Of a stretch of 64,000 nt of DNA, positions 1 through 64,000 are shown piece after piece. Both the position numbers and the translations under genes were made by a program. Position 1 is the first letter of the stretch. Every line of letters starts with the position of its first letter. The notes beneath the pieces were generated by a model that was given only the letters and a program-made list of their open reading frames with translations, did no database searches and was not told the origin of the DNA. The DNA is from Loxodes magnus. Its lineage: Eukaryota; Ciliophora; Karyorelictea; Loxodida; Loxodidae. The stretch covers positions 248,001 through 312,000 of the forward strand of contig CAMPDV010000142.1 of the NCBI GenBank assembly GCA_946699065.1, written 5' to 3'.

Positions 1-12
1 TACAGGTACCTG
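1..12. repeat. 12-bp palindrome present once in nearly every unit
   Basis: acaggtacctgt (starting at base 2 of the first unit) equals its own reverse complement and encodes T-G-T-C. It contains the KpnI site GGTACC and recurs every 123 bp. I saw it altered in only a few units, for example near 31233, 45970 and 49171. Codon choice for T-G-T-C explains it without any special role. Confidence 0.8.
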
Positions 13-843
13 TCTTGACGTCCCATAGTCTCACCGTCTAATCATAACTTCCCGATACGATGAACTCTGAATCACTGGATATAGCCACAGCACATACATA
101 ATGTGTGTGACCACTCATGGTCTTACAGGTACCTGTCTTGACGTCCCATAGTCTCACCGTCTAATCTCTACTTCCCGATATGATGAAATCTGAATCACTG
201 GATATAGCCACAGCATATACCTAACCGTTGTGACCACTCATGGTCTTACAGGTACCTGTCTTGACGTCCCATAGTCTCACCGTCTAATCATAACCTCCCG
301 ATACGATGAACTCTGAATCACTGGATATAGCCACAGCATATACATTACTAGTGTGACCACTCATGGTCTTACAGGTACCTGTCTTGACGTCCCATAGTCT
401 CACCGTCTAATCATAACTTCCCGATACGATGAACTCTGAATCACTGGATATAGCCACAGCATATACATTACTAGTGTGACCACTCATGGTCTTACAGGTA
501 CCTGTCTTGACGTCCCATAGTCTCACCGTCTTATCTCAACTTCCCGATACGATGAACTCTGAATCACTGGATATAGCCACAGCATATACATAATTAGTGT
601 GACCACTCATGGTCTTACAGGTACCTGTCTTGACGTCCCATAGTCTCACCGTCTAATCATAACTTCCCGATGCGATGAACTCTGAATCACTGGATATAGC
701 CACAGCTAATACATAACTAGTGTGACCACTCATGGTCTTACAGGTACCTGTCCTGACGTCCCATAGTCTCACCGTCTAATCATAACTTCCCGATACGATG
801 AACTCTGAATCACTGGATATAGCCACAGCATATACCTAACCGT
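1..843. repeat. Block of ~7 units duplicated at 17831-18673
   Basis: Reading both regions unit by unit, the order of all variants matches through the 843 bases: the cacatac/gtgtgtg unit, the HNG-type unit, two attactag units, the cttatc/ctcaac unit, the gatgcg unit and the tcctgac unit. The copies part at base 844 (cgtt against cgta). The left edge of the first copy is cut by the window. Confidence 0.85.
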
Positions 844-3358
844 TGTGACCACTCATGGTCTTACAGGTACCTGTCTTGACGTCCCATAGTCTCACCGTCT
901 AATCTCTACTTCCCGATATGATGAAATCTGAATCACTGGATATAGCCACAGCATATACCTAACCGTTGTGACCACTCATAGTCTTACAGGTACCTGTCTT
1001 GACGTACCATAGTCTCACCGTCTAATCTCAACTTCCCGATACGATGAACTCTGAATCACTGGATATAGCCACAGCATATACATTACTAGTGTGACCACTC
1101 ATGGTCTTACAGGTACCTTTCTTGACGTCCCATAGTCTCACCGTCTAATCATAACTTCCCGATATGATGAAATCTGAATCACTGGATATAGCCACAGCAT
1201 ATACCTAACCGTTGTGACCACTCATGGTCTTACAGGTACCTGTCTTGACGTCCCATAGTCTCACCGTCTAATCATAACCTCCCGATACGATGAAATCTGA
1301 ATCACTGGATATAGCCACAGCATATACATAACTAGTGTGACCACTCATGGTCTTACAGGTACCTGTCTTGACGTCCCATAGTCTCACCGTCTAATCATAA
1401 CCTCCCGATACGATGAACTCTGAATCACTGGATATAGCCACAGCATATACCTAACCGTAGCGACCACTCATGGTCTTACAGGTACCTGTCTTGACGTCCC
1501 ATAGTCTCACCGTCTAATCTCTACTTCCCGATATGATGAAATCTGAATCACTGGATATAGCCACAGCATATACCTAACCGTTGTGACCACTCATGGTCTT
1601 ACAGGTACCTGTCTTGACGTCCCATAGTCTCACCGTCTAATCATAACCTCCCGATACGATGAACTCTGAATCACTGGATATAGCCACAGCATATACAGAA
1701 CTAGTGTGACCACTCATGGTCTTACAGGTACCTGTCTTGACATCCCATAGTCTCACCGTCTAATCTCTACTTCCCGATATGATGAAATCTGAATCACTGG
1801 ATATAGCCACAGCATATACCTAACCGTTGTGACCACTCATAGTCTTACAGGTACCTGTCTTGACGTCCCATAGTCTCACCGTCTAATCATAACCTCCCGA
1901 TACGATGAACTCTGAATCACTGGATATAGCCACAGCATATACCTAACCGTAGCGACCACTCATGGTCTTACAGGTACCTGTCTTGACGTCCCATAGTCTC
2001 ACCGTCTAATCATAACTTCCCGATACGATGAACTCTGAATCACTGGATATAGCCACAGCATATACCTAACCGTTGTGACCACTCATGGTCTTACAGGTAC
2101 CTGTCTTGACATCCCATAGTCTCACCGTCTAATCTTAACTTCCCGATACGATGAAATCTGAATCACTGGATATAGCCACAGCATATACATAATTAGTGTG
2201 ACCACTCATAGTCTTACAGGTACCTGTCTTGACGTCCCATAGTCTCACCGTCTAATCATAACTTCCCGATACGATGAACTCTGAATCACTGGATATAGCC
2301 ACAGCATATACCTAACCGTTGTGACCACTCATAGTCTTACAGGTACCTGTCTTGACGTCCCATAGTCTCACCGTCTAATCTCTACTTCCCGATATGATGA
2401 AATCTGAATCACTGGATATAGCCACAGCATATACATAATTAGTGTGACCACTCATAGTCTTACAGGTACCTGTCTTGACGTACCATAGTCTCACCGTCTA
2501 ATCATAACTTCCCGATACGATGAACTCTGAATCACTGGATATAGCCACAGCATATACCTAACCGTAGCGACCACTCATGGTCTTACAGGTACCTGTCTTG
2601 ACGTCCCATAGTCTCACCGTCTTATCTCAACTTCCCGATACGATGAACTCTGAATCACTGGATATAGCCACAGCATATACCTAACCGTTGTGACCACTCA
2701 TAGTCTTACAGGTACCTGTCTTGACGTCCCATAGTCTCACCGTCTTATCTCAACTTCCCGATACGATGAACTCTGAATCACTGGATATAGCCACAGCTAA
2801 TACATAACCGTAGCGACCACTCATGGTCTTACAGGTACCTGTCTTGACATCCCATAGTCTCACCGTCTAATCATAACTTCCCGATATGATGAAATCTGAA
2901 TCACTGGATATAGCCACAGCATATACCTAACCGTTGTGACCACTCATGGTCTTACAGGTACCTGTCTTGACGTCCCATAGTCTCACCGTCTAATCATAAC
3001 TTCCCGATACGATGAACTCTGAATCACTGGATATAGCCACAGCATATACCTAACCGTAGCGACCACTCATGGTCTTACAGGTACCTGTCTTGACGTCCCA
3101 TAGTCTCACCGTCTTATCTCAACTTCCCGATACGATGAACTCTGAATCACTGGATATAGCCACAGCATATACATTACTAGTGTGACCACTCATGGTCTTA
3201 CAGGTACCTGTCTTGACATCCCATAGTCTCACCGTCTAATCTTAACTTCCCGATACGATGAAATCTGAATAACTGGATATAGCCACAGCATATACATAAT
3301 TAGTGTGACCACTCATAGTCTTACAGGTACCTGTCTTGACGTACCATAGTCTCACCGT

Positions 3359-3601
3359 CTAATCTCTACTTCCCGATATGATGAAATCTGAATCACTGGA
3401 TATAGCCACAGCTAATACATAACTAGTGTGACCACTCATGGTCTTACAGGTACCTGTCTTGACGTCCCATAGTCTCACCGTCTTATCATAACTTCCCGAT
3501 ACGATGAACTCTGAATCACTGGATATAGCCACAGCATTTACATAACTAGTGTGACCACTCATGGTCTTACAGGTACCTGTCTTGACATCCCATAGTCTCA
3601 C
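3359..3601 (-). pseudogene. Stop-free two-unit WD40 fragment
   Basis: 80 codons are open, from the GTG of T-V-R-L-W-D to the TAG at codon 32 of the second unit. The first unit has the variable residues T-S-Y and N, then S-G-S-Y-D-K. The second has T-S-Y and L, D in place of E before F-I-I, and S-G-S-R-D before the stop. The apparent GTG start lies inside a beta strand, so it marks where the frame opens and is not a real initiation site. An almost identical fragment recurs at 33351-33593 and 38505-38747, differing by K to R in D-V-K-T-G. Confidence 0.4.
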
Positions 3602-6600
3602 CGTCTAATCTTAACTTCCCGATACGATGAACTCTGAATCACTGGATATAGCCACAGCATATACCTAACCGTTGTGACCACTCATGGTCTTACAGGTACC
3701 TGTCTTGACGTACCATAGTCTCACCGTCTAATCTCTACTTCCCGATATGATGAAATCTGAATCACTGGATATAGCCACAGCTAATACATAACTAGTGTGA
3801 CCACTCATGGTCTTACAGGTACCTGTCTTGACGTCCCATAGTCTCACCGTCTAATCATAACTTCCCGATACGATGAACTCTGAATCACTGGATATAGCCA
3901 CAGCATTTACATAACTAGTGTGACCACTCATGGTCTTACAGGTACCTGTCTTGACATCCCATAGTCTCACCGTCTTATCTTAACTTCCCGATACGATGAA
4001 CTCTGAATCACTGGATATAGCCACAGCATATACCTAACCGTTGTGACCACTCATGGTCTTACAGGTACCTGTCTTGACGTCCCATAGTCTCACCGTCTAA
4101 TCTTAACTTCCCGATACGATGAACTCTGAATCACTGGATATAGCCACAGCATATACCTAACCGTTGTGACCACTCATGGTCTTACAGGTACCTGTCTTGA
4201 CGTCCCATAGTCTCACCGTCTAATCATAACTTCCCGATACGATGAACTCTGAATCACTGGATATAGCCACAGCTAATACATAACCGTAGCGACCACTCAT
4301 GGTCTTACAGGTACCTGTCTTGACGTCCCATAGTCTCACCGTCTAATCATAACTTCCCGATGCATGAACTCTGAATCACTGGATATAGCCACAGATGATA
4401 CATAACTAGTGTGACCACTCATGGTCTTACAGGTACCTGTCTTGACGTCCCATAGTCTCACCGTCTAATCATAACTTCCCGATATGATGAAATCTGAATC
4501 ACTGGATATAGCCACAGCATATACCTAACCGTTGTGACCACTCATGGTCTTACAGGTACCTGTCTTGACGTACCATAGTCTCACCGTCTAATCTCTACTT
4601 CCCGATATGATGAACTCTGAATCACTGGATATAGCCACAGCACATACATAATGTGTGTGACCACTCATGGTCTTACAGGTACCTGTCTTGACGTCCCATA
4701 GTCTCACCGTCTAATCATAACTTCCCGATACGATGAACTCTGAATCACTGGATATAGCCACAGCATTTACATAACTAGTGTGACCACTCATGGTCTTACA
4801 GGTACCTGTCTTGACGTCCCATAGTCTCACCGTCTAATCATAACTTCCCGATACGATGAACTCTGAATCACTGGATATAGCCACAGCATATACCTAACCG
4901 TAGCGACCACTCATGGTCTTACAGGTACCTGTCTTGACATCCCATAGTCTCACCGTATGATCTCTACTTCCCGATACGATGAACTCTGAATCACTGGATA
5001 TAGCCACAGCATATACCTAACCGTAGCGACCACTCATGGTCTTACAGGTACCTGTCTTGACGTCCCATAGTCTCACCGTCTAATCTCTACTTCCCGATAC
5101 GATGAACTCTGAATCACTGGATATAGCCACAGCATATACATTACTAGTGTGACCACTCATGGTCTTACAGGTACCTGTCTTGACATCCCATAGTCTCACC
5201 GTCTAATCTTAACTTCCCGATGCGATGAACTCTGAATCACTGGATATAGCCACAGCATATACATAATTAGTGTGACCACTCATGGTCTTACAGGTACCTG
5301 TCTTGACGTCCCATAGTCTCACCGTCTAATCATAACTTCCCGATGCGATGAACTCTGAATCACTGGATATAGCCACAGCATATACATAATGTGTGTGACC
5401 ACTCATAGTCTTACAGGTACCTGTCTTGACGTCCCATAGTCTCACCGTCTAATCATAACTTCCCGATACGATGAACTCTGAATCACTGGATATAGCCACA
5501 GCATATACCTAACCGTAGCGACCACTCATGGTCTTACAGGTACCTGTCTTGACGTCCCATAGTCTCACCGTCTAATCATAACTTCCCGATGCATGAACTC
5601 TGAATCACTGGATATAGCCACAGCATATACATAATTAGTGTGACCACTCATGGTCTTACAGGTACCTGTCTTGACGTCCCATAGTCTCACCGTCTAATCA
5701 TAACCTCCCGATACGATGAACTCTGAATCACTGGATATAGCCACAGCATATACATTACTAGTGTGACCACTCATGGTCTTACAGGTACCTGTCCTGACGT
5801 CCCATAGTCTCACCGTCTAATCTCTACTTCCCGATATGATGAAATCTGAATCACTGGATATAGCCACAGCATATACCTAACCGTTGTGACCACTCATGGT
5901 CTTACAGGTACCTGTCTTGACGTCCCATAGTCTCACCGTCTAATCATAACCTCCCGATACGATGAAATCTGAATCACTGGATATAGCCACAGCATATACC
6001 TAACCGTTGTGACCACTCATGGTCTTACAGGTACCTGTCTTGACGTCCCATAGTCTCACCGTCTAATCTCTACTTCCCGATATGATGAAATCTGAATCAC
6101 TGGATATAGCCACAGCATATACCTAACCGTTGTGACCACTCATAGTCTTACAGGTACCTGTCTTGACGTCCCATAGTCTCACCGTCTAATCATAACCTCC
6201 CGATACGATGAACTCTGAATCACTGGATATAGCCACAGCATATACCTAACCGTAGCGACCACTCATGGTCTTACAGGTACCTGTCTTGACGTCCCATAGT
6301 CTCACCGTCTAATCATAACTTCCCGATGCATGAACTCTGAATCACTGGATATAGCCACAGCATATACATAATTAGTGTGACCACTCATGGTCTTACAGGT
6401 ACCTGTCTTGACGTCCCATAGTCTCACCGTCTAATCATAACCTCCCGATACGATGAACTCTGAATCACTGGATATAGCCACAGCATATACATTACTAGTG
6501 TGACCACTCATGGTCTTACAGGTACCTGTCCTGACGTCCCATAGTCTCACCGTCTAATCTCTACTTCCCGATATGATGAAATCTGAATCACTGGATATAG

Positions 6601-6736
6601 CCACAGCATATACCTAACCGTTGTGACCACTCATGGTCTTACAGGTACCTGTCTTGACGTCCCATAGTCTCACCGTCTAATCATAACCTCCCGATACGAT
6701 GAAATCTGAATCACTGGAAATAGCCACAGCATATAC

Positions 6737-6919
6737 CTAACCGTTGTGACCACTCATGGTCTTACAGGTACCTGTCTTGACGTCCCATAGTCTCACCGTA
6801 TGATCTCTACTTCCCGATACGATGAACTCTGAATCACTGGATATAGGCACAGCATATACATAATTAGTGTGACCACTCATAGTCTTACAGGTACCTGTCT
6901 TGACGTCCCATAGTCTCAC
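6737..6919 (-). pseudogene. Stop-free WD40 fragment ending at the codon-12 TAG
   Basis: 60 codons are open. The first unit reads G-H-T-N-Y-V-Y-A-V with Pro replacing Ala just after it (A-V-P-I-S-S), then S-G-S-R-D-H-T-V, one of the few units with CAT (His) at codon 32. The next unit starts G-H-N-G and ends at TAG in codon 12. This fragment shows that codons 30 and 32 can both be sense in one unit (AGA and CAT). Confidence 0.4.
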
Positions 6920-7365
6920 CGTCTAATCATAACCTCCCGATACGATGAACTCTGAATCACTGGATATAGCCACAGCATATACATTACTAGTGTGACCACT
7001 CATAGTCTTACAGGTACCTGTCTTGACGTCCCATAGTCTCACCGTCTAATCATAACTTCCCGATATGATGAAATCTGAATCACTGGATATAGCCACAGCA
7101 TATACCTAACCGTTGTGACCACTCATGGTCTTACAGGTACCTGTCTTGACGTCCCATAGTCTCACCGTCTAATCTCTACTTCCCGATATGATGAAATCTG
7201 AATCACTGGATATAGCCACAGCATATACCTAACCGTTGTGACCACTCATGGTCTTACAGGTACCTGTCTTGACGTCCCATAGTCTCACCGTCTTATCTCA
7301 ACTTCCCGATACGATGAACTCTGAATCACTGGATATAGCCACAGCATATACATTACTAGTGTGAC

Positions 7366-8021
7366 CACTCATGGTCTTACAGGTACCTGTCTTGACGTCC
7401 CATAGTCTCACCGTCTAATCATAACTTCCCGATGCGATGAACTCTGAATCACTGGATATAGCCACAGCTAATACATAACTAGTGTGACCACTCATGGTCT
7501 TACAGGTACCTGTCTTGACGTCCCATAGTCTCACCGTCTAATCATAACCTCCCGATACGATGAACTCTGAATCACTGGATATAGCCACAGCATATACATT
7601 ACTAGTGTGACCACTCATGGTCTTACAGGTACCTGTCTTGACGTCCCATAGTCTCACCGTATTATCTCCACTTCCCGATACGATGAACTCTGAATCACTG
7701 GATATAGCCACAGCATTTACATAACTAGTGTGACCACTCATGGTCTTACAGGTACCTGTCTTGACGTCCCATAGTCTCACCGTCTAATCATAACTTCCCG
7801 ATGCGATGAACTCTGAATCACTGGATATAGCCACAGCTAATACATAACTAGTGTGACCACTCATGGTCTTACAGGTACCTGTCTTGACGTCCCATAGTCT
7901 CACCGTCTAATCATAACTTCCCGATACGATGAACTCTGAATCACTGGATATAGCCACAGCATATACCTAACCGTTGTGACCACTCATGGTCTTACAGGTA
8001 CCTGTCTTGACGTCCCATAGT
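7366..8021. repeat. Block of ~5 units duplicated at 13269-13924
   Basis: The block includes the rare gtattatctccac unit (Asn at codon 32, Gly at codon 30) and a gcatttac unit, with the same order of neighbours in both copies at an offset of 5903. They part where the second copy reads tagttt for tagtct. Confidence 0.75.
7538..7780 (-). pseudogene. Stop-free two-unit WD40 fragment, first of an identical pair
   Basis: 80 codons are open. The first unit carries T-S-Y, N at position 14 and S-G-S-G-D-N-T-V (GGA and AAT at codons 30 and 32). The second carries T-S-N, Y and S-G-G-Y-D before the TAG at codon 32. The translation is identical to 13441-13683, which lies in a duplicated block with an offset of 5903 bases. 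Confidence 0.4.
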
Positions 8022-8061
8022 CTCACCGTCTAATCTCTACTTCCCGATATGATGAAATCTG

Positions 8062-9017
8062 AATCACTGGATATAGCCACAGCATATACATAATTAGTGT
8101 GACCACTCATAGTCTTACAGGTACCTGTCTTGACGTCCCATAGTCTCACCGTCTTATCTCAACTTCCCGATACGATGAACTCTGAATCACTGGATATAGC
8201 CACAGCATATACATTACTAGTGTGACCACTCATGGTCTTACAGGTACCTGTCTTGACATCCCATAGTCTCACCGTCTAATCTTAACTTCCCGATACGATG
8301 AACTCTGAATCACTGGATATAGCCACAGCATATACCTAACCGTTGTGACCACTCATGGTCTTACAGGTACCTGTCTTGACGTACCATAGTCTCACCGTCT
8401 AATCTCTACTTCCCGATATGATGAAATCTGAATCACTGGATATAGCCACAGCATATACCTAACCGTTGTGACCACTCATGGTCTTACAGGTACCTGTCTT
8501 GACGTCCCATAGTCTCACCGTCTAATCATAACCTCCCGATACGATGAACTCTGAATCACTGGATATAGCCACAGCATATACCTAACCGTAGCGACCACCC
8601 ATGGTCTTACAGGTACCTGTCTTGACGTCCCATAGTCTCACCGTCTAATCATAACCTCCCGATACGATGAACTCTGAATCACTGGATATAGCCACAGCAT
8701 ATACATTACTAGTGTGACCACTCATGGTCTTACAGGTACCTGTCTTGACATCCCATAGTCTCACCGTCTAATCATCACTTCCCGATGCAATGAACTCTGA
8801 ATCACTGGATATAGCCACAGCATATACATAATTAGTGTGACCACTCATGGTCTTACAGGTACCTGTCTTGACGTCCCATAGTCTCACCGTCTAATCTTAA
8901 CTTCCCGATACGATGAACTCTGAATCACTGGATATAGCCACAGCATATACATAACTAGTGTGACCACTCATGGTCTTACAGGTACCTGTCCTGACGTCCC
9001 ATAGTCTCACCGTCTAA
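8062..9017. repeat. Triplicated ~8-unit block, copy 1
   Basis: The block carries two rare markers: gaccaccc (Ser to Gly before GH) at about 8593 and gatgcaatgaac at about 8785. The same series recurs 1599 bases (13 units) and 2583 bases (21 units) downstream. The match with copy 3 extends further, to about 9206. Confidence 0.8.
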
Positions 9018-9660
9018 TCATAACTTCCCGATACGATGAACTCTGAATCACTGGATATAGCCACAGCATATACCTAACCGTAGCGACCACTCATGGTCTT
9101 ACAGGTACCTGTCTTGACGTCCCATAGTCTCACCGTCTAATCATCACTTCCCGATACGATGAACTCTGAATCACTGGATATAGCCACAGCATATACCTAA
9201 CCGTAGCGACCACTCATGGTCTTACAGGTACCTGTCTTGACATCCCATAGTCTCACCGTCTAATCATCACTTCCCGATGCAATGAACTCTGAATCACTGG
9301 ATATAGCCACAGCATATACATAATTAGTGTGACCACTCATGGTCTTACAGGTACCTGTCTTGACGTCCCATAGTCTCACCGTCTAATCTTAACTTCCCGA
9401 TACGATGAACTCTGAATCACTGGATATAGCCACAGCATATACATAACTAGTGTGACCACTCATGGTCTTACAGGTACCTGTCCTGACGTCCCATAGTCTC
9501 ACCGTCTAATCATAACTTCCCGATACGATGAACTCTGAATCACTGGATATAGCCACAGCATATACCTAACCGTAGCGACCACTCATGGTCTTACAGGTAC
9601 CTGTCTTGACATCCCATAGTCTCACCGTCTAATCATCACTTCCCGATGCAATGAACTCTG

Positions 9661-10616
9661 AATCACTGGATATAGCCACAGCATATACATAATTAGTGTG
9701 ACCACTCATAGTCTTACAGGTACCTGTCTTGACGTCCCATAGTCTCACCGTCTTATCTCAACTTCCCGATACGATGAACTCTGAATCACTGGATATAGCC
9801 ACAGCATATACATTACTAGTGTGACCACTCATGGTCTTACAGGTACCTGTCTTGACATCCCATAGTCTCACCGTCTAATCTTAACTTCCCGATACGATGA
9901 ACTCTGAATCACTGGATATAGCCACAGCATATACCTAACCGTTGTGACCACTCATGGTCTTACAGGTACCTGTCTTGACGTACCATAGTCTCACCGTCTA
10001 ATCTCTACTTCCCGATATGATGAAATCTGAATCACTGGATATAGCCACAGCATATACCTAACCGTTGTGACCACTCATGGTCTTACAGGTACCTGTCTTG
10101 ACGTCCCATAGTCTCACCGTCTAATCATAACCTCCCGATACGATGAACTCTGAATCACTGGATATAGCCACAGCATATACCTAACCGTAGCGACCACCCA
10201 TGGTCTTACAGGTACCTGTCTTGACGTCCCATAGTCTCACCGTCTAATCATAACCTCCCGATACGATGAACTCTGAATCACTGGATATAGCCACAGCATA
10301 TACATTACTAGTGTGACCACTCATGGTCTTACAGGTACCTGTCTTGACATCCCATAGTCTCACCGTCTAATCATCACTTCCCGATGCAATGAACTCTGAA
10401 TCACTGGATATAGCCACAGCATATACATAATTAGTGTGACCACTCATGGTCTTACAGGTACCTGTCTTGACGTCCCATAGTCTCACCGTCTAATCTTAAC
10501 TTCCCGATACGATGAACTCTGAATCACTGGATATAGCCACAGCATATACATAACTAGTGTGACCACTCATGGTCTTACAGGTACCTGTCCTGACGTCCCA
10601 TAGTCTCACCGTCTTA
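9661..10616. repeat. Triplicated ~8-unit block, copy 2
   Basis: Same variant order as 8062-9017, including the gaccaccc marker at about 10192 and the gatgcaatg marker at about 10383. It ends in a cttatc/ctcaac unit where copies 1 and 3 have ctaatc/ataac. Confidence 0.8.
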
Positions 10617-10644
10617 TCTCAACTTCCCGATACGATGAACTCTG

Positions 10645-11600
10645 AATCACTGGATATAGCCACAGCATATACATAACTAGTGTGACCACTCATGGTCTTA
10701 CAGGTACCTGTCTTGACGTCCCATAGTCTCACCGTCTTATCTCAACTTCCCGATACGATGAACTCTGAATCACTGGATATAGCCACAGCATATACATTAC
10801 TAGTGTGACCACTCATGGTCTTACAGGTACCTGTCTTGACATCCCATAGTCTCACCGTCTAATCTTAACTTCCCGATACGATGAACTCTGAATCACTGGA
10901 TATAGCCACAGCATATACCTAACCGTTGTGACCACTCATGGTCTTACAGGTACCTGTCTTGACGTACCATAGTCTCACCGTCTAATCTCTACTTCCCGAT
11001 ATGATGAAATCTGAATCACTGGATATAGCCACAGCATATACCTAACCGTTGTGACCACTCATGGTCTTACAGGTACCTGTCTTGACGTCCCATAGTCTCA
11101 CCGTCTAATCATAACCTCCCGATACGATGAACTCTGAATCACTGGATATAGCCACAGCATATACCTAACCGTAGCGACCACCCATGGTCTTACAGGTACC
11201 TGTCTTGACGTCCCATAGTCTCACCGTCTAATCATAACCTCCCGATACGATGAACTCTGAATCACTGGATATAGCCACAGCATATACATTACTAGTGTGA
11301 CCACTCATGGTCTTACAGGTACCTGTCTTGACATCCCATAGTCTCACCGTCTAATCATCACTTCCCGATGCAATGAACTCTGAATCACTGGATATAGCCA
11401 CAGCATATACATAATTAGTGTGACCACTCATGGTCTTACAGGTACCTGTCTTGACGTCCCATAGTCTCACCGTCTAATCTTAACTTCCCGATACGATGAA
11501 CTCTGAATCACTGGATATAGCCACAGCATATACATAACTAGTGTGACCACTCATGGTCTTACAGGTACCTGTCCTGACGTCCCATAGTCTCACCGTCTAA
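10645..11600. repeat. Triplicated ~8-unit block, copy 3
   Basis: It lies 984 bases (8 units) from copy 2. The match with copy 1 continues to about 11789, so copies 1 and 3 share more than either shares with copy 2. Related units with both markers recur near 27.65-28.3 kb. Confidence 0.7.
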
Positions 11601-13268
11601 TCATAACTTCCCGATACGATGAACTCTGAATCACTGGATATAGCCACAGCATATACCTAACCGTAGCGACCACTCATGGTCTTACAGGTACCTGTCTTGA
11701 CGTCCCATAGTCTCACCGTCTAATCATCACTTCCCGATACGATGAACTCTGAATCACTGGATATAGCCACAGCATATACCTAACCGTTGTGACCACTCAT
11801 GGTCTTACAGGTACCTGTCTTGACGTCCCATAGTCTCACCGTATTATCTCCACTTCCCGATACGATGAACTCTGAATCACTGGATATAGCCACAGCATAT
11901 ACCTAACCGTTGTGACCACTCATGGTCTTACAGGTACCTGTCTTGACGTCCCATAGTCTCACCGTCTAATCATAACTTCCCGATACGATGAACTCTGAAT
12001 CACTGGATATAGCCACAGCTAATACATAACCGTAGCGACCACTCATGGTCTTACAGGTACCTGTCTTGACGTCCCATAGTCTCACCGTCTAATCATCACT
12101 TCCCGATGCATGAACTCTGAATCACTGGATATAGCCACAGATGATACATAACTAGTGTGACCACTCATGGTCTTACAGGTACCTGTCTTGACGTCCCATA
12201 GTCTCACCGTCTAATCATAACTTCCCGATATGATGAAATCTGAATCACTGGATATAGCCACAGCATATACCTAACCGTTGTGACCACTCATGGTCTTACA
12301 GGTACCTGTCTTGACGTCCCATAGTCTCACCGTCTAATCATAACTTCCCGATACGATGAACTCTGAATCACTGGATATAGCCACAGCACATACATAATGT
12401 GTGTGACCACTCATGGTCTTACAGGTACCTGTCTTGACGTCCCATAGTCTCACCGTCTAATCATAACTTCCCGATACGATGAACTCTGAATCACTGGATA
12501 TAGCCACAGCATATACCTAACCGTTGTGACCACTCATAGTCTTACAGGTACCTGTCTTGACGTCCCATAGTCTCACCGTCTTATCTCAACTTCCCGATAC
12601 GATGAACTCTGAATCACTGGATATAGCCACAGCATATACCTAACCGTAGCGACCACTCATGGTCTTACAGGTACCTGTCTTGACGTCCCATAGTCTCACC
12701 GTATGATCTCTACTTCCCGATACGATGAACTCTGAATCACTGGATATAGCCACAGCATATACCTAACCGTAGCGAACACTCATGGTCTTACAGGTACCTG
12801 TCTTGACGTCCCATATTCTCACCGTCTAATCATAACTTCCCGATACGATGAACTCTGAATCACTGGATATAGCCACAGCATATACATTACTAGTGTGACC
12901 ACTCATGGTCTTACAGGTACCTGTCTTGACGTCCCATATTCTCACCGTCTAATCTCTACTTCCCGATACGATGAACTCTGAATCACTGGATATAGCCACA
13001 GCATATACATTACTAGTGTGACCACTCATGGTCTTACAGGTACCTGTCTTGACATCCCATAGTCTCACCGTCTAATCTTAACTTCCCGATGCGATGAACT
13101 CTGAATCACTGGATATAGCCACAGCTAATACATAACTAGTGTGACCACTCATGGTCTTACAGGTACCTGTCCTGACGTCCCATAGTCTCACCGTATGATC
13201 TCTACTTCCCGATACGATGAACTCTGAATCACTGGATATAGCCACAGCATATACCTAACCGTAGCGAC

Positions 13269-13924
13269 CACTCATGGTCTTACAGGTACCTGTCTTGACG
13301 TCCCATAGTCTCACCGTCTAATCATAACTTCCCGATGCGATGAACTCTGAATCACTGGATATAGCCACAGCTAATACATAACTAGTGTGACCACTCATGG
13401 TCTTACAGGTACCTGTCTTGACGTCCCATAGTCTCACCGTCTAATCATAACCTCCCGATACGATGAACTCTGAATCACTGGATATAGCCACAGCATATAC
13501 ATTACTAGTGTGACCACTCATGGTCTTACAGGTACCTGTCTTGACGTCCCATAGTCTCACCGTATTATCTCCACTTCCCGATACGATGAACTCTGAATCA
13601 CTGGATATAGCCACAGCATTTACATAACTAGTGTGACCACTCATGGTCTTACAGGTACCTGTCTTGACGTCCCATAGTCTCACCGTCTAATCATAACTTC
13701 CCGATGCGATGAACTCTGAATCACTGGATATAGCCACAGCTAATACATAACTAGTGTGACCACTCATGGTCTTACAGGTACCTGTCTTGACGTCCCATAG
13801 TCTCACCGTCTAATCATAACTTCCCGATACGATGAACTCTGAATCACTGGATATAGCCACAGCATATACCTAACCGTTGTGACCACTCATGGTCTTACAG
13901 GTACCTGTCTTGACGTCCCATAGT
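13269..13924. repeat. Second copy of the 7366-8021 block
   Basis: Same variant order as the first copy. The left edge is approximate because units are so alike that identity fades gradually. Confidence 0.75.
13441..13683 (-). pseudogene. Stop-free two-unit WD40 fragment, second of an identical pair
   Basis: This is identical in translation to 7538-7780 and sits in the same order among matching neighbours. The offset of 5903 equals 48 units minus one base, the missing base being the 122-bp unit at about 12108. Duplication of a block explains the pair better than selection on two separate copies. Confidence 0.4.
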
Positions 13925-16900
13925 TTCACCGTCTAATCATAACTTCCCGATGCATGAACTCTGAATCACTGGATATAGCCACAGCATATACATAATTAGT
14001 GTGACCACTCATGGTCTTACAGGTACCTGTCTTGACGTCCCATAGTCTCACCGTCTAATCATAACTTCCCGATGCGATGAACTCTGAATCACTGGATATA
14101 GCCACAGCATTTACATAACTAGTGTGACCACTCATAGTCTTACAGGTACCTGTCTTGACGTCCCATAGTCTCACCGTCTAATCATAACTTCCCGATACGA
14201 TGAACTCTGAATCACTGGATATAGCCACAGCATATACCTAACCGTAGCGACCACTCATGGTCTTACAGGTACCTGTCTTGACGTCCCATAGTCTCACCGT
14301 CTTATCTCAACTTCCAGATACGATGAACTCTGAATCACTGGATATAGCCACAGCATATACATTACTAGTGTGACCACTCATGGTCTTACAGGTACCTGTC
14401 TTGACGTCCCATAGTCTCACCGTCTAATCTCTACTTCCCGATACGATGAACTCTGAATCACTGGATATAGCCACAGCTAATACATAACTAGTGTGACCAC
14501 TCATGGTCTTACAGGTACCTGTCTTGACGTCCCATAGTCTCACCGTCTAATCATAACTTCCCGATGCGATGAACTCTGAATCACTGGATATAGCCACAGC
14601 TAATACATAACTAGTGTGACCACTCATGGTCTTACAGGTACCTGTCCTGACGTCCCATAGTCTCACCGTCTAATCTCTACTTCCCGATATGATGAAATCT
14701 GAATCACTGGATATAGCCACAGCATATACCTAACCGTAGCGACCACTCATGGTCTTACAGGTACCTGTCTTGACGTCCCATAGTCTCACCGTCTAATCTC
14801 TACTTCCCGATACGATGAACTCTGAATCACTGGATATAGCCACAGCATATACCTAACCGTAGCGACCACTCATGGTCTTACAGGTACCTGTCTTGACGTC
14901 CCATAGTCTCACCGTCTAATCATAACTTCCCGATGCGATGAACTCTGAATCACTGGATATAGCCACAGCTAATACATAACTAGTGTGACCACTCATGGTC
15001 TTACAGGTACCTGTCCTGACGTCCCATAGTCTCACCGTCTAATCTCTACTTCCCGATATGATGAAATCTGAATCACTGGATATAGCCACAGCATATACCT
15101 AACCGTTGTGACCACTCATGGTCTTACAGGTACCTGTCTTGACGTCCCATAGTCTCACCGTCTAATCATAACCTCCCGATACGATGAACTCTGAATCACT
15201 GGATATAGCCACAGCATATACATTACTAGTGTGACCACTCATGGTCTTACAGGTACCTGTCTTGACGTCCCATAGTCTCACCGTCTAATCATAACTTCCC
15301 GATACGATGAACTCTGAATCACTGGATATAGCCACAGCATTTACATAACTAGTGTGACCACTCATGGTCTTACAGGTACCTGTCTTGACGTCCCATAGTC
15401 TCACCGTCTAATCATAACTTCCCGATACGATGAACTCTGAATCACTGGATATAGCCACAGCATATACCTAACCGTTGTGACCACTCATGGTCTTACAGGT
15501 ACCTGTCTTGACGTCCCATAGTCTCACCGTCTAATCATAACTTCCCGATACGATGAACTCTGAATCACTGGATATAGCCACAGCATATACCTAACCGTTG
15601 TGACCACTCATGGTCTTACAGGTACCTGTCTTGACGTCCCATAGTCTCACCGTCTAATCATAACTTCCCGATACGATGAACTCTGAATCACTGGATATAG
15701 CCACAGCATATACATTACTAGTGTGACCACTCATGGTCTTACAGGTACCTGTCTTGACGTCCCATATTCTCACCGTCTAATCTCAACTTCCCGATACGAT
15801 GAACTCTGAATCACTGGATATAGCCACAGCATATACATAACCGTAGCGACCACTCATGGTCTTACAGGTACCTGTCTTGACGTCCCATAGTCTCACCGTC
15901 TAATCATAACTTCCCGATGCGATGAACTCTGAATCACTGGATATAGCCACAGCTAATACATAACTAGTGTGACCACTCATGGTCTTACAGGTACCTGTCC
16001 TGACGTCCCATAGTCTCACCGTCTAATCTCTACTTCCCGATGCGATGAACTCTGAATCACTGGATATAGCCACAGCTAATACATAACTAGTGTGACCACT
16101 CATGGTCTTACAGGTACCTGTCCTGACGTCCCATAGTCTCACCGTCTAATCTCTACTTCCCGATATGATGAAATCTGAATCACTGGATATAGCCACAGCA
16201 TATACCTAACCGTTGTGACCACTCATGGTCTTACAGGTACCTGTCTTGACGTCCCATAGTCTCACCGTCTAATCATAACCTCCCGATACGATGAACTCTG
16301 AATCACTGGATATAGCCACAGCATATACATTACTAGTGTGACCACTCATGGTCTTACAGGTACCTGTCTTGACGTCCCATAGTCTCACCGTCTAATCATA
16401 ACTTCCCGATACGATGAACTCTGAATCACTGGATATAGCCACAGCATATACATTACTAGTGTGACCACTCATGGTCTTACAGGTACCTGTCTTGACGTCC
16501 CATAGTCTCACCGTCTTATCTCAACTTCCCGATACGATGAACTCTGAATCACTGGATATAGCCACAGCATATACATAATTTGTGTGACCACTCATGGTCT
16601 TACAGGTACCTGTCTTGACGTCCCATAGTCTCACCGTCTTATCTCAACTTCCCGATACGATGAACTCTGAATCACTGGATATAGCCACAGCATATACATA
16701 ATTAGTGTGACCACTCATGGTCTTACAGGTACCTGTCTTGACGTCCCATAGTCTCACCGTCTAATCATAACTTCCCGATGCGATGAACTCTGAATCACTG
16801 GATATAGCCACAGCACATACATAATGTGTGTGACCACTCATGGTCTTACAGGTACCTGTCTTGACGTCCCATAGTCTCACCGTCTAATCATAACTTCCCG

Positions 16901-17830
16901 ATACGATGAACTCTGAATCACTGGATATAGCCACAGCATTTACATAACTAGTGTGACCACTCATGGTCTTACAGGTACCTGTCTTGACGTCCCATAGTCT
17001 CACCGTCTAATCATAACTTCCCGATACGATGAACTCTGAATCACTGGATATAGCCACAGCATATACCTAACCGTAGCGACCACTCATGGTCTTACAGGTA
17101 CCTGTCTTGACGTCCCATAGTCTCACCGTCTAATCATAACTTCCCGATGCGATGAACTCTGAATCACTGGATATAGCCACAGCTAATACATAACTAGTGT
17201 GACCACTCATGGTCTTACAGGTACCTGTCTTGACGTCCCATAGTCTCACCGTCTAATCATAACTTCCCGATACGATGAACTCTGAATCACTGGATATAGC
17301 CACAGCATTTACATAACTAGTGTGACCACTCATGGTCTTACAGGTACCTGTCTTGACGTCCCATAGTCTCACCGTCTAATCATAACTTCCCGATACGATG
17401 AACTCTGAATCACTGGATATAGCCACAGCACATACATAATGTGTGTGACCACTCATGGTCTTACAGGTACCTGTCTTGACGTCCCATAGTCTCACCGTCT
17501 AATCATAACTTCCCGATACGATGAACTCTGAATCACTGGATATAGCCACAGCATATACCTAACCGTAGCGACCACTCATGGTCTTACAGGTACCTGTCTT
17601 GACGTCCCATAGTCTCACCGTCTAATCATAACTTCCCGATGCGATGAACTCTGAATCACTGGATATAGCCACAGCATTTACATAACTAGTGTGACCACTC
17701 ATGGTCTTACAGGTACCTGTCCTGACGTCCCATAGTCTCACCGTCTAATCTCTACTTCCCGATGCGATGAACTCTGAATCACTGGATATAGCCACAGCAT
17801 ATACCTAACCGTAGCGACCACTCATGGTCT

Positions 17831-18673
17831 TACAGGTACCTGTCTTGACGTCCCATAGTCTCACCGTCTAATCATAACTTCCCGATACGATGAACTCTGA
17901 ATCACTGGATATAGCCACAGCACATACATAATGTGTGTGACCACTCATGGTCTTACAGGTACCTGTCTTGACGTCCCATAGTCTCACCGTCTAATCTCTA
18001 CTTCCCGATATGATGAAATCTGAATCACTGGATATAGCCACAGCATATACCTAACCGTTGTGACCACTCATGGTCTTACAGGTACCTGTCTTGACGTCCC
18101 ATAGTCTCACCGTCTAATCATAACCTCCCGATACGATGAACTCTGAATCACTGGATATAGCCACAGCATATACATTACTAGTGTGACCACTCATGGTCTT
18201 ACAGGTACCTGTCTTGACGTCCCATAGTCTCACCGTCTAATCATAACTTCCCGATACGATGAACTCTGAATCACTGGATATAGCCACAGCATATACATTA
18301 CTAGTGTGACCACTCATGGTCTTACAGGTACCTGTCTTGACGTCCCATAGTCTCACCGTCTTATCTCAACTTCCCGATACGATGAACTCTGAATCACTGG
18401 ATATAGCCACAGCATATACATAATTAGTGTGACCACTCATGGTCTTACAGGTACCTGTCTTGACGTCCCATAGTCTCACCGTCTAATCATAACTTCCCGA
18501 TGCGATGAACTCTGAATCACTGGATATAGCCACAGCTAATACATAACTAGTGTGACCACTCATGGTCTTACAGGTACCTGTCCTGACGTCCCATAGTCTC
18601 ACCGTCTAATCATAACTTCCCGATACGATGAACTCTGAATCACTGGATATAGCCACAGCATATACCTAACCGT
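17831..18673. repeat. Second copy of the 1-843 block
   Basis: This matches positions 1-843 at an offset of 17830 bases. A looser relative lies around 16.1-16.8 kb with one inserted unit. Identity over 843 bases against the unit-to-unit differences elsewhere points to a recent copying event over nearly 18 kb. Confidence 0.85.
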
Positions 18674-20931
18674 AGCGACCACTCATGGTCTTACAGGTAC
18701 CTGTCTTGACGTCCCATAGTCTCACCGTCTAATCATAACTTCCCGATGCATGAACTCTGAATCACTGGATATAGCCACAGCATATACATTACTAGTGTGA
18801 CCACTCATGGTCTTACAGGTACCTGTCTTGACGTCCCATAGTCTCACCGTCTAATCTCTACTTCCCGATATGATGAACTCTGAATCACTGGATATAGCCA
18901 CAGCTAATACATAACTAGTGTGACCACTCATGGTCTTACAGGTACCTGTCTTGACGTCCCATAGTCTCACCGTCTAATCATAACTTCCCGATGCGATGAA
19001 CTCTGAATCACTGGATATAGCCACAGCATATACCTAACCGTAGCGACCACTCATGGTCTTACAGGTACCTGTCTTGACGTCCCATAGTCTCACCGTCTAA
19101 TCATAACCTCCCGATACGATGAACTCTGAATCACTGGATATAGCCACAGCACATACACAACTAGTGTGACCACTCATGGTCTTACAGGTACCTGTCTTGA
19201 CGTCCCATAGTCTCACCGTCTAATCATAACTTCCCGATACGATGAACTCTGAATCACTGGATATAGCCACAGCATATACCTAACCGTTGTGACCACTCAT
19301 GGTCTTACAGGTACCTGTCTTGACGTCCCATAGTCTCACCGTCTAATCATAACTTCCCGATGCGATGAACTCTGAATCACTGGATATAGCCACAGCATAT
19401 ACATAATGTGTGTGACCACTCATAGTCTTACAGGTACCTGTCTTGACGTCCCATAGTCTCACCGTCTAATCATAACCTCCCGATACGATGAACTCTGAAT
19501 CACTGGATATAGCCACAGCATATACATTACTAGTGTGACCACTCATGGTCTTACAGGTACCTGTCTTGACGTCCCATAGTCTCACCGTCTAATCATAACT
19601 TCCCGATGCATGAACTCTGAATCACTGGATATAGCCACAGCATATACATTACTAGTGTGACCACTCATGGTCTTACAGGTACCTGTCTTGACGTCCCATA
19701 GTCTCACCGTCTAATCATAACTTCCCGATGCATGAACTCTGAATCACTGGATATAGCCACAGCATATACATAATTAGTGTGACCACTCATGGTCTTACAG
19801 GTACCTGTCTTGACGTCCCATAGTCTCACCGTCTAATCATAACTTCCCGATGCGATGAACTCTGAATCACTGGATATAGCCACAGCATATACATAATGTG
19901 TGTGACCACTCATAGTCTTACAGGTACCTGTCTTGACGTCCCATAGTCTCACCGTCTAATCATAACCTCCCGATACGATGAACTCTGAATCACTGGATAT
20001 AGCCACAGCATATACATTACTAGTGTGACCACTCATGGTCTTACAGGTACCTGTCTTGACGTCCAATAGTCTCACCGTCTAATCATAACTTCCCGATACG
20101 ATGAACTCTGAATCACTGGATATAGCCACAGCACATACACAACTAGTGTGACCACTCATGGTCTTACAGGTACCTGTCTTGACGTCCCATAGTCTCACCG
20201 TCTAATCTTAACTTCCCGATGCGATGAACTCTGAATCACTGGATATAGCCACAGCTAATACATAACTAGTGTGACCACTCATGGTCTTACAGGTACCTGT
20301 CCTGACGTCCCATAGTCTCACCGTCTAATCATAACTTCCCGATACGATGAACTCTGAATAACTGGATATAGCCACAGCATATACCTAACCGTAGCGACCA
20401 CTCATGGTCTTACAGGTACCTGTCTTGACGTCCCATAGTCTCACCGTCTAATCATAACCTCCCGATACGATGAACTCTGAATCACTGGATATAGCCACAG
20501 CATATACATTACTAGTGTGACCACTCATGGTCTTACAGGTACCTGTCTTGACGTCCCATAGTCTCACCGTCTAATCATAACTTCCCGATGCATGAACTCT
20601 GAATCACTGGATATAGCCACAGCATATACATAATTAGTGTGACCACTCATGGTCTTACAGGTACCTGTCTTGACGTCCCATAGTCTCACCGTCTAATCAT
20701 AACTTCCCGATGCGATGAACTCTGAATCACTGGATATAGCCACAGCATATACATAACTAGTGTGACCACTCATAGTCTTACAGGTACCTGTCTTGACGTC
20801 CCATAGTCTCACCGTCTAATCATAACTTCCCGATACGATGAACTCTGAATCACTGGATATAGCCACAGCATATACCTAACCGTAGCGACCACTCATGGTC
20901 TTACAGGTACCTGTCTTGACGTCCCATAGTC

Positions 20932-21141
20932 TCACCGTCTAATCATAACTTCCCGATGCATGAACTCTGAATCACTGGATATAGCCACAGCATATACATA
21001 ATTAGTGTGACCACTCATAGTCTTACAGGTACCTGTCTTGACGTCCCATAGTCTCACCGTCTTATCTCCACTTCCCGATACGATGAACTCTGAATCACTG
21101 GATATAGCCACAGCTAATACATAACTAGTGTGACCACTCAT
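20932..21141 (-). pseudogene. Stop-free WD40 fragment bounded by a K-codon TAA and a frameshifted unit
   Basis: 69 codons are open, from the ATG of K-T-M-S-G-H. Upstream the frame is closed by TAA replacing AAG in D-V-K-T-G, at about 21151. The first unit reads T-S-Y, L and S-G-S-G-D-K. The second reads T-N-Y, Y and then loses one base after E-F, so the end reads M-H-R-E-V-M-I-R-R before TGA. The paralogous fragment at 24495-24743 keeps AAG at the K codon and so opens 13 codons earlier. Confidence 0.4.
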
Positions 21142-21148
21142 AGTCTTA

Positions 21149-21152
21149 CAGG
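21149..21152 (-). other. K-codon TAA in D-V-K-T-G
   Basis: The plus strand reads ctgtttagacgtc where neighbours read ctgtcttgacgtc, giving TAA in place of AAG. It is the only case of this form I saw, and the paralogous copy near 24.7 kb keeps AAG. Confidence 0.7.
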
Positions 21153-24100
21153 TACCTGTTTAGACGTCCCATAGTCTCACCGTATAATCTCAACTTCCCG
21201 ATACGATGAACTCTGAATCACTGGATATAGCCACAGATGATACATAACTAGTGTGACCACTCATAGTCTTACAGGTACCTGTCTTGACGTCCCATAGTCT
21301 CAACGTCTAATCATAACCTCCCGATACGATGAAATCTGAATCACTGGATATAGCCACAGCATATACCTAACCGTAGCGACCACTCATGGTCTTACAGGTA
21401 CCTGTCTTGACGTCCCATAGTCTCACCGTCTAATCATAACTTCCCGATGCATGAACTCTGAATCACTGGATATAGCCACAGCATATACATAACTAGTGTG
21501 ACCACTCATAGTCTTACAGGTACCTGTCTTGACGTCCCATAGTCTCACCGTCTAATCATAACTTCCCGATACGATGAACTCTGAATCACTGGATATAGCC
21601 ACAGCATATACATTACTAGTGTGACCACTCATGGTCTTACAGGTACCTGTCTTGACGTCCCATAGTCTCACCGTCTAATCTCTACTTCCCGATATGATGA
21701 ACTCTGAATCACTGGATATAGCCACAGCTAATACATAACTAGTGTGACCACTCATGGTCTTACAGGTACCTGTCTTGACGTCCCATAGTCTCACCGTCTA
21801 ATCATAACTTCCCGATGCGATGAACTCTGAATCACTGGATATAGCCACAGCATATACCTAACCGTAGCGACCACTCATGGTCTTACAGGTACCTGTCTTG
21901 ACGTCCCATAGTCTCACCGTCTAATCATAACTTCCCGATGCATGAACTCTGAATCACTGGATATAGCCACAGCATATACATAACTAGTGTGACCACTCAT
22001 AGTCTTACAGGTACCTGTCTTGACGTCCCATAGTCTCACCGTCTAATCATAACTTCCCGATACGATGAACTCTGAATCACTGGATATAGCCACAGCATAT
22101 ACATTACTAGTGTGACCACTCATGGTCTTACAGGTACCTGTCTTGACGTCCCATAGTCTCACCGTCTAATCATAACTTCCCGATATGATGAACTCTGAAT
22201 CACTGGATATAGCCACAGCTAATACATAACTAGTGTGACCACTCATGGTCTTACAGGTACCTGTCTTGACGTCCCATAGTCTCACCGTCTAATCATAACT
22301 TCCCGATGCGATGAACTCTGAATCACTGGATATAGCCACAGCATATACCTAACCGTAGCGACCACTCATGGTCTTACAGGTACCTGTCTTGACGTCCCAT
22401 AGTCTCACCGTCTAATCATAACCTCCCGATACGATGAACTCTGAATCACTGGATATAGCCACAGCATATACATTACTAGTGTGACCACTCATGGTCTTAC
22501 AGGTACCTGTCTTGACGTCCCATAGTCTCACCGTCTAATCATAACTTCCCGATACGATGAACTCTGAATCACTGGATATAGCCACAGCATATACATAATT
22601 AGTGTGACCACTCATGGTCTTACAGGTACCTGTCTTGACGTCCCATAGTCTCACCGTCTAATCATAACTTCCCGATGCGATGAACTCTGAATCACTGGAT
22701 ATAGCCACAGCATATACATAATGTGTGTGACCACTCATAGTCTTACAGGTACCTGTCTTGACGTCCCATAGTCTCACCGTCTAATCATAACCTCCCGATA
22801 CGATGAACTCTGAATCACTGGATATAGCCACAGCATATACATTACTAGTGTGACCACTCATGGTCTTACAGGTACCTGTCTTGACGTCCCATAGTCTCAC
22901 CGTCTAATCATAACTTCCCGATGCATGAACTCTGAATCACTGGATATAGCCACAGCATATACATAATTAGTGTGACCACTCATGGTCTTACAGGTACCTG
23001 TCTTGACGTCCCATAGTCTCACCGTCTAATCATAACTTCCCGATGCGATGAACTCTGAATCACTGGATATAGCCACAGCATATACCTAACCGTAGCGACC
23101 ACTCATGGTCTTACAGGTACCTGTCTTGACGTCCCATAGTCTCACCGTATGATCTCTACTTCCCGATACGATGAACTCTGAATCACTGGATATAGCCACA
23201 GCATATACCTAACCGTAGCGACCACTCATGGTCTTACAGGTACCTGTCTTGACGTCCCATAGTCTCACCGTCTAATCATAACTTCCCGATACGATGAACT
23301 CTGAATCACTGGATATAGCCACAGCATATACATAACTAGTGTGACCACTCATGGTCTTACAGGTACCTGTCTTGACGTCCCATAGTCTCACCGTCTAATC
23401 ATAACTTCCCGATACGATGAACTCTGAATCACTGGATATAGCCACAGCATATACATTACTAGTGTGACCACTCATGGTCTTACAGGTACCTGTCTTGACG
23501 TCCCATAGTCTCACCGTCTAATCATAACTTCCCGATGCGATGAACTCTGAATCACTGGATATAGCCACAGCATATACATAACTAGTGTGACCACTCATGG
23601 TCTTACAGGTACCTGTCTTGACGTCCCATAGTCTCACCGTCTAATCATAACTTCCCGATACGATGAACTCTGAATCACTGGATATAGCCACAGCATATAC
23701 ATTACTAGTGTGACCACTCATGGTCTTACAGGTACCTGTCTTGACATCCCATAGTCTCACCGTCTAATCTTAACTTCCCGATGCGATGAACTCTGAATCA
23801 CTGGATATAGCCACAGCTAATACATAACTAGTGTGACCACTCATGGTCTTACAGGTACCTGTCCTGACGTCCCATAGTCTCACCGTCTAATCATAACTTC
23901 CCGATACGATGAACTCTGAATCACTGGATATAGCCACAGCATATACCTAACCGTAGCGACCACTCATGGTCTTACAGGTACCTGTCTTGACGTCCCATAG
24001 TCTCACCGTCTAATCATAACCTCCCGATACGATGAACTCTGAATCACTGGATATAGCCACAGCATATACATTACTAGTGTGACCACTCATGGTCTTACAG

Positions 24101-24262
24101 GTACCTGTCTTGACGTCCCATAGTCTCACCGTCTAATCATAACTTCCCGATACGATGAACTCTGAATCACTGGATATAGCCACAGCATATACATTACTAG
24201 TGTGACCACTCATGGTCTTACAGGTACCTGTCTTGACGTCCCATAGTCTCACCGTCTAATCT

Positions 24263-25063
24263 TAACTTCCCGATGCGATGAACTCTGAATCACTGGATAT
24301 AGCCACAGCTAATACATAATGTGTGTGACCACTCATAGTCTTACAGGTACCTGTCTTGACGTCCCATAGTCTCACCGTCTAATCATAACTTCCCGATACG
24401 ATGAACTCTGAATCACTGGATATAGCCACAGCATATACCTAACCGTAGCGACCACTCATGGTCTTACAGGTACCTGTCTTGACGTCCCATAGTCTCACCG
24501 TCTAATCATAACTTCCCGATGCATGAACTCTGAATCACTGGATATAGCCACAGCATATACATAATTAGTGTGACCACTCATAGTCTTACAGGTACCTGTC
24601 TTGACGTCCCATAGTCTCACCGTCTTATCTCCACTTCCCGATACGATGAACTCTGAATCACTGGATATAGCCACAGCTAATACATAACTAGTGTGACCAC
24701 TCATGGTCTTACAGGTACCTGTCTTGACGTCCCATAGTCTCACCGTCTAATCTCTACTTCCCGATACGATGAACTCTGAATCACTGGATATAGCCACAGA
24801 TGATACATAACTAGTGTGACCACTCATAGTCTTACAGGTACCTGTCTTGACGTCCCATAGTCTCAACGTCTAATCATAACCTCCCGATACGATGAAATCT
24901 GAATCACTGGATATAGCCACAGCATATACCTAACCGTAGCGACCACTCATGGTCTTACAGGTACCTGTCTTGACGTCCCATAGTCTCACCGTCTAATCAT
25001 AACTTCCCGATGCATGAACTCTGAATCACTGGATATAGCCACAGCATATACATAACTAGTGTG
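24263..25063. repeat. Second copy of the 20.7-21.5 kb block
   Basis: Same order of rare variants as the earlier copy. Edges are approximate. Confidence 0.65.
24495..24743 (-). pseudogene. Stop-free two-unit WD40 fragment ending in the frameshifted unit
   Basis: 82 codons are open. This is a near-copy of 20932-21141 at an offset of 3563 bases (29 units minus four bases, the four being 122-bp units in between). It has T-S-Y/L and S-G-S-G-D-K, then T-N-Y/Y, and the same one-base loss after E-F. It differs upstream in having AAG where the other copy has TAA. Confidence 0.4.
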
Positions 25064-27082
25064 ACCACTCATGGTCTTACAGGTACCTGTCCTGACGTCC
25101 CATAGTCTCACCGTCTAATCTCTACTTCCCGATATGATGAAATCTGAATCACTGGATATAGCCACAGCATATACCTAACCGTTGTGACCACTCATGGTCT
25201 TACAGGTACCTGTCTTGACGTCCCATAGTCTCACCGTCTAATCATAACTTCCCGATGCGATGAACTCTGAATCACTGGATATAGCCACAGCTAATACATA
25301 ACTAGTGTGACCACTCATGGTCTTACAGGTACCTGTCCTGACGTCCCATAGTCTCACCGTCTAATCTCTACTTCCCGATATGATGAAATCTGAATCACTG
25401 GATATAGCCACAGCATATACCTAACCGTAGCGACCACTCATGGTCTTACAGGTACCTGTCTTGACGTCCCATAGTCTCACCGTCTAATCATAACTTCCCG
25501 ATGCGATGAACTCTGAATCACTGGATATAGCCACAGCTAATACATAACTAGTGTGACCACTCATGGTCTTACAGGTACCTGTCCTGACGTCCCATAGTCT
25601 CACCGTCTAATCTCTACTTCCCGATATGATGAAATCTGAATCACTGGATATAGCCACAGCATATACCAAACCGTTGTGACCACTCATGGTCTTACAGGTA
25701 CCTGTCTTGACGTCCCATAGTCTCACCGTCTAATCATAACCTCCCGATACGATGAACTCTGAATCACTGGATATAGCCACAGCATATACATTACTAGTGT
25801 GACCACTCATGGTCTTACAGGTACCTGTCTTGACGTCCCATAGTCTCACCGTCTAATCATAACTTCCCGATACGATGAACTCTGAATCACTGGATATAGC
25901 CACAGCATATACCTAACCGTTGTGACCACTCATGGTCTTACAGGTACCTGTCTTGACATCCCATAGTCTCACCGTCTAATCATAACTTCCCGATACGATG
26001 AACTCTGAATCACTGGATATAGCCACAGCTAATACATAACTAGTGTGACCACTCATGGTCTTACAGGTACCTGTCTTGACGTCCCATAGTCTCACCGTCT
26101 AATCATAACTTCCCGATACGATGAACTCTGAATCACTGGATATAGCCACAGCATATACCTAACCGTTGTGACCACTCATGGTCTTACAGGTACCTGTCTT
26201 GACATCCCATAGTCTCACCGTCTAATCTTAACTTCCCGATGCGATGAACTCTGAATCACTGGATATAGCCACAGCTAATACATAACTAGTGTGACCACTC
26301 ATGGTCTTACAGGTACCTGTCCTGACGTCCCATAGTCTCACCGTCTAATCTCTACTTCCCGATATGATGAAATCTGAATCACTGGATATAGCCACAGCAT
26401 ATACCTAACCGTAGCGACCACTCATGGTCTTACAGGTACCTGTCTTGACGTCCCATAGTCTCACCGTCTAATCATAACTTCCCGATGCGATGAACTCTGA
26501 ATCACTGGATATAGCCACAGCTAATACATAACTAGTGTGACCACTCATGGTCTTACAGGTACCTGTCCTGACGTCCCATAGTCTCACCGTCTAATCTCTA
26601 CTTCCCGATATGATGAAATCTGAATCACTGGATATAGCCACAGCATATAACAAACCGTTGTGACCACTCATGGTCTTACAGGTACCTGTCTTGACGTCCC
26701 ATAGTCTCACCGTCTAATCATAACCTCCCGATACGATGAACTCTGAATCACTGGATATAGCCACAGCATATACATTACTAGTGTGACCACTCATGGTCTT
26801 ACAGGTACCTGTCTTGACGTCCCATAGTCTCACCGTCTTATCTCAACTTCCCGATACGATGAACTCTGAATCACTGGATATAGCCACAGCATATACATTA
26901 CTAGTGTGACCACTCATGGTCTTACAGGTACCTGTCTTGACATCCCATAGTCTCACCGTCTAATCATAACTTCCCGATACGATGAAATCTGAATCACTGG
27001 ATATAGCCACAGCATATACCTAACCGTAGCGACCACTCATGGTCTTACAGGTACCTGTCTTGACGTCCCATAGTCTCACCGT

Positions 27083-27325
27083 CTAATCATAACTTCCCGA
27101 TATGATGAACTCTGAATCACTGGATATAGCCACAGCTAATACATAACTAGTGTGACCACTCATGGTCTTACAGGTACCTGTCTTGACGTCCCATAGTCTC
27201 ACCGTCTTATCATAACTTCCCGATACGATGAACTCTGAATCACTGGATATAGCCACAGCATATACATAACTAGTGTGACCACTCATGGTCTTACAGGTAC
27301 CTGTCTTGACGTCCCATAGTCTCAC
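27083..27325 (-). pseudogene. Stop-free two-unit WD40 fragment
   Basis: 80 codons are open. The first unit has T-S-Y, Y and S-G-S-Y-D-K. The second has T-S-Y, L, E-F-I-I and S-G-S-Y-D before the TAG at codon 32. The GTG opening is inside the T-V-R-L-W strand and is not a credible start codon. Confidence 0.4.
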
Positions 27326-30300
27326 CGTCTTATCTCAACTTCCCGATACGATGAACTCTGAATCACTGGATATAGCCACAGCTAATACATAACCGTAGCG
27401 ACCACTCATGGTCTTACAGGTACCTGTCTTGACGTCCCATAGTCTCACCGTCTAATCATAACTTCCCGATACGATGAACTCTGAATCACTGGATATAGCC
27501 ACAGCATTTACATAACTAGTGTGACCACTCATGGTCTTACAGGTACCTGTCTTGACGTCCCATAGTCTCACCGTCTAATCTCTACTTCCCGATATGATGA
27601 AATCTGAATCACTGGATATAGCCACAGCATATACATAATTAGTGTGACCACTCATAGTCTTACAGGTACCTGTCTTGACGTCCCATAGTCTCACCGTCTA
27701 ATCATAACCTCCCGATACGATGAACTCTGAATCACTGGATATAGCCACAGCATATACCTAACCGTAGCGACCACCCATGGTCTTACAGGTACCTGTCTTG
27801 ACGTCCCATAGTCTCACCGTCTAATCATAACCTCCCGATACGATGAACTCTGAATCACTGGATATAGCCACAGCATATACATTACTAGTGTGACCACTCA
27901 TGGTCTTACAGGTACCTGTCTTGACGTCCCATAGTCTCACCGTCTAATCATCACTTCCCGATGCAATGAACTCTGAATCACTGGATATAGCCACAGCATA
28001 TACATAATTAGTGTGACCACTCATGGTCTTACAGGTACCTGTCTTGACGTCCCATAGTCTCACCGTCTAATCTTAACTTCCCGATACGATGAACTCTGAA
28101 TCACTGGATATAGCCACAGCATATACATAACTAGTGTGACCACTCATGGTCTTACAGGTACCTGTCCTGACGTCCCATAGTCTCACCGTCTAATCATAAC
28201 TTCCCGATACGATGAACTCTGAATCACTGGATATAGCCACAGCATATACCTAACCGTAGCGACCACTCATGGTCTTACAGGTACCTGTCTTGACGTCCCA
28301 TAGTCTCACCGTCTAATCATAACCTCCCGATACGATGAACTCTGAATCACTGGATATAGCCACAGCATATACATTACTAGTGTGACCACTCATGGTCTTA
28401 CAGGTACCTGTCTTGACGTCCCATAGTCTCACCGTCTAATCATAACTTCCCGATACGATGAACTCTGAATCACTGGATATAGCCACAGCATATACCTAAC
28501 CGTAGCGACCACTCATGGTCTTACAGGTACCTGTCTTGACGTCCCATAGTCTCACCGTATGATCTCTACTTCCCGATACGATGAACTCTTAATCACTGGA
28601 TATAGCCACAGCATATACCTAACCGTAGCGACCACTCATGGTCTTACAGGTACCTGTCTTGACGTCCCATAGTCTCACCGTCTAATCATAACTTCCCGAT
28701 ACGATGAACTCTGAATCACTGGATATAGCCACAGCATATACATTACTAGTGTGACCACTCATGGTCTTACAGGTACCTGTCTTGACGTCCCATATTCTCA
28801 CCGTCTAATCTCTACTTCCCGATGCGATGAACTCTGAATCACTGGATATAGCCACAGCTAATACATAACTAGTGTGACCACTCATGGTCTTACAGGTACC
28901 TGTCCTGACGTCCCATAGTCTCACCGTCTAATCTCTACTTCCCGATATGATGAAATCTGAATCACTGGATATAGCCACAGCATATACATTACTAGTGTGA
29001 CCACTCATGGTCTTACAGGTACCTGTCTTGACGTCCCATATTCTCACCGTCTAATCTCTACTTCCCGATACGATGAACTCTGAATCACTGGATATAGCCA
29101 CAGCATATACATTACTAGTGTGACCACTCATGGTCTTACAGGTACCTGTCCTGACGTCCCATAGTCTCACCGTCTAATCATAACTTCCCGATACGATGAA
29201 CTCTGAATCACTGGATATAGCCACAGCATATACCTAACCGTAGCGACCACTCATGGTCTTACAGGTACCTGTCTTGACGTCCCATAGTCTCACCGTCTAA
29301 TCATAACTTCCCGATATGATGAAATCTGAATCACTGGATATAGCCACAGCATATACCTAACCGTTGTGACCACTCATGGTCTTACAGGTACCTGTCTTGA
29401 CGTCCCATAGTCTCACCGTCTAATCATAACCTCCCGATACGATGAACTCTGAATCACTGGATATAGCCACAGCACATACATAATGTGTGTGACCACTCAT
29501 GGTCTTACAGGTACCTGTCTTGACGTCCCATAGTCTCACCGTCTAATCTCTACTTCCCGATACGATGAACTCTGAATCACTGGATATAGCCACAGCATTT
29601 ACATAACTAGTGTGACCACTCATGGTCTTACAGGTACCTGTCTTGACGTCCCATAGTCTCACCGTCTAATCATAACTTCCCGATACGATGAACTCTGAAT
29701 CACTGGATATAGCCACAGCATATACCTAACCGTTGTGACCACTCATGGTCTTACAGGTACCTGTCTTGACGTCCCATAGTCTCACCGTCTAATCATAACT
29801 TCCCGATATGATGAACTCTGAATCACTGGATATAGCCACAGCATATACATTACTAGTGTGACCACTCATGGTCTTACAGGTACCTGTCTTGACGTCCCAT
29901 AGTCTCACCGTCTAATCTCAACTTCCCGATACGATGAACTCTGAATCACTGGATATAGCCACAGCATATACCTAACTAGTGTGACCACTCATGGTCTTAC
30001 AGGTACCTGTCTTGACGTCCCATAGTCTCACCGTCTAATCTTAACTTCCCGATACGATGAACTCTGAATCACTGGATATAGCCACAGCATATACCTAACC
30101 GTTGTGACCACTCATGGTCTTACAGGTACCTGTCTTGACGTCCCATAGTCTCACCGTCTAATCATAACTTCCCGATGCGATGAACTCTGAATCACTGGAT
30201 ATAGCCACAGCATATACATAACTAGTGTGACCACTCATGGTCTTACAGGTACCTGTCTTGACGTCCCATAGTCTCACCGTCTAATCATAACTTCCCGATA

Positions 30301-31204
30301 TGATGAACTCTGAATCACTGGATATAGCCACAGCATATACCTAACCGTAGCGACCACTCATGGTCTTACAGGTACCTGTCTTGACGTCCCATAGTCTCAC
30401 CGTCTAATCATAACCTCCCGATACGATGAACTCTGAATCACTGGATATAGCCACAGCATATACATTACTAGTGTGACCACTCATGGTCTTACAGGTACCT
30501 GTCTTGACGTCCCATAGTCTCACCGTCTAATCATAACTTCCCGATACGATGAACTCTGAATCACTGGATATAGCCACAGCATATACATAATTAGTGTGAC
30601 CACTCATGGTCTTACAGGTACCTGTCTTGACGTCCCATAGTCTCACCGTCTAATCATAACTTCCCGATACGATGAACTCTGAATCACTGGATATAGCCAC
30701 AGCATATACATAACTAGTGTGACCACTCATGGTCTTACAGGTACCTGTCTTGACGTCCCATAGTCTCACCGTCTAATCATAACTTCCCGATACGATGAAC
30801 TCTGAATCACTGGATATAGCCACAGCATATACCTAACCGTAGCGACCACTCATGGTCTTACAGGTACCTGTCTTGACGTCCCATAGTCTCACCGTCTAAT
30901 CATAACTTCCCGATGCGATGAACTCTGAATCACTGGATATAGCCACAGCATATACATAATTAGTGTGACCACTCATGGTCTTACAGGTACCTGTCTTGAC
31001 GTCCCATAGTCTCACCGTCTAATCATAACTTCCCGATACGATGAACTCTGAATCACTGGATATAGCCACAGCATATACATTACTAGTGTGACCACTCATG
31101 GTCTTACAGGTACCTGTCCTGACGTCCCATAGTCTCACCGTCTAATCATAACTTCCCGATACGATGAACTCTGAATCACTGGATATAGCCACAGCATATA
31201 CCTA

Positions 31205-31240
31205 ACGTAGCGACCACTCAGTCTTACAGGTACCGTCTTG
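31205..31240 (-). other. Degenerate junction with several small losses
   Basis: Within about 36 bases, one C of ctaaccgtag, two bases of catggtc and one base of acctgtc are missing. The first unit is 120 bp and the next 122 bp. This is the most eroded spot in the window. It could mark a recombination scar or a local assembly fault. Confidence 0.6.
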
Positions 31241-33050
31241 ACGTCCCATAGTCTCACCGTCTAATCATAACCTCCCGATACGATGAACTCTGAATCACTG
31301 GATATAGCCACAGCATATACCTAACCGTAGCGACCACTCATGGTCTTACAGGTACCTGTCTTGACGTCCCATAGTCTCACCGTCTAATCATAACTTCCCG
31401 ATGCATGAACTCTGAATCACTGGATATAGCCACAGCTAATACATAATTAGTAGCGACTACTCATGGTCTTACAGGTACCTGTCTTGACGTACCATAGTCT
31501 CACCGTCTAATCATAACCTCCCGATACGATGAACTCTGAATCACTGGATATAGCCACAGCATATACATTACTAGTGTGACAACTCATGGTCTTACAGGTA
31601 CCTGTCCTGACGTCCCATAGTCTCACCGTCTAATCATAACTTCCCGATACGATGAACTCTGAATCACTGGATATAGCCACAGCATATACCTAACCGTAGC
31701 GACCACTCATGGTCTTACAGGTACCTGTCTTGACGTCCCATAGTCTCACCGTCTAATCATAACTTCCCGATACGATGAAATCTGAATCACTGGATATAGC
31801 CACAGCATATACCTAACCGTAGCGACCACTCATGGTCTTACAGGTACCTGTCTTGACGTCCCATAGTCTCACCGTCTAATCATAACTTCCCGATGCATGA
31901 ACTCTGAATCACTGGATATAGCCACAGCTAATACATAACCGTAGCGACTACTCATGGTCTTACAGGTACCTGTCTTGACGTACCATAGTCTCACCGTCTA
32001 ATCTCTACTTCCCGATATGATGAAATCTGAATCACTGGATATAGCCACAGCATATACCTAACCGTTGTGACCACTCATGGTCTTACAGGTACCTGTCTTG
32101 ACGTCCCATAGTCTCACCGTCTAATCTCAACTTCCCGATGCGATGAACTCTGAATCACTGGATATAGCCACAGCATATACCTAACCGTAGCGACCACTCA
32201 TGGTCTTACAGGTACCTGTCTTGACGTCCCATAGTCTCACCGTCTAATCTCTACTTCCCGATATGATGAAATCTGAATCACTGGATATAGCCACAGCATA
32301 TACCTAACCGTAGCGACCACTCATGGTCTTACAGGTACCTGTCTTGACATCCCATAGTCTCACCGTCTAATCTTAACTTCCCGATACGATGAACTCTGAA
32401 TCACTGGATATAGCCACAGCTAATACATAACTAGTGTGACCACTCATGGTCTTACAGGTACCTGTCCTGACGTCCCATAGTCTCACCGTCTAATCTCTAC
32501 TTCTCGATATGATGAAATCTGAATCACTGGATATAGCCACAGCATATACCTAACCGTTGTGACCACTCATGGTCTTACAGGTACCTGTCTTGACGTCCCA
32601 TAGTCTCACCGTCTAATCATAACTTCCCGATATGATGAAATCTGAATCACTGGATATAGCCACAGCATATACCTAACCGTTGTGACCACTCATGGTCTTA
32701 CAGGTACCTGTCTTGACGTCCCATAGTCTCACCGTCTAATCTCTACTTCCCGATATGATGAAATCTGAATCACTGGATATAGCCACAGCATATACCTAAC
32801 CGTTGTGACCACTCATGGTCTTACAGGTACCTGTCTTGACGTCCCATAGTCTCACCGTCTAATCATAACTTCCCGATATGATGAAATCTGAATCACTGGA
32901 TATAGCCACAGCATATACCTAACCGTTGTGACCACTCATGGTCTTACAGGTACCTGTCTTGACATCCCATAGTCTCACCGTCTAATCATAACTTCCCGAT
33001 ATGATGAAATCTGAATCACTGGATATAGCCACAGCATATACCTAACCGTT

Positions 33051-36000
33051 GTGACCACTCATGGTCTTACAGGTACCTGTCTTGACGTCCCATAGTCTCA
33101 CCGTCTTATCTCAACTTCCCGATACGATGAACTCTGTTTCACTGGATATAGCCACAGCATATACCTAACCGTTGTGACCACTCATGGTCTTACAGGTACC
33201 TGTCTTGACGTCCCATAGTCTCACCGTCTAATCTTAACTTCCCGATACGATGAACTCTGAATCACTGGATATAGCCACAGCATATACCTAACCGTTGTGA
33301 CCACTCATGGTCTTACAGGTACCTGTCTTGACGTACCATAGTCTCACCGTCTAATCTCTACTTCCCGATATGATGAAATCTGAATCACTGGATATAGCCA
33401 CAGCTAATACATAACTAGTGTGACCACTCATGGTCTTACAGGTACCTGTCTTGACGTCCCATAGTCTCACCGTCTTATCATAACTTCCCGATACGATGAA
33501 CTCTGAATCACTGGATATAGCCACAGCATTTACATAACTAGTGTGACCACTCATGGTCTTACAGGTACCTGTCCTGACGTCCCATAGTCTCACCGTCTAA
33601 TCTCTACTTCCCGATATGATGAAATCTGAATCACTGGATATAGCCACAGCATATACCTAACCGTAGCGACCACTCATGGTCTTACAGGTACCTGTCTTGA
33701 CGTCCCATAGTCTCACCGTCTAATCTTAACTTCCCGATACGATGAACTCTGAATCACTGGATATAGCCACAGCATATACCTAACCGTTGTGACCACTCAT
33801 GGTCTTACAGGTACCTGTCTTGACGTCCCATAGTCTCACCGTCTAATCTCTACTTCCCGATATGATGAAATCTGAATCACTGGATATAGCCACAGCTAAT
33901 ACATAACTAGTGTGACCACTCATGGTCTTACAGGTACCTGTCTTGACGTCCCATAGTCTCACCGTCTTATCATAACTTCCCGATACGATGAACTCTGAAT
34001 CACTGGATATAGCCACAGCATATACCTAACCGTTGTGACCACTCATGGTCTTACAGGTACCTGTCTTGACATCCCATAGTCTCACCGTCTAATCTTAACT
34101 TCCCGATATGATGAAATCTGAATCACTGGATATAGCCACAGCATATACATTACTAGTGTGACCACTCATGGTCTTACAGGTACCTGTCTTGACGTCCCAT
34201 AGTCTCACCGTCTTATCTCAACTTCCCGATACGATGAACTCTGAATCACTGGATATAGCCACAGCATATACATTACTAGTGTGACCACTCATGGTCTTAC
34301 AGGTACCTGTCTTGACATCCCATAGTCTCACCGTCTAATCTTAACTTCCCGATACGATGAACTCTGAATCACTGGATATAGCCACAGCATATACCTAACC
34401 GTTGTGACCACTCATAGTCTTACAGGTACCTGTCTTGACGTCCCATAGTCTCACCGTCTAATCTCTACTTCCCGATATGATGAAATCTGAATCACTGGAT
34501 ATAGCCACAGCTAATACATTACTAGTGTGACCACTCATGGTCTTACAGGTACCTGTCTTGACGTCCCATAGTCTCACCGTCTAATCATAACTTCCCGATG
34601 CATGAACTCTGAATCACTGGATATAGCCACAGCATATACATAATTAGTGTGACCACTCATGGTCTTACAGGTACCTGTCTTGACGTCCCATAGTCTCACC
34701 GTCTAATCATAACCTCCCGATACGATGAACTCTGAATCACTGGATATAGCCACAGCATATACATTACTAGTGTGACCACTCATGGTCTTACAGGTACCTG
34801 TCCTGACGTCCCATAGTCTCACCGTCTAATCTCTACTTCCCGATATGATGAAATCTGAATCACTGGATATAGCCACAGCATATACCTAACCGTTGTGACC
34901 ACTCATGGTCTTACAGGTACCTGTCTTGACGTCCCATAGTCTCACCGTCTAATCATAACCTCCCGATACGATGAAATCTGAATCACTGGATATAGCCACA
35001 GCATATACCTAACCGTTGTGACCACTCATGGTCTTACAGGTACCTGTCTTGACGTCCCATAGTCTCACCGTCTAATCATAACCTCCCGATACGATGAACT
35101 CTGAATCACTGGATATAGCCACAGCACATACACAACTAGTGTGACCACTCATGGTCTTACAGGTACCTGTCTTGACGTCCCATAGTCTCACCGTCTAATC
35201 ATAACCTCCCGATACGATGAACTCTGAATCACTGGATATAGCCACAGCACATACACAACTAGTGTGACCACTCATGGTCTTACAGGTACCTGTCTTGACG
35301 TCCCATAGTCTCACCGTCTAATCATAACTTCCCGATACGATGAACTCTGAATCACTGGATATAGCCACAGCATATACAGAACTAGTGTGACCACTCATGG
35401 TCTTACAGGTACCTGTCTTGACGTCCCATAGTCTCACCGTCTAATCATAACTTCCCGATACGATGAACTCTGAATCACTGGATATAGCCACAGCATATAC
35501 CTAACCGTTGTGACCACTCATGGTCTTACAGGTACCTGTCTTGACGTCCCATAGTCTCACCGTCTAATCTCTACTTCCCGATATGATGAAATCTGAATCA
35601 CTGGATATAGCCACAGCATATACCTAACCGTTGTGACCACTCATAGTCTTACAGGTACCTGTCTTGACGTCCCATAGTCTCACCGTCTAATCTCTACTTC
35701 CCGATACGATGAACTCTGAATCACTGGATATAGCCACAGCATATACCTAACCGTTGTGACCACTCATGGTCTTACAGGTACCTGTCTTGACGTCCCATAG
35801 TCTCACCGTCTAATCATAACTTCCCGATACGATGAACTCTGAATCACTGGATATAGCCACAGCATATACCTAACCGTTGTGACCACTCATGGTCTTACAG
35901 GTACCTGTCTTGACGTCCCATAGTCTCACCGTCTAATCATAACCTCCCGATACGATGAACTCTGAATCACTGGATATAGCCACAGCACATACACAACTAG

Positions 36001-36430
36001 TGTGACCACTCATGGTCTTACAGGTACCTGTCCTGACGTCCCATAGTCTCACCGTCTAATCATAACTTCCCGATACGATGAACTCTGAATCACTGGATAT
36101 AGCCACAGCATATACAGAACTAGTGTGACCACTCATGGTCTTACAGGTACCTGTCTTGACGTCCCATAGTCTCACCGTCTAATCATAACTTCCCGATACG
36201 ATGAACTCTGAATCACTGGATATAGCCACAGCATATACCTAACCGTTGTGACCACTCATGGTCTTACAGGTACCTGTCTTGACGTCCCATAGTCTCACCG
36301 TCTAATCTCTACTTCCCGATATGATGAAATCTGAATCACTGGATATAGCCACAGCACATACCTAACCGTTGTGACCACTCATGGTCTTACAGGTACCTGT
36401 CCTGACGTCCCATAGTCTCACCGTCTAATC
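33051..36430. repeat. 27-unit block duplicated at 38205-41584
   Basis: The copies lie 5154 bases apart (42 units minus 12 bases, explained by two 122-bp units and one 113-bp unit between). They share the very rare ctgtttcac variant (33135 and 38289), the frameshifted unit (34600 and 39754) and the whole order of variants. I saw one difference, near 34975 (gaaatc against gaactc). They part at 36431, ataac against tctac. Confidence 0.85.
33351..33593 (-). pseudogene. Stop-free two-unit WD40 fragment, first copy in a 5154-base duplication
   Basis: 80 codons are open, with D-V-R-T-G in the first unit (AGG for AAG), T-S-Y/N and S-G-S-Y-D-K, then T-S-Y/L, D-F-I-I and S-G-S-R-D before the stop at codon 32. 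It is identical to 38505-38747 and lies inside the duplicated block 33051-36430. Confidence 0.4.
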
Positions 36431-37862
36431 ATAACTTCCCGATACGATGAAATCTGAATCACTGGATATAGCCACAGCATATACATAACTAGTGTGACCA
36501 CTCATGGTCTTACAGGTACCTGTCTTGACGTCCCATAGTCTCACCGTCTAATCATAACCTCCCGATACGATGAACTCTGAATCACTGGATATAGCCACAG
36601 CACATACACAACTAGTGTGACCACTCATGGTCTTACAGGTACCTGTCTTGACGTCCCATAGTCTCACCGTCTAATCATAACTTCCCGATACGATGAAATC
36701 TGAATCACTGGATATAGCCACAGCATATACATAATTAGTGTGACCACTCATAGTCTTACAGGTACCTGTCTTGACGTCCCATAGTCTCACCGTCTAATCA
36801 TAACTTCCCGATGCGATGAACTCTGAATCACTGGATATAGCCACAGCATATACATTACTAGTGTGACCACTCATGGTCTTACAGGTACCTGTCCTGACGT
36901 CCCATAGTCTCACCGTCTAATCTCTACTTCCCGATACGATGAAATCTGAATCACTGGATATAGCCACAGCATATACATAATTAGTGTGACCACTCATAGT
37001 CTTACAGGTACCTGTCTTGACGTCCCATAGTCTCACCGTCTAATCATAACTTCCCGATACGATGAAATCTGAATCACTGGATATAGCCACAGCATATACA
37101 TAATTAGTGTGACCACTCATGGTCTTACAGGTACCTGTCTTGACGTCCCATAGTCTCACCGTCTAATCATAACTTCCCGATACGATGAACTCTGAATCAC
37201 TGGATATAGCCACAGCATATACCTAACCGTTGTGACCACTCATGGTCTTACAGGTACCTGTCTTGACGTCCCATAGTCTCACCGTCTAATCATAACTTCC
37301 CGATACGATGAAATCTGAATCACTGGATATAGCCACAGCATATACAGAACTAGTGTGACCACTCATGGTCTTACAGGTACCTGTCTTGACGTCCCATAGT
37401 CTCACCGTCTAATCATAACTTCCCGATACGATGAACTCTGAATCACTGGATATAGCCACAGCTAATACCTAACCGTTGTGACCACTCATGGTCTTACAGG
37501 TACCTGTCTTGACGTCCCATAGTCTCACCGTCTAATCTCTACTTCCCGATACGATGAACTCTGAATCACTGGATATAGCCACAGCATATACCTAACCGTT
37601 GTGACCACTCATGGTCTTACAGGTACCTGTCTTGACGTCCCATAGTCTCACCGTCTAATCTTAACTTCCCGATACGATGAACTCTGAATCACTGGATATA
37701 GCCACAGCATATACATTACTAGTGTGACCACTCATGGTCTTACAGGTACCTGTCTTGACGTCCCATAGTCTCACCGTCTAATCATAACTTCCCGATGCAT
37801 GAACTCTGAATCACTGGATATAGCCACAGCTAATACATAACTAGTGTGACCACTCATGGTCT

Positions 37863-37975
37863 TACAGGTACCTGTCCTGACGTCCCATAGTTGTCTAAAC
37901 TTCCCGATATGATGAAATCTGAATCACTGGATATAGCCACAGCATATACATAATTAGTGTGACCACTCATGGTCT
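37863..37975 (-). other. 113-bp unit with a 10-base loss around codons 30-35
   Basis: The tag tacagg recurs after 113 bases. The segment encoding S-D-x-T-V-R is partly missing (catagttgtctaaac). The loss shifts the frame. It is absent at the corresponding place in related blocks, so it is a private event. Confidence 0.75.
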
Positions 37976-38204
37976 TACAGGTACCTGTCTTGACGTCCCA
38001 TAGTCTCACCGTCTAATCATAACTTCCCGATACGATGAACTCTGAATCACTGGATATAGCCACAGCATATACCTAACCGTTGTGACCACTCATGGTCTTA
38101 CAGGTACCTGTCTTGACGTCCCATAGTCTCACCGTCTAATCATAACTTCCCGATACGATGAAATCTGAATCACTGGATATAGCCACAGCATATACAGAAC
38201 TAGT

Positions 38205-41200
38205 GTGACCACTCATGGTCTTACAGGTACCTGTCTTGACGTCCCATAGTCTCACCGTCTTATCTCAACTTCCCGATACGATGAACTCTGTTTCACTGGA
38301 TATAGCCACAGCATATACCTAACCGTTGTGACCACTCATGGTCTTACAGGTACCTGTCTTGACGTCCCATAGTCTCACCGTCTAATCTTAACTTCCCGAT
38401 ACGATGAACTCTGAATCACTGGATATAGCCACAGCATATACCTAACCGTTGTGACCACTCATGGTCTTACAGGTACCTGTCTTGACGTACCATAGTCTCA
38501 CCGTCTAATCTCTACTTCCCGATATGATGAAATCTGAATCACTGGATATAGCCACAGCTAATACATAACTAGTGTGACCACTCATGGTCTTACAGGTACC
38601 TGTCTTGACGTCCCATAGTCTCACCGTCTTATCATAACTTCCCGATACGATGAACTCTGAATCACTGGATATAGCCACAGCATTTACATAACTAGTGTGA
38701 CCACTCATGGTCTTACAGGTACCTGTCCTGACGTCCCATAGTCTCACCGTCTAATCTCTACTTCCCGATATGATGAAATCTGAATCACTGGATATAGCCA
38801 CAGCATATACCTAACCGTAGCGACCACTCATGGTCTTACAGGTACCTGTCTTGACGTCCCATAGTCTCACCGTCTAATCTTAACTTCCCGATACGATGAA
38901 CTCTGAATCACTGGATATAGCCACAGCATATACCTAACCGTTGTGACCACTCATGGTCTTACAGGTACCTGTCTTGACGTCCCATAGTCTCACCGTCTAA
39001 TCTCTACTTCCCGATATGATGAAATCTGAATCACTGGATATAGCCACAGCTAATACATAACTAGTGTGACCACTCATGGTCTTACAGGTACCTGTCTTGA
39101 CGTCCCATAGTCTCACCGTCTTATCATAACTTCCCGATACGATGAACTCTGAATCACTGGATATAGCCACAGCATATACCTAACCGTTGTGACCACTCAT
39201 GGTCTTACAGGTACCTGTCTTGACATCCCATAGTCTCACCGTCTAATCTTAACTTCCCGATATGATGAAATCTGAATCACTGGATATAGCCACAGCATAT
39301 ACATTACTAGTGTGACCACTCATGGTCTTACAGGTACCTGTCTTGACGTCCCATAGTCTCACCGTCTTATCTCAACTTCCCGATACGATGAACTCTGAAT
39401 CACTGGATATAGCCACAGCATATACATTACTAGTGTGACCACTCATGGTCTTACAGGTACCTGTCTTGACATCCCATAGTCTCACCGTCTAATCTTAACT
39501 TCCCGATACGATGAACTCTGAATCACTGGATATAGCCACAGCATATACCTAACCGTTGTGACCACTCATAGTCTTACAGGTACCTGTCTTGACGTCCCAT
39601 AGTCTCACCGTCTAATCTCTACTTCCCGATATGATGAAATCTGAATCACTGGATATAGCCACAGCTAATACATTACTAGTGTGACCACTCATGGTCTTAC
39701 AGGTACCTGTCTTGACGTCCCATAGTCTCACCGTCTAATCATAACTTCCCGATGCATGAACTCTGAATCACTGGATATAGCCACAGCATATACATAATTA
39801 GTGTGACCACTCATGGTCTTACAGGTACCTGTCTTGACGTCCCATAGTCTCACCGTCTAATCATAACCTCCCGATACGATGAACTCTGAATCACTGGATA
39901 TAGCCACAGCATATACATTACTAGTGTGACCACTCATGGTCTTACAGGTACCTGTCCTGACGTCCCATAGTCTCACCGTCTAATCTCTACTTCCCGATAT
40001 GATGAAATCTGAATCACTGGATATAGCCACAGCATATACCTAACCGTTGTGACCACTCATGGTCTTACAGGTACCTGTCTTGACGTCCCATAGTCTCACC
40101 GTCTAATCATAACCTCCCGATACGATGAACTCTGAATCACTGGATATAGCCACAGCATATACCTAACCGTTGTGACCACTCATGGTCTTACAGGTACCTG
40201 TCTTGACGTCCCATAGTCTCACCGTCTAATCATAACCTCCCGATACGATGAACTCTGAATCACTGGATATAGCCACAGCACATACACAACTAGTGTGACC
40301 ACTCATGGTCTTACAGGTACCTGTCTTGACGTCCCATAGTCTCACCGTCTAATCATAACCTCCCGATACGATGAACTCTGAATCACTGGATATAGCCACA
40401 GCACATACACAACTAGTGTGACCACTCATGGTCTTACAGGTACCTGTCTTGACGTCCCATAGTCTCACCGTCTAATCATAACTTCCCGATACGATGAACT
40501 CTGAATCACTGGATATAGCCACAGCATATACAGAACTAGTGTGACCACTCATGGTCTTACAGGTACCTGTCTTGACGTCCCATAGTCTCACCGTCTAATC
40601 ATAACTTCCCGATACGATGAACTCTGAATCACTGGATATAGCCACAGCATATACCTAACCGTTGTGACCACTCATGGTCTTACAGGTACCTGTCTTGACG
40701 TCCCATAGTCTCACCGTCTAATCTCTACTTCCCGATATGATGAAATCTGAATCACTGGATATAGCCACAGCATATACCTAACCGTTGTGACCACTCATAG
40801 TCTTACAGGTACCTGTCTTGACGTCCCATAGTCTCACCGTCTAATCTCTACTTCCCGATACGATGAACTCTGAATCACTGGATATAGCCACAGCATATAC
40901 CTAACCGTTGTGACCACTCATGGTCTTACAGGTACCTGTCTTGACGTCCCATAGTCTCACCGTCTAATCATAACTTCCCGATACGATGAACTCTGAATCA
41001 CTGGATATAGCCACAGCATATACCTAACCGTTGTGACCACTCATGGTCTTACAGGTACCTGTCTTGACGTCCCATAGTCTCACCGTCTAATCATAACCTC
41101 CCGATACGATGAACTCTGAATCACTGGATATAGCCACAGCACATACACAACTAGTGTGACCACTCATGGTCTTACAGGTACCTGTCCTGACGTCCCATAG

Positions 41201-41584
41201 TCTCACCGTCTAATCATAACTTCCCGATACGATGAACTCTGAATCACTGGATATAGCCACAGCATATACAGAACTAGTGTGACCACTCATGGTCTTACAG
41301 GTACCTGTCTTGACGTCCCATAGTCTCACCGTCTAATCATAACTTCCCGATACGATGAACTCTGAATCACTGGATATAGCCACAGCATATACCTAACCGT
41401 TGTGACCACTCATGGTCTTACAGGTACCTGTCTTGACGTCCCATAGTCTCACCGTCTAATCTCTACTTCCCGATATGATGAAATCTGAATCACTGGATAT
41501 AGCCACAGCACATACCTAACCGTTGTGACCACTCATGGTCTTACAGGTACCTGTCCTGACGTCCCATAGTCTCACCGTCTAATC
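38205..41584. repeat. Second copy of the 33051-36430 block
   Basis: About 3.4 kb matches the first copy almost base for base. The high identity over 27 units suggests the most recent large duplication in the window. Confidence 0.85.
38505..38747 (-). pseudogene. Stop-free two-unit WD40 fragment, second copy in a 5154-base duplication
   Basis: The translation is identical to 33351-33593 and the surrounding units are in the same order, 5154 bases apart. It ends at the usual TAG at codon 32. Confidence 0.4.
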
Positions 41585-42839
41585 TCTACTTCCCGATACG
41601 ATGAACTCTGAATCACTGGATATAGCCACAGCATATACCTAACTAGTGTGACCACTCATGGTCTTACAGGTACCTGTCTTGACGTCCCATAGTCTCACCG
41701 TCTAATCATAACCTCCCGATACGATGAACTCTGAATCACTGGATATAGCCACAGCACATACACAACTAGTGTGACCACTCATGGTCTTACAGGTACCTGT
41801 CTTGACGTCCCATAGTCTCACCGTCTAATCATAACTTCCCGATACGATGAACTCTGAATCACTGGATATAGCCACAGCATATACCTAACCGTTGTGACCA
41901 CTCATGGTCTTACAGGTACCTGTCTTGACGTCCCATAGTCTCACCGTCTAATCATAACTTCCCGATGCGATGAACTCTGAATCACTGGATATAGCCACAG
42001 CTAATACATAACCGTAGCGACCACTCATGGTCTTACAGGTACCTGTCTTGACGTACCATAGTCTCACCGTCTAATCTCTACTTCCCGATATGATGAAATC
42101 TGAATCACTGGATATAGCCACAGCATATACCTAACCGTTGTGACCACTCATGGTCTTACAGGTACCTGTCTTGACGTCCCATAGTCTCACCGTCTAATCA
42201 TAACCTCCCGATACGATGAACTCTGAATCACTGGATATAGCCACAGCATATACCTAACCGTAGCGACCACTCATGGTCTTACAGGTACCTGTCTTGACGT
42301 CCCATAGTCTCACCGTCTAATCATAACTTCCCGATACGATGAACTCTGAATCACTGGATATAGCCACAGCATATACATTACTAGTGTGACCACTCATGGT
42401 CTTACAGGTACCTGTCTTGACATCCCATAGTCTCACCGTCTTATCTCAACTTCCCGATGCAATGAACTCTGAATCACTGGATATAGCCACAGCATATACA
42501 TAATTAGTGTGACCACTCATGGTCTTACAGGTACCTGTCTTGACGTCCCATAGTCTCACCGTCTAATCATAACTTCCCGATGCGATGAACTCTGAATCAC
42601 TGGATATAGCCACAGCATATACATTACTAGTGTGACCACTCATGGTCTTACAGGTACCTGTCTTGACATCCCATAGTCTCACCGTCTTATCTCAACTTCC
42701 CGATGCAATGAACTCTGAATCACTGGATATAGCCACAGCATATACATAATTAGTGTGACCACTCATGGTCTTACAGGTACCTGTCTTGACGTCCCATAGT
42801 CTCACCGTCTAATCATAACTTCCCGATGCGATGAACTCT

Positions 42840-43680
42840 GAATCACTGGATATAGCCACAGCATATACATTACTAGTGTGACCACTCATGGTCTTACAGG
42901 TACCTGTCCTGACGTCCCATAGTCTCACCGTCTAATCATAACTTCCCGATATGATGAAATCTGAATCACTGGATATAGCCACAGCATATACATAACTAGT
43001 GTGACCACTCATGGTCTTACAGGTACCTGTCCTGACGTCCCATAGTCTCACCGTCTAATCTCTACTTCCCGATACGATGAACTCTGAATCACTGGATATA
43101 GCCACAGCATATACCTAACCGTTGTGACCACTCATGGTCTTACAGGTACCTGTCTTGACGTCCCATAGTCTAACAGTATAATCCTAACTTCCCGATACGA
43201 TGAACTCTGAATCACTGGATATAGCCACAGCATATACCTAACCGTTGTGACCACTCATGGTCTTACAGGTACCTGTCTTGACATCCCATAGTCTCACCGT
43301 CTAATCTTAACTTCCCGATACGATGAACTCTGAATCACTGGATATAGCCACAGCATATACATTACTAGTGTGACCACTCATGGTCTTACAGGTACCTGTC
43401 TTGACGTCCCATAGTCTCACCGTCTAATCATAACTTCCCGATGCATGAACTCTGAATCACTGGATATAGCCACAGCTAATACATAACTAGTGTGACCACT
43501 CATGGTCTTACAGGTACCTGTCCTGACGTCCCATAGTCTCACCGTCTAATCTCTACTTCCCGATATGATGAAATCTGAATCACTGGATATAGCCACAGCA
43601 TATACATAATTAGTGTGACCACTCATGGTCTTACAGGTACCTGTCTTGACGTCCCATAGTCTCACCGTCTAATCATAACC
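42840..43680. repeat. 7-unit block, copy 1 of 3 (taacagtata marker)
   Basis: It is marked by the rare string taacagtataatcc at 43171, which gives TAG at codon 30 and Tyr at codon 32. The block recurs 860 bases on (7 units less one base), and that copy again 4057 bases further. One visible difference from the other two lies near 43070 (tctac/gaactc against ataac/gaaatc). Confidence 0.75.
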
Positions 43681-43699
43681 TCCCGATACGATGAACTCT

Positions 43700-44915
43700 G
43701 AATCACTGGATATAGCCACAGCATATACATTACTAGTGTGACCACTCATGGTCTTACAGGTACCTGTCCTGACGTCCCATAGTCTCACCGTCTAATCATA
43801 ACTTCCCGATATGATGAAATCTGAATCACTGGATATAGCCACAGCATATACATAACTAGTGTGACCACTCATGGTCTTACAGGTACCTGTCCTGACGTCC
43901 CATAGTCTCACCGTCTAATCATAACTTCCCGATACGATGAAATCTGAATCACTGGATATAGCCACAGCATATACCTAACCGTTGTGACCACTCATGGTCT
44001 TACAGGTACCTGTCTTGACGTCCCATAGTCTAACAGTATAATCCTAACTTCCCGATACGATGAACTCTGAATCACTGGATATAGCCACAGCATATACCTA
44101 ACCGTTGTGACCACTCATGGTCTTACAGGTACCTGTCTTGACATCCCATAGTCTCACCGTCTAATCTTAACTTCCCGATACGATGAACTCTGAATCACTG
44201 GATATAGCCACAGCATATACATTACTAGTGTGACCACTCATGGTCTTACAGGTACCTGTCTTGACGTCCCATAGTCTCACCGTCTAATCATAACTTCCCG
44301 ATGCATGAACTCTGAATCACTGGATATAGCCACAGCTAATACATAACTAGTGTGACCACTCATGGTCTTACAGGTACCTGTCCTGACGTCCCATAGTCTC
44401 ACCGTCTAATCTCTACTTCCCGATATGATGAAATCTGAATCACTGGATATAGCCACAGCATATACATAATTAGTGTGACCACTCATGGTCTTACAGGTAC
44501 CTGTCTTGACGTCCCATAGTCTCACCGTCTAATCATAACTTCCCGATACGATGAACTCTGAATCACTGGATATAGCCACAGCATATACCTAACCGTTGTG
44601 ACCACTCATGGTCTTACAGGTACCTGTCTTGACGTCCCATAGTCTCACCGTCTAATCATAACTTCCCGATACGATGAAATCTGAATCACTGGATATAGCC
44701 ACAGCATATACAGAACTAGTGTGACCACTCATGGTCTTACAGGTACCTGTCTTGACGTCCCATAGTCTCACCGTCTAATCATAACTTCCCGATACGATGA
44801 ACTCTGAATCACTGGATATAGCCACAGCATATACCTAACCGTTGTGACCACTCATGGTCTTACAGGTACCTGTCTTGACGTCCCATAGTCTCACCGTCTA
44901 ATCATAACCTCCCGA
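43700..44915. repeat. 7-unit block, copy 2, and start of a longer duplication
   Basis: The marker is at 44031. The stretch from about 43195 to 44915 matches 47252 to 48972 at an offset of 4057, except for the marker unit at 43171. After a two-unit gap the match resumes at an offset of 3811 and runs to about 45850. Confidence 0.7.
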
Positions 44916-47251
44916 TACGATGAACTCTGAATCACTGGATATAGCCACAGCACATACACAACTAGTGTGACCACTCATGGTCTTACAGGTACCTGTCTTG
45001 ACGTCCCATAGTCTCACCGTCTAATCATAACCTCCCGATACGATGAACTCTGAATCACTGGATATAGCCACAGCATATACCTAACCGTTGTGACCACTCA
45101 TGGTCTTACAGGTACCTGTCTTGACGTCCCATAGTCTCACCGTCTAATCATAACTTCCCGATGCGATGAACTCTGAATCACTGGATATAGCCACAGCTAA
45201 TACATAACCGTAGCGACCACTCATGGTCTTACAGGTACCTGTCTTGACGTACCATAGTCTCACCGTCTAATCTCTACTTCCCGATATGATGAAATCTGAA
45301 TCACTGGATATAGCCACAGCATATACCTAACCGTTGTGACCACTCATAGTCTTACAGGTACCTGTCTTGACGTCCCATAGTCTCACCGTCTAATCATAAC
45401 CTCCCGATACGATGAACTCTGAATCACTGGATATAGCCACAGCATATACCTAACCGTAGCGACCACTCATGGTCTTACAGGTACCTGTCTTGACGTCCCA
45501 TAGTCTCACCGTCTAATCATAACTTCCCGATACGATGAACTCTGAATCACTGGATATAGCCACAGCATATACATTACTAGTGTGACCACTCATGGTCTTA
45601 CAGGTACCTGTCTTGACGTCCCATAGTCTCACCGTCTAATCATAACCTCCCGATACGATGAACTCTGAATCACTGGATATAGCCACAGCATATACCTAAC
45701 CGTAGCGACCACTCATGGTCTTACAGGTACCTGTCTTGACGTCCCATAGTCTCACCGTCTAATCATAACCTCCCGATACGATGAACTCTGAATCACTGGA
45801 TATAGCCACAGCATATACATTACTAGTGTGACCACTCATGGTCTTACAGGTACCTGTCCTGACGTCCCATAGTCTCACCGTCTAATCATAACCTCCCGAT
45901 ACGATGAACTCTGAATCACTGGATATAGCCACAGCATATACATTACTAGTGTGACCACTCATGGTCTTACAAGTACCTGTCCTGACGTCCCATAGTCTCA
46001 CCGTCTAATCATAACTTCCCGATACGATGAACTCTGAATCACTGGATATAGCCACAGCATATACCTAACCGTAGCGACCACTCATAGTCTTACAGGTACC
46101 TGTCTTGACGTCCCATAGTCTCACCGTCTAATCTCTACTTCCCGATATGATGAAATCTGAATCACTGGATATAGCCACAGCATATACCTAACCGTTGTGA
46201 CCACTCATAGTCTTACAGGTACCTGTCTTGACGTCCCATAGTCTCACCGTCTTATCTTAACTTCCCGATACGATGAACTCTGAATCACTGGATATAGCCA
46301 CAGCATATACCTAACCGTTGTGACCACTCATGGTCTTACAGGTACCTGTCCTGACGTCCCATAGTCTCACCGTCTAATCTCTACTTCCCGATATGATGAA
46401 ATCTGAATCACTGGATATAGCCACAGCATATACCTAACCGTTGTGACCACTCATGGTCTTACAGGTACCTGTCTTGACGTCCCATAGTCTCACCGTCTAA
46501 TCATAACCTCCCGATACGATGAACTCTGAATCACTGGATATAGCCACAGCATATACATTACTAGTGTGACCACTCATGGTCTTACAGGTACCTGTCCTGA
46601 CGTCCCATAGTCTCACCGTCTAATCATAACTTCCCGATACGATGAACTCTGAATCACTGGATATAGCCACAGCATATACCTAACCGTAGCGACCACTCAT
46701 GGTCTTACAGGTACCTGTCTTGACGTCCCATAGTCTCACCGTCTAATCTCTACTTCCCGATATGATGAAATCTGAATCACTGGATATAGCCACAGCATAT
46801 ACCTAACCGTTGTGACCACTCATGGTCTTACAGGTACCTGTCTTGACGTCCCATAGTCTCACCGTCTAATCATAACTTCCCGATACGATGAACTCTGAAT
46901 CACTGGATATAGCCACAGCATATACCTAACCGTTGTGACCACTCATGGTCTTACAGGTACCTGTCTTGACGTCCCATAGTCTCACCGTCTAATCTCTACT
47001 TCCCGATACGATGAACTCTGAATCACTGGATATAGCCACAGCATATACATTACTAGTGTGACCACTCATGGTCTTACAGGTACCTGTCTTGACGTCCCAT
47101 AGTCTCACCGTCTAATCTCTACTTCCCGATATGATGAAATCTGAATCACTGGATATAGCCACAGCTAATACATAACTAGTGTGACCACTCATGGTCTTAC
47201 AGGTACCTGTCTTGACGTACCATAGTCTCACCGTCTAATCATAACCTCCCG

Positions 47252-49660
47252 ATACGATGAACTCTGAATCACTGGATATAGCCACAGCATATACCTAACC
47301 GTTGTGACCACTCATGGTCTTACAGGTACCTGTCTTGACATCCCATAGTCTCACCGTCTAATCTTAACTTCCCGATACGATGAACTCTGAATCACTGGAT
47401 ATAGCCACAGCATATACATTACTAGTGTGACCACTCATGGTCTTACAGGTACCTGTCTTGACGTCCCATAGTCTCACCGTCTAATCATAACTTCCCGATG
47501 CATGAACTCTGAATCACTGGATATAGCCACAGCTAATACATAACTAGTGTGACCACTCATGGTCTTACAGGTACCTGTCCTGACGTCCCATAGTCTCACC
47601 GTCTAATCTCTACTTCCCGATATGATGAAATCTGAATCACTGGATATAGCCACAGCATATACATAATTAGTGTGACCACTCATGGTCTTACAGGTACCTG
47701 TCTTGACGTCCCATAGTCTCACCGTCTAATCATAACCTCCCGATACGATGAACTCTGAATCACTGGATATAGCCACAGCATATACATTACTAGTGTGACC
47801 ACTCATGGTCTTACAGGTACCTGTCCTGACGTCCCATAGTCTCACCGTCTAATCATAACTTCCCGATATGATGAAATCTGAATCACTGGATATAGCCACA
47901 GCATATACATAACTAGTGTGACCACTCATGGTCTTACAGGTACCTGTCCTGACGTCCCATAGTCTCACCGTCTAATCATAACTTCCCGATACGATGAAAT
48001 CTGAATCACTGGATATAGCCACAGCATATACCTAACCGTTGTGACCACTCATGGTCTTACAGGTACCTGTCTTGACGTCCCATAGTCTAACAGTATAATC
48101 CTAACTTCCCGATACGATGAACTCTGAATCACTGGATATAGCCACAGCATATACCTAACCGTTGTGACCACTCATGGTCTTACAGGTACCTGTCTTGACA
48201 TCCCATAGTCTCACCGTCTAATCTTAACTTCCCGATACGATGAACTCTGAATCACTGGATATAGCCACAGCATATACATTACTAGTGTGACCACTCATGG
48301 TCTTACAGGTACCTGTCTTGACGTCCCATAGTCTCACCGTCTAATCATAACTTCCCGATGCATGAACTCTGAATCACTGGATATAGCCACAGCTAATACA
48401 TAACTAGTGTGACCACTCATGGTCTTACAGGTACCTGTCCTGACGTCCCATAGTCTCACCGTCTAATCTCTACTTCCCGATATGATGAAATCTGAATCAC
48501 TGGATATAGCCACAGCATATACATAATTAGTGTGACCACTCATGGTCTTACAGGTACCTGTCTTGACGTCCCATAGTCTCACCGTCTAATCATAACTTCC
48601 CGATACGATGAACTCTGAATCACTGGATATAGCCACAGCATATACCTAACCGTTGTGACCACTCATGGTCTTACAGGTACCTGTCTTGACGTCCCATAGT
48701 CTCACCGTCTAATCATAACTTCCCGATACGATGAAATCTGAATCACTGGATATAGCCACAGCATATACAGAACTAGTGTGACCACTCATGGTCTTACAGG
48801 TACCTGTCTTGACGTCCCATAGTCTCACCGTCTAATCATAACTTCCCGATACGATGAACTCTGAATCACTGGATATAGCCACAGCATATACCTAACCGTT
48901 GTGACCACTCATGGTCTTACAGGTACCTGTCTTGACGTCCCATAGTCTCACCGTCTAATCATAACTTCCCGATGCGATGAACTCTGAATCACTGGATATA
49001 GCCACAGCTAATACATAACCGTAGCGACCACTCATGGTCTTACAGGTACCTGTCTTGACGTACCATAGTCTCACCGTCTAATCTCTACTTCCCGATATGA
49101 TGAAATCTGAATCACTGGATATAGCCACAGCATATACCTAACCGTTGTGACCACTCATGGTCTTACAGGTAACTGTCTTGACGTCCCATAGTCTCACCGT
49201 CTAATCATAACCTCCCGATACGATGAACTCTGAATCACTGGATATAGCCACAGCATATACCTAACCGTAGCGACCACTCATGGTCTTACAGGTACCTGTC
49301 TTGACGTCCCATAGTCTCACCGTCTAATCATAACTTCCCGATACGATGAACTCTGAATCACTGGATATAGCCACAGCATATACATTACTAGTGTGACCAC
49401 TCATGGTCTTACAGGTACCTGTCTTGACGTCCCATAGTCTCACCGTCTAATCATAACCTCCCGATACGATGAACTCTGAATCACTGGATATAGCCACAGC
49501 ATATACCTAACCGTAGCGACCACTCATGGTCTTACAGGTACCTGTCTTGACGTCCCATAGTCTCACCGTCTAATCATAACCTCCCGATACGATGAACTCT
49601 GAATCACTGGATATAGCCACAGCATATACATTACTAGTGTGACCACTCATGGTCTTACAG
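47252..49660. repeat. Copy of the 43.2-45.85 kb block, with third taacagtata marker
   Basis: The marker is at 48088. It carries the frameshifted units at 47500 and 48360 in step with 43443 and 44303, and lacks two units found in the earlier copy near 45 kb. The gctaat/accgtagcg/gtacc series near 48.97-49.07 kb also occurs near 41.96 and 45.16 kb. Confidence 0.7.
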
Positions 49661-51536
49661 GTACCTGTCTTGACGTCCCATAGTCTCACCGTCTAATCAT
49701 AACTTCCCGATATGATGAAATCTGAATCACTGGATATAGCCACAGCATATACATTACTAGTGTGACCACTCATGGTCTTACAGGTACCTGTCCTGACGTC
49801 CCATAGTCTCACCGTCTAATCTCTACTTCCCGATATGATGAACTCTGAATCACTGGATATAGCCACAGCATATACATTACTAGTGTGACCACTCATGGTC
49901 TTACAGGTACCTGTCTTGACATCCCATAGTCTCACCGTCTAATCTTAACTTCCCGATACGATGAACTCTGAATCACTGGATATAGCCACAGCATATACAT
50001 AATTAGTGTGACCACTCATGGTCTTACAGGTACCTGTCTTGACGTCCCATAGTCTCACCGTCTAATCTCTACTTCCCGATATGATGAAATCTGAATCACT
50101 GGATATAGCCACAGCATATACATTACTAGTGTGACCACTCATGGTCTTACAGGTACCTGTCTTGACGTACCATAGTCTCACCGTTTAATCTCTACTTCCC
50201 GATATGATGAACTCTGAATCACTGGATATAGCCACAGCATATACCTAACCGTTGTGACCACTCATGGTCTTACAGGTACCTGTCTTGACGTCCCATAGTC
50301 TCACCGTCTAATCTTAACTTCCCGATACGATGAACTCTGAATCACTTGATATAGCCACAGCATATACCTAACCGTTGTGACCACTCATGGTCTTACAGGT
50401 ACCTGTCTTGACATCCCATAGTCTCACCGTCTAATCTTAACTTCCCGATGCGATGAACTCTGAATCACTGGATATAGCCACAGCATATACATAATTAGTG
50501 TGACCACTCATAGTCTTACAGGTACCTGTCTTGACGTCCCATAGTCTCACCGTCTAATCATAACCTCCCGATACGATGAACTCTGAATCACTGGATATAG
50601 CCACAGCATATACATTACTAGTGTGACCACTCATGGTCTTACAGGTACCTGTCTTGACATCCCATAGTCTCACCGTCTAATCTTAACTTCCCGATACGAT
50701 GAACTCTGAATCACTGGATATAGCCACAGCATATACCTAACCGTTGTGACCACTCATGGTCTTACAGGTACCTGTCTTGACGTCCCATAGTCTCACCGTC
50801 TAATGATAACTTCCCGATACGATGAAATCTGAATCACTGGATATAGCCACAGCATATACCTAACCGTAGCGACCACTCATGGTCTTACAGGTACCTGTCT
50901 TGACGTCCCATAGTCTCACCGTCTAATCATAACTTCCCGATGCATGAACTCTGAATCACTGGATATAGCCACAGCATATACCTAACCGTAGCGACCACTC
51001 ATGGTCTTACAGGTACCTGTCTTGACGTCCCATAGTCTCACCGTCTAATCTCTACTTCCCGATGCGATGAACTCTGAATCACTTGATATAGCCACAGCAT
51101 ATACCTAACCGTTGTGACCACTCATGGTCTTACAGGTACCTGTCTTGACGTCCCATAGTCTCACCGTCTAATCATAACTTCCCGATATGATGAAATCTGA
51201 ATCACTGGATATAGCCACAGCATATACCTAACCGTTGTGACCACTCATAGTCTTACAGGTACCTGTCTTGACGTCCCATAGTCTCACCGTCTAATCTCTA
51301 CTTCCCGATACGATGAACTCTGAATCACTGGATATAGCTACAGCATATACCTAACCGTTGTGACCACTCATGGTCTTACAGGTACCTGTCTTGACGTCCC
51401 ATAGTCTCACCGTCTAATCATAACTTCCCGATGCGATGAACTCTGAATCACTGGATATAGCAACAGCATATACATTACTAGTGTGACCACTCATGGTCTT
51501 ACAGGTACCTGTCTTGACGTCCCATAGTCTCACCGT

Positions 51537-51779
51537 CTAATCATAACTTCCCGATGCGATGAACTCTGAATCACTGGATATAGCCACAGCTAATACATAA
51601 CTAGTTTGACCACTCATGGTCTTACAGGTACCTGTCTTGACGTCCCATAGTCTCACCGTCTTATCATAACTTCCCGATACGATGAACTCTGAATCACTGG
51701 ATATAGCAACAGCAGATACATAACTAGTGTGACCACTCATGGTCTTACAGGTACCTGTCTTGACGTCCCATAGTCTCAC
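51537..51779 (-). pseudogene. Stop-free two-unit WD40 fragment with GH changed to GQ
   Basis: 80 codons are open. The first unit carries T-S-Y, S at position 14 and S-G-S-Y-D-K. The second has Gln in place of the structural His of GH (CAA for CAC), L at position 14, F-I-A and S-G-S-Y-D before the TAG. The Gln is one of the very few Gln codons of the CAR type in the window. Confidence 0.4.
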
Positions 51780-52703
51780 CGTCTAATCTCTACTTCCCGA
51801 TATGATGAAATCTGAATCACTGGATATAGCCACAGCATATACCTAACCGTTGTGACCACTCATGGTCTTACAGGTACCTGTCTTGACGTCCCATAGTCTC
51901 ACCGTCTAATCTCTACTTCCCGATATGATGAAATCTGAATCACTGGATATAGCCACAGCATATACCTAACCGTTGTGACCACTCATGGTCTTACAGGTAC
52001 CTGTCTTGACGTCCCATAGTCTCACCGTCTTATCTCAACTTCCCGATACGATGAACTCTGAATCACTGGATATAGCCACAGCATATACCTAACCGTTGTG
52101 ACCACTCATGGTCTTACAGGTACCTGTCTTGACGTCCCATAGTCTCACCGTCTAATCATAACCTCCCGATACGATGAACTCTGAATCACTGGATATAGCC
52201 ACAGCATATACATTACTAGTGTGACCACTCATGGTCTTACAGGTACCTGTCCTGACGTCCCATAGTCTCACCGTCTAATCATAACTTCCCGATATGATGA
52301 AATCTGAATCACTGGATATAGCCACAGCATATACATTATTAGTGTGACCACTCATGGTCTTACAGGTACCTGTCTTGACGTCCCATAGTCTCACCGTCTA
52401 ATCTCTACTTCCCGATATGATGAAATCTGAATCACTGGATATAGCCACAGCTAATACATAACTAGTGTGACCACTCATGGTCTTACAGGTACCTGTCTTG
52501 ACGTACCATAGTCTCACCGTCTAATCATAACTTCCCGATATGATGAAATCTGAATCACTGGATATAGCCACAGCATATACCTAACCGTTGTGACCACTCA
52601 TGGTCTTACAGGTACCTGTCTTGACGTCCCATAGTCTCACCGTCTAATCATAACTTCCCGATATGATGAAATCTGAATCACTGGATATAGCCACAGCATA
52701 TAC

Positions 52704-52886
52704 CTAACCGTTGTGACCACTCATGGTCTTACAGGTACCTGTCTTGACGTCCCATAGTCTCACCGTCTTATCATCTACTTCCCGATACGATGAACTCTGA
52801 ATCACTGGATATAGCAACAGCATATACCTAACCGTGTGACCACTCATAGTCTTACAGGTACCTGTCTTGACGTCCCATAGTCTCAC
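52704..52886 (-). pseudogene. Stop-free WD40 fragment with a compensated frameshift
   Basis: 60 codons are open. One base is missing before the T-S-Y segment and one extra base lies near codon 30. The unit keeps its 123-bp length but about 25 residues between G-H-T-V and V-D-D-K-T-V are read out of the WD40 frame. The following unit begins G-H-N-G and ends at the codon-12 TAG. A shift that returns to frame leaves length intact but removes the WD40 core, so this unit would not fold as a blade. Confidence 0.4.
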
Positions 52887-53019
52887 CGTCTTATCTTAAC
52901 TTCCCGATACGATGAACTCTGAATCACTGGATATAGCCACAGCATATACCTAACCGTTGTGACCACTCATGGTCTTACAGGTACCTGTCTTGACGTCCCA
53001 TAGTCTCACCGTCTAATCA

Positions 53020-56000
53020 TAACCTCCCGATACGATGAACTCTGAATCACTGGATATAGCCACAGCATATACCTAACCGTTGTGACCACTCATGGTCTTA
53101 CAGGTACCTGTCTTGACGTCCCATAGTCTCACCGTCTAATCTCTACTTCCCGATATGATGAACTCTGAATCACTGGATATAGCCACAGCACATACCTAAC
53201 CGTTGTGACCACTCATGGTCTTACAGGTACCTGTCCTGACGTCCCATAGTCTCACCGTCTAATCATAACTTCCCGATACGATGAACTCTGAATCACTGGA
53301 TATAGCCACAGCATATACCTAACCGTTGTGACCACTCATGGTCTTACAGGTACCTGTCTTGACGTCCCATAGTCTCACCGTCTAATCATAACTTCCCGAT
53401 ATGATGAAATCTGAATCACTGGATATAGCCACAGCATATACCTAACCGTTGTGACCACTCATGGTCTTACAGGTACCTGTCTTGACGTACCATAGTCTCA
53501 CCGTCTAATCTCTACTTCCCGATACGATGAACTCTGAATCACTGGATATAGCCACAGCATATACCTAACCGTTGTGACCACTCATGGTCTTACAGGTACC
53601 TGTCTTGACGTACCATAGTCTCACCGTCTAATCATAACTTCCCGATATGATGAAATCTGAATCACTGGATATAGCCACAGCATATACCTAACCGTTGTGA
53701 CCACTCATGGTCTTACAGGTACCTGTCTTGACGTCCCATAGTCTCACCGTCTTATCTTAACTTCCCGATACGATGAACTCTGAATCACTGGATATAGCCA
53801 CAGCATATACCTAACCGTTGTGACCACTCATGGTCTTACAGGTACCTGTCTTGACGTCCCATAGTCTCACCGTCTAATCATAACCTCCCGATACGATGAA
53901 CTCTGAATCACTGGATATAGCCACAGCATATACCTAACCGTTGTGACCACTCATGGTCTTACAGGTACCTGTCTTGACGTCCCATAGTCTCACCGTCTAA
54001 TCTCTACTTCCCGATATGATGAAATCTGAATCACTGGATATAGCCACAGCACATACCTAACCGTTGTGACCACTCATGGTCTTACAGGTACCTGTCCTGA
54101 CGTCCCATAGTCTCACCGTCTAATCATAACTTCCCGATACGATGAACTCTGAATCACTGGATATAGCCACAGCATATACCTAACCGTTGTGACCACTCAT
54201 GGTCTTACAGGTACCTGTCTTGACGTCCCATAGTCTCACCGTCTTATCTCAACTTCCCGATACGATGAACTCTGAATCACTGGATATAGCCACAGCATAT
54301 ACATAATTAGTGTGACCACTCATAGTCTTACAGGTACCTGTCTTGACGTCCCATAGTCTCACCGTCTTATCTCAACTTCCCGATGCGATGAACTCTGAAT
54401 CACTGGATATAGCCACAGCATATACCTAACCGTTGTGACCACTCATAGTCTTACAGGTACCTGTCTTGACATCCAATAGTCTCACCGTCTAATCATAACT
54501 TCCCGATATGATGAAATCTGAATCACTGGATATAGCCACAGCATATACATAATTAGTGTGACCACTCATAGTCTTACAGGTACCTGTCTTGACGTCCCAT
54601 AGTCTCACCGTCTAATCTCTACTTCCCGATATGATGAAATCTGAATCACTGGATATAGCCACAGCACATACCTAACCGTTGTGACCACTCATGGTCTTAC
54701 AGGTACCTGTCCTGACGTCCCATAGTCTCACCGTCTAATCATAACTTCCCGATACGATGAACTCTGAATCACTGGATATAGCCACAGCATATACCTAACC
54801 GTTGTGACCACTCATAGTCTTACAGGTACCTGTCTTGACGTCCCATAGTCTCACCGTCTAATCATAACTTCCCGATATGATGAAATCTGAATCACTGGAT
54901 ATAGCCACAGCATATACCTAACCGTTGTGACCACTCATGGTCTTACAGGTACCTGTCTTGACGTCCCATAGTCTCACCGTCTAATCTCTACTTCCCGATA
55001 TGATGAAATCTGAATCACTGGATATAGCCACAGCATATACCTAACCGTTGTGACCACTCATAGTCTTACAGGTACCTGTCTTGACGTCCCATAGTCTCAC
55101 CGTCTTATCTCAACTTCCCGATACGATGAACTCTGAATCACTGGATATAGCCACAGCATATACATTACTAGTGTGACCACTCATGGTCTTACAGGTACCT
55201 GTCTTGACGTCCCATAGTCTCACCGTCTAATCATAACTTCCCGATGCGATGAACTCTGAATCACTGGATATAGCCACAGCTAATACATAACTAGTGTGAC
55301 CACTCATGGTCTTACAGGTACCTGTCCTGACGTCCCATAGTCTCACCGTCTAATCTCTACTTCCCGATATGATGAAATCTGAATCACTGGATATAGCCAC
55401 AACATATACCTAACCGTTGTGACCACTCATGGTCTTACAGGTACCTGTCTTGACGTCCCATAGTCTCACCGTCTAATCATAACCTCCCGATACGATGAAC
55501 TCTGAATCACTGGATATAGCCACAGCATATACATTACTAGTGTGACCACTCATGGTCTTACAGGTACCTGTCTTGACATCCCATAGTCTCACCGTCTAAT
55601 CTTAACTTCCCGATACGATGAACTCTGAATCACTTGATATAGCCACAGCATATACCTAACCGTTGTGACCACTCATGGTCTTACAGGTACCTGTCTTGAC
55701 GTCCCATAGTCTCACCGTCTAATCATAACTTCCCGATGCGATGAACTCTGAATCACTGGATATAGCCACAGCTAATACATAACTAGTGTGACCACTCATG
55801 GTCTTACAGGTACCTGTCTTGACGTACCATAGTCTCACCGTCTAATCATAACTTCCCGATACGATGAACTCTGAATCACTGGATATAGCCACAGCATATA
55901 CCTAACCGTTGTGACCACTCATGGTCTTACAGGTACCTGTCTTGACATCCCATAGTCTCACCGTCTAATCTTAACTTCCCGATATGATGAAATCTGAATC

Positions 56001-56025
56001 ACTGGATATAGCCACAGCATATACA
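53020..56025. repeat. ~24-unit block duplicated at 56.7-59.8 kb
   Basis: Shared rare markers are acatccaatag (54469 and 58146) and acaacatat (55399 and 59199). The offset is 3677 in the left part and 3800 in the right part, so one unit was gained in the second copy or lost in the first. A unit series at 52.3-52.7 kb also recurs at 56.0-56.4 kb. Confidence 0.75.
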
Positions 56026-56296
56026 TTATTAGTGTGACCACTCATGGTCTTACAGGTACCTGTCTTGACGTCCCATAGTCTCACCGTCTAATCTCTACTT
56101 CCCGATATGATGAAATCTGAATCACTGGATATAGCCACAGCTAATACATAACTAGTGTGACCACTCATGGTCTTACAGGTACCTGTCTTGACGTACCATA
56201 GTCTCACCGTCTAATCATAACTTCCCGATATGATGAAATCTGAATCACTGGATATAGCCACAGCATATACCTAACCGTTGTGACCACTCATGGTCT

Positions 56297-56409
56297 TACA
56301 GGTACCTGTCTTGACGTCCCATAGTCTCACCGTCTAATCATAACTTCCCGAGATGATGAAATCTGAATCACTGGATATAGCCACAGACCGTTGTGACCAC
56401 TCATGGTCT
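56297..56409 (-). other. 113-bp unit with a 10-base loss around codons 11-15
   Basis: The text reads ccacagaccgttg where neighbours read ccacagcatatacctaaccg. The loss removes the codon-12 TAG and most of the V-Y-A segment and shifts the frame. The same unit has gagatg in place of gatatg. Confidence 0.75.
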
Positions 56410-56696
56410 TACAGGTACCTGTCTTGACGTCCCATAGTCTCACCGTCTAATCTCTACTTCCCGATATGATGAAATCTGAATCACTGGATATAGCCACAGC
56501 ATATACCTAACCGTTGTGACCACTCATAGTCTTACAGGTACCTGTCTTGACGTCCCATAGTCTCACCGTCTAATCTTAACTTCCCGATACGATGAACTCT
56601 GAATCACTGGATATAGCCACAGCATATACCTAACCGTTGTGACCACTCATGGTCTTACAGGTACCTGTCTTGACGTCCCATAGTCTCACCGTCTAA

Positions 56697-59600
56697 TCAC
56701 CTCCCGATACGATGAACTCTGAATCACTGGATATAGCCACAGCATATACCTAACCGTTGTGACCACTCATGGTCTTACAGGTACCTGTCTTGACGTCCCA
56801 TAGTCTCACCGTCTAATCTCTACTTCCCGATATGATGAACTCTGAATCACTGGATATAGCCACAGCACATACCTAACCGTTGTGACCACTCATGGTCTTA
56901 CAGGTACCTGTCCTGACGTCCCATAGTCTCACCGTCTAATCATAACTTCCCGATACGATGAACTCTGAATCACTGGATATAGCCACAGCATATACCTAAC
57001 CGTTGTGACCACTCATGGTCTTACAGGTACCTGTCTTGACGTCCCATAGTCTCACCGTCTAATCATAACTTCCCGATATGATGAAATCTGAATCACTGGA
57101 TATAGCCACAGCTAATACATAACTAGTGTGACCACTCATGGTCTTACAGGTACCTGTCTTGACGTACCATAGTCTCACCGTCTAATCTCTACTTCCCGAT
57201 ACGATGAACTCTGAATCACTGGATATAGCCACAGCATATACCTAACCGTTGTGACCACTCATGGTCTTACAGGTACCTGTCTTGACGTACCATAGTCTCA
57301 CCGTCTAATCTCTACTTCCCGATATGATGAAATCTGAATCACTGGATATAGCCACAGCATATACCTAACCGTTGTGACCACTCATGGTCTTACAGGTACC
57401 TGTCTTGACGTCCCATAGTCTCACCGTCTTATCTTAACTTCCCGATACGATGAACTCTGAATCACTGGATATAGCCACAGCATATACCTAACCGTTGTGA
57501 CCACTCATGGTCTTACAGGTACCTGTCTTGACGTCCCATAGTCTCACCGTCTAATCATAACCTCCCGATACGATGAACTCTGAATCACTGGATATAGCCA
57601 CAGCATATACCTAACCGTTGTGACCACTCATGGTCTTACAGGTACCTGTCTTGACGTCCCATAGTCTCACCGTCTAATCTCTACTTCCCGATATGATGAA
57701 ATCTGAATCACTGGATATAGCCACAGCACATACCTAACCGTTGTGACCACTCATGGTCTTACAGGTACCTGTCCTGACGTCCCATAGTCTCACCGTCTAA
57801 TCATAACTTCCCGATACGATGAACTCTGAATCACTGGATATAGCCACAGCATATACCTAACCGTTGTGACCACTCATGGTCTTACAGGTACCTGTCTTGA
57901 CGTCCCATAGTCTCACCGTCTTATCTCAACTTCCCGATACGATGAACTCTGAATCACTGGATATAGCCACAGCATATACATAATTAGTGTGACCACTCAT
58001 AGTCTTACAGGTACCTGTCTTGACGTCCCATAGTCTCACCGTCTTATCTCAACTTCCCGATGCGATGAACTCTGAATCACTGGATATAGCCACAGCATAT
58101 ACCTAACCGTTGTGACCACTCATAGTCTTACAGGTACCTGTCTTGACATCCAATAGTCTCACCGTCTAATCATAACTTCCCGATATGATGAAATCTGAAT
58201 CACTGGATATAGCCACAGCATATACATAATTAGTGTGACCACTCATAGTCTTACAGGTACCTGTCTTGACGTCCCATAGTCTCACCGTCTAATCTCTACT
58301 TCCCGATATGATGAAATCTGAATCACTGGATATAGCCACAGCTAATACCTAACCGTAGCGACCACTCATGGTCTTACAGGTACCTGTCCTGACGTCCCAT
58401 AGTCTCACCGTCTAATCATAACTTCCCGATACGATGAACTCTGAATCACTGGATATAGCCACAGCATATACCTAACCGTTGTGACCACTCATAGTCTTAC
58501 AGGTACCTGTCTTGACGTCCCATAGTCTCACCGTCTAATCATAACTTCCCGATATGATGAAATCTGAATCACTGGATATAGCCACAGCATATACCTAACC
58601 GTTGTGACCACTCATGGTCTTACAGGTACCTGTCTTGACGTCCCATAGTCTCACCGTCTTATCTTAACTTCCCGATACGATGAACTCTGAATCACTGGAT
58701 ATAGCCACAGCATATACCTAACCGTTGTGACCACTCATGGTCTTACAGGTACCTGTCTTGACGTCCCATAGTCTCACCGTCTAATCTCTACTTCCCGATA
58801 TGATGAAATCTGAATCACTGGATATAGCCACAGCATATACCTAACCGTTGTGACCACTCATAGTCTTACAGGTACCTGTCTTGACGTCCCATAGTCTCAC
58901 CGTCTTATCTCAACTTCCCGATACGATGAACTCTGAATCACTGGATATAGCCACAGCATATACATTACTAGTGTGACCACTCATGGTCTTACAGGTACCT
59001 GTCTTGACGTCCCATAGTCTCACCGTCTAATCATAACTTCCCGATGCGATGAACTCTGAATCACTGGATATAGCCACAGCTAATACATAACTAGTGTGAC
59101 CACTCATGGTCTTACAGGTACCTGTCCTGACGTCCCATAGTCTCACCGTCTAATCTCTACTTCCCGATATGATGAAATCTGAATCACTGGATATAGCCAC
59201 AACATATACCTAACCGTTGTGACCACTCATGGTCTTACAGGTACCTGTCTTGACGTCCCATAGTCTCACCGTCTAATCATAACCTCCCGATACGATGAAC
59301 TCTGAATCACTGGATATAGCCACAGCATATACATTACTAGTGTGACCACTCATGGTCTTACAGGTACCTGTCTTGACATCCCATAGTCTCACCGTCTAAT
59401 CTTAACTTCCCGATACGATGAACTCTGAATCACTTGATATAGCCACAGCATATACCTAACCGTTGTGACCACTCATGGTCTTACAGGTACCTGTCTTGAC
59501 GTCCCATAGTCTCACCGTCTAATCATAACTTCCCGATGCGATGAACTCTGAATCACTGGATATAGCCACAGCTAATACATAACTAGTGTGACCACTCATG

Positions 59601-59825
59601 GTCTTACAGGTACCTGTCTTGACGTACCATAGTCTCACCGTCTAATCATAACTTCCCGATACGATGAACTCTGAATCACTGGATATAGCCACAGCATATA
59701 CCTAACCGTTGTGACCACTCATGGTCTTACAGGTACCTGTCTTGACATCCCATAGTCTCACCGTCTAATCTTAACTTCCCGATATGATGAAATCTGAATC
59801 ACTGGATATAGCCACAGCATATACA
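56697..59825. repeat. Second copy of the 53.0-56.0 kb block
   Basis: Same order of markers, with one extra unit near 58.6 kb and a three-base in-frame loss near 56698. The two copies abut through a short run of further duplicated units. Confidence 0.75.
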
Positions 59826-60092
59826 TAATTAGTGTGACCACTCATAGTCTTACAGGTACCTGTCTTGACGTCCCATAGTCTCACCGTCTTATCTCAACTT
59901 CCCGATGCGATGAACTCTGAATCACTGGATATAGCCACAGCATATACCTAACCGTTGTGACCACTCATAGTCTTACAGGTACCTGTCTTGACATCCAATA
60001 GTCTCACCGTCTAATCTCTACTTCCCGATATGATGAAATCTGAATCACTGGATATAGCCACAGCATATACATAATTAGTGTGACCACTCATA

Positions 60093-61296
60093 GTCTTACA
60101 GGTACCTGTCCTGACGTCCCATAGTCTCACCGTCTAATCATAACTTCCCGATACGATGAACTCTGAATCACTGGATATAGCCACAGCATATACCTAACCG
60201 TTGTGACCACTCATGGTCTTACAGGTACCTGTCTTGACGTCCCATAGTCTCACCGTATAATCATAACCTCCCGATACGATGAACTCTGAATCACTGGATA
60301 TAGCCACAGCATATACCTAACCGTTGTGACCACTCATGGTCTTACAGGTACCTGTCTTGACGTCCCATAGTCTCACCGTCTAATCATAACTTCCCGATAC
60401 GATGAACTCTGAATCACTGGATATAGCCACAGCATATACATAATTAGTGTGACCACTCATAGTCTTACAGGTACCTGTCTTGACGTCCCATAGTCTCACC
60501 GTCTAATCATAACTTCCCATGCGATGAACTCTGAATCACTGGATATAGCCACAGCTAATACATAACTAGTGTGACCACTCATAGTCTTACAGGTACCTGT
60601 CTTGACGTCCCATAGTCTCACCGTCTAATCATAACTTCCCGATATGATGAAATCTGAATCACTGGATATAGCCACAGCATATACCTAACCGTTGTGACCA
60701 CTCATGGTCTTACAGGTACCTGTCTTGACATCCCATAGTCTCACCGTCTAATCATAACCTCCCGATACGATGAAATCTGAATCACTGGATATAGCCACAG
60801 CATATACCTAACCGTAGCGACCACTCATGGTCTTACAGGTACCTGTCTTGACGTCCCATAGTCTCACCGTCTAATCTTAACTTCCCGATACGATGAACTC
60901 TGAATCACTGGATATAGCCAAGCATATACCTAACCGTTGTGACCACTCATGGTCTTACAGGTACCTGTCTTGACGTCCCATAGTCTCACCGTCTAATCTC
61001 TACTTCCCGATACGATGAACTCTGAATCACTGGATATAGCCACAGCATATACATTACTAGTGTGACCCCTCATGGTCTTACAGGTACCTGTCTTGACATC
61101 CCATAGTCTCACCGTCTAATCTTAACTTCCCGATACGATGAACTCTGAATCACTGGATATAGCCACAGCATATACCTAACCGTTGTGACCACTCATGGTC
61201 TTACAGGTACCTGTCTTGACGTCCCATAGTCTCACCGTCTTATCTCAACTTCCCGATACGATGAACTCTGAATCACTGGATATAGCCACAGCATAT
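60093..61296. repeat. ~10-unit block duplicated at 62797-64000
   Basis: The offset is 2704 (22 units less two bases). Three rare events recur in step: cttcccatgcg (60514 and 63218), gccaagc (60917 and 63621) and gacccctc (61065 and 63769). The second copy is cut by the window end, so the true block is longer. Confidence 0.85.
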
Positions 61297-61730
61297 ACCT
61301 AACCGTTGTGACCACTCATGGTCTTACAGGTACCTGTCTTGACGTCCCATAGTCTCACCGTCTAATCATAACCTCCCGATACGATGAACTCTGAATCACT
61401 GGATATAGCCACAGCATATACATTACTAGTGTGACCACTCATGGTCTTACAGGTACCTGTCTTGACGTCCCATAGTCTCACCGTCTAATCTCTACTTCCC
61501 GATATGATGAAATCTGAATCACTGGATATAGCCACAGCATATACCTAACCGTTGTGACCACTCATAGTCTTACAGGTACCTGTCTTGACGTCCCATAGTC
61601 TCACCGTCTTATCTCAACTTCCCGATACGATGAACTCTGAATCACTGGATATAGCCACAGCATATACATTACTAGTGTGACCACTCATGGTCTTACAGGT
61701 ACCTGTCTTGACGTCCCATAGTCTCACCGT

Positions 61731-61973
61731 CTAATCATAACTTCCCGATGCGATGAACTCTGAATCACTGGATATAGCCACAGCTAATACATAACTAGTG
61801 TGACCACTCATGGTCTTACAGGTACCTGTCCTGACGTCCCATAGTCTCACCGTATTATCTCCACTTCTTGATACGATGAACTCTGAATCACTGGATATAG
61901 CCACAGCATATACATTACTAGTGTGACCACTCATGGTCTTACAGGTACCTGTCTTGACGTACCATAGTCTCAC
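61731..61973 (-). pseudogene. Stop-free two-unit WD40 fragment with several core changes
   Basis: 80 codons are open. W-Y-V replaces W-D-V (the Asp to Tyr form seen in many units), then T-S-N/Y, and V-S-R-S-G-D-N with Arg in place of the conserved Gly. The second unit has D-V-R-T-G, T-S-Y/L and I-A-S-G-S-Y-D before the TAG at codon 32. Codons 30 and 32 of the first unit are GGA and AAT, as in the pair at 7538 and 13441. Confidence 0.4.
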
Positions 61974-62196
61974 CGTCTAATCTTAACCTCCCGATACGAT
62001 GAACTCTGAATCACTGGATATAGCCACAGCATATACATAATTAGTGTGACCACTCATAGTCTTACAGGTACCTGTCTTGACGTCCCATAGTCTCACCGTC
62101 TAATCATAACCTCCCGATACGATGAACTCTGAATCACTGGATATAGCCACAGCATATACCTAACCGTTGTGACCACTCATGGTCTTACAGGTACCT

Positions 62197-62700
62197 GTCT
62201 AGACGTCCCATAGTCTCACCGTCTAATCATAACCTCCCGATACGATGAACTCTGAATCACTGGATATAGCCACAGCATATACATTACTAGTGTGACCACT
62301 CATGGTCTTACAGGTACCTGTCTAGACGTCCCATAGTCTCACCGTCTTATCTCTACTTCCCGATACGATGAACTCTGAATCACTGGATATAGCCACAGAT
62401 CTTACAGAACTAGTGTGACCACTCATGGTCTTACAGGTACCTGTCTTGACGTCCCATAGTCTCACCGTCTAATCTCTACTTCCCGATACGATGAACTCTG
62501 AATCACTGGATATAGCCACAGCATATACCTAACCGTTGTGACCACTCATGGTCTTACAGGTACCTGTCTTGACGTCCCATAGTCTCACCGTATAATCATA
62601 ACCTCCCGATACGATGAACTCTGAATCACTGGATATAGCCACAGCATATACATTACTAGTGTGACCACTCATGGTCTTACAGGTACCTGTCTAGACGTCC
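62197..62700 (-). other. Local cluster of K-codon TAG units
   Basis: Three units between 62.19 and 62.70 kb read tgtctagacg, giving TAG for AAG in D-V-K-T-G. Their closeness shows local spread of one mutation. Gln or Glu at this place is common in WD40 repeats, so the change is also compatible with a recoded UAG. Confidence 0.75.
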
Positions 62701-62796
62701 CATAGTCTCACCGTCTAATCTCTACTTCCCGATACGATGAACTCTGAATCACTGGATATAGCCACAGCACATACCTAACCGTTGTGACCACTCATG

Positions 62797-64000
62797 GTCT
62801 TACAGGTACCTGTCCTGACGTCCCATAGTCTCACCGTCTAATCATAACTTCCCGATACGATGAACTCTGAATCACTGGATATAGCCACAGCATATACCTA
62901 ACCGTTGTGACCACTCATGGTCTTACAGGTACCTGTCTTGACGTCCCATAGTCTCACCGTATAATCATAACCTCCCGATACGATGAACTCTGAATCACTG
63001 GATATAGCCACAGCATATACCTAACCGTTGTGACCACTCATGGTCTTACAGGTACCTGTCTTGACGTCCCATAGTCTCACCGTCTAATCATAACTTCCCG
63101 ATACGATGAACTCTGAATCACTGGATATAGCCACAGCATATACATAATTAGTGTGACCACTCATAGTCTTACAGGTACCTGTCTTGACGTCCCATAGTCT
63201 CACCGTCTAATCATAACTTCCCATGCGATGAACTCTGAATCACTGGATATAGCCACAGCTAATACATAACTAGTGTGACCACTCATAGTCTTACAGGTAC
63301 CTGTCTTGACGTCCCATAGTCTCACCGTCTAATCATAACTTCCCGATATGATGAAATCTGAATCACTGGATATAGCCACAGCATATACCTAACCGTTGTG
63401 ACCACTCATGGTCTTACAGGTACCTGTCTTGACATCCCATAGTCTCACCGTCTAATCATAACCTCCCGATACGATGAAATCTGAATCACTGGATATAGCC
63501 ACAGCATATACCTAACCGTAGCGACCACTCATGGTCTTACAGGTACCTGTCTTGACGTCCCATAGTCTCACCGTCTAATCTTAACTTCCCGATACGATGA
63601 ACTCTGAATCACTGGATATAGCCAAGCATATACCTAACCGTTGTGACCACTCATGGTCTTACAGGTACCTGTCTTGACGTCCCATAGTCTCACCGTCTAA
63701 TCTCTACTTCCCGATACGATGAACTCTGAATCACTGGATATAGCCACAGCATATACATTACTAGTGTGACCCCTCATGGTCTTACAGGTACCTGTCTTGA
63801 CATCCCATAGTCTCACCGTCTAATCTTAACTTCCCGATACGATGAACTCTGAATCACTGGATATAGCCACAGCATATACCTAACCGTTGTGACCACTCAT
63901 GGTCTTACAGGTACCTGTCTTGACGTCCCATAGTCTCACCGTCTTATCTCAACTTCCCGATACGATGAACTCTGAATCACTGGATATAGCCACAGCATAT
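62797..64000. repeat. Second copy of the 60093-61296 block, cut by the window end
   Basis: I saw no difference from the first copy over 1204 bases. Both carry two 122-bp units, so the frameshifts spread by block duplication and are not independent errors. Confidence 0.85.

Follow-up and report, generated by a model that had tools for sequence, protein, structure and literature searches.

What is a stretch of ciliate DNA that consists from end to end of a WD40-coding unit and carries apparent stop codons in nearly every copy of it? This question is raised by the window analysed here, the whole 64,000-base stretch of Loxodes magnus DNA at C142:248,001-312,000. The entire window is a single tandem array (TRF: period 123, 520.8 copies, 93% matches), and the array on this contig extends over ~481 kb:

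Positions 1 to 64000, minus strand (the coding sense): interior of the array of 123-bp (41-codon) WD40 blades, head to tail.
C142, ~11,891 to 492,799: the full array, within a contig of 581,164 bp, sampled along its length.
Positions 63820 to 63942, minus strand: an example unit, codons 1 to 41 (ACG GTG AGA CTA TGG ... GAT TAG), with TAG, TAA and TAG as codons 21, 39 and 41.

The in-frame stops were counted in the 488 minus-strand units of exactly 123 bp, the other 32 of the 520 spacings being left out. TAA, TAG and TGA occur 751 times, 745 of them in codons 20, 21, 39 and 41, and under the standard code just 12 of the 488 units are free of stops. By codon, the counts in these units are:

Codon 41: 422 stops.
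Codon 21: 231 stops.
Codon 39: 91 stops (51 TAA, 3 TAG, 37 TGA).
Codon 8, the K of DVKTG: 4 stops.
Codons 20, 30 and 31: 1 stop each.

A preliminary description of this DNA had confined the stops to the variable codons of the WD40 unit, with TAG in its codons 12 and 32, all three stops in its codon 30 and an occasional stop in the K codon; its codons 32, 12 and 30 are codons 41, 21 and 39 here, and the full count bears it out on each of these points. It had also claimed that the conserved codons stay sense. This holds for TGG (codon 5, 484/488), TGT (codon 12, 488/488) and TCG (codon 36, 485/488), at none of which a stop is found, but not entirely for TCA (codon 31), which is kept in 483/488 units and is once replaced by TAA; GAG (codon 32) is never a stop, but it varies (360/488, with GAT, 126, as the main alternative). 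The near absence of Gln codons was likewise correctly perceived, there being one CAA and two CAG in all 488 units.

Stops in such DNA are liable to be misread as decay if the code of the host is unknown. In the host assembly, several in-frame TAA and TAG are present in each of the 29 CCT/TCP1 matches, seven of which have one TGA too, and in all three matches to the eRF1_1 domain; the standard code is therefore rejected. One of these three (L011) resembles Pelota by eye. The 20 CCT matches that were read contain 345 UAR, 148 CAR and 2 TGA among 9,845 codons; the two TGA are not at evidently conserved Trp positions and have no bearing on the reading of UGA as Trp. In CCT-zeta, a single gene compared by eye with its best PDB homologue, 8 of the 19 UAR sites fall opposite Gln and none opposite Glu, and a Glu reading is thus rejected. 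In blade 6, the codon for the WD40 Trp is TGA in 25 of 26 members of the gene family described below, the remaining one being unreadable. The motifs of eRF1, a further check that had been proposed, are altered: both copies (L012/L013) have RAQNIKS and FLCENTF, the standard motifs being TASNIKS and YLCDNKF. Of two suppressor-tRNA patterns, the first gave 0 matches and the second a single one (L123), in which neither ARAGORN (bacterial setting) nor Rfam detected a tRNA; ARAGORN found 0 genes in L123 and 11 other loci. A tRNA family search yielded 63 scored matches out of 42,786 candidates, and since 57 of the 63 have an identical score of 74 bits, these are probably a tRNA-like repeat.

In this host, UAR thus stands for Gln, and UGA is employed as a Trp codon, as had been supposed for the unit, and the "stops" of the array are consequently sense codons; they look confined because the hypervariable codons of the blade are the sites of Gln (TAG/TAA) and Trp (TGA). 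The code itself is not new. The karyorelict nuclear code (NCBI table 27: UAR as Gln, UGA as Trp or stop) is already known for L. magnus (PMC11441545), and the use of UAR and UGA inside genes matches it here with no difference found. The reassignment anticipated in the preliminary description therefore stands, but the precedents that it named, Condylostoma and Blastocrithidia, are not the nearest ones. A pseudogene satellite under the standard code, with its stops gathered at unconstrained codons, would account both for their position in the most variable codons and for an array that looks unconstrained; it is refuted by the full-length family genes and the housekeeping genes of the assembly, which carry the same codons, and we give it practically no credence.

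Code 27 leaves the frame open, and the array itself could be coding, for one or several giant WD40 proteins. One segment was modelled:

Positions 62322 to 63182, minus strand: seven consecutive in-frame units, 287 aa under code 27, predicted to form a propeller of 28 strands.

The fold predicted for these seven units is of high confidence (pLDDT 92.5, pTM 0.90, from an alignment with 8 sequences of the window). Matches of the model in Foldseek include PAFAH1B1, ODA16, the designed 7-bladed WRAP-T, PkwA, the highly repetitive propeller 2ymu and WDR5, and a typed three-unit consensus matches PF00400 at 3.5e-31; on these grounds the unit qualifies as a WD40 repeat, with a predicted propeller fold. 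In-frame stretches of up to 50 units also speak for a giant product. Against it, the WD40 frame switches 31 times over the 521 units of the window, so that even under the reassigned code the array holds no single long protein, as the preliminary description had recognised; its figure of about 30 units out of length agrees with the 32 irregular spacings among 520, 28 of them 122 bp long and the rest 120, 113, 113 and 119. In the window and other stretches of C142, an identical 1-nt deletion is present in 51 of 60 units of 122 bp, which means that a broken unit has been multiplied. Outside the variable codons, the array has 73 nonsynonymous (N) and 22 synonymous (S) distinct variants, a neutral ratio, 3.31:1 being expected without selection. 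The residues H18, E32, V35 and S38, which were chosen after seeing the table, are nearly fixed in the blades of genes and are altered in 13, 22, 31 and 18% of 1,088 array units. At codons 24 and 30 it is the genes that are more variable, and the N:S of gene blades outside the variable codons (38:15) is not clearly below neutral (p 0.42). Finally, the family member at the 5' end of the array has two frame changes ahead of its WD40 part, the second of which could be a short intron. We consider a coding array very improbable; the frame shifts and the relaxed sites argue against its translation, and the array would be untranslated satellite DNA.

The array unit is one blade of a large RING-like/pentapeptide/WD40 gene family, a member of which lies on the same contig:

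C142:506-3106, minus strand: family gene in a single frame, 867 codons under code 27 (WD40 8e-70, pentapeptide 1.9e-10).

The family proteins have a zinc-finger/RING-like N-terminus, a Q-rich middle, pentapeptide repeats and mostly seven WD40 blades, about four of which are near-identical. The middle looks coiled-coil-like by eye. The RING assignment is weak: in the family gene, zf-RING_2 (0.019) and zf-RING_UBOX (0.021) fall below the cut-off (Pfam E 0.019-0.032), and two other zinc-finger models equal or slightly outscore RING. The domain matches for this gene do not include a B-box, and HET and NACHT are absent from the Pfam matches listed for it. From 3,363 first-look candidates for its N-terminal part (514 aa), 84 matches were scored; every one is full length, with an unbroken frame for 513-514 residues, and 73 have no UGA at all. 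Among the best-scoring genes, which were those read, 23 of 26 WD40 domains are open in one frame throughout. A marker of the family's 3' end occurs 433 times in the assembly; a family of several hundred genes is suggested. A NACHT-WD40 gene near the right end of the contig had been considered as the parent of the array and was dropped, the RING-like family having matched the array's own 5' end. Among the literature matches listed, no title dealt with a WD40 satellite or a RING-like/WD40 family in Loxodes, and the words "WD40" and "satellite" are absent from the main text of PMC11441545.

Most of the differences between blades of the family genes are concentrated in a small number of codons, and it is there that Gln (TAG/TAA) and Trp (TGA) are found. 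The four codons with the greatest amino-acid entropy across 77 gene blades are 39, 21, 23 and 41 (2.88, 2.60, 2.39 and 2.12 bits), and pN/pS at the variable codons is 1.7-1.9, alike in genes and array, a mild sign of diversifying selection.

How far does the satellite extend? A 27-mer from the blade has 489,117 sites in the assembly and its reversed-pattern control 0; if every site represents one 123-bp unit, the blade DNA amounts to ~60 Mb, or 8.5% of 705.7 Mb (705,730,643). Four of 20 spots on 20 contigs fell in it. The 5' end of the array, at C142:492.8 kb, joins the first blade of a family member. The array ends on C4 and C800 begin in the middle of a unit and have flanks that, by eye, were not recognised as a family gene, and the notion that every array starts in a family gene is rejected, as these two seem not to; a gene that "ran away" is therefore seen at one array end only. 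Could the size and number of the arrays be largely an artefact of assembly? The L. magnus MAC assembly has 706 Mbp and that of the MIC 848, a difference ascribed by the authors to misassembled low-complexity repeats, and the coverage is ~20-30x (PMC11441545). On the other hand, for all tested lags between 1 and 400 units the mean unit identity in the window stays at 0.917-0.926, and the exact repeats reach 1,926 bp at most, so that accurate long reads should separate the copies, and the satellite was met at four of the 20 spots. Assembly may affect array length; that it explains most of the arrays we find improbable. The absence of a lag effect also rejects a higher-order repeat structure at the lags tested: the order of units is mixed.

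The mixed order might be expected if the arrays were a donor reservoir, with array units renewing the blades of expressed genes through gene conversion or crossing-over and diversifying their binding faces in this way. The gene adjoining the array (L007/L076) has two of its three complete blades identical to array units, and one of its blades (GRYGQ by order) shows 0 differences from the array and at least 7 from the complete blades of 25 other sampled genes. These identical blades may equally be the seed of the array; in the other 25 genes just two blades (L093, L100) equal a C142 array unit, and each of the two also has an identical counterpart among the blades of another gene. Moreover, the array is degraded at H18, which would make it a poor donor. 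We regard such a reservoir as rather unlikely. In its boldest form, several hundred RING-like/WD40 receptors of Loxodes would rebuild their binding faces by recombination, drawing on a genomic stock of some half a million WD40 blades. This is a long shot of the same order; if true, it would give a unicellular eukaryote a cassette system for diversifying recognition.

We strongly favour another history, in which the window is a satellite of a family-gene blade and its "stops" are sense. The family genes would be a recognition repertoire, E3-ligase-like and similar to TRIM or HNWD, in which near-identical blades recombine; this instability would now and then lead to a runaway into long arrays. 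Untranslated, the arrays would gather frame shifts and neutral changes, exchange would shuffle their units, and they would move into further sites, a dispersal for which the explanation offers no account. The recognition function, like any role of arrays as blade donors, is what we infer. The blade satellite itself can be followed back to a family of genes whose hypervariable positions resemble those of HNWD. This brings together two topics that are usually treated apart, how a gene domain diversifies and how a satellite arises, and it allows one to ask whether an immune-like repertoire of receptors exists in a ciliate and whether arrays feed it. Of the 706 Mbp MAC assembly, 231 Mbp were classed as "low-complexity tandem repeats" (PMC11441545); the ~60 Mb of blade DNA equals in amount about one quarter of these.

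Several known systems resemble parts of this one. TRIM proteins, such as the finTRIMs of fish, form a large family with a RING, a B-box, a coiled coil and a variable B30.2 binding domain. The Loxodes family shares with them its size, a RING-like start, a coiled-coil-like middle (by eye) and a variable binding domain, but it has WD40 in place of B30.2, pentapeptide repeats, a weak RING and no reported B-box. For the comparison with HNWD, we take the codon register to be set by the GH dipeptide. The HNWD genes of Podospora anserina (het-d, het-e, het-r) encode NLRs with WD40 repeats of high internal conservation and positively selected codons 7, 9, 25 and 27 (PMC2873952); the Loxodes blades are likewise near-identical, and codons 21, 23, 39 and 41 have the same spacing. 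The chance that exactly these four come out as the most variable is 1e-5, and that of the same spacing in any register 4e-4. Of the seven HNWD positions 10, 11, 12, 14, 30, 32 and 39 (PMC12222747), five are highly variable in the gene blades and six in the array; codon 19, which corresponds to position 10, hardly varies in gene blades, and codon 7, which corresponds to position 39, is invariant in the window (488/488). The HNWD repeat has 42 aa and the Loxodes blade 41, HET-NACHT stands where Loxodes has zinc-finger/pentapeptide sequences, and the portions consulted of both papers contain no mention of arrays of thousands of units. With neither HET nor NACHT among its listed matches, the family protein may work like an HNWD receptor, but it is no HNWD. 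High internal repeat identity is also the mark of the Highly-Repetitive WD40 proteins. Of the 305 surveyed by Hu et al. (2017; PMC5587647), 50% come from bacteria and 36% from fungi, and the text of that survey nowhere contains "ciliate", "Tetrahymena" or "Paramecium". With satellite DNA, finally, the Loxodes arrays share their long head-to-tail arrangement, their many loci and their drift out of frame; they differ in being built from a protein blade, of which both the reading frame and the hypervariable codons can still be made out.

A single tandem array, repeating every 123 bp, runs across the whole window; its minus-strand unit of 41 residues is a WD40 repeat, and the window holds no standard-code open reading frame of 150 codons. 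The preliminary description had placed all three stop codons in the variable codons of this unit, and its map is correct: among 751 in-frame "stops" in 488 full-length units, 745 fall at codons 20, 21, 39 and 41. The array belongs with a family of genes in which WD40 blades follow a RING-like start, a Q-rich middle and pentapeptide repeats. The principal features are as follows (C142, contig CAMPDV010000142.1; C196, another contig of the assembly).

C142, limits about 11,891 and 492,799 (end stretches read), minus-strand coding sense: the array, with the window inside it at C142:248,001-312,000.
C142:506-3106: family gene some 9 kb to the left of the array, a single frame of 867 codons under code 27 (UAR as Gln, UGA as Trp or stop), its 3' limit provisional because UGA may be its stop.
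C196:18,213-21,581 and 53,113-56,481: two eRF1 genes (L012 and L013) whose stop-recognition motifs are altered, separated by about 35 kb.

The supposition that the host itself reads UAR (TAA or TAG) as Gln, with in-frame UAR in its housekeeping genes and changes in its eRF1, was borne out. All 29 CCT/TCP1 family matches carry both TAA and TAG in frame, and seven also have one TGA; the 20 that were read (9,845 codons) contain 345 UAR, 148 CAR (CAA or CAG) and 2 TGA. When one CCT-zeta was aligned with its best PDB homologue, 8 of its 19 UAR sites stood opposite Gln and none opposite Glu. Both eRF1 copies carry RAQNIKS and FLCENTF, the standard motifs being TASNIKS and YLCDNKF. In the family genes UGA is read as Trp, since 25 of 26 have TGA as the WD40 Trp codon of blade 6 (the other was unreadable). 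No cognate suppressor tRNA was demonstrated by pattern searches of the assembly, ARAGORN (bacterial setting) or Rfam. In the tRNA-family search, 57 of 63 scored matches had an identical score of 74 bits; some of these are evenly spaced (527 or about 1,752 bp), one lies at C142:515,200, and they are perhaps a tRNA-like repeat.

The gene at C142:506-3106 runs from a cysteine-rich RING-like start through a Q-rich middle and pentapeptide repeats (PF00805, 1.9e-10) to WD40 blades (PF00400, 8e-70); its RING match is weak (E 0.019), against 0.012 and 0.018 for two other zinc-finger models. A search with its N-terminal 514 residues gave 3,363 first-look candidates across the assembly, and all 84 that were scored hold one frame over 513-514 residues with 61-88% identity, the 88% match being the query's own locus. 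UAR is present in each of the 84, and one or two UGA in 11. The WD40 part keeps one frame in 23 of 26 genes read, a sample biased to intact genes by its choice from the better-scoring matches; short introns are a possible cause of the frame changes in L077, L081 and L095. By eye, most of the 26 have seven blades and L080 has nine. A 30-mer from the 3' end of these 26 genes, which each of them has once, is present 433 times in the assembly at up to 3 mismatches; some sites may belong to relatives or broken copies.

In 77 complete blades of these genes (3 spacings of other length left out), codons 39, 21, 23 and 41 have the highest amino-acid entropy, followed by 20 and 24, and the codons used include 33 TAG, 4 TAA and 19 TGA vs 2 CAA and 1 CAG. 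A predicted seven-blade structure places codons 19-21 in the loop preceding each blade's first strand, codon 23 close to the beginning of that strand, and codons 39 and 41 in the loop joining the second and third strands. In a WD40 propeller these loops share one face. Gln and Trp are confined to the variable loops, and the "stops" are therefore confined likewise; this confinement belongs to the family genes and not to the array alone. Blades of genes and array alike have TGG for the conserved WD40 Trp at codon 5, whereas TGA appears at the hypervariable codons, and Gln at the latter is far more often TAG than TAA.

On C142 the satellite fills 8 of 8 ten-kb stretches sampled from 50,001 to 410,000 and 19 of 20 200-base probes, the sole miss being at 497 kb, past the array end; from its limits the array spans about 481 kb and, if uninterrupted, would hold some 3,900 units. 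An exact 29-mer of the satellite occurs 180,972 times genome-wide, and a 27-mer (codons 9-17, up to 2 mismatches) at 489,117 sites (217,686 + 271,431), with 0 matches for the reversed pattern. Because the 27-mer scores about one match per unit (0.92-1.08 in 9 of 9 stretches tested), the satellite, with family genes counted in, amounts to about 60 Mb, which is 8.5% of the 705,730,643 bases assembled. GC stands at 27% in a pair of flanking 10-kb stretches; code and AT-richness agree with the Loxodes magnus description in the part of PMC11441545 consulted, which gives a MAC of 706 Mbp. A sample of 20 800-base spots, spread over 20 contigs without weighting for length, met the satellite at 4; the 20 spots also showed other AT-rich tandem or periodic repeats, in L041, L052 (100 bp), L044 and L046 (103 bp), and further ones in L038 (about 80), L042 (241), L043 (93) and L050 (372).

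At its 5' end (C142:492.8 kb) the array runs into the first blade of a family member whose pentapeptide, Q-rich and RING-like parts lie ahead of that blade, with two frame changes between parts, the first made by overlapping frames and the second a gap that a short intron would fit. The other end stops mid-unit against an A-rich run, beyond which lies a reverse-transcriptase-like stretch; the two may show where the array broke. Both are in L074/L007 (C142:about 2,600-11,890), where the reverse-transcriptase-like frame has, by eye, an AYADD motif. Array ends on contigs C4 and C800 likewise start mid-unit, and no family gene was recognised in the DNA adjoining them, so arrays were dispersed by a route that we did not trace. 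At C4:2,223,800-2,225,900, right before the mid-unit start on that contig, lies protein-kinase-like and then degraded WD40-like sequence (by eye).

The array is probably not translated. There are 31 frame changes per 521 units in the window. The same 1-nt deletion occurs in 51 of 60 units of 122 bp (from 1,187 spacings in the window and in further stretches), which means that a broken unit was multiplied. With codons 19-21, 23, 24, 39 and 41 set aside, distinct array variants (73 nonsynonymous, 22 synonymous) stand at the neutral ratio; gene blades (38 and 15) are also indistinguishable from neutral (p 0.42), which makes this comparison of gene and array weak. The site-by-site contrast is stronger evidence: H18, E32, V35 and S38 are altered in 3, 0, 0 and 1 of 77 gene blades vs 144, 237, 334 and 196 of the 1,088 units from the array (Fisher p from 0.012 to 3e-12; 0.017 to 1e-14 with 323 distinct units), values that are optimistic, the units being related and the sites picked after the table was seen. 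Genes and array both conserve D40 and W5; at codons 24 and 30 it is the genes that vary more.

Mean unit identity in the window is flat with distance (0.917-0.926 over the tested lags of 1 to 400), which is not the pattern of simple local unequal crossing-over. In the gene neighbouring the array, 2 of 3 complete blades match array units exactly, and one of these is 7 or more changes away from the other sampled gene blades; gene and array thus share a recent history, in either direction. In the likeliest reading, recombination among near-identical blades of a recognition gene would yield new binding faces and occasionally a runaway array, which would then drift as satellite DNA. From architecture and variability, the chances that the family genes have a recognition role appear about even; that arrays act as blade donors is improbable. 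A second receptor-like gene (L010, C142:about 505,500-509,500, minus strand), with apparent frame changes, joins HEAT (under cut-off) and NACHT (PF05729, 3.7e-06) to pentapeptide (6.7e-09) and AT-rich WD40 repeats; its architecture, here in a ciliate, is NLR-like.

The variable codons can be compared with those of HNWD, the fungal WD40 NLR genes. Among the seven HNWD positions given in the part of PMC12222747 consulted (10, 11, 12, 14, 30, 32, 39), five show high variability in gene blades (codons 20, 21, 23, 39, 41) and six do so in the array (those five and codon 19). At codon 19, 75 of the 77 gene blades carry T; the codon that answers to position 39 does not vary. The four most variable gene-blade codons share the spacing of the four positively selected HNWD codons, 7, 9, 25 and 27, named in the portion of PMC2873952 consulted.
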